A DNA stretch of 64,000 nucleotides from contig NZ_AP025018.1 of the NCBI RefSeq assembly GCF_019977735.1, forward strand, positions 6,142,580 to 6,206,579, in the 5' to 3' direction. Positions within the stretch are counted from its first letter, which is position 1. Each line of letters opens with the position of its first letter. This document shows, piece after piece, positions 1-64,000 of the stretch. The notes beneath the pieces are model-generated. The model did not search any database. It had not been told where the DNA came from and saw nothing but the letters and a program-made list of their open reading frames with translations. This stretch comes from Calothrix sp. PCC 7716 (GTDB taxonomy: Bacteria; Cyanobacteriota; Cyanobacteriia; Cyanobacteriales; Nostocaceae). The position numbers and the translations under genes are program-made.

Positions 1-1
1 A

Positions 2-70
2 TCCGATGCAATGATTTCTCATTACCAACAGCAAGTGAAACAAGATTTGATGCAAGGAGTAGAAGCATGA
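2..70 (+). CDS. C-terminal end of an upstream gene, product unknown (partial)
   Basis: The window opens inside a reading frame that is open from base 2 and stops at the TGA at 68-70, giving the last 22 residues of a protein (ending KQDLMQGVEA). The stop overlaps the ATG of the next gene in an ATGA tetramer, the usual sign of translational coupling in one operon. The visible residues are hydrophilic and carry no motif I can place. Confidence 0.6.
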   Translation, partial: SDAMISHYQQQVKQDLMQGVEA

Positions 71-879
71 AAATAGCAGTTATGTCGTGTATTCACGGCA
101 ATTATGAAGCATTCGATGCAGTATTATCGGATATCGATAAACACTCAGTAGATAAAATGTATTGTCTTGGAGATTTAGTTGGATACGGCCCCTATCCAAA
201 TGCAGTAATAGCACAAATTCAGGCTTTGGATATTCCTACTGTTGCAGGTTGTTGGGATGAAGATGTAGTGGAAGGACTTAACTCGTGTGAGTGTAGCTTT
301 CCTTCACTTTTGGCAGAAAAACGGGGTAAATTGGCTCACGAATGGACAAATAAAGAAATTCATCCAGAAAATCGCGAATTCCTAGCTAAATTACCCCATA
401 CTTTTAGTGAAGGAAACATGGCATTTGTTCACGGTAGTCCCCACAGTAACCACGAATATTTATTGCCAGAAATCGATGGATTTATTGCTTTAGAACGAGT
501 CATTGCCACAGGCGCCGACGTACTTTTTTGCGGACATACTCATGTACCCTACGTGCGGAAACTAGATGCAGTTAGCTTACAAGTTAGTGTTAAAGACAAG
601 AACTCAGAAGCACAGCAAAGAAACTTTACTACATCTTTGAAAAAGATTGTAAACGTCGGTTCAGTAGGGGAACCGCGACATGGAAGACCGAATGCAACTT
701 ATGTAATTTACGACACGGATACTCTTGACGTAATGTTGCGCGAAGTTGAATATGATTATAAAAAAACCTGCGAAGCAATTATTGAAAAAGGTTTACCACC
801 TATTTTCGCTTGGCGTTTATCCCGTGGAATTGAATTTGCTGAACGCGCAGACGACCCAACTCATGTTTGTACAAGATAA
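67..879 (+). CDS. Metallophosphoesterase family protein with altered metal ligands
   Basis: 270 aa, calcineurin-like phosphoesterase fold. The family normally binds two metals through D-x-H, GD-x-x-G, GNHD/E, H and GHTH motifs. Here GDLVGYG (D36), HGSPH and CGHTHVP are intact. The first motif reads SCIHGN, so the metal-binding Asp is Cys8 while His10 is kept, and the GNHD motif reads GCWDED, so Asn-His become Cys62-Trp63. Both changes place cysteine where a hard oxygen or amide ligand is expected, suggesting another metal, a sensor role or lost activity; that is inference. The start overlaps the preceding gene by ATGA. A more degenerate homologue follows 24 bases downstream, so the two probably form one operon. 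Placement beside candidate zinc-responsive genes hints at a metal-homeostasis role. The substrate is unknown. Confidence 0.8.
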   Translation: MKIAVMSCIHGNYEAFDAVLSDIDKHSVDKMYCLGDLVGYGPYPNAVIAQIQALDIPTVAGCWDEDVVEGLNSCECSFPSLLAEKRGKLAHEWTNKEIHPENREFLAKLPHTFSEGNMAFVHGSPHSNHEYLLPEIDGFIALERVIATGADVLFCGHTHVPYVRKLDAVSLQVSVKDKNSEAQQRNFTTSLKKIVNVGSVGEPRHGRPNATYVIYDTDTLDVMLREVEYDYKKTCEAIIEKGLPPIFAWRLSRGIEFAERADDPTHVCTR

Positions 880-903
880 ACAAAAAATTCCTAACTCCTA
901 ACT

Positions 904-1659
904 ATGTGGGCAATTTTAAGCGGAATTGAAGGTAATTTAGCGGCTTATGAAGCTGTAATAGCTGATATCAAATCGCAACGTCGTAGTTTTGAAGCTACGT
1001 ATATTCTCGGTGATTTGGTCGGACCAACACAAGAATCAGAAAAATTAGTAGAACGAGTACGTAAACCTAGAAATAGCGAATTACAACCGCTAGTTTGTAA
1101 AGGTTGGTGGGAAGAACAGTGTTTAATATTGCATGGCTTAAGTGCAACTACTGAACCAACCGAGTTAATGGAAAGGTATGGAGGAGATACAGTTAAATCT
1201 TTGTGGGACAGTGTTGGGCGCCAGACTGTACGATGGTTAAGTATGCTGGATTTTGGATTTTTTGAGTTAGATTGTTTACTAATTCACGGTTCGACTGTTT
1301 CTGTAAGTGAAGAATTAACGCCATCAACTGAACCAATTCAAATCTTAGATAGATTATCACGGATGCAAGCTAACAATTTATTTTGCGGACGTTCTGGAAA
1401 TTGTTTTCAATATTATCTAGAAGCGGCTTCCATTTCATCAGAAATTACAACCCTTGATGGTCAAGTCACTCCTAACACCATTAATGTCAATACTCCACGT
1501 CAAGTAGTTGGGGTGGGAAATGTGGGACGAAAACCAGGTGAAGCTACTTTTACTGTTTATAATCCCAATACAAACCATGTGGAATTTAGAACTGTCCACT
1601 ATGGGGTAAATAAAGGATTTGCGATTGCAAAAAATAATGTAAAACCAAATAAAAGATAA
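904..1659 (+). CDS. Degenerate metallophosphoesterase-like protein (probable pseudoenzyme)
   Basis: 251 aa, clearly homologous to the preceding protein: both begin with a hydrophobic strand followed by G-N, have GDLVG (D37), an HGS motif, and a Val-Gly-x-Val-Gly segment near the C-terminus. The metal site is largely gone. D-x-H is GIE (residues 7-9), GNHD is replaced by GWWEEQ, and GHTH is replaced by GRSG. Hydrolase activity is therefore very unlikely. The gene is full length with normal codon structure, so it looks maintained, for example as a partner of the upstream homologue. The start is the ATG at 904; I see no strong ribosome site. No known function can be named. Confidence 0.7.
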   Translation: MWAILSGIEGNLAAYEAVIADIKSQRRSFEATYILGDLVGPTQESEKLVERVRKPRNSELQPLVCKGWWEEQCLILHGLSATTEPTELMERYGGDTVKSLWDSVGRQTVRWLSMLDFGFFELDCLLIHGSTVSVSEELTPSTEPIQILDRLSRMQANNLFCGRSGNCFQYYLEAASISSEITTLDGQVTPNTINVNTPRQVVGVGNVGRKPGEATFTVYNPNTNHVEFRTVHYGVNKGFAIAKNNVKPNKR

Positions 1660-1681
1660 ATATTTTATATTTGATGCTTAA

Positions 1682-1696
1682 AGAAACCCGGTTTCT
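1682..1696. repeat. Dispersed palindrome AGAAACCCGGTTTCT
   Basis: Perfect short palindrome in the 350-base gap after the phosphoesterase pair. Near-copies with CTGG centres occur at 38493-38507 and 57608-57622, and its arms reappear in the long inverted repeat at 5243-5371. It is a dispersed intergenic repeat that may fold as a hairpin. The rest of the gap is AT-rich and I see no gene in it. Confidence 0.6.
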
Positions 1697-1907
1697 CAGA
1701 TTTACTAAATAAATCTAAGTAGCCGTAAGGTCGTCAGTGACGAACCTACGTGATGTTCAAAAGTTAAAAAGGAATTCTATAGTTTTAATATATGCCTAAA
1801 TAATACACATGAATTTATAAAAACTCTAGTACTACAAGGTGGGAATTAGAACTGGCGCCCAGATACAAGCAAAAAAGATTTGTCAGAGGAGAATTTTTGT
1901 GCTATTC

Positions 1908-1922
1908 TGAGAATAATAATTA
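1908..1922 (+). promoter_or_regulatory. Candidate Zur box upstream of the CooC-like/hemB pair
   Basis: TGAGAATAATAATTA matches the cyanobacterial Zur consensus TGATAATNATTATCA (as I recall it) at 11 of 14 defined positions. It lies about 100 bases before the start of the P-loop ATPase gene. The match is imperfect and the region is AT-rich, so this is a candidate only. Confidence 0.35.
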
Positions 1923-2018
1923 TTTTTAATATAATTTAGGTTTGTTTTCTAGTTCACTCATGTCAAGCGATGATTATATAATTTAAAAATAAATTTTTAC
2001 TTTCAAAAAATTTTGGTT

Positions 2019-3868
<1,850 letters not shown>

Positions 3869-3897
3869 TAATTTTGCTTTCACCACAACTATTGAAG

Positions 3898-3934
3898 GGG
3901 GTAACTCGATGTAGAAGGAGTAACCCCTTTTTTT
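3898..3934 (+). terminator. Rho-independent terminator after hemB
   Basis: GGGGTAACTC pairs with GAGTAACCCC across a short loop with one mismatch, and seven T residues follow. It lies 30 bases after the hemB stop, between convergent genes. Confidence 0.8.
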
Positions 3935-3978
3935 CGCAGCGCTTGCGTCGTTTTACCACCTGCCTTTCAAAACTTGCG

Positions 3979-4965
3979 TTAAACAGAAACTTTAAATTTA
4001 ACTTGCTTAAACGGGTTGAAACCGGGCTGAATTTGTTCGTTAAATTTGTTACCTGCCCAAGATGCTGCTGTTTCTTCGTGATGGTACAGCATTCTTGTTA
4101 ATATTTTGTCCCAGTCGTGTAGTGGCAGTTGTCGCAACAAGTCTGTTAAATTATACAGTGCATCCAAAACAGCAAAGCTTGCTTCTCGCACATGCGGTGG
4201 ACGCGATAATAGTAAGCTATCTCGCTGCATGAAAAATGGGTCATGGGGAATTATCCCATCTACAGGTCTTTCTAATTGGCTTTCAATTGCAGCGACTTCT
4301 TGACAGTTAGAAATATCTGTTGCTACTACCAGCATGGAGACACCAAAGTTTTTGGCATGACTCAAAAAATCAACTGCATTGTTTACCGACTTACGGGTTG
4401 GTTTGACAACATATATATTTCCATCAAACAATGTGGGTAATGGGGAAGCAAAAACATCCTTTCCTGCTGACATGTCAACTATAATTGCTTCGTTGCTGTC
4501 TTCCCAAACATGCTTAAGAAATATCTCAATGGCGCCAGTCTTACTGTGATAGCATTTCTTGCGGTAATCATCTGAAGTGAAATCTCCTACACGAATTAAT
4601 TCAACTCCATCGATAACAGTAGCGTAACGCTGGCGCCATTCAGCAGGTTCAGATAATTTTAGTACTCGTGAACCTTCTCCTGGTGGAGTAGTTTTAATCA
4701 TTGGCAAGTCAGGAGTAATGCGCGGATTATTACCAGCAAAGTACGCACGCAACCAATCTAAATCATTACCAATATCTAGTGCGGTTCCTTGTTCACCCCG
4801 TTGCATGTCAGTTTCAGTGGCGCCAAGTTCTGAAGCAAGATGCAAATTATGGTCGCCATCAATTCCTAAAACGTGAAAATTGCAGAAATAACTGAGGAAT
4901 TGCAATAAACTTGCACTCAGGGTTGTTTTTCCGCTTCCTCCCTTACCATAAACAGCTAACTTCAT
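3979..4965 (-). CDS. CooC/MinD-type P-loop ATPase, second copy
   Basis: About 328 aa. It has Walker A GKGGSGKTT right after the start, then GIDGDHNLHLA (switch-I region) and an IIVDMSAGKDVF segment in the Walker B position. It is related to the ATPase before hemB but divergent in sequence. The frame can be opened further upstream at a TTG (4980), but GGAG nine bases before the ATG at 4965 and a protein beginning MKLAVYGKGG favour that start. It is transcribed towards hemB (convergent) and away from thrS, sharing the 5' region with candidate Zur sites. The likely role is nucleotide-driven metal or cofactor delivery, inferred from the CooC family and context only. Confidence 0.8.
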   Translation of the reverse strand: MKLAVYGKGGSGKTTLSASLLQFLSYFCNFHVLGIDGDHNLHLASELGATETDMQRGEQGTALDIGNDLDWLRAYFAGNNPRITPDLPMIKTTPPGEGSRVLKLSEPAEWRQRYATVIDGVELIRVGDFTSDDYRKKCYHSKTGAIEIFLKHVWEDSNEAIIVDMSAGKDVFASPLPTLFDGNIYVVKPTRKSVNNAVDFLSHAKNFGVSMLVVATDISNCQEVAAIESQLERPVDGIIPHDPFFMQRDSLLLSRPPHVREASFAVLDALYNLTDLLRQLPLHDWDKILTRMLYHHEETAASWAGNKFNEQIQPGFNPFKQVKFKVSV

Positions 4966-5193
4966 ACTTAGTGACTCCAATTAATTCTAAACGGAGAATT
5001 TTTAACTATAGATACAACCCTCATATACATGCAACCGTATTTGCCTACAGGGTATTTGATACTCCACTCAAATCAATACCTGCAAGATACATTATTGCTA
5101 TGAATACATTTTATGTTGACCGGATGTAGTGGATTTTTCGGATAGTCTTGCTTTACGGTGATGCGGTTTGTACAAGAAGGCGCCAAAAATATC

Positions 5194-5208
5194 TGAAAAT
5201 TGTAATCA
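5194..5208 (+). promoter_or_regulatory. Candidate Zur box in the divergent region before thrS and the P-loop ATPase
   Basis: TGAAAATTGTAATCA matches TGATAATNATTATCA at 11 of 14 defined positions. It lies between the minus-strand P-loop ATPase and thrS, where it could act on either. The match is imperfect. Confidence 0.3.
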
Positions 5209-5242
5209 TTCTACAAATTTCTTCTTTTTACCACAGAGACTT

Positions 5243-5371
5243 CTAGCTTATATCTTGCACCAGTCCGAGAAACCGGGCTTCTTGACAAAGACTTTGCTAT
5301 AAAACGTTGATTTTTCGTAGAGAAGCCCGGTTTCTTTGAGCTTGTTGACGATGCTGCAAGATGTAAGCTAG
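5243..5371. repeat. Long inverted-repeat element (MITE-like), about 129 bp
   Basis: The outer arms CTAGCTTATATCTTGCA and TGCAAGATGTAAGCTAG are near-perfect inverted repeats. An inner pair, GAAACCGGGCTTCT and AGAAGCCCGGTTTC, is also inverted. No ORF is contained. The structure is that of a small non-autonomous palindromic element inserted in the thrS promoter region. Confidence 0.65.
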
Positions 5372-5402
5372 GGCAAGACAGATAACCTACAATGCGCTAT
5401 TA

Positions 5403-5417
5403 TGATAATGATTCTTA
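5403..5417 (+). promoter_or_regulatory. Zur-type operator at thrS
   Basis: TGATAATGATTCTTA: the left half is a perfect TGATAAT and the right half is partial (12 of 14 defined positions). It lies 17 bases before the ATG at 5434. The reading frame can be extended upstream through this box, which would put an operator inside coding sequence, so the box argues for the downstream start. Confidence 0.55.
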
Positions 5418-5433
5418 TTTTATTAAATATTTT

Positions 5434-7275
5434 ATGGTAAGTTCTTTAGCCCAGTCGCAAGAGCCGATACAGCAGGATGGTCAGAATATAGAGAAAATAC
5501 GCCATACATGTGCCCATATTATGGCAATGGCTGTGCAAAAGCTGTTTAAGGGGACGAAGGTGGCTATTGGGCCTGTGACGGAAACAGGGTTTTTCTATGA
5601 CTTTGACTGTCCAGTTAGTATTACTCCCGATGACTTGGGTAAGATAGAAACTGAGATGCGGCGGATAATTAAGTCAAAGTTGCCAATTATTCGAGAAGAA
5701 GTTGATAGAGAAGAGATTAAGGCAGAAATAGCTAGTTTGAATGAGCCTTACAAGTTAGATATATTAGACCGTATTCCCGTTGGTGAGACGATTACTCGTT
5801 ACTACATTGGTAGTCCTGATGGCCGGAAAGTGGAGTCTTCACTGTTTACAACGGATAGTTTACCACCAAGGGACTATTGGTGGGACTTATGTGCTGGTCC
5901 CCATGTACACTCGACAAAGGATATTAACCCCAAGGCATTTGCATTATTAAATGTTGCAGGCGCATATTGGCAAGGTGATGAACAAGCGCCAATGTTGCAG
6001 CGTATCTATGGTACAGCTTGGGCAACACCTGAAGAATTGCAAGAATATTTAAAGCAGCGAGAAGAAGCACTACGTCGTGACCATCGCAAGTTGGGTAAAG
6101 AGCTTAATTTATTTAGTATTCAAGATGATGCTGGTGGTGGTTTGGTGTTTTGGCATCCTAAAGGCGCCGCTATCCGTTATCAAATAGAAGATTATTGGCG
6201 CCGTTCCCATATAGAAGCGGGTTACGAGTTGCTATATACTCCCCATGTGGCAAATTTAGATTTGTGGAAAACATCGGGACACTTTGACTTTTATAAAGAA
6301 AGCATGTTTGACTCGATGTCTGTGGAAAACCAAGCTTATCAAATTAAGCCGATGAATTGTCCTTTCCACGTATTAACGTATAAAAATCAGCTTCACTCGT
6401 ATCGGGAATTACCTTTGAGGTGGGCAGAGTTAGGAACTGTTTATCGTTACGAGCGTTCGGGTGCGTTACATGGATTGATGCGTGTTCGCGGTTTTACTCA
6501 AGATGATGCCCATATTTTCTGTTTACCAGAGCAAGTTGCTTCGGAAATATTGGGTGTATTAAATTTAACAGAAAATATCTTATCAGATTTTGGCTTTAAG
6601 GACTATGAAATTAATTTATCTACTCGTCCAAGTAAGTCAGTTGGTTCCGATGACATTTGGGAACTTGCCACTGATGCGTTGGTTAAAGCTTTGAATAGTA
6701 AAGGTTGGAAATATATAGTTGATGATGGTGGTGGCGCCTTTTATGGACCCAAGATAGATATTAAAATCAAAGATGCAATTGGTCGTCTTTGGCAATGTTC
6801 TACAATTCAAGTAGATTTTAACTTACCAGAAAGGTTTGATATGGAATATGTGGCGCCAGATGGAAGCAAAAAACGTCCTATCATGATTCACCGTGCTATA
6901 TTTGGCTCACTAGAAAGATTCTTTGGTATTTTAATCGAAAACTATGCAGGTGATTTTCCATTATGGCTGGCGCCAGTACAAATACGTTTATTACCAGTCA
7001 GCGATGAAGTTCGCGAATATGCTCAACTAACAGCAAAACAATTGAAAAAGGCTGGCTTACGTGTTGAAATAGATAATACAGGTGAGCGCTTAGGTAAATT
7101 GATTCGTACCGCAGAAGTCGAAAAAATACCCGTCGTCGGTGTTATCGGTAAACGCGAGGTAGAAACAAACACCTTAAGCATTCGTACTCGTAAATCCGGA
7201 GATTTAGGAGCATTAGTAGTAGATAATATAATCAATCGCTTACAACAAGTGATAGCCGAAAAAACAGTAATATAA
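5434..7275 (+). CDS. thrS: Threonyl-tRNA synthetase, probably the zinc-starvation paralogue
   Basis: 613 aa. It charges tRNA-Thr with threonine. The protein lacks the N-terminal TGS domain and begins with the editing domain: HTCAH carries the two editing histidines, and LCAGPHV carries the Cys and His of the same site. The class II catalytic core follows, with zinc ligands at the Cys of MNCPFH, the His of DDAHIF and the His of IMIHRAIFGS, then the anticodon-binding domain. An upstream start at 5392 would add 14 residues encoded across a Zur-type box; MVSSLAQSQEP at 5434 is preferred. Anabaena PCC 7120 is known to carry a second ThrRS induced by zinc depletion under Zur. The context here suggests the same role, but the rest of the genome would have to be seen. 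Confidence 0.92.
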   Translation: MVSSLAQSQEPIQQDGQNIEKIRHTCAHIMAMAVQKLFKGTKVAIGPVTETGFFYDFDCPVSITPDDLGKIETEMRRIIKSKLPIIREEVDREEIKAEIASLNEPYKLDILDRIPVGETITRYYIGSPDGRKVESSLFTTDSLPPRDYWWDLCAGPHVHSTKDINPKAFALLNVAGAYWQGDEQAPMLQRIYGTAWATPEELQEYLKQREEALRRDHRKLGKELNLFSIQDDAGGGLVFWHPKGAAIRYQIEDYWRRSHIEAGYELLYTPHVANLDLWKTSGHFDFYKESMFDSMSVENQAYQIKPMNCPFHVLTYKNQLHSYRELPLRWAELGTVYRYERSGALHGLMRVRGFTQDDAHIFCLPEQVASEILGVLNLTENILSDFGFKDYEINLSTRPSKSVGSDDIWELATDALVKALNSKGWKYIVDDGGGAFYGPKIDIKIKDAIGRLWQCSTIQVDFNLPERFDMEYVAPDGSKKRPIMIHRAIFGSLERFFGILIENYAGDFPLWLAPVQIRLLPVSDEVREYAQLTAKQLKKAGLRVEIDNTGERLGKLIRTAEVEKIPVVGVIGKREVETNTLSIRTRKSGDLGALVVDNIINRLQQVIAEKTVI

Positions 7276-7318
7276 TACCCTTATTAGGATATATGTAAAC
7301 CCACCCCTTCAAATTATC

Positions 7319-7714
7319 ATGCCTCACGCATTATACATTTGCAAATCCTGCTCTTTTTCACTCACCCAAAGAGAATATCTAGGTGAAAAAGGTGGCAAAA
7401 TTTTATATAACCATGTCAAAAATTTAGCAGAAAAATGGTCTTTAAATTCTCAGTACGTAATTCAAGAAGTAACATGTTTGAGCGCATGTAAAAGACCCTG
7501 CGCTATAGCTACTTCGGCGCCTAACAAAACTTCTTTAATGTTTGGTGATTTGCCAGCACTTGAAAGTGCAGAAGCGATACTTAAATTGTGCGAGCAGTAT
7601 TATACTAGCAAAGATGGTATTATTCCCCGGCAAGAGCGACCAGAAATTTTGCAGAAAGGAATATTCGTTAAATATAGTATTGTTTTTGACTTACAAGATA
7701 TGATTAAATATTAA
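7319..7714 (+). CDS. DUF1636 family ferredoxin-like protein
   Basis: 131 aa. It starts LYICKSCSF with a C-x2-C pair and later has C-x3-C-x3-C (CLSACKRPC). This is the thioredoxin-like ferredoxin arrangement of DUF1636 proteins, which are often found beside cobalamin or metal-uptake genes in cyanobacteria. It may bind a 2Fe-2S cluster or metal; the function is not established. It sits 43 bases after thrS on the same strand and before the ABC importer. After LQKGIF the C-terminus departs from the pattern I expect and ends in a hydrophobic tail (KYSIVFDLQDMIKY), so the last residues may be altered. A second DUF1636 protein is at 39776-40165. Confidence 0.75.
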   Translation: MPHALYICKSCSFSLTQREYLGEKGGKILYNHVKNLAEKWSLNSQYVIQEVTCLSACKRPCAIATSAPNKTSLMFGDLPALESAEAILKLCEQYYTSKDGIIPRQERPEILQKGIFVKYSIVFDLQDMIKY

Positions 7715-7800
7715 AAATATCTACTTGAAAGTACGACAAGCTGTCATATTTAAAATTCATAATTAAAGAGACAAAGGTATTGAAAAATACTCATATTTTG

Positions 7801-7815
7801 TGATAATGATTATAT
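7801..7815 (+). promoter_or_regulatory. Zur/Fur-type operator upstream of the ABC importer operon
   Basis: TGATAATGATTATAT matches TGATAATNATTATCA at 12 of 14 defined positions. It lies about 49 bases before the start of the permease gene, a normal operator distance. Fur boxes share the GATAAT core, so the controlling regulator cannot be decided from sequence alone. Confidence 0.6.
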
Positions 7816-7863
7816 TATGAAAAAGTTAATAGAATTAATTATCAACAAATGGTGATATAATCA

Positions 7864-8904
7864 ATGAAAATATTGCCACGGTATTTAAGTAAGCAGATTC
7901 AGACGCTATTGAGCAAAAACCGGGTTTTTTGGGCTGTTTTCATCCTGGTTGCTCTGCTGCTATCAACACTCTTTGTTTCTCTTGGGCAAGGTGCTGTTCC
8001 CTTGAGTTTAACTGAACTTGGGCAAGCACTACTTCGTCAAGGAGACCCGCTCAAACAAACTATTCTTTGGGATTTACGTATTCCTCGTATTCTTGCGGCA
8101 ATTACAGTTGGCGCCGCTTTGGGGATGTCGGGAGCGTTGTTGCAAGGAATGTTGCGAAATAGTTTGGCAGACCCTTTTATATTGGGGATTTCTGCTGGTG
8201 CTGGATTAGTTGTAATTGTTATGGTGGTATTACAGGTATTCCAAGCATGGATTCCTTTAGCTGCTTGGATTGGCGCCATTATCACTACGACTTTAGTAAT
8301 TTTTCTCGGTCGTTCTGGTTCTAAAATTTCTGTGGAAAGGTTAATTTTAGCTGGTGTTGCGGTTAGTTCGCTATTTGGCGCCGTTCAAAGTACATTACTC
8401 TTACTTGCAGAAGATGGACAAATTCAGCAAGCGTTGAATTGGCTGATTGGCAGTTTGAATGGTAGAGGATGGCGAGAGGTTACAACTGCTGCACCCTATA
8501 TAATTATTGCGTTAGTTGCTGGATGTTTACTTGCGCGCTCGCTGAATTTATTGTCTTTGGGAGATGATTTAGCGGTGGGGTTGGGAGTAAATTTAGCACG
8601 TTCACGTTTCTTAATCGCAGGTGTCGCAACTCTTTTGGCAGCAGGTGCAGTCAGTATTAGTGGGTTGGTTGGTTTTATAGGTTTAGTCGTTCCTCACGGT
8701 ATACGCTTATTAGTAGGAAACGACCATCGTATTTTACTGCCACTATCTGCTCTTGGTGGCGCCTGGTTGTTAATGTTTGCTGATTTACTATCTCGACTTG
8801 GTTCTGTTGAGTTACCAGTTGGTTCAGTTACAGCTTTGTTAGGTTCTCCGCTATTCATTTGGTTACTATATCGTCGTCAAGCAGGAGCAGAAAAAAACTC
8901 CTAA
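7864..8904 (+). CDS. FecCD-family ABC transporter permease
   Basis: 346 aa, inner-membrane permease of the FecCD/BtuC family that imports ferric siderophores, heme or cobalamin. It has about 10 hydrophobic segments, with the family motif LRIPRILAA near residue 70 and GMSGALLQGMLRNSLADP after it, and VGLVVPH-type residues (FIGLVVPHGIRLLVG) in the C-terminal half, where the coupling helix contacts the ATPase. One permease gene is present, so the channel is probably a homodimer. It is the first gene of a tight operon with ATPase (9-base gap), TonB receptor (1-base gap) and binding lipoprotein. The Zur/Fur-type box at 7801 probably controls it. Confidence 0.92.
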   Translation: MKILPRYLSKQIQTLLSKNRVFWAVFILVALLLSTLFVSLGQGAVPLSLTELGQALLRQGDPLKQTILWDLRIPRILAAITVGAALGMSGALLQGMLRNSLADPFILGISAGAGLVVIVMVVLQVFQAWIPLAAWIGAIITTTLVIFLGRSGSKISVERLILAGVAVSSLFGAVQSTLLLLAEDGQIQQALNWLIGSLNGRGWREVTTAAPYIIIALVAGCLLARSLNLLSLGDDLAVGLGVNLARSRFLIAGVATLLAAGAVSISGLVGFIGLVVPHGIRLLVGNDHRILLPLSALGGAWLLMFADLLSRLGSVELPVGSVTALLGSPLFIWLLYRRQAGAEKNS

Positions 8905-8913
8905 TTAAAAATC

Positions 8914-9690
8914 ATGCCTTTAGAAATTCAAAATTTAACTGGTGGTTACACGGCAAAACCAATTGTCAAAGATGTTAATCTTAATCTACAAGCTGGGGAA
9001 TGGTTAAGTTTAGTCGGCGCCAATGGTTCAGGGAAATCAACATTTCTAAAATTGCTTAGTCGCATTCTTTCCCCTCAAAACGGCGCCGTCTTATTGGATG
9101 GTAAAGTCATTCATACACAACCAGCAAATTTAGTAGCACAACAACTAGCTTTACTACCTCAACAGCAAACAGTTCCTACTGGTATAACAGTTCGTCAACT
9201 AGTAAGTTTAGGACGCACTCCACATCAACCTTGGTGGCAATGGGAATTGAGCAAAGAAGATGCAGATAAAGTAGATATTGCCATTCAAAAAACAAATTTA
9301 CAAAGTTATAAAGAAAGACCTGTTGAGAATCTCTCTGGAGGTGAAAGACAACGTGCGTTTTTAGCGTTAGCATTAGCTCAAGAGCCAAAAGTTTTGTTAT
9401 TAGATGAGCCAACAACTTATCTAGATATTAATTATCAATTACAACTTTTGGAATTACTCAAAGAATTAAATCAGCAACAAAATTTAACAATTGTAACAGT
9501 CTTACATGAGTTAAATTTAGCGGCAAGGTATAGTAATCGAATCGCTTTATTTAAGCAAGGTAGCCTTTGGGGTTACGGCACACCTAAAGAAGTTTTAAAT
9601 CCTACAGCAATAACTGAAGTATTTAACGTAGAAGCTTTAATAATAGATACTCCTGTGGGTTTACAAGTTTGCGCTATTTCATCTTTGTAA
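8914..9690 (+). CDS. ABC transporter ATP-binding protein (FecE/BtuD type)
   Basis: 258 aa, cytosolic ATPase of the metal-chelate importer. It has Walker A GANGSGKST, a Q-loop (LLPQQQT), signature LSGGERQR, Walker B VLLLDEP, and an H-loop in VLHELNLAARY, a segment typical of the FecE/FhuC group. It lies 9 bases after the FecCD permease and 1 base before the TonB receptor, so the operon order is permease, ATPase, receptor, binding protein. All catalytic motifs are intact and the length is normal. Confidence 0.93.
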   Translation: MPLEIQNLTGGYTAKPIVKDVNLNLQAGEWLSLVGANGSGKSTFLKLLSRILSPQNGAVLLDGKVIHTQPANLVAQQLALLPQQQTVPTGITVRQLVSLGRTPHQPWWQWELSKEDADKVDIAIQKTNLQSYKERPVENLSGGERQRAFLALALAQEPKVLLLDEPTTYLDINYQLQLLELLKELNQQQNLTIVTVLHELNLAARYSNRIALFKQGSLWGYGTPKEVLNPTAITEVFNVEALIIDTPVGLQVCAISSL

Positions 9691-9691
9691 G

Positions 9692-12343
9692 ATGCGTGAG
9701 AGACTTATGACTTATAATCAGAAATTAATTGTTGGCATTACTGTCGCAAGCTTATCGTTAGCATTTAGCGTTCCTTTCTCAGCCCGTGCTGAAAACTCTT
9801 TAACTGTACAAAATACCAACTTAATCCAAATCAGCAAAGTTAATTTAGCTGAAACAGACAAAGGTTTAGAGTTAGTTTTGGATATTCCTTCCAAACAATT
9901 TCCTGAAGGTGAAATTATTGATTATGATACATACACAATTATTAAATTAAATAATGCTACTCTTTCTGATGGCGCCAGCTTTGTCAGAAATAATCCAATT
10001 GCAGGCATAAAAACTATCAGCGTTACTCAGGTAAATCAAAGAGATGTTGAAATTAAAATAGTTGGTGATAGCAAATTACCGAAAGTTGAAGAATTGAACA
10101 ATGAACGGGGTTTAATATTTACTATTGTTCCCGTCAATACTGCAAGCACTCCTCAGCAAGATGCACCAATAGAATTGAGTGTTGTCGGCGCCGCAACAAG
10201 AGCAGAAACGGCGCTTGGAACTATCACAGTTATTGACAGAGAGCAGATACAGAAACAACAAGCGCGTGATATCAGAGACTTGATACGTTATGAACCAGGT
10301 GTTTCAGTACCTAATGACTCTCGTGGAGGGTTACAAGGTTTTAATATTCGCGGACTTGATGGAAACCGTGTCAATATACAAGTCGATGGTATTCGTTTAC
10401 CATTTGAATACAGCTTTGGCGCCACTCGAATAGGTCGAGACTATGTGGATATTGAAACTCTAAATGCTTTAGAAATTTTTAAAGGAAATAATTCTGCGAC
10501 TTTACCTAGCGATGCATTAGGAGGAACTGTTAACTTCAGTACCGCTAATGCAGGGAGCTTGCTTGATACTTTGGGTAAAGATTCTTTCACTAACGCGCGC
10601 GTTCAATACAGTAGTAAAGATACTGGCTTTGTTGGAACTTTAACTCAAGCAAACCGCTTTGATAATGTTGATACCGTATTTATTTATACTCGTAGAGATA
10701 GAAATGAAACTCAAGTAGGTTCCGGAAATGATACATTTCAAGATGAGCAAGATATTAAGCGGGATAACTTTTTAGGAAAGCTTACCTATAATTTTGACAA
10801 ACAAAGCTTTCTAGAATTTACAGGAGAATATTTTAACAACGTTGCCAATAGTACATTTCCTATCGAAAATTTGCGGGGAATGTCTTTTGAAGGCGCCACT
10901 AAAAGTTTACAAGAAGAAGTAACAACAAAACGCGCGCGCTATAGTATAGCTTATCAATATGATAATCCCGATAGTAAATCATGGTTACAATTTGCACGGG
11001 GTATTGCTTATTATCAAAATGCCCAAATTACAGAAGATAGTAAGCGTAGCGTTTTGAGTGCTGGTGCAATTCGTAATGAAGAAGCAGATAAAGATTTTAC
11101 TGACCGGATTTTAGGAGGTAATCTACAGCTACGCAGTGACTTTAAAATTGGAAGTACATTAAATCGCCTTACTTATGGGTTTGATATTTCCAACAGTATT
11201 AATAAGCGAGATTACTTTAACTTCAATACAACAACAGGAACTCGTGTATCTCTACCAAACTTCCCTCAAAAAGACTTTCCTGACAGCAGAACATTACGTT
11301 TTGCAACATTTTTACAAAATGAAATCTCTTTGGGTGATGGAAGGTTAAAGCTAATTCCTGGGGTTCGTTTTGACATATATGACTTAAAAACAGACAATAA
11401 CCCAGAATTTACTCGAAAAAACCAAGGACTACCAGCTACTGACTTCTCCACATCAGGGATAAATCCCAGTTTCGGCATAACTTACGAAATTAATCCAGGT
11501 TTAATGGCATTCGGTCGCTACTCTCGTGGTTTTCGTCCACCACAATATGATGAGTTGAACTATGCATTCCGTGCTGATATACCCCTACGTCCACATAAAG
11601 GTATTCCTAACCCAGATTTGAAAGTCGAAACAAGCAATAATTTTGAATTAGGTATACGCAATCGCTCAAACCAACTCGATTTTGGTGTTACCGGATTTTA
11701 TAACCGTTACGATAACTTTATTGAACGTGCTGCATTTGCTGGTTTTGACCCAAATGATTTTGGTAGTATTCCTAGCGGTGGAAGACGTATCCCTTTCCAA
11801 ATTTTTCAAACACGTAATATAGGAGATGTAGAAATATATGGATTAGAAGTTAAAGCAGCTTATCGCTTTAGTTCGGAACCGGGGGGTTTTGGTATCAGAA
11901 GTGCTTTAAGTTGGCAAGTTGGTAATGATTTAACAAATGAAAGACCACTTGCTACTATTAATCCTTTACAAGCAGTTGTTGGTTTAGGATATCAATCTCC
12001 CAATGATAGATGGGGGGCAGAACTAATTGGTACTTTTACTGCCAAAGCAAGGGAGTTAGCACTTGTCGATAATCAAACGAGCGTAGTTAATGCAGGCGCC
12101 GCAACTAGAAAAACAGACTTCTACGAACCAGACGCTTACACACTATTTGATTTTATCGGTTACTACAAAATTACTCCAAATCTCAAACTAACAGCAGGAG
12201 TCTATAATATTTTCAACACCGAATACTATCAATATGCAGATGTTCGTACTATTGATACAAGTGCTGCAACATTTGATGCTCAACGTGGACGCTATGCACA
12301 ACCCGGAACAAATTTTGCAGTAGGTTTAAGCTGGCAATTTTAG
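9692..12343 (+). CDS. TonB-dependent outer-membrane receptor, heme/hemoglobin-type
   Basis: 883 aa. It starts one base after the ATPase stop at ATG 9692; a second ATG at 9707 would give a cleaner signal peptide (MTYNQKLIVGITVASLSLA, cleavage near ARAEN). After the signal is a divergent AMIN-like domain (roughly residues 35-145), then a plug domain with the I-R-G-L-D-G-N-R-V and Q-V-D-G-I-R-L-P segments, then a 22-strand barrel ending in an aromatic residue (LSWQF). The plug and the SYSRGFRPPQYDEL region resemble the hemoglobin/heme/lactoferrin receptor group more than hydroxamate receptors. It probably passes substrate to the lipoprotein encoded next. Exact ligand unknown. Confidence 0.88.
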   Translation: MRERLMTYNQKLIVGITVASLSLAFSVPFSARAENSLTVQNTNLIQISKVNLAETDKGLELVLDIPSKQFPEGEIIDYDTYTIIKLNNATLSDGASFVRNNPIAGIKTISVTQVNQRDVEIKIVGDSKLPKVEELNNERGLIFTIVPVNTASTPQQDAPIELSVVGAATRAETALGTITVIDREQIQKQQARDIRDLIRYEPGVSVPNDSRGGLQGFNIRGLDGNRVNIQVDGIRLPFEYSFGATRIGRDYVDIETLNALEIFKGNNSATLPSDALGGTVNFSTANAGSLLDTLGKDSFTNARVQYSSKDTGFVGTLTQANRFDNVDTVFIYTRRDRNETQVGSGNDTFQDEQDIKRDNFLGKLTYNFDKQSFLEFTGEYFNNVANSTFPIENLRGMSFEGATKSLQEEVTTKRARYSIAYQYDNPDSKSWLQFARGIAYYQNAQITEDSKRSVLSAGAIRNEEADKDFTDRILGGNLQLRSDFKIGSTLNRLTYGFDISNSINKRDYFNFNTTTGTRVSLPNFPQKDFPDSRTLRFATFLQNEISLGDGRLKLIPGVRFDIYDLKTDNNPEFTRKNQGLPATDFSTSGINPSFGITYEINPGLMAFGRYSRGFRPPQYDELNYAFRADIPLRPHKGIPNPDLKVETSNNFELGIRNRSNQLDFGVTGFYNRYDNFIERAAFAGFDPNDFGSIPSGGRRIPFQIFQTRNIGDVEIYGLEVKAAYRFSSEPGGFGIRSALSWQVGNDLTNERPLATINPLQAVVGLGYQSPNDRWGAELIGTFTAKARELALVDNQTSVVNAGAATRKTDFYEPDAYTLFDFIGYYKITPNLKLTAGVYNIFNTEYYQYADVRTIDTSAATFDAQRGRYAQPGTNFAVGLSWQF

Positions 12344-12375
12344 ATACGTATACTTTCCCTTACTTAAATTTGTAA

Positions 12376-12392
12376 GGTGGGCAGTGCCCACC
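12376..12392. repeat. Short palindrome GGTGGGCAGTGCCCACC
   Basis: An 8-bp stem around one central base, between the receptor and binding-protein genes. It is a dispersed repeat type in filamentous cyanobacteria. It might act as an intercistronic hairpin. Confidence 0.5.
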
Positions 12393-12416
12393 CTACTCTC
12401 AATAGGAGTAAAAATC

Positions 12417-13316
12417 ATGAATCATAAAATTACTGCTTTTATTCTCACACTTTCATTAAGCTTCAACTTATTTGGTTGTTCCAATAATAATGATTCCAAT
12501 GCCAAAAAATCTGAGACTAGTAAAGTAGAGCAAAAAGCTTCTCAACCTGTTCAACAAGCGCAAAGAATTGTTGCACTAACACCTTTAGCATCAGATTTAA
12601 TATATAATTTAGACAGAACTAGGTTAGTCGGTGTACCTAATGGTCGATATACTGATATTATAGCTAAAGACAAATTTGCTGAATTCCCGAAAGTTGGAAG
12701 TAATACTGGCATAAACCTTGAAAAGATTGTTTCATTAAAACCAGACTTAGTAATAGGTAGCGGCGGTTTCCACGACAAGACCTTAGCAAAATTACAGGAA
12801 TTAGGCATTAACACAATTGTATTTAATACAAGAAGTTGGCAAGACTTAGAAAACCAAACAAAAGAAATAGCTCAACGTATTGGCGCCGACCCCAAACCAG
12901 TTTTAGATAAATTGCAAGCTAACTTAAGAAATATTCCTAATAACAATAAATCGGTTTTGGTATTAGTTAGCACTCAACCAACGTTATCTCCAAATAAAAA
13001 TAGCTGGGCAGGTAATTTATTGCAAAAGTTTAATTATAAAAATATTGCCGCTGACTTTGAGTCTACAGGACGCTTTAAAGGGTATTTGACTCTCTCACAA
13101 GAAAAAATACTCGCGTCTAACCCTGATAAAATATTTATTACAGAAACTACTAGTACAAAACCCGATGAATATAAAAAATTACCTTTTTGGAACAAGTTAA
13201 AAGCAGTACAGAATAATAATGTATATACATTCCACCATGATGGTTTAGTTAGTCCTACAAGTATTAATACCGTGGAAGAGGTTACAAAGCAACTCAGTGA
13301 TATTGCACAGGAATAA
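12417..13316 (+). CDS. ABC transporter substrate-binding lipoprotein (FecB/BtuF/HmuT-like)
   Basis: 299 aa. The start is ATG 12417 because AGGAG lies just upstream. The longer frame from 12384 runs through a repeat and would bury the signal. A lipoprotein signal is clear (ILTLSLSFNLFGC, lipidated Cys about residue 19), followed by a low-complexity linker. The binding domain has RIVALTPLASDLIYNL at its start, the KPDLVIG segment, and a single bridging-helix architecture typical of class III binding proteins for heme, B12 and siderophores. As the fourth gene of the importer operon it would deliver ligand from the TonB receptor to the FecCD permease. Confidence 0.9.
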   Translation: MNHKITAFILTLSLSFNLFGCSNNNDSNAKKSETSKVEQKASQPVQQAQRIVALTPLASDLIYNLDRTRLVGVPNGRYTDIIAKDKFAEFPKVGSNTGINLEKIVSLKPDLVIGSGGFHDKTLAKLQELGINTIVFNTRSWQDLENQTKEIAQRIGADPKPVLDKLQANLRNIPNNNKSVLVLVSTQPTLSPNKNSWAGNLLQKFNYKNIAADFESTGRFKGYLTLSQEKILASNPDKIFITETTSTKPDEYKKLPFWNKLKAVQNNNVYTFHHDGLVSPTSINTVEEVTKQLSDIAQE

Positions 13317-13420
13317 ATTGTTAAGTATATAACAGGCTACTATCAGTAATGCTACGAAACTGTATGCAAAGAATGGATAGAATTCCAACCACTAAACACC
13401 CGTCAAATGAAAGAGAAAAT

Positions 13421-13495
13421 ATGATGCAACTAATTAAAAGCTTTCTTATCGCTCGATTTTCACGGGTGTTTCTTAACCAACGCTCTCAAAAGTAA
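13421..13495 (+). CDS. Possible 24-residue peptide gene in the gap before the PepSY gene
   Basis: A short ORF, ATG ATG CAA... TAA, encoding a basic amphipathic peptide (MMQLIKSFLIARFSR then VFLNQRSQK). An inverted repeat spans it: AAACACCCGT at 13394-13403 pairs with ACGGGTGTTT at 13462-13471. A textbook terminator follows 28 bases after the stop. Together these suggest a discrete small transcript, either a peptide gene or a structured small RNA. The rest of this 434-base gap holds nothing I recognise. Confidence 0.35.
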   Translation: MMQLIKSFLIARFSRVFLNQRSQK

Positions 13496-13522
13496 ATTGT
13501 GATTGTATATGTAACTATTTCA

Positions 13523-13549
13523 GGGATACAGTTAATTCAACTGTATCCC
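13523..13549 (+). terminator. Rho-independent-type hairpin in the gap before the PepSY gene
   Basis: GGGATACAGTT and AACTGTATCCC form a perfect 11-bp stem around a 5-base loop, followed by ATTTT. No annotated gene ends nearby except the possible small ORF ending at 13495, so it probably terminates a small transcript or the importer operon. Confidence 0.65.
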
Positions 13550-13750
13550 ATTTTCAGATATTATATAAATATGATATTTAGTAATTAGCGTTAAATACTG
13601 TTATGCATTTTTCTTGACACTGAACATTTTAGTAGTTACTATGTCATTCAATCCGAATTCTAATTAGCTATAGAGAAAATCTCTGTGTTCACAAAATTAA
13701 ACGAATGTCACAGTGATTCGTTCTTAATAAAACATCTTTTACCACCAACT

Positions 13751-14876
13751 ATGAATAAAAAAACAATTACGCGATATTAACTTTTTTATCCACCGCTATT
13801 TGGGGTTAATAGTCGCATTGATTCTTGTTATCGTGGGTTTAACAGGTAGTATCTTGGTATTTCAAAGAGAAATTGACCATTTTTTAGTACATCGTCAAGT
13901 TGGTAATATTGTTCCAAGTAGGGAACGTGTACCAGTAGAGGTTGTTCTGAATAAGATAAAAAGTGCTTATAGTAGTCAGCCAGATATAAAAGTAGAGTCT
14001 ATTGATATTCCCAAGTTAGCGAATGACCCTTACCAAGTGTGGTTTTCGAGAAACGATAAATGGACAGAAGTGTTTATTCACCCATACACCGCAGCAATTT
14101 TGGGTACGCGCGAATGGGAAAAAACTATCTTAGGTGTGACTTTTCAACTCCACTACCAATTACTTGCAGGTGAAACTGGAACGATTATCGTTGGCATTGC
14201 GGCTTTATTTTTGTTAATTCTTTCAATAACAGGTTTTATTTTGTGGCCTGGTTGGTTAAAATTAGTTGCTGGTTTCAAAATCAAATTAAAAGCGCATATC
14301 AAACGGTTAAATTTTGATATTCACAAAGTTGTGGGCATAATTTCTGTTGTTTTCTTAGCAATGATTGCTTTTACAGGTTTTTGCTGGAACTTCAACGGTT
14401 TTACGTATCCTGTTATTTATGCTGTTACTCGTACTCCCAAACCACCTGAACTTGTATCTCAAGTAGTAGCTGGTAAGCAAAGTATATCAGTTACTCAAGC
14501 GATGCAAATTGCTGATGCTGCTTTAAATGGCGCCGCTACAACTTATATATCTATACCAACTAAACCGGAAGGAGTGTTTCGGGTTAACAAAAAGTTTCCA
14601 CAAGAAAAAGAAGATTTTGGGCGCAGTCGAGTTTATATAGACCAATATACAGGTCAAGTCTTACGCATTCGAGATGAGCGCAATCTTCCTTTAGGCGAAA
14701 AGGTTTTAGATTCGTTTACCCCCATGCACTACGGTACGTTTGGAGGGTTGACAACGAGAATTTTTTATGTATTTGTCGGACTGGCACCGTTAATATTATC
14801 TGTGACAGGGTTGATTATGTGGTGGTACAGACCAAAAAAATCAAACCTCATACCAAACCGCAAATTCATGACCTGA
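13751..14876 (+). pseudogene. PepSY-domain membrane protein, frameshifted in an A7 tract near the start
   Basis: The continuous frame only begins around 13800, but an ATG at 13751 opens MNKK and then fails after seven A residues (13757-13763). Removing one A gives MNKKQLRDINFFIHRYLGL running straight into the rest, so the gene is 374 aa with a single-base frameshift. The protein has four hydrophobic segments, two periplasmic PepSY-like regions and membrane histidines. PepSY_TM proteins such as PiuB/FpvG-type are linked to ferric-siderophore reduction and iron uptake. The homologue at 62705-63784 starts in the same way without a shift. The shift may be a real lesion, phase-variable slippage or a sequencing error. 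Confidence 0.8.
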
Positions 14877-15052
14877 CTTTAGCAATTCCCGGTGGAAAAA
14901 TTACAGCTTTAGTCGGCGCCAATGGTTGTGGCAAATCTACATTACTGCGAGGGTTAGCACGTTTGCTTAAACCACAAACGGGTGCAGTTTATATTGATAG
15001 TGCTGCAATGAATAAGGATAATCCCAACGTAATGTTGTCCAAGCAGCACTAA
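14819..15052 (+). pseudogene. Truncated FecE-type ABC ATPase (N-terminal fragment)
   Basis: In a different frame from the PepSY gene and overlapping its 3' end, this fragment encodes [18 protein letters not shown] followed by [17 protein letters not shown] and [10 protein letters not shown], the start of a siderophore-type ABC ATPase with an intact Walker A. It then loses homology and stops after 77 codons. Q-loop, signature and Walker B are missing, so it cannot be functional. It is probably the remnant of a further importer operon, fused by deletion to the 3' end of the PepSY gene. Confidence 0.7.
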
Positions 15053-15162
15053 CGACATTATGGGCAGGCGCCTTTACACTGTTTGAATTATCTCGCTACA
15101 ACCCAGAAATACCAATGGGAGAGCAAGGATTAATTTTGCTATCGCCTCAAGTGTACAATTAA
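15037..15162 (+). pseudogene. CP43/IsiA-like chlorophyll protein fragment
   Basis: The frame reads [20 protein letters not shown] and continues [13 protein letters not shown] before a stop. It aligns with [20 protein letters not shown] and EQGLILLPH of the intact IsiA protein encoded 300 bases downstream. Only about 40 residues of one membrane segment and loop survive. This is a relic of a second isiA/pcb-like gene. The sequence differs enough from the neighbour that it is not a recent duplicate. Confidence 0.7.
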
Positions 15163-15169
15163 CCCGCAA

Positions 15170-15274
15170 CTAGCTTGTACCGAAGAAGCTATTGGTTATT
15201 GTGACTTTGAGTATAAGACAGCTACCTGTAATGCTTGCCAAAGCCATCGCCGTAAGATGGTAAAAATTTTTTAA
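15170..15274 (+). other. Cysteine-containing coding remnant, unidentified
   Basis: After the CP43-like relic an open stretch encodes LACTEEAIGYCDFEYKT then ATCNACQSHRRKMVKIF and a stop. The C-x2-C pair and basic tail look like the C-terminus of a metal-binding protein, but no start is present and I cannot identify the family. From here to the isiA start the DNA is AT-rich, presumably the iron-regulated isi promoter. Confidence 0.35.
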
Positions 15275-15385
15275 TGATTTCAATTCAAAAAACTGCAAAT
15301 GTTTTGCAATAATTCTATTTTTGGTGTAATCTCAAACTAGTTGACGAATTTTTGCAATAAATGCCGATTGACAATACAAATAAAT

Positions 15386-16432
15386 ATGACGACAACATCT
15401 CTTAACAGTACATTAGTTCCGGAAACAGGATGGTGGTCTGGTAACGCACGTTTGGTGAATTTATCAGGAAAACTACTCGGCGCCCACGTTGCTCATGCTG
15501 GTTTAATAGTTTTGTGGGCAGGTGGAATGACGCTGTTCGAGCTGTCGCACTTTAACCCAAATCAACCAATGTATGAGCAAGGGTTAATATTGCTGCCACA
15601 TCTAGCGACTCTTGGCATCGGAGTTGGAAAGGGTGGCGCCGTAGTAGATACATATCCATATTTTGTCATTGGGGTTATACACTTAATCTCCTCAGCAGTG
15701 TTGGGAGCAGGCGGTCTGTTTCATTCACTGATGGGTCAAGAAGTGTTATCGCAGAATTCTAGTTTTTCGGGCTTTTTTGGCTACGACTGGAAAGACTTGG
15801 GTAAGATGACCACTATTCTTGGCATTCACTTGATTCTTTTAGGTGTAGGCGCCTGGTTATTGGTTGCAAAAGCAATGTTCTGGGGTGGACTGTTCGACCC
15901 TTGGACAGGTTCTGTTGGAGATGTCAGAGTAATTGCTAATCCAACACTTAATCCAATCAGAATATTTAGCTACTTGTTTCCGACTCACGGCGCCGCAGGA
16001 ATGGCAGCAGTAGATAATTTGGAAGATGTAGTAGGAGGTCATATTTGGGTTGGTTTGATGTGTATAGGTGGTGGTATCTGGCATATCAATAGCAGTCCAT
16101 TTGCTTGGACAAAGAATATTTTGGTCTGGTCGGGAGAAGCATATTTGTCATATAGCTTGGCTGCTTTAAGCTATATGGGTTTCTTGGCTGGTTATTTTGT
16201 CAGCGTCAATAACACCGTATACCCTGAAGTTTTTTATGGCCCAGTCGGTGTAATTGAAACAGTAGCGGGTGTGTCGTCTCGCGGATGGTTAGCTACTTTC
16301 CATTTCGTTTTCGCAGCTTTGTTTCTTGTCGGTCATATTTGGCACGCTATCCGTGCGCGTTTGAGTGACTCAGGATTTGATTTTAGAAACGGCGACATGG
16401 TTCAGGCGCCGATGATATATCAGCCACGTTAA
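15386..16432 (+). CDS. isiA: Iron-stress chlorophyll-binding protein IsiA (CP43')
   Basis: 348 aa from ATG 15386; the frame extends to 15341, but the sequence there is not protein-like. Six hydrophobic helices with conserved histidines ([43 protein letters not shown]) match the CP43/Pcb family. It lacks the large lumenal loop of true CP43, so it is IsiA-type. IsiA forms chlorophyll antenna rings around photosystem I and stores or dissipates energy during iron starvation. Flavodoxin follows 43 bases downstream, the classical isiAB arrangement, which is Fur-controlled in other cyanobacteria. No unambiguous Fur box is visible in the AT-rich upstream DNA. Confidence 0.93.
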
Positions 16433-16475
16433 AGAAAGTTTTCGTCAATTACAATACACAAACCAGGAGTGAATT

Positions 16476-16988
16476 ATGTCTAAGATTGGTTTATATTTCG
16501 GAACCCAAACAGGAAAAACCGAGTATGTAGCAGAAATAATTCAAAAAGAATTTGGTGGTGATAGCGTTGTTGCTTTGCATAATATTGCCGATGTAGACAT
16601 TAGCGACTTGTTAGAATATGACAATATAATTGTCGGCTGTCCGACTTGGAACATTGGTGAATTGCAAAGCGACTGGGATGGAGTTTATAACGAAATAGAC
16701 GACCTTGATTTTAGCGGTAAAAAAGTAGCTTATTTTGGAACAGGCGACCAAATAGGCTATGCCGATAACTTCCAAGATGCAATCGGTATTATAGAAGAAA
16801 AAATCTCTGCTCAAGGTGGACAAACAGTTGGTTACTGGTCTAGGGATGGTTATGATTTTAACGAATCAAAAGCATTAAGAGACGATAAATTTGTAGGTTT
16901 AGCTCTTGACGAAGACAATCAATCTGATATGACCGATAGCCGTATTCAGCAATGGGTAGCTCAACTTAAGAAAGAGTTTGGAGTATAG
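16476..16988 (+). CDS. isiB: Flavodoxin
   Basis: 170 aa, long-chain flavodoxin that replaces ferredoxin in photosynthetic electron transfer when iron is scarce. The FMN phosphate loop GTQTGKTE is at residues 9-16. The isoalloxazine-contacting loops are PTWNIGELQSDWD (Trp about residue 57) and the GTGDQIGYADNF region near residue 90. A ribosome site (AGGAG) precedes the ATG. The gene directly follows isiA. A second, less similar flavodoxin is encoded at 60458-60997. Confidence 0.95.
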   Translation: MSKIGLYFGTQTGKTEYVAEIIQKEFGGDSVVALHNIADVDISDLLEYDNIIVGCPTWNIGELQSDWDGVYNEIDDLDFSGKKVAYFGTGDQIGYADNFQDAIGIIEEKISAQGGQTVGYWSRDGYDFNESKALRDDKFVGLALDEDNQSDMTDSRIQQWVAQLKKEFGV

Positions 16989-17064
16989 TAGTAGAGTGCG
17001 TGGCGCCACTAGTCGCGTCACACACCAAACCTTAATTATAAGCTTAACAACATAAAAAATTAAA

Positions 17065-17829
17065 ATGACAACACCAGATACTTTGTGGCTAACTACAAGT
17101 CCAGAACTTAAATTTTTCAATAACTCATTATTACGTAATCTATCTCGTCAAACATCCATAGCACAGTGGGAATATCATCAAAGCCTAGATGAACCATCAT
17201 CATTAGAAATTGCCGTAACATTATTACATGACTATTTAAAATCTCGTAGTAAACCAGTTCACTTAATTGGTCACAGTACTGGTGGTTTATTAGGCTTATT
17301 ATACGCGCGCGAACACAAAGAAAGAGTAAAATCATTAACTTTACTATCTGTGGGTGTTAACCCAGGTATTGATTGGCATTCGCATTATTACGCTCAACGT
17401 AAATTATTACCAATAAGGCGCCAAATGCTATTAAGCCAAATGGTGTATACATTATTTGGGCACCAACCAGAATGCACTCGTAGAAAATTAATAGCGATGT
17501 TGGAAAAAGATTTAGATAACTCCGCATCTCCTCACTCTCTATATCAACATGTTAGTATCTCACCAATCCATGTATCAGTACCTTTGTTTGTTTGTGGTTG
17601 TCAGGACGATACAATTGTAGACTCAAGACAAATACAGGCATGGCAAGAATTTTTTACACAAAATACAACCCCAGAATTACAGTCAAAATTCCGCTTATGG
17701 CAGTGTCCCCAAGGTGGTCATTTCTTCCATCACTTTTACTCAGAAACCGTAGGAAAAGAGATAATCAAGTTTTGGAACTCTCTTAGTTATAATAGTTTGA
17801 TAGCTGCAAAGAGTATTGGTTTATACTAA
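17065..17829 (+). CDS. isiC: Alpha/beta-hydrolase of the isi operon (IsiC-like)
   Basis: 254 aa, alpha/beta hydrolase fold. The nucleophile elbow is GHSTGG (Ser in HLIGHSTGGLLGLLYA), the acid is probably Asp in CQDDTIVD and the base His in GGHFFHH near the C-terminus, so the triad is complete. A hydrolase gene follows isiAB in several cyanobacteria and is named isiC; its substrate is unknown. It starts 76 bases after isiB, with an imperfect GTGCGTGGCGCC repeat between, and ends in front of a strong bidirectional terminator. Operon membership is inferred from order and strand. Confidence 0.8.
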   Translation: MTTPDTLWLTTSPELKFFNNSLLRNLSRQTSIAQWEYHQSLDEPSSLEIAVTLLHDYLKSRSKPVHLIGHSTGGLLGLLYAREHKERVKSLTLLSVGVNPGIDWHSHYYAQRKLLPIRRQMLLSQMVYTLFGHQPECTRRKLIAMLEKDLDNSASPHSLYQHVSISPIHVSVPLFVCGCQDDTIVDSRQIQAWQEFFTQNTTPELQSKFRLWQCPQGGHFFHHFYSETVGKEIIKFWNSLSYNSLIAAKSIGLY

Positions 17830-17869
17830 TATTTTTAAGAACGATACTAATTGTTAAAGTACTAATGAA

Positions 17870-17892
17870 TTTGTGCGCCATTGGCGCACAAA
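17870..17892. terminator. Bidirectional terminator between isiC and the ABC transporter genes
   Basis: TTTGTGCGCC and GGCGCACAAA form a perfect 10-bp stem around ATT, with A/T runs on both sides. It lies between convergent genes and suits both strands. Confidence 0.8.
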
Positions 17893-17901
17893 AATGGGAA
17901 C

Positions 17902-19644
17902 TCAAGCTGCAATTTTCCATTTACGAGACTGTTGCTGTGCTTCCCAAATGAGCGCGTAGCGTCCATTTTGCGATAAAAGTTCTGTATGGGCGCCGCTTTC
18001 AACTATTTGTCCTGCTTCTAATACTAGAATTTTATCGGCGCCAATTACTGTTGATAGTCGATGTGCTATGACTACAACGGTTTTATTTTCAACAAGTTTA
18101 TCTATTGCTGCTTGTACGGCAACTTCACTTTCGGTATCTAGTGCTGAAGTTGGTTCATCGAGGAGTACAATAGGTGCATCTTTGAGAATCGCTCGTGCAA
18201 TCGATATACGCTGTCTTTCTCCACCTGATAAGGCGCCGCCAATTTCCCCCACTTTGGTATCATAACCATGAGGTAAGCGGGAAATAAATTCGTGACAGTT
18301 AGCTGCTGTTGCTGCTGTTTCTACTTCTGCGTCGGTTGCTCCTGGTTTCGCAAGACGAATGTTATTAAGAATTGTGTCGTCAAATAGATATACATCTTGA
18401 AAAACTACAGAGATATGCTTCATTAATTCTGCTGGCTCTACACAACGCACATCGGCGCCACCTATTTTCACGGCGCCGCTTTGTACATCAGCATATCTAC
18501 TGATAAGGCGTGTAATTGTTGTTTTGCCACTTCCAGAACTACCTACTAATGCAGTTAAGCTTCGCTCTGGTAGATAAAAGGAAACACCATTTAATACGCT
18601 TTGGTTTTGGTCTGCATAAGCAAAGGTGACATCTTCAAAAGTGATATCAAATTTATTAAGTGTTGTAGGTGGGTTTTTGATGGGTAATGGTTCAATTACC
18701 ATTAATGCTTCGATTCGTTCTAAAGCTGCTTCCATTAAGTTAAAGATACCGGTAAGTTCGCCAAAAACTGCAATTGGTTCGCTAAAACGTGTGGCAACAA
18801 CTGCTAAAGCAAATACTTGTGCTACAGAAATACTGCCTTGTAAGAAAAATAATGTACTCAGAGCAATGATGATAACAATTCCTATTTCTACAATACTAGA
18901 CATGAGTATTGCAGGCGCCGTACCTAGACTTGTTGCTTCGGTTTGAATTTGTCGCTGTGTACTAATAGCTTGACGTAAACGTTGTGATTGTTTGCCTACT
19001 TGTTGAGTCGCGCGTAACACTGGAATACCTTGAGCATATTCAATTATGCGGGATGCTGTATTAGCATCTGCTATGGCTACGTCGCGTGTTCCCTTTGCTA
19101 CCACAGATTTTTGCCAGCGATAAATGGGAATGGCTAGGGGAAATGTTACAAGCATGGCAATTGCTAGGCGCCAGTCGATAAATAGTGTAACTATAATGAC
19201 GATTGTTGGAACTATGATTGTTTTGATAATAATTGACGAAAGGTTGCCAATAGCGTGTAGAGAATCTGTGACATTACCGCTTAATATAACGTTGAGTTCT
19301 CCCGAACGGCGCCGACTCAGTTCTTCTAATGGCATTTTTCGTAACTGTTCGCCTAACTTCAGCCGCATTTCGCTTGCTGCATCAATTGTAATTATCCAAC
19401 CAAATTCAAGTTCGCGCCAACGGATAAGAAATTCGATGACGACTAGAAAAGCTATTAGTGCGACTAGTGTCCAAACTCGTTGGGTGTCGATAGGAGATGT
19501 TAGTAAGGCAGAGAATAAGGGGAAGAATAGGGCAAATACTATTCCTTGAATTGTTGAGGCAATAATTGAGAGAGTGAGAGAAAATTTTAGTTCAGGTGCG
19601 TAGGAACCTGAAGCTGATATCATTTGACGAAAGCTTTTTATCAT
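17902..19644 (-). CDS. ABC transporter fused permease/ATPase (YbtQ-like)
   Basis: 580 aa: a six-helix transmembrane domain (about residues 1-310) followed by an ATPase domain with Walker A GSSGSGKTT, a Q-loop (VVFQDVYLFDD), signature LSGGERQR, Walker B IVLLDEPTSALD and H-loop VVIAHRLSTV. Despite the exporter-like fold, paired half transporters of this type next to a siderophore receptor import ferric siderophores in the YbtP/YbtQ and IrtA/IrtB systems. The partner half transporter lies immediately upstream on the same strand, so the pair should form a heterodimer. Export of a siderophore is the main alternative. All motifs are intact. Confidence 0.88.
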   Translation of the reverse strand: MIKSFRQMISASGSYAPELKFSLTLSIIASTIQGIVFALFFPLFSALLTSPIDTQRVWTLVALIAFLVVIEFLIRWRELEFGWIITIDAASEMRLKLGEQLRKMPLEELSRRRSGELNVILSGNVTDSLHAIGNLSSIIIKTIIVPTIVIIVTLFIDWRLAIAMLVTFPLAIPIYRWQKSVVAKGTRDVAIADANTASRIIEYAQGIPVLRATQQVGKQSQRLRQAISTQRQIQTEATSLGTAPAILMSSIVEIGIVIIIALSTLFFLQGSISVAQVFALAVVATRFSEPIAVFGELTGIFNLMEAALERIEALMVIEPLPIKNPPTTLNKFDITFEDVTFAYADQNQSVLNGVSFYLPERSLTALVGSSGSGKTTITRLISRYADVQSGAVKIGGADVRCVEPAELMKHISVVFQDVYLFDDTILNNIRLAKPGATDAEVETAATAANCHEFISRLPHGYDTKVGEIGGALSGGERQRISIARAILKDAPIVLLDEPTSALDTESEVAVQAAIDKLVENKTVVVIAHRLSTVIGADKILVLEAGQIVESGAHTELLSQNGRYALIWEAQQQSRKWKIAA

Positions 19645-19670
19645 ATGAAAAACAGTAAATAGTGTAAAAA

Positions 19671-19748
19671 ATCCCCCTAAATCCCCCTTAATAAGGGGGA
19701 CTTTAACTACCTCTTGTCCCCCCCTTATTAAGGGGGGTTAGGGGGGAT
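19671..19748. repeat. C6/G6 nested palindromic repeat, copy 1
   Basis: Two inner palindromes of the type CCCCCTTAATAAGGGGG flanked by AATCCCCC and GGGGGGAT, in inverted orientation: a MITE-like dispersed element. Further copies are at 23520-23740, 37324-37400 and 60328-60440. This copy supplies the last residues of the upstream ABC protein (LNKGGTRGS) and one of the few GATC sites of the first 33 kb. Confidence 0.75.
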
Positions 19749-21499
19749 CTATTCTTAAGTCCCCAAGAAAGCGCGCGCTGATGGTTTTCCCAAAGACGCG
19801 CGTAAAGTTTATTTGCTGCGACTAGTTCTTGATGGGCGCCAATTTCAGCTACTTCTCCGTTATCTAGTACGATTATTTGGTCGGCATTCATAATTGTTGA
19901 GAGACGGTGAGCTACTACTATGAGGGTTTTACCTGTAGTGAGGGATGCTATTGCTTCTTGAATGAATGCTTCATTTTCTGGGTCGGCAAATGCTGTTGCT
20001 TCATCGAGTACTACTATTGGGTTGTCTTGTAATATCGCGCGCGCGATGGTAATACGTTGTCTTTGTCCACCGGATAATAGACTACCCCGTTCACCAACAA
20101 TTGTGTCGTAACCGTTGGGCAATTCCATTATAAAGTCATGGGCTTGTGCGGCTTGTGCTGCAGCTTCGATTTCTGTATCTGTGGCATTGGGACGACCTAA
20201 ACGAATGTTTTCGCGTATAGTATCGTAGAGCAAAAATGTATCTTGAAAAACGAAAGATACTTGAGACATGAGCGTTTCTGTTGTCATATTTCTAACATCA
20301 ACGGCGCCAATTTCTACACTACCTTCATTCACATCCCAAAAGCGGGGAATTAGTTTGGCAACTGTACTTTTACCTGCTCCGGAAGTTCCTACTAAACCTG
20401 TCACTGTACCTGCGGGTATATCAATATTTACTCCTTTTAATGCTTTGCGGTTTTCATATCCGTAGGAAAACGTGACGTTGCGAAAACGTATAGAAGTATC
20501 GAGAGGTTGTTGAGGGTCTTTTGGTTCTGGTAGTGGAGGTTGAGCGAGGAGCTTACCGATACGTTTCGCAGCAGCAGCAGATTTATTGATAAACGACGAT
20601 AACCACATTATTGGTAACAGAGCTTCCATTACTCCAGAAGAAAGTAATAAAAATAAGATGAAAACAGGAAAATCTAATTTTCCTTGCAACATCAACCATA
20701 CCCCTACCGTTATTACAATTAGTAGAGTTGGTAGAGATGCCATAACTAAAGTACCTACCCTGCCACCAAACTGAGTTCTTTCAGTCCATGCTTTGGTACG
20801 GTTAGTAAACTCATTCAAAGAATCACGATATCTAACAAAAGAACTTGTACCATCATCAAAAGTACGGACAACTTGCATACCCTGAACAAATTCAATAACC
20901 GTCCCATTAATTTGTTCATTCGCTGCATCATACGCTTCGCGCTCATTTTCATAATCGCGCATAGCCAAACTCATAAATATCATACCAACAGGCGCCGTCG
21001 CCAAAGTCGCCAAAGCCATCCGCCAATCTACCACAAACAAAATTACTAACGTAATAATAGGCGCCGTATAAGCGCGGGCAACGAACGGAGTACTATCAGC
21101 AACAAAGGCGTGTAGTGACTTAACGTCATCCTGAACAATTTTCTTAATGGCGCCAGAACCAGTAGTAACAACGTAACCTAGTGGTAAACGTCCCAAATGT
21201 TCAGCAATTTGAACTCGGAGTAACTCCTCTAACTTAAAGGCGCCGATATGAGAAACACGAAAAGCCCAAGTTCGGGAAAAAAAGCTAATAACAACAGCAG
21301 TAGCAGATAACCCAACTAACATCCCAACATACTGCCAATTAACACTCTCTGATAACAACTCGCGCGCGATAAAAGGAATAGTCAACAATGAAGCCAGAGC
21401 AAAAACAGCATTTAAACCAGAAAGAAACATCGCAGTAATAATATAGCCCCTTATCGGCTTAACTATTTCCCAAAGACCAGTCTCAGATTTCACACTCAT
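19703..21499 (-). CDS. ABC transporter fused permease/ATPase (YbtP-like)
   Basis: About 598 aa: six transmembrane helices, then an ATPase with Walker A GTSGAGKST, signature LSGGQRQR, Walker B IVVLDEATAF and H-loop VVAHRLST. The frame opens at 21613, but the first 38 residues are encoded by a common intergenic repeat (translating as YHRDTEYTEER). GAGGAG before the tandem ATGs at 21502/21499 supports the start at 21499. The C-terminus (about 15 residues) is encoded by the C6/G6 repeat, so the native stop has been replaced. It pairs with the downstream half transporter. The next gene upstream is a methyltransferase-like membrane protein on the same strand. Confidence 0.88.
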   Translation of the reverse strand: MSVKSETGLWEIVKPIRGYIITAMFLSGLNAVFALASLLTIPFIARELLSESVNWQYVGMLVGLSATAVVISFFSRTWAFRVSHIGAFKLEELLRVQIAEHLGRLPLGYVVTTGSGAIKKIVQDDVKSLHAFVADSTPFVARAYTAPIITLVILFVVDWRMALATLATAPVGMIFMSLAMRDYENEREAYDAANEQINGTVIEFVQGMQVVRTFDDGTSSFVRYRDSLNEFTNRTKAWTERTQFGGRVGTLVMASLPTLLIVITVGVWLMLQGKLDFPVFILFLLLSSGVMEALLPIMWLSSFINKSAAAAKRIGKLLAQPPLPEPKDPQQPLDTSIRFRNVTFSYGYENRKALKGVNIDIPAGTVTGLVGTSGAGKSTVAKLIPRFWDVNEGSVEIGAVDVRNMTTETLMSQVSFVFQDTFLLYDTIRENIRLGRPNATDTEIEAAAQAAQAHDFIMELPNGYDTIVGERGSLLSGGQRQRITIARAILQDNPIVVLDEATAFADPENEAFIQEAIASLTTGKTLIVVAHRLSTIMNADQIIVLDNGEVAEIGAHQELVAANKLYARLWENHQRALSWGLKNRSPLTPLNKGGTRGS

Positions 21500-21539
21500 C
21501 ATCCTCTCCTCTGTGTACTCTGTGTCTCTGTGGTAAAAA

Positions 21540-22133
21540 TCAAACAAACAACTTCGGCAAAACCCTACCAGTACGCTGCATATAACTTTGATACTCATCA
21601 CCAAACTGGTCAAGCATCATCTTCTCCTCATTCCCAACCCTGAGAAAATACAACGCACCAAAACTAATCAATCCAGAAAAACCAGCTATATAATTAGGCA
21701 ATAACAAAGCTTGCGCCAAACACCATAACCAAACAGAACTATACATAGGATGGCGAACACTTCGATAAATACCATTAGTAATCAAAGTATGCTCCGCTCT
21801 CACCTCCAAAGTTGGCGACCAATTTTGACCTAAATCATGGTGAGACCTCCAAAATAAGTACATTGATACTGTGTACACACAAACACCAAGAACATTTACC
21901 CAAACAGGTAATTTATAGTCAGCAAAGCTCAACAAAGGGCTAAAAACATAGACATTAGGTATAACCAACATTCCCAGAAAAACAAAAATTAGTAACAGCT
22001 TTTCCAAAAAAGTCTTTCTATCGTCAGTAATTTGATTTTTCTTATTTCGCTGCTGATGAGGAGACCGGATAATAAAATAAGCTACAATGCCTGCAACATA
22101 AACAACTTTCAAAGTCAATGTATCCATAGCCAT
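21540..22133 (-). CDS. Isoprenylcysteine carboxylmethyltransferase-family membrane protein
   Basis: 197 aa, four to five hydrophobic segments. The C-terminal half has the family signature: YRSVRHPMYSS, then EEKMMLDQFGDEYQSYMQRT, the SAM-binding region of ICMT/PEMT-type methyltransferases. Prokaryotic members have no established substrate. The position between the FptX-like permease and the ABC pair suggests association with siderophore handling, but that is inference from gene order. The ATTTCAAACGGAT motif shared with the receptor promoter lies about 90 bases upstream. Confidence 0.8.
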   Translation of the reverse strand: MAMDTLTLKVVYVAGIVAYFIIRSPHQQRNKKNQITDDRKTFLEKLLLIFVFLGMLVIPNVYVFSPLLSFADYKLPVWVNVLGVCVYTVSMYLFWRSHHDLGQNWSPTLEVRAEHTLITNGIYRSVRHPMYSSVWLWCLAQALLLPNYIAGFSGLISFGALYFLRVGNEEKMMLDQFGDEYQSYMQRTGRVLPKLFV

Positions 22134-22222
22134 TACCTTTATTAGGAATTTATTGCAAGTAGTCTAGGTACATCATAGCGGATATTACTTAATAGGCACC
22201 TATTCCAAAAGGATTTTATTCA

Positions 22223-22235
22223 ATTTCAAACGGAT
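22223..22235. promoter_or_regulatory. Motif ATTTCAAACGGAT shared by two promoters of the uptake locus
   Basis: The same 13 bases occur at 26394-26406 before the TonB receptor gene, in the same orientation. Each copy lies in the upstream region of a minus-strand gene of the locus, and more GGAT/TTTT half-matches sit nearby. It is a candidate binding site for the AraC regulator encoded at 26624-27631, as in PchR/YbtA systems. Confidence 0.35.
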
Positions 22236-22287
22236 ATTATCTCAATAACATACATGGGTACTATGCAAAATTTGCACGTTCGTTCGT

Positions 22288-23484
22288 TCATGATGCGTCT
22301 TGTTGGAGAATTATAGGTAGTGGTAGCAAGCAAATTATGGCAGCAATAGCAAATAATGCAGCGTAACCTATCGCGTTAACAATAACACCGCTAAAAAGTC
22401 CAGGTATAATACCACCAATATATAACACAGAAATTTGGAAGCTATATTCAGTTGCTGCAAAGGCTTCGGTTGTTTTATCCATCATAATGGCATAAATGCA
22501 AGTTGTTAACATAGTAAATACTAAGCTAAAGCCAATGGATACAATATACAAGGTTGTTAAGTTTCTAAACCCAATTCCTGGTAAAATAAATCCAGCAGTC
22601 ACAATTGTATTTAGAATAGTAAAGAAAATCAATGATTTCTTTCTTCCCCAGCGTGTAATTAATAAACCAGCTATTAAGGCGCCCACAATACTAAGGCTAT
22701 AAGAAACAACTCCTCTAAGTAATGCTATATCATTTAATGAAAGTCCAGCATCGACAAGTAAAGGTTGAAACATTGTGTTTGCCATTCCGGCGCCTGCGGT
22801 AGATAATATAATAATTAAAAGCCAAGCTGTAATACCTGGGCGCCGACAAAATTTGACAAAGGTTTGCAGGTAGGTAACAGGGGAACGGAAAGTAATAGTA
22901 TTGACTTTTTCCTTTTCTCGGTATCCTAAAATAGGAATAAGCGATAGTAGCATTACCACTGACATGAAAAGTAAACTCGCACGCCATCCAAACTTCCCAA
23001 GTAATATTAAAATTCCACCCCCACCAATAATTGCTCCTAAATAATTTCCACCTGTTTGTATCGCATTTCCTAAACCGCGTTCTTCTGGTTTCAACAAATT
23101 CACAGCGAGTGCATCGGTAGCAATATCTTGTGTTGAGCTAAATAATATCATTCCAAATAACACAACAATTGCTAATGTAATATTATTCGTGATATCTAAA
23201 AATGCACAAATAGCTGTAAGTATAGCTACTGTTATTTGTAAACTAATTATCCAAAACCTATAGTGTCCCCACCTGGCAATGCTGAAACTATCGATAAACG
23301 GCGCCAATAAAAATTTGAACATTAATGGCAGTGCTATCAGATTTATTAATGATATTGACTCTAATGAGGCACCTTGCTGTCGTAGAAACACAGGTAATGC
23401 TTGATATAAAAACATTACAGGAATGTATTGCGATGTGTAAAGGCTACCAAGTAAAATGAATTTACTAAATTTTTGATGTTTCAT
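22288..23484 (-). CDS. RhtX/FptX-type siderophore permease (MFS)
   Basis: About 398 aa, 12 hydrophobic segments, major facilitator fold related to the AmpG/PAT group. The N-terminal YQALPVFLRQQGASLESISL segment and the D-rich loop around STQDIATDALAVNLL fit the RhtX/FptX siderophore permeases, which act as single-component inner-membrane importers. The start is set at ATG 23484; the longer frame from 23529 begins in a repeat. It stands between the receptor gene and the methyltransferase/ABC genes, matching the gene set of pyochelin (fptX) and yersiniabactin (ybtX) loci. Substrate inferred only. Confidence 0.82.
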   Translation of the reverse strand: MKHQKFSKFILLGSLYTSQYIPVMFLYQALPVFLRQQGASLESISLINLIALPLMFKFLLAPFIDSFSIARWGHYRFWIISLQITVAILTAICAFLDITNNITLAIVVLFGMILFSSTQDIATDALAVNLLKPEERGLGNAIQTGGNYLGAIIGGGGILILLGKFGWRASLLFMSVVMLLSLIPILGYREKEKVNTITFRSPVTYLQTFVKFCRRPGITAWLLIIILSTAGAGMANTMFQPLLVDAGLSLNDIALLRGVVSYSLSIVGALIAGLLITRWGRKKSLIFFTILNTIVTAGFILPGIGFRNLTTLYIVSIGFSLVFTMLTTCIYAIMMDKTTEAFAATEYSFQISVLYIGGIIPGLFSGVIVNAIGYAALFAIAAIICLLPLPIILQQDAS

Positions 23485-23534
23485 TATGTATTTAGGTATA
23501 TTTTTAAATATGAGAATTAATCCCCCCAACCCCC

Positions 23535-23690
23535 CTTAATAAGGGGGGCTAAGAGTTGCTCTTGTTCTTGCTTAATAAGGGGGGCTAAGAGTTGCTCTTG
23601 TTCTTGCTTAATAAGGGGGGCTAAGAGTTGCTTTTGTTCTTGCTTAATAAGGGGGGCTAAGAGTTGCTCTTGTTCTTGCTTAATAAGGAG
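23535..23690. repeat. 36-bp tandem repeat inside a C6/G6 element
   Basis: A 36-base unit beginning CTTAATAAGGGGGGCTAAGA starts at 23535, 23571, 23607 and 23643, with a partial fifth unit at 23679. There is essentially one mismatch between units. The array is bounded by AATCCCCCCAA and GGGGGGAT, the ends of the C6/G6 repeat (23520-23740), so it grew by tandem duplication inside that element. No unique spacers, so it is not a CRISPR array. Confidence 0.85.
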
Positions 23691-23744
23691 GCTTTGACTC
23701 TACTCTTGTTCCCCCCTTATTAAGGGGGGTTAGGGGGGATTCTG

Positions 23745-26282
23745 TTAAAAATTAGCTCTAACCTGCACCCCAACAATAGTAGGCGCCCCAAAAGTTGCAA
23801 TTACATTTGGTGGTGGGAATTCAAACCCTGATGTAATATAGCGAGCATCAAAGATATTATTAGCATACACATATATACCATAATTATCTTTCTCATATCC
23901 AACACGCGCGTTAACCAGTACAAACGGCTCTTGCTTAATATTATTCGCATCATCTAATAAATAACTTCCAAAACCCTGTAATTCTAAACGACCGAATAAA
24001 CCTATCGCAGTACGGTATTGTGCTGCTAAGTTAAACGTATATTCAGGTGAGTATGGCAAACGATTACCGTTATAGCTAATACTTGTAAGGGGGTTACTAT
24101 AATTATTATATTTGGCATTAGTGTAACCAAACCCCGCGCTTAATTCAAGTCCATTCGCAGGTCTTGCTCTTAGTTCAAATTCAGTACCATTAATACTGGC
24201 GCCTGCATTTGTGATACTGCTAAAGAAACCTGTTATAGGGTCGGGTAATGCAGCTTGATAATTATCTAACTGGTTGCTAAATACCGCTAAATTAGCAATT
24301 AATTTGTCATCGAACCAAGAAGACTTCAAACCAGCTTCGTAATTCCAAGATTTTTCAGGAGCAAACTTTAATGAACCTGGCACATCAGCACGATAATTTA
24401 AACCACCTGGTTTATATCCTCTAGTAATACTCGCATATGCCATTAAATTAGGATTAAAGCGATATTCAAGCCCAATTTTTGGTAGTAATACATTACTAGA
24501 TGTTTCCGCATCAACAAAAGTTTGTCCCGCAGGAGCAACCGCAACTCCACCAACTTCAAAATTATTACTGCGAGACAAGGTTGTATTAGCAGATTCATAT
24601 CGTAAACCCGCAGTCAAGGTTAATGGCTGAATCGGTTTATAATCAACTTGTGCAAATGCTGCGTAGATGTTTCCACTGGACTCTGCTGCTACACGTCTTG
24701 TGTCGAATGCTCCAAAAAAGGCTTGAGATATTGGCGTAAATTTATAGAGTTCCAGATAGTTTACATCTTTAGACTCATAATAACCGCCTACTAACCATCT
24801 AAATTGGTTTGCGTCGCTGGGTGACTGTAAGCGAACTTCTTGACTCCAAATATTTGTACTAAAATTATTCTCGTTCCGGAAAAAGTCTGTTGGTGAAACA
24901 TCACCATCACCTATACTATCTTGATTTGAATTACGGTGTGCGGTTATGGAAGTGAAACGAAAATTAGCATTATCATAGGTAACTTTCAGCGCTTGAGAGT
25001 TATCGGTAAGTTGGATATTACCACTTTCATTCAAAGCTGCGTCATAACGATTCTTTGATGTAGTAGAAGCATAGGCAAAACCACCATCGTTATTATAATT
25101 GGTTGCTGCGTTGAAAGAAATAGTCCATTCTGGTGAAGGAGTCCACAATAATTGTCCACGTCCTGAAAGCGAAGATTGTTCACCCAAACTTTCATTAGTC
25201 AAGGTATTCTTTCCCAAACCATCGCGCGCTTTATATCCACCCGACAAACGAAAGAAGAATTTATCGGGAACAATTGCATCACTCAAAGATAATTGTAAAT
25301 CGCGCGCGTTGTAGCTACCGTATCCAGCAGATGCTCTAACCTCTGGTTTGTTAGTTGGTTTTCTGGAGATAATATTGACTACACCAGCTTGAGCGTTTCT
25401 ACCATAAAGTGTACTCTGTGGACCGCGCAGCACTTCTATTCGTTCCAAGTCTATTAATTCTTGGTCGATGTTCAACCCACCTTCTAAGGGAATATCATCT
25501 ATATAAAAACTAACAGTGTCGCTACGGGATAGAAAATTACTGTTGCTCAACCCTCGCAAGCTGTAAAAAGTGTTAAAGCGACCACCTGCGGATGATAGTA
25601 CAGTGAAGTTGGGTGTATTATTTGCAATACCTTGAATATTTGTAATTCCAGCGTCTTCAATTTCTCTCGCTCCGATAGGAGTAACACTAACGGGTACATC
25701 CTGGAGGTTTTCTTCTGTTTTCTGTGCCGTAACTACCAGTTCTATTGGTTCATTGTCTTGTGTTGATGCTTCTGGTTTCTCTTCTGGTTGAGGTGTTTGA
25801 GATGTTTGTTGTTGAGGGGTAGCTGTAAAAATTAAACCTTCGGTATCGTCAAATAATTCAACTTTCGGTAAACTCGTTTCACCTACTACTGTGACTCGGA
25901 TGGTATTATTCGCTTGATTTATGACGGTGATTTCTGTAATTCCAGCTATGGGTTTATCTTGGCAGAATGTATCACCAGCTACACGTAATCTGGCGCCGGG
26001 TATATCGGCAATAAAGCTATTTCCCGTACTAAGATTTTCAACTTTCAATTCGTCCCCTTTGGATGTTTGTAGAATTATTTCCACTCCGTCATCTTTTGGG
26101 TTGACTTTGACTCCAGTAATTTCAATAACTGTTGTTTGTGAAAGTATTTCGGCGCCTGGTTGACTGGTTTGTGCAACCGTAGGTGTGACGAATGTAGAGA
26201 AAAATATAAATGGTAGTGAAATGGCGCCTGCTTTCAATAGCAAGTTAAGTAATCTTAGTAACATATTTAGCAAACTCCTCAC
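23745..26282 (-). CDS. TonB-dependent siderophore receptor (FyuA/FptA-like) with AMIN domain
   Basis: 845 aa: a signal peptide (cleavage near TVAQTSQ), AMIN domain at about residues 50-160 (from VIEITGVKVNPKDDGVEI to GLIFTATP), a proline/glutamate-rich linker, a plug domain beginning at ELVVTAQKTEENLQDVPVSV, and a beta-barrel ending in VRANF. The plug segments LERIEVLRGPQSTLYGRNAQ and GVVNIISRKP are those of the FyuA/pesticin-receptor branch. AMIN probably anchors or organises the protein in the periplasm. Neighbours are an AraC regulator upstream and FptX-like and YbtPQ-like genes downstream. Its promoter holds a Zur/Fur-type half site and the ATTTCAAACGGAT motif. Confidence 0.9.
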   Translation of the reverse strand: MRSLLNMLLRLLNLLLKAGAISLPFIFFSTFVTPTVAQTSQPGAEILSQTTVIEITGVKVNPKDDGVEIILQTSKGDELKVENLSTGNSFIADIPGARLRVAGDTFCQDKPIAGITEITVINQANNTIRVTVVGETSLPKVELFDDTEGLIFTATPQQQTSQTPQPEEKPEASTQDNEPIELVVTAQKTEENLQDVPVSVTPIGAREIEDAGITNIQGIANNTPNFTVLSSAGGRFNTFYSLRGLSNSNFLSRSDTVSFYIDDIPLEGGLNIDQELIDLERIEVLRGPQSTLYGRNAQAGVVNIISRKPTNKPEVRASAGYGSYNARDLQLSLSDAIVPDKFFFRLSGGYKARDGLGKNTLTNESLGEQSSLSGRGQLLWTPSPEWTISFNAATNYNNDGGFAYASTTSKNRYDAALNESGNIQLTDNSQALKVTYDNANFRFTSITAHRNSNQDSIGDGDVSPTDFFRNENNFSTNIWSQEVRLQSPSDANQFRWLVGGYYESKDVNYLELYKFTPISQAFFGAFDTRRVAAESSGNIYAAFAQVDYKPIQPLTLTAGLRYESANTTLSRSNNFEVGGVAVAPAGQTFVDAETSSNVLLPKIGLEYRFNPNLMAYASITRGYKPGGLNYRADVPGSLKFAPEKSWNYEAGLKSSWFDDKLIANLAVFSNQLDNYQAALPDPITGFFSSITNAGASINGTEFELRARPANGLELSAGFGYTNAKYNNYSNPLTSISYNGNRLPYSPEYTFNLAAQYRTAIGLFGRLELQGFGSYLLDDANNIKQEPFVLVNARVGYEKDNYGIYVYANNIFDARYITSGFEFPPPNVIATFGAPTIVGVQVRANF

Positions 26283-26321
26283 TTATATTTGCGTTTAATA
26301 GATGTATAGACTTATTAGGAA

Positions 26322-26336
26322 TTGGAATTATTATCA
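26322..26336 (-). promoter_or_regulatory. Candidate Fur/Zur box upstream of the FyuA-like receptor
   Basis: On the minus strand the sequence is TGATAATAATTCCAA, with one perfect TGATAAT half and a weak other half. It lies 40 bases before the receptor start. An iron-type Fur site is the likeliest reading. Confidence 0.4.
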
Positions 26337-26393
26337 TGCCAATATACCTTGTTAAGGAAGTGCTATTCAATACTTATGTATGGTGAATATGCT

Positions 26394-26406
26394 ATTTCAA
26401 ACGGAT
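26394..26406. promoter_or_regulatory. Motif ATTTCAAACGGAT, second copy
   Basis: Identical to 22223-22235 and about 110 bases upstream of the receptor start, followed by TTTTTTCCTATTC. Candidate AraC-regulator site. Confidence 0.35.
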
Positions 26407-26623
26407 TTTTTCCTATTCTGTAGGGATGCACAGGCAGGGATGCCTGTTCCACAAGAGACAAGAGATGTGTAATTTAACTTTTGATTAACTTTTGGTTATT
26501 TAAATATCTTGCAATAGATTAGCAATAACTATATAATCCTGAGTGTCATCATACTCACACTTATTTTTTTGCGGGGATTACTAATAAACGGGTAATCTCT
26601 GCTCATTGGGGTGCGTCTATATT

Positions 26624-27631
26624 TTAGTTACAAGCTTTGTAAATGCTAGGAGGTATACCAAACTTTTTGCGAAAAGCTGCGCTGAAGGATGTTTCGCTTG
26701 TATAACCAACCGCGCGCGCGACTTCAGTTACGTTTAAGGTATTGATTTTTAAAAGTTCTGTTGCTTGTTGCATTCTGTAGTCATGCAAACAACCAAAAAC
26801 TGTTGTATTAAAGCATTGACGAAACCCTATTTTTAATTTGTAGTCATTGAGACCAACAGATTTTGCTAAATTTAGTAAAGAAGGTGGGTTTTGATAGTTA
26901 TTTAGTAAGATTTGTTTTGCGACTTGAACGCGCGCGATATCGTCGTCTTTTAGTTTTGTATAATTTTTTTGGTTTTCTTCAGATTTCTGAGTAAGTTCAT
27001 TAACATAATAAGCAATTAACTCTATTGCCTTACTTTCAAGAAACAACCGTTTCGTCAACCCTTGGTAAGGACAATTTAAAATTTGCTGTGCTGCCATTCG
27101 CATCGCTGGTGTAATTATATAGTTATCTATATATAATGAAGTATCGGCGCCTTCTATAATTTGTTGTAGCTGTGTAGGAATTCTGTGATATTCTTCATCA
27201 ATAAAAGAGCGAAAATTCCCAGGTTCCATCACTATATGTACAAAATTAATTCTTTCTCCCACAGCATACTCTAAACTTCCCTTATGGTCTAAAGCAAAAC
27301 CTAAACTACCTTGGTCAGAAGTGTATATTAAATCTTCCTTAATACCAGTCATTCTTCCGCGCGCGCTGCCAGAAAGGCAAAAACTTAACCCAAAAGCTAA
27401 ACACCGTTGCTTATACTCAGCTTCTATAATTGTATTTTCAGAAAACTCTAAACTTTGTGTAATTAACTCAATACCCGAACGCAAGCTGACACGCTGCATC
27501 CAACCGTCGCATATTCTAGAAGGAAACTTAATAATTTCTTCATTTTGCATCGAAGAAATAGCAGCATTTGATTGTTTTCCAATTGTCGTCAACAGTTCGT
27601 TAACATCAGAAATTGAATAGCTAATTTTCAT
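26624..27631 (-). CDS. AraC-family regulator (PchR/YbtA-like)
   Basis: About 335 aa from the ATG at 27631; the frame extends to 27703, but MKISYSISD is the natural start. The N-terminal half is the ligand-sensing region of PchR-type proteins. The C-terminal 100 residues hold two helix-turn-helix motifs: PPSLLNLAKSVGLNDYKLK and VTEVARAVGYTSETSFSAAF, followed by FRKKFGIPPS. PchR and YbtA activate their receptor and uptake genes when the cognate siderophore has entered the cell. The gene lies just upstream of the FyuA-like receptor on the same strand with a 340-base gap. Its own promoter has no obvious box. Confidence 0.9.
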   Translation of the reverse strand: MKISYSISDVNELLTTIGKQSNAAISSMQNEEIIKFPSRICDGWMQRVSLRSGIELITQSLEFSENTIIEAEYKQRCLAFGLSFCLSGSARGRMTGIKEDLIYTSDQGSLGFALDHKGSLEYAVGERINFVHIVMEPGNFRSFIDEEYHRIPTQLQQIIEGADTSLYIDNYIITPAMRMAAQQILNCPYQGLTKRLFLESKAIELIAYYVNELTQKSEENQKNYTKLKDDDIARVQVAKQILLNNYQNPPSLLNLAKSVGLNDYKLKIGFRQCFNTTVFGCLHDYRMQQATELLKINTLNVTEVARAVGYTSETSFSAAFRKKFGIPPSIYKACN

Positions 27632-27891
27632 ATACTTAAGTAAATTTATTAAATAATTTAATATTAAGTTCAGGGAATAAGAGTATTGAAGCATTAATGC
27701 CATATATTGTCAATTATAGAGATACATAGTGCCATGAAAAATTTCAGCGTAGCGATAAGACTATAAAAAAGAAGAGTTTGCTGATGAGTTTGCCAAAAAA
27801 AAACTAGAACGGCAAAACTAACTTGAGAGGTGGGACTAAAGGCTTAATTAGGCAGGCGCCCAGATTTATAAATTACCAAGGCGCCTATAAA

Positions 27892-28152
27892 CTACTGTTG
27901 GCACAATGTGCGTAATTGTTCTGCTTCATTATTTGAAGCTACCCACTCATAAAATTCAATTGCATCATTGTTACAGCTATGGCATCCACTGCATTTTTTA
28001 CCTTCTTCCATTTTACGAACTCGTCCTTTGCGAATGAGTCTGTTTATTATGTCTCGTAATGGTTCTGTGTCCATATGGAAATGAAGTTTTAAATCTGCGA
28101 GTGAAACTCTTTGGTGTGAGCTAATAAATTCTTGTAGTTCGCTTAATATCAT
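27892..28152 (-). CDS. feoC: FeoC-like iron-sulfur winged-helix protein
   Basis: 86 aa: a small winged helix (MILSELQEFISSHQRVSLAD, then helix and wing) followed by a C-x2-C-x2-C cluster in KKCSGCHSCNND. This is the layout of FeoC, which may bind an iron-sulfur cluster and modulates FeoB stability or feo expression in enterobacteria. It is the last gene of the feo operon, 92 bases after feoB, with a hairpin between that may lower its expression. The C-terminal extension is longer than in E. coli FeoC. Confidence 0.8.
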   Translation of the reverse strand: MILSELQEFISSHQRVSLADLKLHFHMDTEPLRDIINRLIRKGRVRKMEEGKKCSGCHSCNNDAIEFYEWVASNNEAEQLRTLCQQ

Positions 28153-28196
28153 GGTTTTATTCCTGAGTATTTTATTTTTAATGAATATATATTTGA

Positions 28197-28228
28197 AAAC
28201 CCAACGTTTATTAGCTTTTGTTGGGTTT
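28197..28228 (-). terminator. Hairpin between feoB and feoC
   Basis: AAACCCAAC and GTTGGGTTT are inverted 9-bp arms with a 14-base loop. Read on the minus strand it is followed by TTTTC. It may be an attenuator or partial terminator within the operon. Confidence 0.45.
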
Positions 28229-28244
28229 CAAATTTCGTGGTAAC

Positions 28245-30578
28245 TTACGCAAGCTGTTGGTGTTTGCTGTGACGTTTGGTGCCAACTATTTTCAGAGCAA
28301 AAATAGCTGTGATGATTGCTAAAATTAATGAGACTATCCAAGCGGTGGAAGTTGTTGGATGTTGTGAGAATGTTGCAATTTGGTAGTATAGTACTGCTGC
28401 CCAATAAGCTAAACCTGTTGTCCAGCATCCAGCAAATATTGTCCACCCTAAGTTGGTTTCGCGGTAAAGTGCAGCGGTGGCAGAGACGCAAGGGAAGTAC
28501 AATAATACGAATAGTAAATATGCAAAGGCTGCATTTTTACTTCCAAATCTTTGGGACATTTGCCCATATGTACTCACGGAAATACCCTGAGCTTCTGCTG
28601 CTTGTTTCTGGTCTGTAATATTTGTGGCATCAAAACCAAGGGGGTCAAAAAGTTGAGCGGGTATTTTTGCTAGGTTTTCTGGAATACTTAGGAATGCTTT
28701 ACCAATACCACCCCAAAAGCTATATTCCTCTGGTTTCTCTGGTTCTGTTGCTGCTTTTTCCTCTTCTGCTAGTTGAGTATACAGAGAGTTCATTGTGCCT
28801 ACCATTACTTCTTTGGCAAATACTCCAGACATTAAACCAACGGTAGCAGGCCAGTTTTCTTCTCTTATTCCCATTGGTGAAAAGATAGGTGTAACATCTC
28901 GACTTAGTGCGCTGAGTATTGAGTCTTTACTATCTTGTTTACCAAAGGAACCATCTGTACCAACTGAATTCATGAAACCTAGCACAACTACCATCAGCAC
29001 AATGGCAATACCTGCTTTTTTTATGAATGCTTTGAGTCTATCCCAAGCACGTAACAGTACACCTTTGAGTTTGGGAATATGATATGCGGGTAATTCCATA
29101 ATAAAAGGCGCCGCTTCTCCTTGAAGGATAGTATTTTTCAAGACTAATCCTGTTCCGATAGCTGCTAATATACCCAATAAGTAAAGACCTAATACTATAT
29201 TGTGCCCTCCAACTTGGAAAAAGGCGCCACAAAATAAAGCATAAACTGCCAATCTTGCGCTACATGACATGAATGGGTTCATCATTACTGTCATCATGCG
29301 GTCACGTTTATTTTCTAGTGTCCGCGTTGCCATAATTCCTGGTATATTACACCCAAATCCCACCATCATGGGTACAAACGATTTACCTGGAAGTCCAATA
29401 AACCGCATTAACCTATCCATGACAAAAGCCGCGCGCGCCATGTAACCTGTATCTTCCAATGCTGACAGACATAAAAACATCATGCCAATTTGAGGAATAA
29501 ATGTAGCTGTCGTTTGAATACCACCACCTACACCCTGCGCTAATATGCCAATTAACCAACCTGGCGCCTTAATTTGTTCTAAAACATGGGCAAACCCATC
29601 TACAAATATCGTTGCAAAGGTAATGTCAAAGAAATCAATAAAGGTGCCTCCTATATTTATTGATACTAGAAACATTAGATACATGACCAAAAGGAAGATG
29701 GGAATACCCAAAAACCGATTTAGCACCACTTGGTCAATTTTGTCAGAAATAGTAGTTTTGACCTCTCTTGTGCGTTCGGTTGTATCTTGAGTTAAGTTGC
29801 GAATAAACCCATAACGACTATCAGCAATGATAATATCCAAATCATCATCGAGCGTTTGGTGAACTCGGCGCCGATGTTCAACAATTATATGTTCTAATTC
29901 TCGACCTCGAAGTTCGGGAGCAATTCTATCTTCGTATTCTAAAAGCTTTAAAGCTGTCCAACGAGCATCAACCGCGCGGTTAGGACTGCGTTCGTTAATA
30001 AAAGGTGTTAAAGCAGCAATTGCATCTTCGATAACAGCAGGGTAAGCAACGTAAGTAGCGATTTTAAAGGGTTTTACTAGAACTTGATTAATTACATCTT
30101 TTAACTGTAATACTCCCTTACTTGCAGAAGCAGTCATGGGAATTACAGGATAACCAAGTCGCTCTGAAAGTAGTTTCGCATCAATCCGAATATCACGCGA
30201 TGTTGCAACATCCATCATGTTTAACGCGGTAATCATGGGTAAACGCATTTCCATGATTTGAGTCGTAAGGTATAAATTACGCTCTAAATTGGAAGCATCA
30301 ACAATGTTAATAATCACATCAGCTTCGTTCTGGAGTAAATAATCGCGCGCAACTAGTTCATCTAGCCCAGTGTCTTCATTCTCAGCATCCAAAGAATAAA
30401 CCCCAGGTAAATCAACAACAGTGATTTCAATACCATTATGAGTATATTTTCCTTCCTTACGTTCAACCGTCACACCAGGCCAATTACCAGTTCTCTGATT
30501 GGCGCCTGTCAAAGCATTAAATAAAGTAGTTTTACCACAGTTAGGATTACCAACCAATCCAATTGTTAACTTGCTCAC
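28245..30578 (-). CDS. feoB: Ferrous iron transporter FeoB
   Basis: 777 aa, inner-membrane Fe2+ importer. The N-terminal G domain has G1 GNPNCGKTT, G3 DLPGVYSL and G4 NMMD. It is followed by the helical GDI-like domain and a membrane region with two Gate segments (around PFIMELPAYHIPKLKG and GFGCNIPGIMATRTL). It overlaps feoA by four bases (ATGA). Length and motifs are normal. Feo takes up free ferrous iron, complementing the ferric-siderophore systems around it, and is usually Fur-controlled; no strong box is visible before the operon. Confidence 0.95.
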   Translation of the reverse strand: MSKLTIGLVGNPNCGKTTLFNALTGANQRTGNWPGVTVERKEGKYTHNGIEITVVDLPGVYSLDAENEDTGLDELVARDYLLQNEADVIINIVDASNLERNLYLTTQIMEMRLPMITALNMMDVATSRDIRIDAKLLSERLGYPVIPMTASASKGVLQLKDVINQVLVKPFKIATYVAYPAVIEDAIAALTPFINERSPNRAVDARWTALKLLEYEDRIAPELRGRELEHIIVEHRRRVHQTLDDDLDIIIADSRYGFIRNLTQDTTERTREVKTTISDKIDQVVLNRFLGIPIFLLVMYLMFLVSINIGGTFIDFFDITFATIFVDGFAHVLEQIKAPGWLIGILAQGVGGGIQTTATFIPQIGMMFLCLSALEDTGYMARAAFVMDRLMRFIGLPGKSFVPMMVGFGCNIPGIMATRTLENKRDRMMTVMMNPFMSCSARLAVYALFCGAFFQVGGHNIVLGLYLLGILAAIGTGLVLKNTILQGEAAPFIMELPAYHIPKLKGVLLRAWDRLKAFIKKAGIAIVLMVVVLGFMNSVGTDGSFGKQDSKDSILSALSRDVTPIFSPMGIREENWPATVGLMSGVFAKEVMVGTMNSLYTQLAEEEKAATEPEKPEEYSFWGGIGKAFLSIPENLAKIPAQLFDPLGFDATNITDQKQAAEAQGISVSTYGQMSQRFGSKNAAFAYLLFVLLYFPCVSATAALYRETNLGWTIFAGCWTTGLAYWAAVLYYQIATFSQHPTTSTAWIVSLILAIITAIFALKIVGTKRHSKHQQLA

Positions 30579-30817
30579 TTTCCAATCTCCTCTACAAAAA
30601 GAGCATTAGCTTCGTTTTTACGTAAACTCAATTTAAAATTGCGGACTTGAATCTCTACAGGGTCACCAAGGGGTGCATGACGAGTGACAGTAAACTCAGT
30701 ACCTGGTGTCAAACCCATCGCGAGTAACTTCCCCTTATAACCACGGGCAGCTTTTTCATAACCAACTACCCTTCCCGAACAGCCAACAGCTAAATTTTCT
30801 AAATGTATCTTAGTCAT
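30575..30817 (-). CDS. feoA: FeoA protein
   Basis: 80 aa, SH3-like FeoA domain: GCSGRVVGYEK, then LLAMGLTPGTEF and a C-terminal VRNFKLSLRKNEANALFVE. FeoA is a small cytosolic partner thought to regulate FeoB GTPase activity. It overlaps feoB by ATGA and lies 5 bases after a second, longer FeoA-like gene. Confidence 0.9.
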   Translation of the reverse strand: MTKIHLENLAVGCSGRVVGYEKAARGYKGKLLAMGLTPGTEFTVTRHAPLGDPVEIQVRNFKLSLRKNEANALFVEEIGK

Positions 30818-30822
30818 TTGCC

Positions 30823-31173
30823 TTACTTCCGATTGAATTCATTTGTACACATAATTTTCTGTGCCATACCCGCCCCTAAACCAATGCGGTTATCACCAAT
30901 ACCAACAATTACAGAACCCCCAGTCACACTAATAATCTGAACTTGACATCCAGGTACAAACCCCATACTAATGAAGCGACGCACCGTACCTTCAGAACCT
31001 TTAAGTCTGGCAATACGCAAACACTCCCCAACGCTTGCCATTGCTAAAGGGAAAGATTTAGCAGCATCACAAGCTTCATCATTAATATTTACTTCTTTCT
31101 CCAGACAACCTGGTGTTTCCTCAAAAAAATCAAACCCTGACCATTGCGTTTTCATCGAGTTGTTATCTCTCAT
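30823..31173 (-). CDS. Second FeoA-domain protein, N-terminally extended
   Basis: 116 aa. The last 75 residues are a FeoA domain (VGECLRIARLKGSEGTVRR, then GFVPGCQVQI and a glycine-rich end). The first 40 residues form an extra acidic segment containing FFEETPGCLEKEVNINDEAC with two cysteines. The frame can start at 31173 or at Met7 (31155); AGAGGTG upstream suits the first. It is the first gene of the feoA2-feoA-feoB-feoC operon. Duplicated FeoA proteins occur in other bacteria and may form a hetero-complex with FeoB. Confidence 0.85.
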   Translation of the reverse strand: MRDNNSMKTQWSGFDFFEETPGCLEKEVNINDEACDAAKSFPLAMASVGECLRIARLKGSEGTVRRFISMGFVPGCQVQIISVTGGSVIVGIGDNRIGLGAGMAQKIMCTNEFNRK

Positions 31174-31585
31174 TCGCTTTCACCTCTTGCTAATGTTGGC
31201 GCCAACTCCTACACTTCTCTCGTATTTTCTTTATGTTTCCTTTATGGTTAAGTAGTTTCAAAAAACTGTTACAGCTAGTTTATGTCAAGAAATTACTTAT
31301 TGCTCATAATTTTTGTTAACGAATAACAATATTTAACAGATAACTGCTTAACATTTTTTCAAATTTAACAGGTGCCAATGCTTAAAACTTTTCTCAAACT
31401 CAGCTTAAATAGTAAAAGCAAGTATTATTCTTTTAAATCTAAAGAAAATCTAAAATTTAACATTTGTAAATAATAGATTTTTTACTATCACTTTTATAAG
31501 AAATAATGAAGTTTATAAATCATTCAATTAATAAAATTTTTCTGATGTATGTAAAATACATGACGCTATTAACAATCCTATGTAG

Positions 31586-31644
31586 GGTGCGTGACGCTAA
31601 TAATAATCCCGACTGGAAAACAAAGTATAGTAGCGTTACGCACC
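31586..31644. repeat. Inverted repeat GGTGCGTGACGCTA ... TAGCGTTACGCACC
   Basis: A 14-bp inverted repeat with one mismatch and a 31-base spacer, in the 820-base gap between the feo operon and the fur-like gene. A diverged relative lies at 16994-17030 (GTGCGTGGCGCC ... GCGTCACACACC). A nearby TTTTTACCACAGAGACAC tract (31660) is another dispersed repeat, also seen near 5227, 21520 and 38622. The rest of the gap is AT-rich without genes. Confidence 0.6.
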
Positions 31645-31934
31645 ATATAGTCAATATTTTTACCACAGAGACACACAGTACACAAAGAAAGAGGAATTAA
31701 CCGCACTGCTACTATTGTCATTGATTTTACAGACTTGGCGCCAATTTCAAACTCAAGAACACATGAGTAGCCTATCCGTTTATCAATACAGAACGGGCGC
31801 CTTTGAAGGAAATAAAAATATCTAAAATAGCAAGTTGTATTCTAAGTAACGGAAAACTGCTACTATAATGTTGCTCCCAAACGCAATAATTTTGGTAAAG
31901 ACGCGGCGATTATCGTAGAGACGCGGTGATTATT

Positions 31935-31962
31935 GTAGAGACGCGATTAATCGCGTCTCTAC
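31935..31962. repeat. 28-bp perfect palindrome (GTAGAGACGCG... type)
   Basis: GTAGAGACGCGATT is followed directly by its exact inverse. Two shorter GTAGAGACGCG-like direct copies precede it (31903-31930). It is a common dispersed repeat in filamentous cyanobacteria and lies just before the fur-like gene, where it could form a hairpin in the mRNA leader. Confidence 0.75.
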
Positions 31963-31994
31963 ATGGGTTTTGTAATAAAACGAAATACTTTGAG

Positions 31995-32795
31995 ATGCCT
32001 ATGGATATTATTGAGTCGTTAAAAGAAAAACTCAATGGCAAAGGTTGGCGCCTTACAGGTCAACGCGAGACAATTTACTTGGTGTTTCAGGATTTGCCGA
32101 AGGGTAGTCATCTTTGTGCGGAAGAAGTTTGTGATTATTTAAGACAGCGTGGACAAAAAATAAGTTTATCTACAATTTACCGTAACCTGAAGTTGTTGGT
32201 GCGAATGGGGCTTTTACGAGAACTGGAATTTGCGGAGAAACGCAAGCAGTATGAGTTAAAAACTGGTTCTACGATTCATCACCATATAGTTTGTGTTCAA
32301 TGTAACCAGACAGTAGAGTTTGAGGATAATTTCATTACCCAGCAAAGTTTAAAACAGATGCAAGAAACTGGAATGAAGTTAGTTGATTGCCAGTTAATCG
32401 CGTATAGTATTTGTCCAGAAGCATTAAAAATGGGATGGCCGGCGCCTTTACCAGATAATTGGATGTGTTCTCGTTGTGTTATGTCAAAACAAGTAGAACA
32501 AGCACAAGTAGATGAAAAAGTCAAATTGCGGGTAGTATTCAAAGGAGAGCGTGTAGCTCTGTATGTGCCAGAAGAGTTAAATAGTAGTGACAGTTTTAGA
32601 GAAAAGGCAAAATCGATTAAAGGATGGCGATATTGTCGAGATGATTTTGGCTGGTATTATCCCTTAGATAGAGCAGTGGAAGCGTTAAATATATTGCATC
32701 AAGGATACGATACAGAACCGGAATTAGAAGACGCAATTGCTCTTATTAAGCAGCGATACGCAGAGTATGTATCTAAATTTGGTTGGCAGAATTAG
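31995..32795 (+). CDS. FurA-type regulator with an extra C-terminal HARP-like domain
   Basis: 266 aa from ATG 31995 (Met at 32001 also possible); the frame reaching back to 31926 crosses the repeat and is not used. Residues 1-165 are a Fur protein: winged helix (GKGWRLTGQRETIYLVF, SLSTIYRNLKLL), metal-binding HHHIVCVQC and later CSRC. The last 91 residues are not part of Fur. After the VVFKGERVALYVP strand comes FREKAKSIKGWRYC and FGWYYPLDRAVEALNIL, which resembles the HARP/SMARCAL1-type module (F-x4-K-x-IPG-x-xW ... W-x-PL). That match is by eye. The FurA-type paralogue at 61445-61975 lacks the extension. The extension may add DNA or protein contacts to an iron regulator. Confidence 0.85.
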   Translation: MPMDIIESLKEKLNGKGWRLTGQRETIYLVFQDLPKGSHLCAEEVCDYLRQRGQKISLSTIYRNLKLLVRMGLLRELEFAEKRKQYELKTGSTIHHHIVCVQCNQTVEFEDNFITQQSLKQMQETGMKLVDCQLIAYSICPEALKMGWPAPLPDNWMCSRCVMSKQVEQAQVDEKVKLRVVFKGERVALYVPEELNSSDSFREKAKSIKGWRYCRDDFGWYYPLDRAVEALNILHQGYDTEPELEDAIALIKQRYAEYVSKFGWQN

Positions 32796-32915
32796 AAAAA
32801 CTAAAATTTTTGAGAGGCGCCTATCAGGCATGAATATATACAAACCCATTCTTAAATGTGTTGAGCGAAGCGATTGCAGAATTCGTAGGTAATAAGCGTA
32901 TACTTGCTCATCGGT

Positions 32916-33133
32916 TCAAAGCTTGCTGTTAAAATATTCATAGAGGTTATTAATCATTCGATTAACTGTGATTGGACCAAATGCTTCCAAATTCGTTATT
33001 CTGCTAAATCCCCTGTTAAGGTATCAGGTTTTTGGATGAAAGGTTGGTAACAGACTGTAATTATAATAAAAGATAAAGCCATTAGTAAAAATATCTTTAT
33101 CAAACTATACATTGCGTTTTTGCTCGCACTCAT
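32916..33133 (-). pseudogene. Relic of a siderophore-binding lipoprotein gene
   Basis: The minus strand encodes MSASKNAMYSLIKIFLLMAL then SFIIITVC and about 17 more residues before a stop. This matches the N-terminus of the intact binding protein at 55286-56305 (KPFLLMALCFLLITAC). After a stop and frame change, EAFGPITVNRMINNLYEYF matches its C-terminus (DAYGPFGVNKLLNLLAKHL). About 250 central codons are missing. It lies directly downstream of a TonB receptor, the same place as the intact copies, so it is an internally deleted fecB-type gene. Confidence 0.75.
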
Positions 33134-33179
33134 TTTCTTGGTTGTCCGCAATCAATTAATGACTAACAGTTCTCGTCTT

Positions 33180-35855
33180 TTAAAACTCCCAACTGACCGA
33201 GCCTGTGATTGTAAAAGGCGCACCTCTCTGGACATAAGTGCTGCTATTTGCGAAGCTGGCATAGTCTGTATCAAATAAATTACGAATATTAATTGCTGCT
33301 CTAAGTCCTTCCCATCGATAGTAAAGTGCCGCATCAGTACGCAAGTAATTTGACAGCGTAAATGTGTTAGCTAGATCGCCTTGACGTTCACCAACGTAAA
33401 AGAGTCCCAAACCAAATCCTAAACCTTTGAGATTACCCTGCTGTATCTCATAGGTTGTCCACAGACTCGCTTGATTTGTGGGTACATTATTAAGTTGATT
33501 ACCAACCGAAATACTGTTATCCTTTGTTACTTCTGCATCCGTGTAAGCGTAGGAAGCAATGACCCTCCATCCGGGTAGAATCTCACCTGCAACATCTAGC
33601 TCAATCCCTTGACTTCGCTGCTCCCCAGTTTGAACGGAAAGGAATGGGTTAACTGGATCGGATGTTACCACATTGGTTTTCGTAAGGTGATAGGCGGCTA
33701 AGGTTGCTGAAAGTTTTTTTTCTAGAAAGTCTGTTTTAATACCGACTTCATACTGAGTACCTCTGGTTGGCTTAAATACCTGACCTGGGCTAAATGATGT
33801 GGTCTGGAGAAAAGAGCGGCTATAGCTTGCATATAGAGAAATTGTATCGCTGGGCTGATACACTAACCCAACGCGCGGGCTGAAAGCACCATCATTGACC
33901 GCTGGCTCATCAGTATCATTAAGGACTAATTCTAATTCATTGGATACCCAATCATAACGTCCGCCAATCAACAGCTTTAAGTTATTACTAAACGCTATCT
34001 GATCTTGAAAGTAAACTCCATAGGATTGAGTCAGTCGCTCGTACATAAAATCTTGGACTAAATCTGTGGGTCTTGCAACATTATATGTTGGGTTAAGCAA
34101 ATCTAAAGGAGGTATTGGACTGGTGAAAGATTTAAACGCCTGAGAGTTATCCTCATAATCGAAGCCCAATAAAAGTTGGTGTTCGATAGAACCTGTCTTA
34201 AATTTACTAAGCAAGTCGATCTGTCCAAAATAAACGTCAGTTGAATCAGTACGATCCAGGTAGAAAAACTCTACAAAACGATCGTCTACTACTGCTATAG
34301 GAACAGCAAATCTTTGCCCTGGAACGCTAAAGTTTTTTGCAGAAAAGGCACCGCGAATTTGCAAATTGTTATTAAAGTCATGCTTAAGCGCGAAGCCATA
34401 CTGATGATTTTGTCTTTCGTCAAAAGTAAGATCTGGATTGCCCCAAACATTAACGCCTCTAGGTACAAGACTACCATCACTGCGTGCCACAGTAAAAGTA
34501 TTACCATACAAGTCACCAGCGTATCTACTGAACTCATAGTATAAATCTAGGCTTGTTCTATCTCCCAAATTCAAGGTAATCGAAGGTGAGATTAGTGTAT
34601 TGTTCTTGCCACCACCATTAAAATAACCATCTGCACCGTTATAAGCGGCAATGAATCGATAGAGAACCTTTTTATCAGCAGTCAATGGACCCGATAAATC
34701 AATGCTTGGCTGATAAAATCCATAATTACCTACTTCCAAACCGAGCTTGTAATAAGGCTCTCTCTTAGGCTTTTTGGTGATAGTGTTTATAATTCCACCA
34801 GGTTCTAAAGCCCCAAACAAGACAGAGCCGGGTCCCTTGAGTACTTCCACTTGCTCGATCGCCACAGTAGGTTCCTCTGGGACAGTCAAATAGCTACTTC
34901 CTAAGCGATAGCCATTTCGTAATTGGGATGTTTCGGTTGTTGAAAATCCTCTGAAGATTCTGAATATACTATCTCCTCCGTCAAGGACTCCACTGACAGT
35001 TTCTACTGCCTCATTGACGGTTCTTACGTTGCGATCACGTAGTACTTCCTGGGGTACAACTTGAATAGACTGGGGAATATCTCGTATCGGCGTATCTGTC
35101 CGTGTTGCTGTACTCGCATTCGGCGCCCGATACCCATCTTGCTCTCCCGTCACCACCAACTCAATCGGGCCATCCTGCTGTGAGAAAGGTTTTTCTTGAG
35201 GTGCCTCACTTGCAGGCTTTTCTTGGGTTGGCGCCACTTCGGGCGGTTGTGTCGCTACAGACGCATTGACTACTGCAAAAATCAGTCCTGCATTATCATC
35301 AAATAACTCGACTGTAGGTAAAGTTTTCTCACCGACTACCGTTACACGTACAGTATTTGCATCAACATTTGTAACTGTTATTTGTGTAATTCCCGATATA
35401 GGATTTTCTGACTTAAAGGTGAAAGCGTCTCCTGAAGGTAAACGTAACTGCCCTCCAGTAATATCAGCAATAAAATTGTTATTTGCACTTCGATTCGTGA
35501 CTTGCAGTTTATCCCCTTGGGTTGTCTCTAAAATTACCTCTACACCTTTCTCTGTGGGATTTGCCTTTACACCCGTAATTGTTACAATACCCCCCTGTTT
35601 TTCACCTTGCGTAGAGGAGTCCGGATTTAAGGGGTTGGTTGGTGCTGGCGCCTGTCCCAACATGGTAGCACTCTTTGCAGGAAGTTCGATTTCGCTCAGT
35701 TGAGGAATTTCAGAAGTGATTACAGGGCTTATTTTGTGCCCAGTTCCTGATTTTTCCTCAGCCAATCCCGGTTGGATGCCTATTGCACTTAAACATCCAA
35801 ATATACTAATTACCAGCGATAAATTAAAATTACCGAGTAGCCACCAACGCTTCAT
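33180..35855 (-). CDS. TonB-dependent siderophore receptor with AMIN domain, cassette 1
   Basis: About 891 aa. The start at 35855 follows GGGAG in a GTGTGGGGAG leader shared with the receptor at 52569. It has a signal peptide (MKRWWLLGNFNLSLVISIFG..., cleavage after LAEE region), AMIN domain (VTITGVKANPTEKGVEVILE to GLIFAV), a proline/glutamine linker, and a plug starting ELVVTGEQDGYRAPNASTAT with RDIPQSIQVVPQEVL and VLKGPGSVLFG. The 22-strand barrel ends in GSVSWEF. The class is ferric hydroxamate/schizokinen-type. The barrel-encoding DNA has GATC sites and no GGCGCC, whereas the AMIN part has GGCGCC, so the gene looks mosaic. The upstream neighbour is an AraC regulator. Confidence 0.92.
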   Translation of the reverse strand: MKRWWLLGNFNLSLVISIFGCLSAIGIQPGLAEEKSGTGHKISPVITSEIPQLSEIELPAKSATMLGQAPAPTNPLNPDSSTQGEKQGGIVTITGVKANPTEKGVEVILETTQGDKLQVTNRSANNNFIADITGGQLRLPSGDAFTFKSENPISGITQITVTNVDANTVRVTVVGEKTLPTVELFDDNAGLIFAVVNASVATQPPEVAPTQEKPASEAPQEKPFSQQDGPIELVVTGEQDGYRAPNASTATRTDTPIRDIPQSIQVVPQEVLRDRNVRTVNEAVETVSGVLDGGDSIFRIFRGFSTTETSQLRNGYRLGSSYLTVPEEPTVAIEQVEVLKGPGSVLFGALEPGGIINTITKKPKREPYYKLGLEVGNYGFYQPSIDLSGPLTADKKVLYRFIAAYNGADGYFNGGGKNNTLISPSITLNLGDRTSLDLYYEFSRYAGDLYGNTFTVARSDGSLVPRGVNVWGNPDLTFDERQNHQYGFALKHDFNNNLQIRGAFSAKNFSVPGQRFAVPIAVVDDRFVEFFYLDRTDSTDVYFGQIDLLSKFKTGSIEHQLLLGFDYEDNSQAFKSFTSPIPPLDLLNPTYNVARPTDLVQDFMYERLTQSYGVYFQDQIAFSNNLKLLIGGRYDWVSNELELVLNDTDEPAVNDGAFSPRVGLVYQPSDTISLYASYSRSFLQTTSFSPGQVFKPTRGTQYEVGIKTDFLEKKLSATLAAYHLTKTNVVTSDPVNPFLSVQTGEQRSQGIELDVAGEILPGWRVIASYAYTDAEVTKDNSISVGNQLNNVPTNQASLWTTYEIQQGNLKGLGFGLGLFYVGERQGDLANTFTLSNYLRTDAALYYRWEGLRAAINIRNLFDTDYASFANSSTYVQRGAPFTITGSVSWEF

Positions 35856-36049
35856 AATTACTCCCCACACTTTGTTTATAAATCTTGCGACAGCAAAACA
35901 TTGCTGCTTTTAGCAGTCTCCGTAACTCTTTCGCTTCGGTACAATCTTCCGTATCACCAAGATAAAGACTATTGCAAATAATTATTAACTTTAGTAATGC
36001 TGAGTATAAAGGAGAGCTAGCAGCTAAATCTACCCCGAAACGGCAAGTA

Positions 36050-37042
36050 TTATCGTGAAACGGACAATTTACCCGCCAAGCATTCTTTAGGGGTAATGCC
36101 AAATTGACGCTTGAAAGCTGCGGCAAAGTGAGAGGTATTAGAATAACCTACCATCATTGCGACTTCTGTCACCGTCAGCTTGGAATTTCGCAACAAGCAC
36201 TGTGCTTTTTCCATTCTCTGGCTAGTCAAATAACCAAAGACCGTTGTGTTAAATAATTCCTGAAATCCTCTGCGGAGAGTTCGGTCACTGACTCCAACCT
36301 GAAGCGCTAAATCCAATAATGATGGGGGGTTTTCTAAATGAGAAAGTAATATTTCCCTAGCGCGATAAATGCAATCAATAGTTTCTGCCCTCAAACGTGG
36401 AGATGGTTGCCTTCTCTCTTGCTCTGCTAAAATTAGAGCTAATTGCAACGCCATTAATTCTACTACCTTACCTTGCAAATATATTCGCTTGGCAATTCCT
36501 TGGTAAGGACAGTTAACGATTTGCTGTGCCACTAACTGTACAGCAATTGTAGTTTCGGGATAAATAACTGTCTGCCAGTCGTTATCATTAGCAAACATTT
36601 TCAATTCGGGGGGAATTTGTCCATCCTCCCCAGGAAAAAAAGTTGCCAGTAATTGCGGTGGCATTTCGATGTTAACACCCACATACTTCTGCGATTTGGG
36701 ATGTATTTGAGTCCTTGACCGTTGAATTCCACCACCAGAAATAACTGTGTATCTTCCCCCAACTTGCCCAAAATCGTCTCTACATATTCCTGAGAGTAAA
36801 ACAGAAAATTGCAAGGGATGATTCCATTCGGGAACTTGGATTAGTACATCATTGTATTCACAATCTTCAATTGACAGACATAGTTCGGGATAAACTTCAA
36901 TTTCTTGCCTATAACCTCTGCCTAGTTGCTTGGGCACTTCGCAGCAGAATTCAAATGGTAAGAGCGCAGATTTGTACATACTGCTTTGTGCTGCTTCGTC
37001 CCATAGTTCTTCATCTTCTTTTAGCGTTAGAGTGATGCTCAT
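36050..37042 (-). CDS. AraC-family regulator (PchR-like), cassette 1
   Basis: 330 aa. The N-terminal region carries the PchR-type pattern (LGRGYRQEIEVYPELCLSIED, then YPYQG-like NCPYQGIAKRIYLQGKVVEL). The C-terminal DNA-binding region has helix-turn-helix motifs PPSLLDLALQVGVSDRTLR and VTEVAMMVGYSNTSHFAAAF, and ends FKRQFGITPKECL. It probably activates the receptor gene 195 bases downstream on the same strand in response to internalised siderophore. It is intact, unlike the AraC gene of cassette 3. The promoter side faces a 490-base gap with a C6/G6 repeat. Confidence 0.9.
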   Translation of the reverse strand: MSITLTLKEDEELWDEAAQSSMYKSALLPFEFCCEVPKQLGRGYRQEIEVYPELCLSIEDCEYNDVLIQVPEWNHPLQFSVLLSGICRDDFGQVGGRYTVISGGGIQRSRTQIHPKSQKYVGVNIEMPPQLLATFFPGEDGQIPPELKMFANDNDWQTVIYPETTIAVQLVAQQIVNCPYQGIAKRIYLQGKVVELMALQLALILAEQERRQPSPRLRAETIDCIYRAREILLSHLENPPSLLDLALQVGVSDRTLRRGFQELFNTTVFGYLTSQRMEKAQCLLRNSKLTVTEVAMMVGYSNTSHFAAAFKRQFGITPKECLAGKLSVSR

Positions 37043-37323
37043 GGTTGATGGCTTGTATAAATGGTCAGATTATCGCTATTCAATCTCAATAGGATTATCG
37101 CAATATATGGCCCTTTAAATCAATGTCAGCCATAAACAATGATATTATTTGTCACTAAAGCTACATATTTTGGTACAGGCGCCTTCTTTACGTAAATAAT
37201 TGCACATCTAGGGCGCCGGTTAACTAGAAGTGGTTGACATAAGGCTTTAATTATGCTTGTCTTAGAAATCGAAAATTGAGGCGCCCTTCAATACTGCAAG
37301 GGATAGCTATTTTCTTGGAACTA

Positions 37324-37400
37324 ATCCCCCCTGACCCCCCTTAATAAGGGGGGAAAATAGCGGCTTTTAGCCCCCCTTATTAAGGGGGGTTGGGGGGATT
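37324..37400. repeat. C6/G6 nested palindromic repeat, copy 3
   Basis: CCCCCCTTAATAAGGGGGG and CCCCCCTTATTAAGGGGGG within outer CCCCCC/GGGGGG arms, between divergently read regions. It lies in the 495-base gap 37043-37537, which otherwise has several GGCGCC sites and no gene. Confidence 0.75.
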
Positions 37401-37537
37401 TTATTCAAAACCTACGTAGTATTGAGGCGCCCTTGTATCGATGCTTTGGCTAAACGATTTAATCTAAAAATAAGAGTTTTACCCTGTAATATTAGTTTTC
37501 TGTGTAAGTTCAAGATAAAACTTTTACTAAGAGCGAC

Positions 37538-37969
37538 TTACTTAATTAAAACTAGCGTACCGACTACTATCAAAGCTGTTCCTAGTATGACTTGCAGTGT
37601 TAATTGTTCTTTGAGAAATATTGCTGAAAAAACTATTACTAATACTAAACTGGATTTGTCTAAAGGCGCCACCAAAGAAGCTTTTCCAGCTTGTAATGCT
37701 CGAAAGTAAAATAACCAAGATAAACCTGTTGATAATCCAGATAAGACTAGAAATAACAACGTTTTGGGGCTAACTGTCATTAGTGTATCTAGTTGCCCTT
37801 TCACCAAAACCCAACCCCAAATCATGATTAGAATAACTAAGGTGCGAATTGCGGTTGCTATATTGGGGTTAATAGTTTCGACTCCTATTTTGCCAAAAAT
37901 AGTGGTCAAGGCAGCAAAAAATGCTGATAGTAGAGCAAAAACGATTGCACCCGATTCATTATTGGACAT
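37538..37969 (-). CDS. EamA-family small membrane transporter
   Basis: 143 aa with five hydrophobic segments and little else. The segments AFFAALTTIFGKIGVETINP and ALQAGKASLVAPLDKSSLV identify one EamA repeat of the drug/metabolite transporter superfamily. Single-repeat members of about 140 residues occur and are thought to work as dimers. Substrate unknown. It is a lone gene: the nearest upstream neighbour is a broken antitoxin gene and the nearest downstream one is the cassette 1 AraC gene. No link to metal uptake is evident from sequence. Confidence 0.8.
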   Translation of the reverse strand: MSNNESGAIVFALLSAFFAALTTIFGKIGVETINPNIATAIRTLVILIMIWGWVLVKGQLDTLMTVSPKTLLFLVLSGLSTGLSWLFYFRALQAGKASLVAPLDKSSLVLVIVFSAIFLKEQLTLQVILGTALIVVGTLVLIK

Positions 37970-38158
37970 TGCAATATCTCTGAGAACATTGTAGTTATTG
38001 AGAAATAATATAAGTAATCATACCATACTCTTTGTCGTAGCATCTCCTCTAAATGAGGACTAAATAACTATTGTTATTTTTGTTACTTTCAATTGCCTTA
38101 ACCCAGTAGTAGCCTATGTCATTAATTCATAAATTACCGATATGTTATGATTTGTTTT

Positions 38159-38483
38159 TTAAGCACAGGAAACAGTATTAACTTGAATGTCTATATTTAA
38201 ATTTTTCTGGGTAACATTGATTATGCTGGTCAAGTTATCCATAGTCGGATTACATGAATGCTGACAACATCCGATGAAAGCTTTTGCTGGGTTTGGATGT
38301 TTGATTTGCAAGTTCTTCAAAACCTACGGTTGCATTTACAAGTTCTCTTAGTATAAGCCTTGCAGTTTCTGGCTCACCATTTAGGAACAGAGAAATAGCT
38401 TCATTAAGTAATGCGATCGCGAATGTAGAATCTTGTTGAATTCGTGCGTTAACTGTTTCTGTAAAATCTCTTGTTAATGTCAT
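38159..38483 (-). pseudogene. Frameshifted HTH antitoxin-like gene
   Basis: The open frame (38250-38483) encodes a 77-residue HigA2/AddB-type helix-turn-helix protein (VNATVGFEELANQTSKPSKS) that stops abruptly after HRMLSAFM. In the next frame the DNA continues NPTMDNLTSIINVTQKNLNI to a stop at 38159, the normal end of this family, so one extra base has broken the gene. No toxin partner is seen on either side. One of the very few HIP1 octamers of the window (about 38414) lies inside it, suggesting a foreign origin. Confidence 0.7.
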
Positions 38484-38811
38484 ATTTTATAAAGAAACCT
38501 GGTTTCTAGATTTTCATGCGTAAGTCCTGTCTATAACATACCCTGAATTTGAGGATATACTACAAATTACTAAAATCTAGACCTTTGTCATGAGTTCAGA
38601 GGTTTTAAGAGTAAATATTTTTACCACAGAGGCACAGAGGGCACAGAGTAGAGGCAGGTAAAACTGAGGTTTTGCCGCTTTTATTAATTGTGTCTGTATA
38701 AAGGAATTTTTGTCTGGTGCCAACTAGCCAAAATACACCAACCAATTGAGAAATACAGAGAAATCATGTATACTTATTGAAAATTATTATTATTTGATTT
38801 GCGAAATCCCC

Positions 38812-39684
38812 ATGATAAGCCAAATTTCACAGTCAGATTGCACTAAAGGTTTTTCGGAAACTATTACAGAAGTTCCTCAACATCATGAAACTCAGATAAC
38901 AGAAATTTATCCAGAACACGAATATCCTTTAGAGTTTTATTTTAAGTTTAAAAGTGACGTTATCAATAACGTTGATTATGCTTCTATAAAGGTTGGTGAC
39001 ACTGCTTTGTGTGGTTGCGGAACGGCGCCGAAGATGTTATTTACTATGCCAAAACAAAACCAAGACATTGATATTCATATCGAACCGGAATTATTAAAAA
39101 AAATATTTGGTATTCAGGAGGATGCAATTCCAGAGTTACTAAAGCATCTGTTTCGTCAACCCGATGAAGAATATTCTGTTTGTACAGGAACAATTACAAC
39201 CCAAATGCAAGTTGTATTGCAGCAAATTTGGCAATGTCCATTTGAAGGTTTAATTAAAAAGGTTTATTTGGAAGCTAAAGTTTTGGAATTAATGGCTCTG
39301 CGACTACAACAGTATATGACGAGGGAAATTATTCAGTGTCATGAATATGAACCAAAGCGAACTGTAGCCGAGCAAATTTATCAAGCGAAGGAAATATTAG
39401 AAACTCGTTTGAACAATCCACCATCTTTAATTGAATTGGCAGAAGAGGTTGGACTTAGCCTTTATCAATTGAAGCATAAATTTCGCAAAGTTTTTGGTAA
39501 CAGTGTTTTTCAATATTTGCATCAATATAGGATGGAACAAGCGCGACTTATGCTGTATGACGGTAATATGCTTGTAGCAGATGTGGCTAATAGTGTTGGA
39601 TACTCCCACTTGGGGCAATTTTCTGCTGCATTTAAACGCATGTTTGGAATTAGCCCGCGCGATTGTCTCAAAGGAAAAATTTAA
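38812..39684 (+). CDS. AraC-family regulator (PchR-like), shortened duplicate
   Basis: 290 aa from ATG 38812. It is very similar to the regulator at 40293-41282, including its upstream DNA (AAATCATGTATACTTATTG is identical). It lacks about 35 residues near the N-terminus, where the homologue has the LGRGYIQEIELERGFSLAIG segment, so the sensing domain is incomplete. The DNA-binding part is intact: PPSLIELAEEVGLSLYQLK, VADVANSVGYSHLGQFSAAF, FKRMFGISPRDCL. It may be a constitutive, ligand-blind or decaying version. A DUF1636 gene separates the duplicates. No receptor gene is directly attached to this copy. Confidence 0.88.
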   Translation: MISQISQSDCTKGFSETITEVPQHHETQITEIYPEHEYPLEFYFKFKSDVINNVDYASIKVGDTALCGCGTAPKMLFTMPKQNQDIDIHIEPELLKKIFGIQEDAIPELLKHLFRQPDEEYSVCTGTITTQMQVVLQQIWQCPFEGLIKKVYLEAKVLELMALRLQQYMTREIIQCHEYEPKRTVAEQIYQAKEILETRLNNPPSLIELAEEVGLSLYQLKHKFRKVFGNSVFQYLHQYRMEQARLMLYDGNMLVADVANSVGYSHLGQFSAAFKRMFGISPRDCLKGKI

Positions 39685-39775
39685 AAGAATGTCTCTTAGA
39701 ACAATAGGGAAATCTTTACACAATTAATGCTATCCTAGATAATCTTGAAAATACCTTATCAATATTCAAAAAACC

Positions 39776-40165
39776 ATGACTAAATCTACTCTCTTTGTTT
39801 GCAAATCCTGCTGCATCTCCGAAGACCACCCAGAAGACCAGCCAGCAGACGGCGCCGTTCTTCTAGAAAAAGTTCAAACTCACCAGTCCAACAATCCCGA
39901 ATTTAATAATATTCGAGTTCAACCCACCAGTTGCCTCTGGGACTGTGGTCGTGGCTGCGTCATCGCCTTCTCCGCTTCTCGCAAACCCACTTACGTCTTT
40001 AGCACCGTTACCCCAGAATCCGCTCCAGCACTCTTACAATTCGCCCAAAAATACACTCAAAGCAAAACAGGCAACATTTCCTACGACAAATTTCCCGAAG
40101 AATTAAAAGAAATCCCTATTACTAAAGTTCCCGGCATTACACATGAGGCGCCGGAGAGTCAATAG
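39776..40165 (+). CDS. DUF1636 family ferredoxin-like protein
   Basis: 129 aa. LFVCKSCC gives the N-terminal C-x2-C, and SCLWDCGRGC gives the second cysteine cluster, as in thioredoxin-like ferredoxins. The C-terminal segment (YDKFPEELKEIPITKVPG) is the usual family ending, unlike the copy at 7319. It probably binds a 2Fe-2S cluster; role unknown. It lies between two near-identical AraC regulators and may have been carried along in their duplication. G+C is higher than in neighbouring genes (many CCC codons), which sets it apart in composition. Confidence 0.8.
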   Translation: MTKSTLFVCKSCCISEDHPEDQPADGAVLLEKVQTHQSNNPEFNNIRVQPTSCLWDCGRGCVIAFSASRKPTYVFSTVTPESAPALLQFAQKYTQSKTGNISYDKFPEELKEIPITKVPGITHEAPESQ

Positions 40166-40292
40166 AAGCGGTGCAGTTAACTCAAAATTTCATGAGTTGA
40201 TAAAAGTAAGTAGATACACCAACTAATTGAGAATCAGAGAGAAATCATGTATACTTATTGCAAATTATTTTTATTTGACTTGCGAAATTCCT

Positions 40293-41282
40293 ATGACAGC
40301 CGAATTGTCACAGCCAGGTTACTCAAATTGCTTGCCAACTGCTGAAGAAGATAAAATTCTCGATTGCAGCAAAGGTTTTTCGGAAATCATTAACTCATAT
40401 CCCCAGGAATTAGGACGGGGTTACATTCAAGAAATTGAACTAGAACGAGGCTTTTCACTGGCAATTGGAGATTATCAACATCATGAAACTCATATAACCG
40501 AAGCTTACCCAGAACAAGAACATCCTTTGCAGTTTTCTTTTCGACTTACTGGTGACGCTATTAGCAGTGTTGATTATGCTTCGATAAAAGCTGGTGAAAC
40601 TGCTTTGTGTGGTTGTGGAATGGCGCCAAAGATGTTATTTACTATACCAGACCCAAACCAAGAGATTGATATTCATATCGAACCGGAATTATTTAAAAAA
40701 ATATTTGGCATTCAAGATGATGCCATTCCAGAGCTACTAAAGCACCTGTTTCGTCAACCCGACCAAGAGTATTCTGTTCGTATGGGAACAATTACAACCC
40801 AAATGCAGGTTGCATTACAGCAAATTTGGCAATGTCCATTTCAAGGTTTAGTTAAAAAGGTTTATTTAGAAGCTAAAGTTTTGGAATTAATGGCTTTGCG
40901 ACTGCAACAGGATATGGCAGGGGAGATTATTCAGTGTCATGAGTATAAGCCAAAACGCACTGTTGTCGAGCAAATTTATCAAGCCAAGGAGATTTTAGAA
41001 AGTCATTTGGAAAATCCGCCGTCTTTAATTGAATTAGCACAAGAGGTTGGACTTAGCCTTTATCAATTGAAGCAGAGCTTTCCCAAAGTTTTTGGTAAAA
41101 GTGTTTTTCAATATTCGCATCAATATCGGATGGAACGAGCTAGGCTTTTGCTGTATGAAAGTAATATGCGTGTTGCTGATGTAGCAAATTGTGTAGGGTA
41201 TTCCCACTTGGGGCAATTTTCGGCTGCATTTAAACGGATGTTTGGAATTAGTCCGCGCGACTGTCTTAAAGGAAAAGTTTAA
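40293..41282 (+). CDS. AraC-family regulator (PchR-like), cassette 2
   Basis: 329 aa from ATG 40293, the full-length member of the duplicated pair. It has an N-terminal sensing domain with QELGRGYIQEIELERGFSLA, GETALCGCGMAPKML and an FKKIFGIQDDAIPELL helix, then QCPFQGLVKKVYLEAKVLEL, and two helix-turn-helix motifs (PPSLIELAQEVGLSLYQLK, VADVANCVGYSHLGQFSAAF). It lies upstream of the frameshifted TonB receptor at 41699 on the same strand. The shared 5' region has an AT-rich segment (TTGCAAATTATTTTTATTTGA part) that may be a Fur or self-regulatory site. Confidence 0.9.
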   Translation: MTAELSQPGYSNCLPTAEEDKILDCSKGFSEIINSYPQELGRGYIQEIELERGFSLAIGDYQHHETHITEAYPEQEHPLQFSFRLTGDAISSVDYASIKAGETALCGCGMAPKMLFTIPDPNQEIDIHIEPELFKKIFGIQDDAIPELLKHLFRQPDQEYSVRMGTITTQMQVALQQIWQCPFQGLVKKVYLEAKVLELMALRLQQDMAGEIIQCHEYKPKRTVVEQIYQAKEILESHLENPPSLIELAQEVGLSLYQLKQSFPKVFGKSVFQYSHQYRMERARLLLYESNMRVADVANCVGYSHLGQFSAAFKRMFGISPRDCLKGKV

Positions 41283-41698
41283 TAATACTTATAATTTTGT
41301 AGCAATTTTTACTTATAGCAAAATTAAGTATAATTATTGAGATAAATACCAGTTTATATTTTAGGAGTATGTATTTTAGGTAACTGCTAACTGAAATCAA
41401 AAACTGATACTGATTGACAGGCGTACATATGTTCTAAAATTTAGGCGTGTAAAGTCGGTGCTTTTAAGCAGGTTTAGAGTTTTTCCATAACAAAATTATA
41501 TATAAAAGTTATCAAGTATACATTTTTGGATTAAAACCAACTTTTTGGGATAATTATTCGTTGTTTTTTAGATAGACTGGCGCCTTCAGAAAATTTTAAA
41601 CTCAGCACAAGTTCTAATTTATAAGTTTTATTCGTAACTGACCTAAATTTCTCTGTGAGGAGAGGTCGAAACGAAAGTATAAGGTGTGGGGGTCATAA
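41283..41698 (+). other. Intergenic region before the cassette 2 receptor
   Basis: A 416-base AT-rich gap with no ORF of note. GATAATTATTCGTTG (about 41549) and AATTATTGAGATAAAT (about 41330) are weak Fur-like candidates, and GTGTGGGGG just before the receptor ATG matches the leader of the other two cassette receptors. Nothing else is recognised. Confidence 0.4.
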
Positions 41699-44316
41699 AT
41701 GAAGCTACAAAAATTGTTACAAATATTGTCTGTTTCAAGTTCGGTCTGGGTTTTAGTGGTAAATGCTGCGACTGCTGAGGATTTTCCAGCTGCAACGGGT
41801 GAGATACCATACCTAAATCAAGTTGAATTTTCTGGGAAAAGTGCGTATCAGTTAGTACAAACACCAGCATCTCAAGGGGAAAAACAGAGGGGTGCTGTAA
41901 TAATTACGGGTGTAAAAGCAAATCCTACCGAGAAAGGTGTGGAAGTGATTTTAGAAACAACCCAAGGGGATCAATTGCAAGTTGCTAATCGCAGTACTGG
42001 TAATAATTTTATTGCTGATATCACTGGTGGGCAGTTACAATTAGCTTCTGGAGATGCTTTCACTTTTCGTTCGGAAAAACCTATATCGGGTATTACTGAG
42101 ATTACTGTTACTAATATTGATGCAAATACCGTTCGGGTGACGGTGGTAGGAGAGAAAAATTTACCTGCGGTTGAGTTATTTGATGATAATACTGGGCTGA
42201 TTTTTGCTGTAGCATCCACGTCCGTAGCGACACAGCCACCCCAAGCACCACCTGAAGAAGAAAAGCCAGCAACCGAGGCGCCCTTTGAAAAGCCTACAAC
42301 GCAGCAGGATGAGCCAATTGAGTTGGTAGTAACAGGAGAGCAAGATGGGTATCGCGTCTCAAATACTACAACTGGGACAAGAACCGATACACCTTTGCGT
42401 GACATTCCTCAATCGATTCAGGTAATACCACAACAAGTGTTGCGTGACCAACAAGTTACTCGTTTAGATGATGCGCTTAGAAATATTGCTGGTGTAACTC
42501 CAGAATTTACTGATGGACCAGGTGTATACTATAGAATTCGTGGATTTGACTTATCAAATAATAATTTGCTCAGAAATGGATTACCCGATCCTGGGGTTGG
42601 AGATTCGGTTGAACTTGCCAATGTTGAACGAGTCGAAGTCCTCAGAGGACCAGCATCCGTGCTATTTGGCTTAGGTAATCCGGGGGGAAACATCAATATC
42701 GTCACAAAATCTCCCTTGAGTGAGCCTTTTTATGCTGTTGATGCAACTGTTGGCAGCTATAGTTTCTACAGAGGTGCAGTTGATCTCTCTGGACCGTTAA
42801 ATAACTCAAAAACCGTATTGTATCGCCTCAATACAGCCTACAGAAATTCGGGTAGTTTTGTAGATTCTTATAGTAGTGAAAACTTCAATATCTCACCCAC
42901 AATCAGTGTGGCAATTGGTGATAAAACTAACCTAACTTTAGGCGCCGATTACATCGAGACTAGAGATTCCGGAATAGAATTTGGTGTACCGACTGTTGGC
43001 ACTATATTTACCAACCCTAACGGTAAAATTCCCCGTAATCGCAACCTGACTGAACCTACGGATAAAATAGAGGGAACAACTACAAGGATTGGGTATGAGC
43101 TAGAACATAAATTTAGCGACAATTGGTCTTTGAGGAACGCTTTTCGGTATGGTTTTCGTAGTTACTATGGTGAACAAACCAGACCTGGAAGTTTGGATGC
43201 AGACAATCGAACTATTAACCGCTCTTTTGAGATATATGACCAAGATTTCACGAACTATACTCTCACAACAAATATTGTTGGTAAGTTTGCTACTGGTTCA
43301 ATTCAGCATCAGCTTCTATTTGGGGTTGATTTGAATCGTTATAAAAACGCAACACCAAGATATGCGTCTGCTGATGCTGCATCAATTGATATATTTAATC
43401 CTGTTTATGGTCAACCAAGAGGGGAGTTTAATTTTGAAGCTATCAATGAAGCAACAATAGATTCATTAGGAATTTATCTTCAAGATCAAATCGCGATAAC
43501 AGAAAATTTGAAGGTATTGTTGGCGCGCGGTTTGATGGTTTTAATCAGATATCTGAAGATTTTTTGTCTAACACAGAAAGCAGCTTGTCAGATAGTGCCT
43601 TAAGTCCTCGATTTGGAATTGTCTATCAACCCGTCTCTGCGATTTCGCTGTATGCCAGTTATATCAGTTCATTTACTCCAGCACAAGGCACATTTCTTTT
43701 TGGTGCGAGTTTACAGACTGCTTTTAAACCAGAACGTGGTAGACAGTATGAGATTGGTGTCAAGGCAGATTTTAGCAATAAACTTTCGGCAACACTGGCT
43801 TTCTATGATTTAACTCGTACCAATGTATTAGTAGAGAATCCTAGTAATCCAAATTTTCAAATTCAAACGGGTGAGCAGAACAGCCAAGGGTTTGACCTAA
43901 GTTTGGGAGGCGAAATTCTTCCAGGTTGGAACATTTTTGCAGGTTATGCTTATACTGATGCACGTATTACCGAGGATACCGTTTTTAAAGTTGGGAGTCG
44001 TTTGCCCAATACCGCAGATCATGCTTTTAACGTATGGACAACCTACCAAATTCAAAAAGGTGACTTACAAGGGTTAGGCTTTGGTTTAGGTTTGTTTTTT
44101 GTGGGCAGTCGCGCTGGAGATTTGGACAATACTTACGATGTACCGAGTTATCTTCGGACTGATGCAGCAATTTTTTACAACAGAGAAAGATTTAGAATTG
44201 GACTCAATTTCAAAAACTTATTTGATGTAGAGTATTTTGAAAGGACTTATTTTGGCGGCCGTGTTGGCTATGGACAGCCCTTTACGGTTCAAGGAACAGT
44301 TTCCTGGCAGTTTTAA
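41699..44316 (+). pseudogene. TonB-dependent siderophore receptor, cassette 2, frameshifted
   Basis: Two frames, 41699-43603 and 43564-44316, together encode one AMIN-TonB receptor of about 872 aa. It has a signal peptide, AMIN (IITGVKANPTEKGVEVILE), a plug (ELVVTGEQDGYRVSNTTTGT, VEVLRGPASVLFG) and a barrel ending GTVSWQF. At about 43521 the DNA reads TTGGCGCGCGG; inserting one G restores NLKVLLGARFDGFNQISED across the junction. A one-base deletion therefore truncates the protein in the barrel. It could be a true pseudogene or a sequencing error in a GC-rich run. The intact binding protein gene follows 14 bases downstream. Confidence 0.85.
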
Positions 44317-44330
44317 TTATTGAGACAATC

Positions 44331-45284
44331 ATGCGATATTTTCTCTGTTGGCTAATATTAGGCATCTTAGGATTTACTTTAGTTACAGCTTGCAATCCTC
44401 AGACATCTCAAAATATATCCTCTTCTCCTAAACTACCAGCTGCAGAATGTCGCATGGTTAAACACACAATGGGGGAAACATGTGTTCCCATTCACCCCCA
44501 GCGTGTTGTTACCTTATCTTCATGTACTTTAGGCAATGTCCTTGCACTTGGGATTCAACCTATTGGAACGACCAACGAAATTTACCAAGAGAAAGACTCT
44601 CCTACCTCCGTTAAAAGTAAAGCAGGAACAATAAAACTAGTGGGAATTTCTGAACCAAATTTAGAAGCAATATTATTACTTAAACCAGATTTGATTATAG
44701 GTATAGATTGGTACAACCCTATTTATCCTCTACTATCTAAAATTGCCCCTACAGTATTGGGTAAAATCGATTATCCTAACTGGGAAGAGCATTTTAATTT
44801 TGTGGCAGTAGCATTAGGAAAGCAAGAGACAGAAAAAGCACTTTGGCATCGCTACTATCAGCGAATAGAACAGCTAAAGTTATCATTAGGGACTCGCTAT
44901 CAAGGCAAAAAAATATCTTTTATAACTATTGCAAAGAATCAAATACATGTTGATTCTAAAAATTCCTTTTCTGGCTCAATTTTTAGTGATGCGCTTTTGC
45001 AGCGTCCAGTCTCACAAAATATCGATTCAGTTTATGGGTCATTGCCTATTTCCTTAGAAGAATTAGAAAAAGCAGATGGCGATATTTTATTTGTAACAAC
45101 TTATTCAAAAGGCAGCAATCAATTTCTTGAAGCCAAACAAAAAGAGCCACTTTGGAAAAGCCTTAAGGCTGTTCAACAGAATAAGGTTTATTATGTTGAC
45201 TTTTCGTCATGGGCTGCAACAAATATGCTTGGAATTGATGCAGTTATTGACGACCTATACAAATACCTAGTCAATACACCTTAA
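44331..45284 (+). CDS. Siderophore-binding lipoprotein (FecB/FhuD-like), cassette 2
   Basis: 317 aa. The signal peptide ends in LVTAC, so it is a lipoprotein (Cys about residue 21). The conserved opening of this family, CRMVKHTMGETCVPIHPQRVV, is followed by two alpha/beta lobes with KPDLIIG and a C-terminal KVYYVDFSSW segment. It binds ferric siderophore in the periplasm for an ABC permease. No permease is encoded in this cassette, so it must use one elsewhere, perhaps the FecCD system at 7864-9690. It follows the frameshifted receptor by 14 bases and is itself intact. Confidence 0.9.
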   Translation: MRYFLCWLILGILGFTLVTACNPQTSQNISSSPKLPAAECRMVKHTMGETCVPIHPQRVVTLSSCTLGNVLALGIQPIGTTNEIYQEKDSPTSVKSKAGTIKLVGISEPNLEAILLLKPDLIIGIDWYNPIYPLLSKIAPTVLGKIDYPNWEEHFNFVAVALGKQETEKALWHRYYQRIEQLKLSLGTRYQGKKISFITIAKNQIHVDSKNSFSGSIFSDALLQRPVSQNIDSVYGSLPISLEELEKADGDILFVTTYSKGSNQFLEAKQKEPLWKSLKAVQQNKVYYVDFSSWAATNMLGIDAVIDDLYKYLVNTP

Positions 45285-45366
45285 AATTTTGCTAAAACAT
45301 ATTCTATATTAATTAATGTGGTGCCTATAAACTCTCCTAAGCGCACTTATAAACTTTAAAACCTAA

Positions 45367-45499
45367 TTATCTATTATAACATTGATGAATATGGGAAGCT
45401 GTAATTTCTACTTGTGTATCTGTTACTAATTCTTCAACAACTTCTTTGGTTAAGGCATTTACGCTCCCTAGGTTGCCCTTGAGTTAAATTATAAGCCAT
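45367..45499 (-). pseudogene. Small unidentified ORF with an apparent frameshift
   Basis: On the minus strand an ATG at 45499 opens MAYNLTQG. Dropping one G from a GGG run lets it continue as NLGSVNALTKEVVEELVT followed by DTQVEITASHIHQCYNR and a stop, 43 residues in all; unshifted, it stops after 21. The sequence looks protein-like, but I cannot assign it. It lies in the 306-base gap between the binding protein and the HEAT-repeat gene. Confidence 0.35.
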
Positions 45500-45590
45500 A
45501 GTTTTACTGCAAAAAAAAACCACTGTTGAGACGGCGCCTGCTTTATATTTACAGGTATAGCTGGCTATTAACAATTTAGCTTCGCCAACT

Positions 45591-46175
45591 TTATGAAGCA
45601 ATAACTGTATCGGGTGTATATAATTCAAAGCCCGATAACATAACGGAAGCATCTTTACGAACTTCTAAATCAGGATCGGAGTTTTGAAGAGGTTCTAGTA
45701 AATCTTTAAATGCTTGCCAACCTAGATAACCAATTGCTGTAATCACTGCAGAGCGAACAATAGGGTCTTTGTGAGACAACACGTCTTTAAATAAATTAAA
45801 GTATAAGGGTGAAAACTGCTGTGGTGCAATCAAACCTAAATAGTAGATAGCCTTAACTAAATTGTCCTGGTCATCCTTATAATCCTCTAGCATCTTAAAT
45901 ACATCATCCTCAGTATAAGTCGGTAATGTCGCACGAATATCTTCAATAACCGAGTCCAACTCATCGCCACGGAGAACGAAATAAGCTATCCCAATATAAA
46001 AATCTTCAATGTAATGAATATTGACATTCTCAATGCTATCACACCAAATAGCCTCATGAGGCGTGTTTTCGTCTGCCTTGATAGTCTTAATTAGAGACCA
46101 ATCATTATCCCATGCAGCAGCATCCACATTTTTTTCAGATACAGTTTCTTGGATAACAATACGAATGGTCTTCAT
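45591..46175 (-). CDS. HEAT-repeat-like protein of a two-gene unknown module
   Basis: 194 aa. The C-terminal half has two HEAT-like helical repeats (LVKAIYYLGLIAPQQFSPLY; DPIVRSAVITAIGYLGWQAF; DPDLEVRKDASVMLSG). The acidic N-terminal half (VSEKNVDAAAWDNDWSLIK, IEDFYIGIAYFVLRGDELD) has no match I know. HEAT repeats mediate protein contacts, as in immunity or adaptor proteins. It overlaps the preceding gene on the same strand by ATGA, so the two are co-translated. Role unknown; an immunity-type partner of the upstream protein is one possibility. Confidence 0.7.
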   Translation of the reverse strand: MKTIRIVIQETVSEKNVDAAAWDNDWSLIKTIKADENTPHEAIWCDSIENVNIHYIEDFYIGIAYFVLRGDELDSVIEDIRATLPTYTEDDVFKMLEDYKDDQDNLVKAIYYLGLIAPQQFSPLYFNLFKDVLSHKDPIVRSAVITAIGYLGWQAFKDLLEPLQNSDPDLEVRKDASVMLSGFELYTPDTVIAS

Positions 46176-47074
46176 GATTTCTTTCTCCTCTGGCGCCCTA
46201 CATAAAATTCCACAATTTTACTAGTGATAAATATCTTAGCATGTTCTCGATCATTAAAAGCCGTCAACCCTTCTGCCTTCATAATTGCAGCTAGCCATCG
46301 AGTTGCTAATTCAATCTCACGATTTGCAAGTTCTTGGGCATGTCTACTTCGCCTCGGTTCTAAAGGGGTTTGGAGAGTGCGCTCTCGTTCTTTGGACGTT
46401 AGTCGCTCAATTTCTAGTTCTGCTGCTGCGGCTTGAGCATTTTCCATAGACATTGGAAATACGCCTCTTCTTCCTAAACGGCTAGTTGTTTCATAACTAG
46501 CTAATGCCTCTTGCCAAGTCATATCATCTTTATCACTAGCAATTAGACTGAGTATCATTGGAGTAAAAGCAATCAAACCTGTATTACGTATAGCTTCTCG
46601 TCCAAAAAGCAACAATTTTAAACGGTTTAGTTTTGCTGTATATTTTTGTAATTGCCCTGGTAATTCTTTTCCTCTAATGCTATCGCGCATTGCAGCTGCA
46701 AGTTGTGCATCTGTATAACCAGTATCTTGCATAATATTATTCAGGGTAACACTGCTAATTTTAGGGTATTGTGAAGCACCTCCCAAAGAAACGTAAGCAT
46801 TGTATTCATTTCCCGATCCCTGCATTTCATGAATAATTGTATCACCAATTTTATAAAATCGATGGCTTTTCCAAGGTTGCCCTGGTGGACGATTACCTCG
46901 GCGCAAATGTTCTACAAGAGCGGGTAAACCCAAACCAGATGGTACTTCTATCGGAAAAAGCCGAGTACCTAGCATTGTCTCCATTTGGTCTGCTATTTCC
47001 TTTACATCATCTCGTTGTCGAATTTCCTCAGCAACATCATGAATTAAATTTCTAAGTTCCTCACCCTGGAGCAT
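46172..47074 (-). CDS. Uncharacterised 300-residue protein coupled to the HEAT-repeat gene
   Basis: 300 aa, soluble and rich in charged helices, with no signal peptide or membrane segment. A middle part reads GDTIIHEMQGSGNEYNAYVS and SLGGASQYPKISSV. The rest is helical, with many Arg/Glu residues and a basic C-terminus (RQRRKKS). I do not recognise a catalytic motif. It starts 20 bases from the end of an IS5-like element and no ribosome site is visible, so its promoter, or part of a longer operon, may have been removed by the insertion. A truncated AAA ATPase gene lies on the other side of the element, same strand. Confidence 0.65.
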   Translation of the reverse strand: MLQGEELRNLIHDVAEEIRQRDDVKEIADQMETMLGTRLFPIEVPSGLGLPALVEHLRRGNRPPGQPWKSHRFYKIGDTIIHEMQGSGNEYNAYVSLGGASQYPKISSVTLNNIMQDTGYTDAQLAAAMRDSIRGKELPGQLQKYTAKLNRLKLLLFGREAIRNTGLIAFTPMILSLIASDKDDMTWQEALASYETTSRLGRRGVFPMSMENAQAAAAELEIERLTSKERERTLQTPLEPRRSRHAQELANREIELATRWLAAIMKAEGLTAFNDREHAKIFITSKIVEFYVGRQRRKKS

Positions 47075-47094
47075 AAGATTCTTTTATATATTTA

Positions 47095-48786
47095 GGGTTT
47101 GCTGAAAAAGAAGGAAAAGCTGACACTCCAAGATTATCAGCCTAAAGAAATATATTCAGGTGCAAGACAAGAGGGTAAGATGACCTAAAATCCTTGCATC
47201 TGCGTGAATAGCACAAAAGTGCTAATTTAGTAACCATGTACCGAAAACAGGGGCAGCCGACTATCTCAGCAGAAAACTTTGAACTTCCGGTTGGGGGAAA
47301 GTTATCAGAAGATAATCGTTGGGTGATTATGGCTTCTTTCATACCTTGGTCGGAATTTGAAGAAGAATATTCTTCTTATTTCTCAATCGAGATGGGGGCG
47401 CCAGCAAAGTCGTTTCGTATGGCGTTAGGCGCATTAATAATTAAAGAGAAACTGGGCATAAGTGATAGAGAAACAGTGGAACAAATTAGAGAGAACCCTT
47501 ACCTACAATACTTTATAGGAATGTTATCTTATAGTAATGAAGTTCCTTTTGATGCATCAATGCTAGTTCATTTTCGCGAAAGAATCAGTGTGGAACTAGT
47601 TAATAAAGTGAATCAAGGAATGGTAAAAAATATGATAGCATCTGCATCTTCAATTGGCGCCGAAAAAAAACAGAAGAAACAGAAGAAGAAGGTAATACAC
47701 TAAAAAACCTTGGAAAATTGATATTAGATGCGACTTGTGCGCCAGCAGATATCAGCTATCCAACAGATTTAGAACTATTAAATCAAGCCCGAAAACAGAC
47801 AGAACGAATAATAGACCTTCTTTATGAACAAATAAAGGGGACATTAGAGCAAAAACCAAGAACTTATCGAGAAAAAGCTAGGAAAGACTATCTAGAAGTA
47901 GCGAAGAAACGTCGTGTATCCCAAAAAGATAGGAGAAAAGCGATTAAAAAGCAACTCCAGTATATAAAAAGAAATTTATCTCACATTGACAACTTAATTC
48001 AACTAGGAGCGTCACTAGAAAAATTAACTAATAGACAATATAAGTTGCTACTTGTAGTTGCAGAAATTTATCGTCAGCAACTATGGTTGTATGAAAATCA
48101 AAAACAGAGTATTGACGACCGTATTGTTAGTTTAACTCAACCGCATATCCGCCCAATAGTCCGAGGTAAAGCAGGTAAGGCAGTTGAATTTGGCGCTAAA
48201 TTATCAGCTAGTTACTTTGATGGGTATGTTTTTCTAGACCATATAAGTTGGGATAATTTTAATGAATCAGGAGATTTAAAATCACAAATAGAAGCATATA
48301 AAAATTATACTGGTTATTATCCAGAATCAGTTCATGTTGATAAAATTTACCGAACACGAGAAAACCGAGCTTGGTGTAAAGAAAGAGGTATTATAATGAG
48401 TGGGTCTCCATTAGGAAGACCTCAGAAGAACGTTAGTAAAGAAAAAAAGAAGCAAGATTTAGAATCTGAGAGAATTCGTAATTCTATTGAAGGAAAGTTT
48501 GGGCAGGGTAAGAGAAGATTTAGTCTCAATCGAGTGATGGCGAAACTGCCTTATACTTCTGAAACTGCAATTGCTATTACTTTTTTAGTAATGAATCTTT
48601 CTACTTACCTTTCACGGGTTTTTTATGCCTTTTTATATCTATTTTTCAAAAATAGACCTTTTTTAAAGCTTAATATAATTAGATATTATAGTTTACTAAT
48701 AATCTAGAACGAAAACTTATGCTTGATTTTGCTTGAATAACAGGTCAACCCATAAGATTGTTTTTTCATACTTTTTCAGCAAGCCC
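47095..48786. mobile_element. IS5-like insertion sequence
   Basis: A 1.69-kb element bounded by inverted ends: the left end reads GGGTTTGCTGAAAAAG and the right end, inverted, reads GGGCTTGCTGAAAAAG (one mismatch in 16). It carries one transposase in two frames. The flanks are different genes on each side, with only TA in common, and the AAA ATPase on the right side is cut off, so a deletion probably accompanied or followed insertion. Confidence 0.85.
47236..48707 (+). CDS. IS5-like transposase in two frames joined at an A8 slippery site
   Basis: The upstream frame (47236-47703) encodes the N-terminal domain (GAPAKSFRMALGALIIKEKL, IRENPYLQYFIG, VPFDASMLVHFR). The downstream frame (47718-48707) encodes the catalytic part beginning LILDATCAPADISYP, with further motifs GYYPESVHVDKIYRT and EGKFGQGKRRF. 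They are offset by -1. The junction lies at GAAAAAAAACAG (about 47660), where re-reading one A gives EKKTEETEEEGNTLKNLGKL in a continuous 490-residue protein. Programmed -1 frameshifting or transcriptional slippage is typical of such IS, so the gene may be functional rather than broken. Confidence 0.8.
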
Positions 48787-49032
48787 TAAGTAATCAAGAG
48801 CCTGAATGACGTTACTCTTTCCTGATGCATTGGTGCCAAAAATTGCTAAAACTGGCAATAGCTCAATATCCCAACCTTCAACCAAATACCCAGGTGCAAT
48901 TTCATGATTTGATTTAACCCGCTTACGTTTGCTACCCTGGCTTGACGAGTGGGCGCCTCGTTGACCAACTGCACTGAGGGTTACAGGTTCTTTGATGGAG
49001 CGGTAGTTCTGGACTGTAAAATCTACAAGCAT
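48766..49032 (-). pseudogene. Truncated AAA-family ATPase (N-terminal fragment)
   Basis: 88 codons. MLVDFTVQNYRSIKEPVTLS is the standard N-terminus of AAA15/AAA21 ATPases such as those in abortive-infection systems, and FGTNASGKSN is the Walker A motif. The frame then runs into the right end of the IS5-like element, and the last residues (GLAEKV) are encoded by it. The remaining 300 or more codons are absent on the other side of the IS. On the same strand the next genes are the unknown/HEAT pair, so all three may once have formed one operon. Confidence 0.8.
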
Positions 49033-49369
49033 AATTTTAAATACATAAGGCTATTTTTTGTGACTTATTCACGTTAATCATATCGTAAACCTATAAAACT
49101 AGCTATTTTTACTTCAACTTGCATCATAGGTTAGCATTTTGGTTATGGCGCCGTATGTTTACCATTGGCGCCATTACGTTAAAACCCATTTGTCAAGGAG
49201 AGGTATTATTGGAGAGAATGTATAAAAAATAACTTTTGTATTGGTTTTAGACGGTATATGAGAACGATAAGAATTAATGATGCTTATTACGACACTGGTA
49301 TACCCACTTTCACAATGCTTGAAAAAACTTTGCGATTTAGAGTAAGCCACAAAATGAATGATCCTGCGG

Positions 49370-49468
49370 TGTCATGCTGAGGAACGAAGCATCTCAAAGC
49401 GTGACGTAAACGTAGTTTTGGCGCAAAGTCAGATATTCGCGAGATTCTTCACTGCGTTCAGAATGACA
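49370..49468. repeat. REP-like inverted repeat TGTCATGCTGAGG ... TTCAGAATGACA
   Basis: The arms TGTCATGCTGAGGAACGAAG and, inverted, TGTCATTCTGAACGCAGTGA are near copies of the widely dispersed bacterial TGTCAT-CTGA repeat. The apparent ORF across it is an artefact. It lies in the 895-base gap 49033-49927, which otherwise holds GGCGCC sites and an AraC relic. Confidence 0.7.
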
Positions 49469-49728
49469 TTGGGCATTTCTTTTCGTGGACTTCTGTTACT
49501 AACTGTTTTGAGTAAAATACTATTCATACATACTACAAAGAAAAATGTCGCCAATAGCAACAAAAATAAAACGGCGCCACCAGCAAATAAAGTATATTTT
49601 GTAGTACACAAAATGGTACAAAGGTGAGCCAGCTTTGTTTAAGGTTTCAACTTTGATGAAGCAGTGCCTAAGCGTTCGCTTGAATGGCGCCAATCTGCTT
49701 AGTAAGTATTTTGTGAGAACATAGGTAT

Positions 49729-49860
49729 TACTGCGGTTCGGCGCCGAAGTTGTATGCTACATCAGAATTAAACTAAGATATTGATATTCAAATTTAACGG
49801 GAATTATTTGGCATTTTTGGAGCAAGCGCTGCTAAAGTACCTGTTTTTGCTTTACTGAAC
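49729..49860 (+). pseudogene. Decayed AraC regulator fragment
   Basis: TGCGGTTCGGCGCCGAAGTT and the following DNA align with the CGCGMAPKML...DIDIHIEPELFKKIFGI region of the neighbouring PchR-like regulators. It reads CGSAPKLYATSELN-stop-DIDIQI-stop-RELFGIFGAS, i.e. with two internal stops and divergence. Only about 45 codons remain, just upstream of another, later-disrupted AraC gene. Confidence 0.6.
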
Positions 49861-50077
49861 GGCGCCTGTTGCGGTAAAATATTGGTAATTTTTATCATTA
49901 AGTAGTGAATTTATTAGAAGAATTACCATGACTATTAATATTACATCTAATGAGTGGTCAGATTTGCTTGATCAAAATAAACAGTATGAGATTATAGACC
50001 CAAAAAATGCCCATGTAGAAGTTCTTTGCAATTGCCCAGAAGAACTAGGTAGCGGATATATTTTATATAAAGAAATA

Positions 50078-51513
50078 GGTTCTTCAGTAGTTGTTATGCT
50101 AAATTGTTAAATATAGATGTAAATAATTATTAACTTATTTTAAAAAATATTACAAAAAAGCTTGATGGCATTGACTTGTAAGCCTTATTTATTATTGACT
50201 ATATATATAATTATTGTATTTTAGGGTACATTTACAGTCATGGTCAATAAAAAAGATATAAAAATCTTATCACAAATTCTGGATATAGACGAAGTAAAAG
50301 TTATATCGCACAGCATTTATAACGAAATTGGAATAATTTTACGAACAGAGCCAATAAAGCTGTATAGTGTATGTCCATCTTGTGGTACGGAAAGCCATAA
50401 ACTACATCAAAACCATCGTCATATTATTAAAGATTTACCTTTTGGAGAGAAACCAATTTTTTTAGAAATAAATCGGCGCCAATTTAAATGCAGAATTTGT
50501 AAAAAACCCTTTAGTGAAGAATTTGACTTTGCAAGAAAGAAAAGAACTTATACAAATCGGCTTGCAAATCAAATAATACAAGAAGTTTTAGAAAACGACA
50601 TACATAGCGTAGCATCAAAAGGTATAGTTACAACAGAAGAGATAGAAAGAATGTTAAAAGATGCATCTGAAAAACTAAATTTAACAAAACCTAAAAATTT
50701 AAAAAGGCTTGGAATTGATGAAATAGCTTTAAGAAAAGGAAAGGGTAATTACTGTGCAGTGCTAATAGATTTAGATACATCTAAACCAATCGCTATTTTG
50801 AACGCGCGTACACAAGGAGTAATCGAGGAAGTTCTTATCGGTTGGGGAGTTGAGGTCTTAGAGCAAATTAAAGAAGTGAGTATAGATTTATGGCAAGGGT
50901 ACAAAAATTTAGTGATAGAATTAATGCCTAACGTTCAAGTCGTCGCCGATAGATTTCACGTAATGGTGCAAGTAAATAAAGAATTAGACACACAGAGGAA
51001 GAGAGAAAAGTACAAAATAGAGGAATTAATTAAATTAGCAGAAACATCTGAAAAGAAAGATGAGTACGAAAAAATATTAGAAGGTTTGAAAAATAGTAAA
51101 TATGCTTTACTCAAAAATGAAAAGGACTTAAATGAAGAACAAATCAAAAAATTAATTCAAGTTAAAGCTGTATCTCCTACTTTAAAAATGATGCATGAAT
51201 TAAAGGAAAAACTTAGAATAATTTTTAATAAAACTAATCATTGGTATCCAGCAGTATTTAAATTAGGTATGTGGCTTTCAAAAGCTAAAACATATTTCCC
51301 AAATAGCAATAACACTTTTATTCGTTGGTTTGATGAAATTATTGCTTATTTTGATAATGGCACTACTAGCGGCGCCGTTGAAGGTATCAATAATAAAATT
51401 AAATTAATTAAGCGCTCCGCTTATGGGTTTAGAAATTTTGAAAATTTCCGAGTTCGATGCTTATTAGCTTGGCACTTTAATTGTTAGTTTAGCATAACAA
51501 GTACTGAAGAACC
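50078..51513. mobile_element. ISL3-family insertion sequence, complete
   Basis: 1436 bp with terminal inverted repeats GGTTCTTCAGTAGTTGTTAT (left) and, inverted, GGTTCTTCAGTACTTGTTAT (right), continuing six more bases to GCTAAA; one mismatch in 26. It is flanked by the 8-bp target duplication AAGAAATA (50070-50077 and 51514-51521), the size typical of ISL3. It contains one intact transposase gene. Confidence 0.95.
50240..51487 (+). CDS. ISL3-family transposase
   Basis: 415 aa. An N-terminal zinc-finger region with two C-x2-C pairs (CPSCGTESHKLHQNH, FKCRICKK) is followed by a DDE nuclease core. GIDEIALRKGKGNYCAVLID holds the first Asp, VVADRFHVMVQVNKELD the second, and the C-terminal TSGAVEGINNKIKLIKRSAY holds the Glu. 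All three are present and the frame is intact, so the element may still be active. It is transcribed in the same direction as the gene it interrupts. Confidence 0.93.
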   Translation: MVNKKDIKILSQILDIDEVKVISHSIYNEIGIILRTEPIKLYSVCPSCGTESHKLHQNHRHIIKDLPFGEKPIFLEINRRQFKCRICKKPFSEEFDFARKKRTYTNRLANQIIQEVLENDIHSVASKGIVTTEEIERMLKDASEKLNLTKPKNLKRLGIDEIALRKGKGNYCAVLIDLDTSKPIAILNARTQGVIEEVLIGWGVEVLEQIKEVSIDLWQGYKNLVIELMPNVQVVADRFHVMVQVNKELDTQRKREKYKIEELIKLAETSEKKDEYEKILEGLKNSKYALLKNEKDLNEEQIKKLIQVKAVSPTLKMMHELKEKLRIIFNKTNHWYPAVFKLGMWLSKAKTYFPNSNNTFIRWFDEIIAYFDNGTTSGAVEGINNKIKLIKRSAYGFRNFENFRVRCLLAWHFNC

Positions 51514-52568
51514 AAGAAATAAACTACGGCTTAACCCTTGAAGTTCAGAAATACCAGTTCTATATACCGATTAAGCTAGATATTGGTAATACATACGATC
51601 ACCCAATACAAATGACTTTTTATATTTCTGGTAATCAGTTAAGTAATAGTCCAAAATATGAAGATTTATATCGCTCTTCTGAAAATTCGTTTTGTGGTTG
51701 CGGAACGTCGTTTAATCAAGTTCACACATTTTTTGCAGAAGAACCTATTTGTATGATTGATATTCATATTGAGCCAGAATTATTTAAAACTTTTGCAGGA
51801 ATAAAAGAAGATGTAATTCCATCCGAGTTACAGCATTTATTTAGGAAGCAATATGAAGATTATTTTATTGGTAAAAGCACTACAACTGCCCAAATGCAAA
51901 TTATATTGCATCAAATATTACAGTGTCCATATGAAGGTGTAGTCAAGCGTTTATATCTGGAAAGTAAAATCATAGAATTAATGGCATTACGGTTACAACA
52001 AGAAGTCGAAACAAAAACATTTTATTCAAATGATTTAATTAAACCAGATACATTAGATAAAATTTACCACGCAAAGAACATTTTAGAGCATAATTTGGAA
52101 AATCCACCTTCTTTATCAGAGTTAGCAGAGCAAGTTAAACTTAGTCACCACCAGCTAAAATGTGGATTTCGTCAATTATTTGGAATGACAATTTTTCAAT
52201 ATTTACATCAATATAGATTAGACAAAGCACGACAGCTACTATATGAAGGCAACATGCGTATTGCTGAAATAGCTAATATAGTTGGCTATTCGCATTTGGG
52301 AAGATTCGCTGGTGCTTTTAAAAAGAAATTTGGTATTAGCCCAAGTCAGTGCTTAAAGGGGGATATTAGTAAAACTAGCGACTGATACAAACAGATGTCA
52401 ACAAAAGTAATATTCAATACTCAGTAGTAACTTTTATGGATAGGTTTTTTGTCAAAACTGGATAGACAGGTTTGTTTAAAAGCCCTTAAACTCATCTCAC
52501 ATCTTATTGAAAATCTTTCTTGGTAGTTACAACACCAAATTTAGATATAGTGTGGAGTGTGGGGAGCT

Positions 52569-55211
52569 ATGAGGCAAATTTGGACTTCTAATTCAATTTT
52601 CAACTACATATTTTGGCTAATTGTGTCGTACTTAGCTTGTATAAATCCAGCTTTAGCGGATGAAGCAAGTAAAAACATTCTTCAACTGGGTGAAATCGAA
52701 CTTCCAGCGACTAGCGCTCAAATGTTGGTACAGACACAAAATAACACTCCCAATCCAGAACAAAGAAGCGGGGAGCAAGTTGTAACAATTACGGGTGTAA
52801 AAGCAAATCCCACCGATAAGGGTGTGGAAGTAATTTTAGAAACAACTCAAGGGGATCAACTACAAGTTGCAAATCGCAGTACTGGTAATAATTTTATTGC
52901 TGATATCACTGGTGGGCAATTACGATTATCCAACGGCGATGCTTTCACTTTTCGTTCCGAGAAACCTATATCGGGAATTACTGAGATAACAGTTACCAAT
53001 ATTAATGCGAATACTATACGGGTGACGGTGGTAGGGGAGAAAACTTTGCCTGTTGTTGAGTTATTTGATGATAATGCAGGGTTGATTTTCGCAGTTGCAT
53101 CTACTACAACGGCAGCACAGCAACCTGAAAAACCATCAACTGAAGAAAAGCCAGTGAGCGAGGCGCCGCAAGAAAAACCAGCCGCGCGCCAGGATGATCC
53201 GATTGAGTTGGTGGTGACAGGAGAGCAGGATGGGTATCGGGCGCCAAATGCTTCGACGGCGACGCGGACGGATACGCCCATTCGGGATATTCCCCAGTCT
53301 ATTCAAGTTGTACCGCGACAGGTGCTAGAAGATCGCGATGTGCAAACTGTAAGTGAGGCAGTAGAGACTGTCAGCGGTGTAATTGAAACCCGTTCAAGTT
53401 TTGGTGGTTCTTCACCTATTGCTAATCTTAGGTCTATTCGAGGATTTCAGCAGGAAGACTCCAATCTCCGAAACGGTTTACGTGATGCATCTTTTCTTGG
53501 TATTTCTCCAATTGGAACGATTGAGCAGGTAGAAGTGTTGAAAGGACCTGCCTCTGTTTTGTTTGGAGCAGTCGAACCAGGTGGGGTCATTAACTTGATT
53601 ACCCGGCAGCCTTTGGCTGAACCTTACTACAAACTAGGATTTGAAGCAGGGAGCTTTGGACGGTATCAACCCAGCATTGATTTGTCAGGGCCTTTAACTA
53701 CAGATAAAAGCGTACTTTATCGGTTCATCGCTGCCTATCAGGGTGGAGGGGAGTTTCAAGATTCCACCAAAGCTCAGACAACAACCATTGCACCCTCACT
53801 CACATTCAGACTAGGAGATCGAACAAACCTCAATCTTTACTATGAGTACGGTAGGTACTATGCAGATCCTGCTACCTACCAAGTCCCTATTCTCAGTGAT
53901 GGTCGCCTGCCGCCTGCAAGTTTTTATCCTATCTATTTTCAGTCACTTAATTCTGAGAATCATCGATTGGGCTATACCCTGAATCATGAGTTGAACGATA
54001 ATTGGCAGATTCGTAATAACCTTGCTATTAATTTCAATACCTATTTACTTCGAGAGACCTTTTACTCAGATTTATTGAACGATCGCTTTCTGACGGGGTT
54101 TGGAGCTTCTACATCTAATGTTACATCTAGTAACTATGTTGGGCAAATCGACTTAATTGGAAAGTTTAAGACTGGCTCAATCTTCCATCAACTTCTAGCT
54201 GGTTTTGATTTCAACCGCTCTATATCCTATTCTGGAAGAACTAATGGCTCAGGCAGTTTGCCCGATCTAGATATTTTCAACCCAAATTATGATGTCCCAA
54301 AACCTGAATTCCCATCTGCTCCCTTTACCGACTTAGACATTAATCAGTCCTACGGAGTTTACCTTCAAGATCAAATTACTTTTAGCGATAACCTGAAGAT
54401 GCTGATTGGTGGTCGCTACGATTGGATATCTTCCAGTGGATTTAGACCTATTGATAGCGATGATCCATACCAAAATGACGGAGCCTTTAGTCCCAGAATC
54501 GGCTTGGTATATCAGCCCAGCAAAAATGTTTCACTTTATACTAGCTACAGCCAATCATTTCGTCCATCAATAGGACGTAACCCAGATAATAAACCGTTTG
54601 AGCCAACCAGGGGAACTCAATATGAAGTCGGCGTTAAGGCTGATTTTCTCGACGGTAGACTTTCAACTACTCTAGCTGCCTATAATCTCACAAAAACGAA
54701 TGTGCTGACTCCCAATCCTGATCCTGAACTGGCAAGGGAGGGTTTCCAAGTACAAGTTGGGGAACAACGGAGTCGCGGAATTGAATTAGATGTTACGGGT
54801 GAAATTTTACCCGGTTGGAGGATCATTGCCTCCTATGCTCTCACGGACGCACAAGTGACCGCCGATAATTCCATACCCAGTCAAGTTGGTAATCGTCTTG
54901 TATCTGTGCCACAAAATCAAGCGAGTCTCTGGACAACTTACATAATTCAGGGCGGGAATTTGCAAGGGCTGGGATTTGGATTAGGACTATTTTATATTGG
55001 TGAGCGACAAGGTGATCTAGCAAACTCATTTCAACTAAAGGATTATTTGCGAACTGATGCAGCGATTTACTACCGTCGAGGCGGATTTAATACGGCGATC
55101 AATGTCCGTAATCTCTTCAACATCGACTATGTTAGGAATACCTTCGGCACACTCTATGTTAACAGAGGAGAACCGCTGACCATCACTGGCTCTGTTAGTT
55201 GGGAGTTTTAA
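52569..55211 (+). CDS. TonB-dependent siderophore receptor with AMIN domain, cassette 3
   Basis: About 880 aa from ATG 52569; a GTG at 52557 is the alternative, but GTGTGGGGAG there is the same leader seen before the receptor at 33180-35855. It has a signal peptide (IFWLIVSYLACINPALA), AMIN (VTITGVKANPTDKGVEVILE to GLIFAVA), a linker, a plug (ELVVTGEQDGYRAPNASTAT, RDIPQSIQVVPRQVL, VLKGPASVLFGAVEPGGVIN) and a barrel ending GSVSWEF. It is closely related to the cassette 1 receptor. GGCGCC sites stop at 53242, at the plug boundary; from there GATC sites appear, so the barrel part looks imported. A binding-lipoprotein gene follows. Confidence 0.92.
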   Translation: MRQIWTSNSIFNYIFWLIVSYLACINPALADEASKNILQLGEIELPATSAQMLVQTQNNTPNPEQRSGEQVVTITGVKANPTDKGVEVILETTQGDQLQVANRSTGNNFIADITGGQLRLSNGDAFTFRSEKPISGITEITVTNINANTIRVTVVGEKTLPVVELFDDNAGLIFAVASTTTAAQQPEKPSTEEKPVSEAPQEKPAARQDDPIELVVTGEQDGYRAPNASTATRTDTPIRDIPQSIQVVPRQVLEDRDVQTVSEAVETVSGVIETRSSFGGSSPIANLRSIRGFQQEDSNLRNGLRDASFLGISPIGTIEQVEVLKGPASVLFGAVEPGGVINLITRQPLAEPYYKLGFEAGSFGRYQPSIDLSGPLTTDKSVLYRFIAAYQGGGEFQDSTKAQTTTIAPSLTFRLGDRTNLNLYYEYGRYYADPATYQVPILSDGRLPPASFYPIYFQSLNSENHRLGYTLNHELNDNWQIRNNLAINFNTYLLRETFYSDLLNDRFLTGFGASTSNVTSSNYVGQIDLIGKFKTGSIFHQLLAGFDFNRSISYSGRTNGSGSLPDLDIFNPNYDVPKPEFPSAPFTDLDINQSYGVYLQDQITFSDNLKMLIGGRYDWISSSGFRPIDSDDPYQNDGAFSPRIGLVYQPSKNVSLYTSYSQSFRPSIGRNPDNKPFEPTRGTQYEVGVKADFLDGRLSTTLAAYNLTKTNVLTPNPDPELAREGFQVQVGEQRSRGIELDVTGEILPGWRIIASYALTDAQVTADNSIPSQVGNRLVSVPQNQASLWTTYIIQGGNLQGLGFGLGLFYIGERQGDLANSFQLKDYLRTDAAIYYRRGGFNTAINVRNLFNIDYVRNTFGTLYVNRGEPLTITGSVSWEF

Positions 55212-55285
55212 CTTGTGCTTTGTGCTAATTATTGGTCAATTAGCACAAATTACCATAAAGTTTAATGCTGTAGATAGCAAGTAGA

Positions 55286-56305
55286 ATGAATGTGAACAAA
55301 CACCTGATGAATTATAGGGTAATAAAGCCATTTTTACTAATGGCTTTATGCTTTCTTTTGATTACAGCCTGCAACAGTTCAGAGATTCAACTCAGTAACA
55401 TTTCAACCCAACGTGCGCCCGATATTGCTGAGTGCCGAGTTGTCGAACATCCCCTAGGTAAAACCTGCATTCCCCTTAAACCCCAGCGTATTATTTTAGA
55501 GTCTGCATTTCTCGATCCCCTGTTTGCGCTTGGAATTAAGGAATCAATTGTAGGTACGAATTGTTACCCCATGTGGTGGGTAGCTAAAGGTTGTTTTGCC
55601 TCTGGCTTATCATCTAATCAGTTAGAAGGTATAGAGACAGTGGGTAACTATCCGCCCTCTTTAGAAAAAGTTCTGTTTCTAAAACCAGATTTAATTTTGT
55701 GGTCTGATTATATTAAATCAATGTATCATCAGTTATCAGATATTGCACCTACTGTGACAATACATTGGGATGATTTCCAATACTCTTTTAAAGATTATCT
55801 TCGACACCTTGCCCAGATTTTTGACCGTGAAGAAGTTGCAGAAGAGATTTTGCTGCAATATCAAAATCGAATTACAGAAGTGCGAAAACAGTTGGGCGAT
55901 CGGCTGCAAAATGCAGAAGTTTCTGTAATTATCTATGGTTGTGCGGGTAATAATGGATTTTCATTACCGCCAAGATACGCGATCTGGTTTCAGATTTTAG
56001 ATAATCTTGGCATTAAAATTAAGCCGATATTTTCAATGAGTCAAAAGGTTTGGTGTAGTAACTTTGATAGTATTGAGACTATAAATAATTATGATTCTGA
56101 TATTCTATTTATTGCAAACTTTCACAGCAAATCAGGAGCTTTTCTACTGGAAAAGCCGCTTGTCTCTTCACTCAACGCAGTTAAGAATGGACGTGCTTAT
56201 GTCATAGATGGTCAAGATGTATGGGATGCCTATGGACCATTCGGAGTAAATAAATTACTAAATTTGCTGGCTAAACATTTGTTAAAAGCCGCACAAACTT
56301 TTTGA
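55286..56305 (+). CDS. Siderophore-binding lipoprotein (FecB/FhuD-like), cassette 3
   Basis: 339 aa. The lipoprotein signal ends FLLITAC (Cys about residue 29). The family opening CRVVEHPLGKTCIPLKPQR follows, then KPDLILW and a C-terminal YVIDGQDVWDAYGPFGVNKL. It is intact and, like the receptor upstream, has GATC sites but no GGCGCC, so receptor barrel and binding protein seem to share a foreign origin. It is the full-length homologue of the deleted relic at 32916-33133. No permease is nearby, so it probably shares an inner-membrane transporter encoded elsewhere. Confidence 0.9.
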   Translation: MNVNKHLMNYRVIKPFLLMALCFLLITACNSSEIQLSNISTQRAPDIAECRVVEHPLGKTCIPLKPQRIILESAFLDPLFALGIKESIVGTNCYPMWWVAKGCFASGLSSNQLEGIETVGNYPPSLEKVLFLKPDLILWSDYIKSMYHQLSDIAPTVTIHWDDFQYSFKDYLRHLAQIFDREEVAEEILLQYQNRITEVRKQLGDRLQNAEVSVIIYGCAGNNGFSLPPRYAIWFQILDNLGIKIKPIFSMSQKVWCSNFDSIETINNYDSDILFIANFHSKSGAFLLEKPLVSSLNAVKNGRAYVIDGQDVWDAYGPFGVNKLLNLLAKHLLKAAQTF

Positions 56306-56757
56306 TTTTGAGATTATTAAAGTGAGGTATCTATAATATTAAGAAGTAGAGTTTATTTTGAGGATAATTACAAAAATAAATGAAGAATTTAAAATAATTT
56401 TTCAGGCTGATTTGAGGCGCCATCAAAGCTATTTCCTCTTTATGTCCTAAAAATGATATAAATGATAATAAAATGATAAATGCTATGACTCCTAACTTGC
56501 ACATTCTAAAATCCTATATATAGCAAGGGTTTCAGAAAGATGTGCAAGTCCTATATTTTACTGGAGCGCGAAGGGCGCCAGTCGGAGGCTGACATCTTGC
56601 ACATCTACGTATTAATTCTTAATTTGAAATAAGCATGTTATTAATATTACTCTTTGTTCAGTTCATTTTAATGAACTTTTGCTATTAGCCTAGTGACTTT
56701 TAGTCCTAGGCGGGTATGAGCATAGTTACAGATTTTGGTAACAGGAAATGAAAAATC
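56306..56757. other. Intergenic region with ATGATA repeats, an inverted repeat and a possible small ORF
   Basis: A 450-base gap. AATGATATAAATGATAATAA and the following bases repeat AATGATA three times (56452-56480). AGATGTGCAAG (about 56537) is inverted at CTTGCACATCT (about 56594), a structure like the element at 5243. On the minus strand 56331-56504 encodes a 57-residue peptide with one hydrophobic helix (MCKLGVIAFIILLSFISFLG), but without support it may be chance in AT-rich DNA. Confidence 0.4.
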
Positions 56758-56868
56758 TTGTCCGAGCATGTTTATCTACTACTTCCGGCGCCGGAAACTG
56801 ATTTATATTATATCTTAACTCATGCAGAATACGATAAGGAGTACTGGAAAAATGACCATAAATTTTAG
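56758..56868 (+). pseudogene. Remnant of a HigB-type toxin gene (C-terminal part)
   Basis: An open stretch ends LYYILTHAEYDKEYWKNDHK and stops at 56866-56868, overlapping the start of the HigA-like gene. THAEYDK is the characteristic end of HigB RNases. Only the last strand and tail remain; the catalytic core is missing, so the toxin is dead. Confidence 0.55.
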
Positions 56869-57256
56869 TATAGAAAAATACAAAGAGTTGTTAATAGCTC
56901 ATGTTCCAAAGCTTATAAAAACCGAAGCTGAGAATGAGAAAGCTTTAGCGATTGTAGAAGAGTTAATGCACAAAGAGCGAACACCAGAAGTTCAGGAGTT
57001 ATATCAGTTATTAATTACTTTAATTGAAAAGTTTGAAAAAGAAAACTATCATTTTAATGAGCCTACTAATATTCAGTCTTTGCTTTCATTTCTTTTTGAA
57101 CAATCAGAAAAGACTACAGTTGATTTACAGGAATTTTTAGGCTCACAACAATTAGTCAATGATATTTTAGAAGCTAGACAAAATATAACTCCAGAGATAG
57201 CTCTAAAATTAGGCGCCTTTTTTCATGTAGAACCAACTTTATTTACCGAAACATAA
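56852..57256 (+). CDS. HigA-like antitoxin / HTH protein (toxin lost)
   Basis: 134 aa from ATG 56852, preceded by AAGGAG; the frame reaches back to 56822 through the toxin remnant. It belongs to the COG5499-type HigA antitoxins: an N-terminal helical region (YKELLIAHVPKLIKTEAENE) and a C-terminal HTH with LQEFLGSQQLVNDILEARQN and ITPEIALKLGAFFHVEPTLF. In intact modules it neutralises HigB and represses the operon. Only a HigB stub precedes it here, so it is an orphan antitoxin. Confidence 0.8.
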   Translation: MTINFSIEKYKELLIAHVPKLIKTEAENEKALAIVEELMHKERTPEVQELYQLLITLIEKFEKENYHFNEPTNIQSLLSFLFEQSEKTTVDLQEFLGSQQLVNDILEARQNITPEIALKLGAFFHVEPTLFTET

Positions 57257-57323
57257 CTTGCCTATTCGCACTACATTTTGATCAACAGATGTATAAGCGG
57301 TTATTTGTAATATTTTCACGTAC

Positions 57324-57499
57324 CTACTTTAAAAATAACGCTCCCGTAAGTTCGGCACCATTCCAATTTACACCATCAAGCAAAGCATCTCGAAAGTCAG
57401 CTTGTAAAAATTGCCTCCACTCATGTTGGCGCCTGTTAAGTCTGTATGGTTAAATGTTGCTTTAACGAAACTGCCACCACGCTGCACAAATTCGGTAAA
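57324..57499 (-). pseudogene. Pentapeptide-repeat protein remnant
   Basis: The minus strand encodes FTEFVQRGGSFVKATFNHTD and LTGANMSGG, then, one frame over, ADFRDALLDGVNWNGAELTG and ALFLK before a stop. The A-D/N-L-x-x rhythm is that of pentapeptide repeats. It has a frameshift and no start. Its first 25 codons lie in the 76-bp direct repeat. Confidence 0.65.
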
Positions 57500-57518
57500 A
57501 TCTGTGTTCCACTTAAAC
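57443..57518. repeat. 76-bp direct repeat, left copy (flanks the Septu genes)
   Basis: Identical to 59658-59733. It begins TGTATGGTTAAATGTTGC and ends TGTTCCACTTAAAC. It contains part of the pentapeptide-repeat remnant and of the binding-protein remnant. Confidence 0.9.
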
Positions 57519-57607
57519 CACAGCGCATTATTGCATTAGACCCTCGCATCACACTTGACCCCCTAGTCGCTCTAAAGTTTTCGCTATCAGTACATATGTT
57601 TGAATAA
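57494..57607 (+). pseudogene. Fragment of a FecB-type siderophore-binding protein
   Basis: The plus strand reads GKICVPLKPQRIIALDPRIT and LDPLVALKFS, closely matching GKTCIPLKPQRII...LDPLFALGI of the intact protein at 55286-56305, then stops. It has no signal peptide and no C-terminal lobe. It is a further relic of the siderophore-cassette family, abutting the pentapeptide remnant. Confidence 0.7.
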
Positions 57608-57699
57608 AGAAACCTGGTTTCTCAGGCATTTGTCATATAATAGTGAAGATATTTCCCGATATTTACGAAATTTAATTTGATTCTATAAATTTACTGGTT

Positions 57700-58992
57700 A
57701 TGCGTATTGAAAAGTTACATATCCAAAATTTTCGAGGATTCCAAGATATAACGCTCAAGTTCCCGCGTGGCAACTTAGCCGTATTTGTTGGTATAAACGG
57801 CGCCGGTAAATCGACTATTTTAGATTGTATAGCAGTAATGTTAGCTCAATTTGTTGCAAAACTTTGCAATAGGGAAGTAGCAGATGTTAGAGCGTCAGAA
57901 AATGATATTAGACTCAATTCTGACTCGAATATAAATACAATAACAATTTCGGTAGAAACTGGGCAACAAATATCTTGGACAATGGTTGAAGAAAGGTCAC
58001 ATCAGCAAAACCAAGATAATAATTATACTGAAGTTGAAAATTATCTGAGACATCTTCAAAAAAAATTAGAATCTCAACCTGATTTAAACTTACCCGTGAT
58101 GGTTTACTATCAAACGCATCGTATAGTGTTAAAAAATCCTTACACTTTCGGTGATAAAAAGATTGAACCAGAAAAATATTATCAATTTCATGCTTATCAA
58201 AAAGCTTTTGAAAGCGAGATTAATAACTTTCAAGACTTTTTTGAATGGTTTCAAGTACAAGAAGACTATGAGAATGAGATACGTTTAAGACAAAATGCCA
58301 ATTATCGAAACCCCAAGCTGGAAATTATTCGCAACGCTATTACAAACTTTTTAAATAACTTTTTACATCAAAACTTCTTTAATTTAAGGGTAGTTAGGTC
58401 AATTTCCGAAAACTTTGTGATAAATTCGGTAAAACCTTCCTTAACAATCACTAAAGACAACCAAGATTTCAAAATAGAACAATTATCTGATGGTGAAAAA
58501 ACACTATTAATGCTAATTACCGACTTAGCTCGAAGACTTGCAATAGCAAATCCCAACTCTAATAATGCATTATTGGGTGAAGGAATAGTATTAATTGACG
58601 AAGTTGACCTGCATTTACATCCTCAGTGGCAAAGAAATGTAATACCTAGTTTGACTCAAACATTTCCTAACTGTCAATTTATAGTTACCACTCACTCCCC
58701 ACAAGTATTAAGCGAAGTTAAGAAAGAAAATGTATTGATTTTAGAAGATTATCAAATAGTCGAAAAAACTCCTTATACTTATGGTCGAGATAGTAACTCA
58801 ATTTTATATGAACTCATGAATGTACAACAAAGACCATTATCAGTACAAAATCAAATAGATAATTGCTTGCAGCTTATAGAAGATGGTCACATCGAGCAAG
58901 CAAAGTTAGCTTTAAATGATTTATCTAACTTGCTAGGGGAAAATGACTCGGAGGTAGTTAGAGCTTATGCACTTCTTGAATTTCTAGGATAA
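57700..58992 (+). CDS. ptuA: Septu-type defence ATPase PtuA
   Basis: 430 aa, SMC/Rad50-like AAA ATPase. MRIEKLHIQNFRGFQDITLK is followed by Walker A GINGAGKST. The C-terminal half has signature LSDGEKTLL, Walker B GIVLIDEVDLHLHP and the H-loop TTHSPQVL. A helical insertion lies between (residues about 110-240). With the HNH gene starting within 20 bases downstream this is the PtuA-PtuB pair of Septu anti-phage systems, in which the ATPase complex controls the nuclease. No reverse transcriptase or retron RNA is seen, so a retron effector is less likely. The pair lies between 76-bp direct repeats. Confidence 0.88.
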   Translation: MRIEKLHIQNFRGFQDITLKFPRGNLAVFVGINGAGKSTILDCIAVMLAQFVAKLCNREVADVRASENDIRLNSDSNINTITISVETGQQISWTMVEERSHQQNQDNNYTEVENYLRHLQKKLESQPDLNLPVMVYYQTHRIVLKNPYTFGDKKIEPEKYYQFHAYQKAFESEINNFQDFFEWFQVQEDYENEIRLRQNANYRNPKLEIIRNAITNFLNNFLHQNFFNLRVVRSISENFVINSVKPSLTITKDNQDFKIEQLSDGEKTLLMLITDLARRLAIANPNSNNALLGEGIVLIDEVDLHLHPQWQRNVIPSLTQTFPNCQFIVTTHSPQVLSEVKKENVLILEDYQIVEKTPYTYGRDSNSILYELMNVQQRPLSVQNQIDNCLQLIEDGHIEQAKLALNDLSNLLGENDSEVVRAYALLEFLG

Positions 58993-59008
58993 TTTAGAAT
59001 TGCCGAAG

Positions 59009-59650
59009 ATGAAATTAATTATAAAAGCTAAAGAACCAAAATCATTACTAGAGCATCGTTTACAACCCTTTGCTGACTATGATAATTATCCTCATAAAGA
59101 CGAATTAAGAGCATCTTTATTATCAGAACAAGGATACATATGTTGTTACTGTATGCAACGTATTCAAGACGACAAAATGAAAATAGAACATTGGCGTTCT
59201 CAAGACGAGTACCCAGATTTACAATTAGATTATAATAACTTGCTCGGCGCCTGTGAAGGAGGACAAGGTTTACCAAAACATTTGCAGCATTGCGACACTA
59301 AAAAAGGTAACGCTGTATTAACTATAAATCCTCTCGATAGCCTAAAAAACTGTGAAAACGTAATTAAGTACCATCTTAATGGACAAATGTACTCCGATGA
59401 CATAATGATAAATGAAGAATTAAATAAAATATTAAACCTCAACGTGCAAATTTTAAAGGAAAATCGCAAAAAAATCCTAGATGTATTAATTCAAACATTA
59501 AAAAGCGAACGTCCAAAGGGAGATTGGACGGCAGCGATGTTAAATAATAAGATAAGAGAGTGGAGTAATAAAGACGAAGACAATAAATATAAAGCTTATT
59601 GCCAAATAGTAATTTATTACCTAAAAAAGAAATTATCTAAATTAAACTAA
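59009..59650 (+). CDS. ptuB: Septu-type HNH endonuclease PtuB
   Basis: 213 aa from ATG 59009; a TTG at 59000 is the alternative start. It is an HNH/McrA-type nuclease. YICCYCMQRI gives a C-x2-C pair, KIEHWRSQ the first catalytic His, LDYNNLLGAC the Asn, and HCDTKKGN the last Cys/His region, so the zinc and catalytic residues are present. The family is the one known both as PtuB in Septu and as an HNH partner in some retrons. It follows ptuA closely and ends 7 bases before the right-hand 76-bp repeat, so ATPase and nuclease form one compact cassette. Confidence 0.88.
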   Translation: MKLIIKAKEPKSLLEHRLQPFADYDNYPHKDELRASLLSEQGYICCYCMQRIQDDKMKIEHWRSQDEYPDLQLDYNNLLGACEGGQGLPKHLQHCDTKKGNAVLTINPLDSLKNCENVIKYHLNGQMYSDDIMINEELNKILNLNVQILKENRKKILDVLIQTLKSERPKGDWTAAMLNNKIREWSNKDEDNKYKAYCQIVIYYLKKKLSKLN

Positions 59651-59657
59651 AGCAAAT

Positions 59658-59733
59658 TGTATGGTTAAATGTTGCTTTAACGAAACTGCCACCACGCTGC
59701 ACAAATTCGGTAAAATCTGTGTTCCACTTAAAC
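59658..59733. repeat. 76-bp direct repeat, right copy
   Basis: Exact copy of 57443-57518 in the same orientation, starting 7 bases after ptuB. Together the copies bound a 2139-base unit holding ptuA and ptuB. Confidence 0.9.
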
Positions 59734-59739
59734 TTATTT

Positions 59740-60237
59740 CTATGTCTCATCGTCATCCATGCTTAGGCTGGATACTATTGACAGATGAAAATCTTTTCCT
59801 GTTTGTTTAAGTTTGTAGTTTGTAATATACCTTTTAATATCGGGAAAATGTTTCTGTTTTCTTTCGATTAGTTCGTTTACTATTTCTCTCATGGCTTGTA
59901 GAGTTTCTTTATCACCATTACCCATACCCTTTGAAGCCACATCTTTTATCATTTCCTCTCTCTCTGAAGGCGCCATTAATGATGCGTTCCAAGCTAAAAT
60001 ACCAATAACTAACAGTTTTTCGTATTCTTTTGGACTACGTAATTTTACCACGTATGGCTGTAGGAATTGTATTATCACATCGGATATTTTTTCATATCCT
60101 TCTGGCTCCATTAGTACTAATGCTTTATCATCTCCTGATTCTATTTCTTTTTTGAATTGCTGCATCATCTTTTGCCTACCATGTGATGCTTTTTGCTGTT
60201 TTAATAATTCCTTAAAGTCTTTTGATTTCCCTGCCAT
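59740..60237 (-). CDS. Conserved-looking helical protein, function unknown
   Basis: 165 aa, soluble, mostly helical and charged (KDFKELLKQQKASHGRQKMM; LVLMEPEGYEKISDVIIQFL; ending SMDDDET). GGGAG lies nine bases before the ATG, so it is probably translated. No domain is recognised. It is convergent with ptuB, separated only by the right 76-bp repeat, and its promoter side holds a C6/G6 repeat. It could be an unrelated resident gene or linked to the defence cassette; nothing in the sequence decides. Confidence 0.65.
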   Translation of the reverse strand: MAGKSKDFKELLKQQKASHGRQKMMQQFKKEIESGDDKALVLMEPEGYEKISDVIIQFLQPYVVKLRSPKEYEKLLVIGILAWNASLMAPSEREEMIKDVASKGMGNGDKETLQAMREIVNELIERKQKHFPDIKRYITNYKLKQTGKDFHLSIVSSLSMDDDET

Positions 60238-60327
60238 GTTATTTACTCCCTGATTAGCATTAATATTGAATATTATGCTGCATGGCGCCGTTAAAAAGGT
60301 TAAGTATTGTAAAACAGTTCTTGATTT

Positions 60328-60440
60328 AATCCCCCCTAGCCCCCCTTAATAAGGGGGGAATAAGAAGGAGGGTCAAAGCCTGTCTCAATAATATAAAAAT
60401 AACCTCTTAAAGCCCCCCTTATTAAGGGGGGTTGGGGGGA
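60328..60440. repeat. C6/G6 nested palindromic repeat, copy 4
   Basis: AATCCCCCCTAGCCCCCC opens and GGGGGGTTGGGGGGAT closes a 113-base element with inner CCCCCCTTAATAAGGGGGG-type palindromes, between two minus-strand genes. Confidence 0.75.
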
Positions 60441-60457
60441 TCAAAAGATGGGATTAT

Positions 60458-60997
60458 TTAAGCAGCTTTTAAGGCTGTGCTAGGAAAATGTTGCTTTAAT
60501 ATTTCTAGCCAGCGCGCGATACGTTCATCAGTTTTATCGCTCTCGTTCACTTCGTCAATAGGTAGTCCAATAAATTTGTCGTTGCGTACAGCGGCAGAAT
60601 ACTCATAAGTATAACCGTCTAACGGAAACTCACCAACTAAAGTGGCGCCTAATTTTTTGAAGTGGTCGTACAGAGTACCCAAAGCACTAACAAACTGTTC
60701 ACCGTGAGTTACACAATCTCCTGCACCAAATAGTGCAATTGTTTTACCTGTAAAATCGGGTTTTTCGAGTGACATATCAAATATAGGGTCGCGCCAATCG
60801 TTTTGCACTTCCCCAGAACCCCAAGTAGAACAACCAAAAAGTAAATAATCGTACTCAAGCATTTGGTCTACGCTGGTAAAGTCTTCTTCCATGCTGTAGA
60901 TATCACAAAGCTCCTCACCGAAATGTTCGTGTAGTTTCGTGGCTACTGATTGAGTGATACCAGAAGTACTGCCGTAAAAAATTGCCATCTTTGCCAT
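60458..60997 (-). CDS. Flavodoxin, second copy
   Basis: 179 aa from ATG 60997 (a TTG two codons upstream is less likely). It is a long-chain flavodoxin: FMN phosphate loop GSTSGITQS, first flavin loop STWGSGEVQNDW, second loop GAGDCVTHGEQF. It differs from IsiB of this window by Cys in the second loop and by a C-terminal extension (LKQHFPSTALKAA). It probably substitutes for ferredoxin under iron stress or serves a specialised partner. It is divergent from the fur-like gene, sharing a 440-base AT-rich region that probably carries both promoters. Confidence 0.92.
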   Translation of the reverse strand: MAKMAIFYGSTSGITQSVATKLHEHFGEELCDIYSMEEDFTSVDQMLEYDYLLFGCSTWGSGEVQNDWRDPIFDMSLEKPDFTGKTIALFGAGDCVTHGEQFVSALGTLYDHFKKLGATLVGEFPLDGYTYEYSAAVRNDKFIGLPIDEVNESDKTDERIARWLEILKQHFPSTALKAA

Positions 60998-61444
60998 AAT
61001 CAAATCTCAGGTTAGAGTTTAACAACACTCTGTAAGGTATTGTTACTTAATGAATATTTATTGCAATAAAATCATAATATTTAGGTTTACAATTTAAAAA
61101 AGTTTAAATATTACAAGCCATATTTTCAAGAATTAATAACTTGTTACAGCACGGCGCCCACCCAAAGTTTGACGTGATAAATTAAGTGTTTTGGCTGTAG
61201 GCGCCTATATTTAGGCTGTTTTACTATAATCACAGTAGTATTTTCACTCATATATTTGTTTTAGTTAGTATAATTGAATTAAAAATTTTTTGTTGTATAA
61301 ATATTGCTATTTAATTGCAATAAGCTTAAAATTTGTTTATTCCATTACACCCTAAGAGTGCGACGGATATAACGGGTCTAACAAGAAATTCACAAGTTGT
61401 AATCGTTATATACGTTGTAAGCTTTCTAAAAAGTTAGTATATCT

Positions 61445-61975
61445 ATGTATTCACCAGACTCTCTTAAATCGGAACTCAACGCGAAAGGATGGCGTTTTAC
61501 CGCTCAACGCGAAGTAATTTTACAACTTTTTCTGGAGCAGAGACAAGGTAATCACTTAAGTGCGGAGGATGTTTACGAGTTGCTTGGTCAGCGTGAAGAC
61601 AGAATAAGTCTATCTACGATTTATCGTACTTTGAAGTTAATGACTCGGATGGGAATTTTAAGGGAGTTAGAGTTAGCGGAAACGCACAAGCACTATGAAC
61701 TCAGTACAAATGCTCAAAGTCGCCACCATCATTCTGTTTGCGCTCAATGTGGCATGACTGTAGAGTTTGAGAATGGCTCTATCGTTAAACAAGCATTGAA
61801 ACAAGTTGAGAAAGCTGGATTAGAATTGATTGATTGTCAGTTAACTATTTACACTATTTGCCCAGAAGCAAAACGACGGGGATGGCCTGCAATGTTGCCA
61901 AGTGACTGGGTATGTTCTCGTGCGTTAGCTGCCAAGATTATGCACGGTAAAAACGGTACAAACACGATTAACTAA
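61445..61975 (+). CDS. Fur-family ferric uptake regulator (FurA-like)
   Basis: 176 aa. A winged-helix DNA-binding domain (LNAKGWRFTAQREVILQLFL; SLSTIYRTLKLMTRMGILRE) is followed by the dimerisation domain with HHHSVCAQCGMTVEF metal ligands, CPEAKRRGWP and a final Cys (WVCSR). It is closely related to the long Fur protein at 31995-32795, sharing the RGWPA/PSDW-type region absent from standard FurA, but ends there without the HARP-like part. It probably senses iron and represses uptake genes of this region; the metal specificity cannot be fixed from sequence. It is divergent from the second flavodoxin. Confidence 0.9.
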   Translation: MYSPDSLKSELNAKGWRFTAQREVILQLFLEQRQGNHLSAEDVYELLGQREDRISLSTIYRTLKLMTRMGILRELELAETHKHYELSTNAQSRHHHSVCAQCGMTVEFENGSIVKQALKQVEKAGLELIDCQLTIYTICPEAKRRGWPAMLPSDWVCSRALAAKIMHGKNGTNTIN

Positions 61976-62406
61976 TTCGGCGCCAAATTATTGTCAGCAA
62001 AAATACCATATATCCTATCAAATATATACTTTAGCTTCTTTTGTCCTGATGTCATCGGTTCCTTGATACCAAAAAAACTTGAACAATTAACACCAGAATA
62101 CATCCACATTCGCGCAAAGTCATCATATCCAACGGCATCAATACCGATGAAGTATGGTTTCTCGTAATCTGGGTGTATGTAAAAACGTATGTGTATAAGA
62201 ATAGTACTGCACTGGCACTGGATACTTCTTCCTGGAAAGTGTATCGCGATGTGTATCGAATCCAGGTAACTTTTCCTTAATGTATACGATTCTTCCATAT
62301 CCGGCGCCAAATCAATTCGTGTTTCAGGGAATTCGAGCTTGAGTAGGTTCGCTACTATACCTACCTTGGAAGTAAATTCTGGGCTATCTAAATGCTGCAC
62401 TGCCAA
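61972..62406 (-). CDS. Hypothetical protein
   Basis: About 144 aa, from TTG 62406 or the GTG at 62400; no ATG start is available. The protein mixes beta strands and cysteines (SIQCQCSTILIHIRFYIHPD; YSGVNCSSFFGIKEP), with no signal peptide. I do not recognise it. It overlaps the end of the fur-like gene by four bases in convergent orientation, an unusual tail-to-tail overlap. The coding potential is plausible because the frame is long for AT-rich DNA and contains GGCGCC sites like native genes. Confidence 0.55.
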   Translation of the reverse strand: MAVQHLDSPEFTSKVGIVANLLKLEFPETRIDLAPDMEESYTLRKSYLDSIHIAIHFPGRSIQCQCSTILIHIRFYIHPDYEKPYFIGIDAVGYDDFARMWMYSGVNCSSFFGIKEPMTSGQKKLKYIFDRIYGIFADNNLAPN

Positions 62407-62611
62407 TCATTAAATGATATTTTATCTCAATTAGCTTAACACACCTTTCAGTATACTCATATCACGCTTCGATACAACCAGATTATGAATTCCCGTAGGT
62501 TGGTGTCGAGGAACGAGACCCAACACAACCCAACACAATCCATATAAACTAACTACTTTGTCATTTGCCCCTGACAATTATTGAAAAATAATATTGATAA
62601 CTCTTGATTTT

Positions 62612-62626
62612 AATGATAATCTTATC
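62612..62626 (+). promoter_or_regulatory. Candidate Fur box upstream of the PepSY gene
   Basis: AATGATAATCTTATC resembles the core of the classical Fur box (AATGATAATCATTATC) with one base missing. It lies about 80 bases before the PepSY protein start. Confidence 0.45.
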
Positions 62627-62704
62627 GTAAGTTATATATAAGCTCTTCTAATCTAGCTACCGAGTTTCGATTACTTTAACTTTTAGCTGTAAGAAAATTT
62701 GCTC

Positions 62705-63784
62705 ATGACACACAAGAATTTGATGCTGCAGCGTTATTTAGGGATTTTAGTAGCTTTGCTGCTAGCTGTTTTGGGTTTAACCGGCAGCATATTAGTTTTC
62801 TATAAAGGAATAGACGATATTTTTTATCCAGCAACTTCTATTAATACGGGTGAACCAATTTCTTTGGAGCGAGTTGCAGGTGTAGTCAAGCAGAATTACC
62901 CAGACAGCAAATTGTTATCTATTTCTTTAAAAAGTCAACCTATCGACGTTGTTGTTCGTTCAGATAAAGATAAATCAAACCAGTTTACAGATGTATATGT
63001 AAATCCTTATACCGCTCAGATTGTCTCTGCAACTAGAAGTAATGCGAGTATTAGAGGAGTGATTAATCAAATTCACACTAGTTTCCTTGCTGGAGAACCG
63101 GGTCATATATTTGTTGGTATTTGCGGGTTACTATTGATAGCGCGCGCAATTGGTGGATTAATCATTTTTCCTGGTTGGAAAAAGTTATCTACGGGTTTTA
63201 AAATTAGATGGAAGGCGCCTTCGCATTTAATTACTTATGACTTCCATAAAATAATTGGTATTACTGCCGTAGTGTTTTTGATTATGTCGGGTATAACTGG
63301 CGCCATATTAGTCTTCGATAAACAAGCAAGAGTTTTAGGATATGCCTTTTCTGCTATTAGGCAACCAGTAGAACTTGTTTCTGTAGTTCAAAAAGATACT
63401 CAAATACCGACTTTAGATGATTTCTTAAATACAGCAGAAACAGTATTACCTGGAGGAGAGACTACTTTTATTTATCCTGCCATTGACTCGAAGGCGCCTG
63501 TGCGGATACGTAAAAAGTTATCTAAAGACGTTAATCCTAATGGTAGCAGTTACATATATTTAAATCAATATAGCGGTGAAGTACTGGAAGTAAAGAATAT
63601 TAAATATGCACCTGGGGTGGAAAAATTCTTAGCTTGGATGTATCCAATTCATACTGGTGAATTTTTTGGGGCGCCAATGCGGTTCATATATATAATTTTA
63701 GGACTGGCGCCTGTCGTGTTGTTTATTACGGGATTTGTGATTTTTTGGAGTAAAACCCACGGCGCAATGGCTAGAAAAGCTTAG
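62705..63784 (+). CDS. PepSY-domain transmembrane protein (iron-uptake associated)
   Basis: 359 aa from ATG 62705. Four hydrophobic segments: YLGILVALLLAVLGLTGSIL, a second near residue 140 (GHIFVGICGLLLIARAIGG), a third (FHKIIGITAVVFLIMSGITG) and a fourth at the C-terminus (FIYIILGLAPVVLFITGFVI). Conserved membrane His residues and periplasmic PepSY-like regions lie between. The family includes PiuB/FpvG-type proteins tied to siderophore-iron reduction. It is homologous to the frameshifted gene at 13751-14876 and intact. A Fur-type box precedes it, and an AraC gene lies downstream on the other strand. Confidence 0.88.
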   Translation: MTHKNLMLQRYLGILVALLLAVLGLTGSILVFYKGIDDIFYPATSINTGEPISLERVAGVVKQNYPDSKLLSISLKSQPIDVVVRSDKDKSNQFTDVYVNPYTAQIVSATRSNASIRGVINQIHTSFLAGEPGHIFVGICGLLLIARAIGGLIIFPGWKKLSTGFKIRWKAPSHLITYDFHKIIGITAVVFLIMSGITGAILVFDKQARVLGYAFSAIRQPVELVSVVQKDTQIPTLDDFLNTAETVLPGGETTFIYPAIDSKAPVRIRKKLSKDVNPNGSSYIYLNQYSGEVLEVKNIKYAPGVEKFLAWMYPIHTGEFFGAPMRFIYIILGLAPVVLFITGFVIFWSKTHGAMARKA

Positions 63785-63890
63785 AATATATGATACTAGG
63801 TGAAATGCCTTGATTGGCGCCAGCAGTTCTCAATTTATACCTATGTTTACAAGGCTGTTAATATAGTTCTAGAAGTGGATTATATATATG

Positions 63891-64000
63891 TTAGTTATGA
63901 AGCGCAAAAAACCTTACTTGAATCACTTTTCTACTATGTAAACATTGACTTGGTGTAATACCATGCTTTTGCTTGAAAGCTACAGCAAAGTGTCCTAAGT
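63891..64000 (-). CDS. AraC-family regulator, C-terminal part (partial)
   Basis: The minus strand from the window edge reads LGHFAVAFKQKHGITPSQCL followed by HSRKVIQVRFFALHN and a stop at 63891. LGHFAVAFKQKHGITPSQCL is the last helix-turn-helix and end motif of the PchR-like AraC proteins in this window (compare LGQFSAAFKRMFGISPRDCL). The rest lies beyond the window. This makes the seventh AraC locus here, counting the relic at 49729. Confidence 0.75.
   Translation of the reverse strand, partial: LGHFAVAFKQKHGITPSQCLHSRKVIQVRFFALHN

Follow-up and report, generated by a model that had tools for sequence, protein, structure and literature searches.

Three paralogous cassettes, each made up of an AraC regulator gene, a TonB-dependent receptor gene and a binding-protein gene, lie close together in the 64-kb stretch of the Calothrix genome analysed here (the window), and each has a different component broken. 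Why are such cassettes gathered at this locus, and how are the losses tolerated? Our answer, which we hold to be highly probable, is that these are ordinary cassettes in birth-and-death turnover within a metal-scavenging island, and that this island is the cargo of a 164.6-kb element interrupting nifH. What could be read directly from the sequences comprises the split of nifH, the recombinase and cargo of the element, the lesions with the copy numbers, and the like arrangement in congeners. The features of the window are listed in Table 1.

Table 1. Features of the window (window positions)
Feature	Position	Strand	Remarks
Window (64 kb)	1..64000	.	wholly within nifH element
Probable heme uptake set: FecCD-type permease, ATPase (by reading only), heme-type receptor, binding protein	7864..13316	+	TIGR01786 over its cut-off (receptor)
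Heme-type receptor within heme set	9692..12343	+	TIGR01786 over its cut-off
IsiA-like chlorophyll-binding protein and flavodoxin (isiAB-like)	15341..16988	+	
Further receptor (full-length) and AraC	23745..27703 (receptor 23745-26282, AraC 26624-27703)	-	overlooked in the first-pass annotation
feoB and adjoining small ORFs, feoA-like by reading	28245..31173	-	FeoB E 3.7e-258
Fur-family regulator with C-terminal extension	31926..32795	+	E 7e-21, under curated cut-offs
Binding-protein remnant of cassette 1	32931..33133	-	N-terminal end and weak C-terminal end
Receptor 1, full-length	33180..35870	-	AMIN, Plug, TonB_dep_Rec barrel
AraC 1, full-length	36050..37042	-	HTH_18 E 1e-23
AraC 2a	38746..39684	+	about 39 residues shorter in N-terminal half than AraC 2b
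DUF1636 protein between AraC 2a and 2b	39776..40165	+	
AraC 2b, full-length	40227..41282	+	
Receptor 2, N-terminal frame (AMIN, Plug)	41699..43603	+	frame lost near 43.52 kb
Receptor 2, C-terminal frame, 250 aa	43564..44316	+	
Binding protein 2, full-length	44331..45284	+	PF01497 E 9e-26
AraC relic beside AraC 3	49732..49842	+	46% over 39 aa, two stops, E 3e-4
AraC 3, first 50 codons	49928..50077	+	
ISL3 element	50078..51513	+	39-nt inverted ends, 82% complementary; 8-bp target duplication
AraC 3, remainder with HTH domain	51522..52385	+	ORF called 51612-52385
Receptor 3, full-length	52557..55211	+	
Binding protein 3, full-length	55286..56305	+	
Binding-protein fragment	57461..57592	+	52% over 44 aa, E 2e-8
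Second Fur-family regulator	61445..61975	+	E 1e-25, under curated cut-offs
Broken AraC, C-terminal end	63939..64000, running beyond window to 64043	-	

The first-pass annotation had described an intact AraC gene and receptor in cassette 1 beside a binding protein reduced to its two ends, and this description holds. Both genes are full-length with the expected domains, and the best-scoring solved relatives of receptor 1 are the enantio-pyochelin receptor and FhuA. When three short stretches were searched, the remnant at 33133-32981 matched binding protein 3 over its residues 1-55 (E 1.7e-7), with an in-frame stop; the C-terminal match at 32987-32931 is weak (E 0.027). In cassette 3, where receptor and binding protein are full-length as had been annotated, AraC 3 is indeed split by an ISL3 element (transposase DDE_Tnp_ISL3, E 1e-61). 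ISL3 insertions give rise to an 8-bp target duplication, and AAGAAATA is found on both flanks, at 50070-50077 and 51514-51521. A twin of this cassette is located at 3.33 Mb of the same contig, C1 (receptor 80% and binding protein 82% identical). Among 40 other genomes cassette 3 is intact in none, since full-length matches to binding protein 3 reach no more than 48% there (51% for a single piece of 65 residues). The AraC relic and the further binding-protein fragment, annotated at 49729 and 57494, were also located.

For cassette 2, AraC and binding protein had been called intact. Both are present at full length, but the single AraC gene was wrong: there are two in tandem, AraC 2a and 2b (70.7% over 351 columns), the first of them short.

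Plug and a TonB-dependent barrel domain, a FhuA-type feature, are present in receptors 1 and 3, while receptor 2 is divided between two frames; by these domains all are predicted TonB-dependent siderophore receptors of the FhuA type. The three are only about 47-59% identical to one another, and therefore their ligands may differ. The AraC genes have an HTH domain and lie upstream of a receptor gene, a PchR/IutR-type feature from which iron-responsive activation is predicted. The Peripla_BP_2 domain (PF01497) was found in binding proteins 2 and 3.

The receptor 2 frameshift annotated at about 43521 is present in the assembly, where the gene occupies two frames. It would be either recent or an assembly error, because relaxed selection is absent: dN/dS of both pieces taken together is 0.15-0.25 against seven orthologues, resembling the 0.15-0.28 among the orthologues themselves, and the branch of receptor 2 (0.109) is no longer than that of its sister (0.149). 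Furthermore, the two pieces stand in one frame at 12 of 12 orthologous places, i.e. those in named genomes where both pieces were matched side by side. That an assembly or base-calling error has been mistaken for a lesion, cassette 2 being wholly intact, is thus a serious possibility which we place just short of probable, as a very recent mutation would look alike. Such an error is compatible with turnover within an island. The relatives of cassette 2 among the matches listed, where near kin may be missing, are 65-77% identical in binding protein 2 and come from Nostoc and other named Nostocales.

The element extends well beyond the window, from -20645 to 143967 in window positions (C1:6121934-6286546). 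The order along the locus is nifH 5' part, serine recombinase, island, nifH 3' part and nifD. The 5' part (PF00142, E 3e-134) reaches the border at 6121938 and is followed by the recombinase gene, with Resolvase, Recombinase and Zn-ribbon domains; the 3' end lies at about 6286547-6286652, upstream of nifD. The recombinase gene is inside the element, and the genes at the element start have the same orientation, a rule taken from the text of PMC4874684 compared here. When joined, the nifH parts form one open frame of 295 codons. A nifD element neighbours this one, and an exact-pattern search for the 3' end of nifD gave 0 matches.

Within about 160 kb the element carries 15 TonB-dependent-receptor loci, 8 full-length and 7 broken. 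It holds 17 of the 21 receptor-barrel matches in the genome, 11 of 17 binding-protein matches and 14 of 17 AraC matches (counted genome-wide at E up to 1e-15); of the 11 receptors whose frame is full-length, 8 lie here. The lesions of the three cassettes are real, but the window has five receptor loci, those at 9692-12343 (heme type) and 23745-26282 included. The two intact copies of each component that had been reported are an undercount, as on the element alone 8 receptors and 10 binding proteins are full-length and 11 AraC genes measure at least 326 aa, and the broken receptor loci show that duplication and decay went further than had been claimed. Just beyond the window, 66078-66386 encodes the N-terminal part of an AraC, and 66652-67302 a receptor fragment that shares 72% identity with receptor 1. 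Receptor decay is not special to the element, since an off-element receptor at 9.06 Mb is also broken, by an in-frame stop. Other island genes comprise feoB, an isiA-like gene, flavodoxin, Fur-family and zinc/manganese-type transporter genes; the ORF beside feoB at 30823-31173 gave only a weak MntR match (E 2e-4).

It had also been suggested that the cassettes cross-complement or share components. Sharing finds indirect support at two levels: AraC regulators act in trans, and in Synechocystis the three AraC regulators upstream of TonB-dependent receptors are described as redundant in the text compared (PMC11221513). Against 17 PF01497 matches the genome has 9 to FecCD, only 5 of them full-length, so permeases are probably common to several binding proteins. 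Receptor and binding protein are also re-paired among relatives, for example where receptors sharing 91% identity go with binding proteins sharing 47%. Across 36 pairs (630 comparisons) both proteins were at least 60% identical in 109 (r 0.65), a receptor of at least 60% went with a binding protein below 52% in 63 and the reverse occurred in 8, in a test biased by the choice of loci, which were picked for resembling binding protein 2, and by the use of one locus in several comparisons. Complementation limited to these three cassettes is a different matter. On that reading they form a mutually complementing set, each retained for supplying what the others lack, in keeping with the loss of a different component in each, the AraC redundancy of Synechocystis and the re-pairing. 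However, every component has numerous further intact copies, both within the element and elsewhere in the genome, the cassette 3 twin included, and nothing singles out these three; their receptors have diverged as noted above, and differing lesions are expected from undirected decay where 7 of 15 receptor loci are broken. We therefore regard such a set as improbable.

Could the split of nifH instead be permanent, with excision lost, nitrogen fixed via another nifH and the island left at a dead locus? A second, unsplit nifH is present at C1:4657129 (about 4.66 Mb, 333-aa frame), which could make the split copy dispensable, and the sequence common to both borders, ACTCC at the gene junction, is only 5 bp, short for a direct repeat. 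However, a dead gene and its recombinase would decay. The nifH 5' part has a dN/dS of 0.04-0.05 against the congeners G001 and G005, the joined product is identical to the unsplit nifH of G005 at 292 of 295 residues, and purifying selection acts on the recombinase (dN/dS 0.09-0.13 in 6 of 6 pairs from four genomes). A permanent split is unlikely on these grounds, and the element is probably cut out when heterocysts, the nitrogen-fixing cells, form.

Congeners have similar elements. G001, G002 and G003 carry one at the same nifH site with a recombinase 93-95% identical, and G005 is without an element at either nifH site (an empty site in a relative). An assembly artefact as the cause of the split was ruled out, because G001, G002 and G003 share the left border and the recombinase, and G002 has the right border as well. 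Of 7 genomes of the genus, 5 have receptor genes inside a nifH element, at two nifH sites, near codon 261 in G000 (the genome analysed here) and near codon 139 in G004, where the recombinases differ; the contigs of G001 and G003 break off within the element. The element of G001 holds relatives of the window pair at 23745..27703 (85% and 81% identical). No match to any island receptor was found in the 8.4-kb nifH element of G006. Receptors lie on the nifH element in 2 of 6 cases in G004 (p 0.0016), 1 of 4 in G002 (p 0.02) and 14 of the 18 barrel-matching loci in G000, odds that are not taken as proof, since tandem duplication and shared ancestry make the loci non-independent. Related cargo at two nifH sites with different recombinases would imply that it moved between elements or was gathered twice, the location itself being favoured.

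The rest of the scheme is inferred, namely that the element excises in heterocysts, which ligands are taken up, how the genes are regulated and that losses are tolerated. In vegetative cells the integrated island would supply uptake of chelated, heme and ferrous iron and iron-stress photosystem functions, and probably also zinc or manganese uptake. When a heterocyst forms, the serine recombinase would probably join the nifH halves, releasing the island as a circle. Within the island, cassettes would be acquired or copied, their parts re-paired, and existing ones disrupted by IS elements and deletions. The loss of single components may be tolerated because AraC acts in trans, the few permeases serve many binding proteins and further receptors are still present.

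Heterocyst interruption elements include nifH among their targets (19 elements, 6 variants) and reach lengths of nearly 1 Mb (PMC4874684; Hilton, Meeks and Zehr 2016). As in the text of that paper compared here, a gene is split by DNA with its own recombinase, but the Calothrix element measures 164.6 kb against a mean of 41.5 kb and, unlike those described, carries a metal-scavenging island. The words siderophore and TonB are absent from the main text of PMC4874684, whose supplement may list a nifH variant at this position. In Nodularia spumigena, according to the parts of PMC3610870 compared, nifH1 is likewise interrupted, by a 5.2-kb element with only two further ORFs besides the recombinase, and rearrangement activity is stated as demonstrated; that element has a tyrosine recombinase, XisG, and 8-bp repeats, whereas ours has a serine recombinase and a 5-bp core. 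The cassettes themselves are ordinary. Anabaena PCC 7120 likewise has three AraC-receptor-binding-protein cassettes in a row (alr2587-alr2597, compared by description, PMC3610870 Table 5), although lesions go unmentioned in that description. AraC/PchR-type genes also precede TonB-dependent receptors in Synechocystis, where the text compared gives IutR as three functionally redundant paralogues, fewer than the AraC genes in Calothrix (PMC11221513). Metal-starvation cargo on a nifH element is not reported in the literature compared, i.e. the main text of PMC4874684 and the parts of PMC3610870 and PMC11221513 used here.

Broken cassettes seen at window scale can thus mislead; the larger unit is the 165-kb element. 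We tentatively suggest, as a conjecture that may well prove wrong, that nifH elements became carriers of a metal-starvation island in this Calothrix lineage, and that heterocysts physically shed it, dividing labour with vegetative cells by genome rearrangement. If true, each heterocyst assembling nitrogenase loses from its chromosome the greater part of its receptor-based iron uptake (8 of 11 full-length-frame receptors), the IsiA-like gene and zinc/manganese-type transporters. It is now testable whether heterocysts lose the metal-uptake genes or keep them on the circle. Interruption elements are often regarded as selfish DNA. Their gene content is described as highly variable, with few genes in common, in the text of PMC4874684 compared. 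A coherent metal-starvation cargo, with receptors in the nifH elements of several congeners, would give the cell a concrete reason for keeping the element, and iron supply would be tied to the nitrogenase locus.

The genome comprises 12.37 Mb in 10 contigs. A 4-kb stretch of contig C2 matched a plasmid of Calothrix sp. NIES-4105 (93%, covering 40% of the query); together with the GGCGCC excess described below, this marks the genome as Calothrix-like. Left of the metal-scavenging island, the gene order is nifS, nifU, nifH, where nifS and nifU were named by ORF reading. The 5' part of nifH is in frame up to ...LTIPTP, after which the frame is lost and a serine recombinase (Resolvase, Recombinase and Zn-ribbon domains) follows directly. 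The rest of nifH is found on the right side of the island, directly before nifD. A core ACTCC on both sides gives an element of 164,608 bp, and when the flanks are joined, the resulting NifH of 295 residues is identical at 292 of 295 positions to that of the unsplit nifH in the congener G005. The window lies wholly within this element. The dN/dS was 0.094-0.126 for the recombinase (6 of 6 pairs) and 0.039-0.054 for the nifH 5' part (3 of 3 pairs). Besides nifH, nifB (by reading; second part with PF02579) appears split by about 17 kb, with its parts adjacent in the congener G002, and nifD ends at GGATTACTCCG, published as a nifD-element repeat (PMC3610870); so the nif cluster probably holds three elements.

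Coordinates of the features (C1, contig of the window)
Feature	Coordinates	Remarks
Window	C1:6142580-6206579
Element core ACTCC	C1:6121934 and 6286542
nifB split	C1:6100258-6117607	L009
nifD	C1:6288172 onward	L057
Tandem AraC pairs	C1:6181325-6183861; 6219279-6221382; 6230483-6232790; 6249567-6251742	first pair: cassette 2
IS transposase, two frames	window 47236-48707	between cassettes 2 and 3; DUF772 and DDE_Tnp_1_2 parts
ISL3 element in AraC 3	window 50078-51513
Cassette 3 twin	C1:3329047-3332706	L053
ISL3 copies	C1:6103839-6105056; 6281927-6283144	nearly identical, 99.9% over 1302 bp
Septu-type PtuA/PtuB pair	window 57700-59650	PADLOC E 8e-142, 1e-79
Partial PD-Lambda-2 match	window 56822-57256	near the Septu-type pair
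AbiLi-like ATPase	L011:3358-4674	inside element
Fic protein (SoFic match)	L011:982-1962	inside element, between parts of a broken AraC
G004 element	G004:C7:2257717-2378062	L086-L092
Trichormus MAG binding protein	L028:14905-15839	relative of binding protein 2, in two frames

Three cassettes of AraC, receptor and binding protein stand in the window, and the first-pass annotation had described each as having a different gene broken. Every lesion it named is present in the sequence. Cassette 1 has a full-length AraC and receptor; its binding protein survives as an N-terminal piece that contains an in-frame stop, plus a weakly matching C-terminal piece. In cassette 2 the receptor in two frames and the full-length binding protein were described correctly, but a second AraC gene had been overlooked: there are two in tandem, the first shorter by about 39 residues. 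In cassette 3 an ISL3 element with an 8-bp duplication and 39-nt inverted ends breaks AraC behind codon 50. The AraC relic and the additional binding-protein fragment were both found, and since the relic lies beside AraC 3, the sequence suggests that cassette 3 formerly had a tandem AraC pair. Tandem pairs occur at four places, beyond which cassette 3 holds a relic pair. The twin of cassette 3 elsewhere on the contig has 82% identity in the binding protein and 80% in the receptor, and no AraC match was found in 20 kb around it. Three cassettes of the same architecture are reported in a row in Anabaena PCC 7120 (alr2587-alr2597; PMC3610870). The cassettes here belong to a known kind, and neither they nor their decay is out of the ordinary.

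A genome-wide profile search gave 21 PF00593 matches, and 17 of these fall within C1:6125390-6283692. Using tblastn with the cassette proteins together with the ORF list, these 17 were assigned to 14 receptor loci; a further fragment, which lacks a barrel match, was counted as the 15th. Full-length frames (780-899 aa) are found at 8 of the 15 loci on the element. The seven broken loci are receptor 2 (two frames), a fragment with 72% identity to receptor 1, one receptor interrupted by three clustered ORFs (both of the two examined carry phage-integrase domains), one split by an IS element of DDE_Tnp_1 type with internal loss, one split by an IS element of the DDE_3/HTH two-ORF type, one without its 5' part, and one whose 3' end is cut by the right-hand ISL3 copy, which is flanked on its other side by a shortened binding protein. 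Four receptor matches lie off the element; the frames of three measure 955, 922 and 684 aa, and the fourth has an in-frame stop. The element further holds 11 of 17 binding-protein matches, 14 of 17 relatives of AraC 1 (E up to 1e-15), and two of the five full-length FecCD genes (nine matches in the genome). For Anabaena PCC 7120, 22 receptors are reported, 4 named and 18 others (PMC10792254).

Additional cargo with NCBIfam matches consists of a heme-type receptor, an IsiA-like protein with a flavodoxin, a second flavodoxin, FeoB, and Fur-family regulators (two in the window, one beside it). HemB, ThrS and FolE score over the cut-offs; a CobW/ZigA-like GTPase and one zinc- or manganese-type ABC transporter set score below them, and a second transporter set was recognised by reading only. 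The Zur regulon of Anabaena is described as including paralogues of zinc proteins, COG0523 proteins, a zinc transporter and TonB-dependent receptors (PMC10957091); by analogy, the island HemB, ThrS and FolE genes may be zinc-protein paralogues of this kind. In a 224-kb stretch spanning the whole island, GGCGCC occurs 350 times against 10.8 expected from base composition, an excess already reported for Calothrix PCC 7103 (PMC4390886), and HIP1 GCGATCGC occurs twice.

Seven genomes of the genus were compared, including this one (G000). At nifH codon 261, G000, G001, G002 and G003 each have an element, and the recombinases share 93-95% identity; the element is complete in G002 (60.8 kb), and contig ends fall inside it in G001 and G003. 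A split near codon 139 is found in G002 (11.3 kb), G004 (120.3 kb) and G006 (8.4 kb) and, we infer, in G003. The first 85 nifH codons of G004 were not found in 160 kb around, and G005 has an element at neither site. Five of the seven genomes carry receptor genes inside a nifH element, at codon 261 in G000-G003 and at codon 139 in G004; no island receptor matches were found in the nifH element of G006. G000 is the only genome whose element holds the majority of receptors, the congeners having a minority there (G001 1 of 11, G002 1 of 4, G003 1 of 6, G004 2 of 6). Congener cargo resembles parts of the G000 island, mostly at 79-88% identity in G001 and 88-96% in G003, and one receptor interrupted in the island is open in G003 (725-aa frame). 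The G004 element carries relatives of IsiA, Fur, an ABC exporter, receptors, AraC and binding proteins, and the only recombinase detected beside its border is weakly similar (29%). As this codon-139 element with a different recombinase carries related cargo, the cargo is not bound to one recombinase.

The receptor 2 pieces gave dN/dS of 0.15-0.25 against seven orthologues (0.15-0.28 among these), and the receptor 2 branch is no longer than its sister branch. Binding protein 2, which is intact although its receptor is broken, gave 0.24-0.35 against six orthologues; this resembles the range among those (0.17-0.42), and therefore it is likewise not clearly relaxed. Between cassette 3 and its twin, the values were 0.18 for the receptor and 0.27 for the binding protein.

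Judging from the families, the receptor would carry a ferric chelate across the outer membrane, an ABC permease would receive it from the binding protein, and under iron shortage AraC would switch the genes on. The counts suggest that permeases are shared among binding proteins. Of the cassette losses, that of a receptor would, from families and counts, most likely remove a specific ligand, and losing AraC 3 probably does no harm because such AraC genes are reported as redundant in Synechocystis (PMC11221513). In the Trichormus MAG the two-frame relative of binding protein 2 stands beside a receptor with an open frame, a lesion complementary to that of receptor 2. In two other stretches (L034, L035) the receptor and the binding protein are separated by a second, short receptor C-terminus, possibly a scar of partner exchange.

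Nineteen nifH interruption elements in six variants are known (PMC4874684). Iron-uptake cargo on a nifH element is not mentioned in the titles and abstract beginnings of the papers listed by the literature searches. The point of interest is the location of the cassettes, in a nifH interruption element with a metal-starvation island as cargo.
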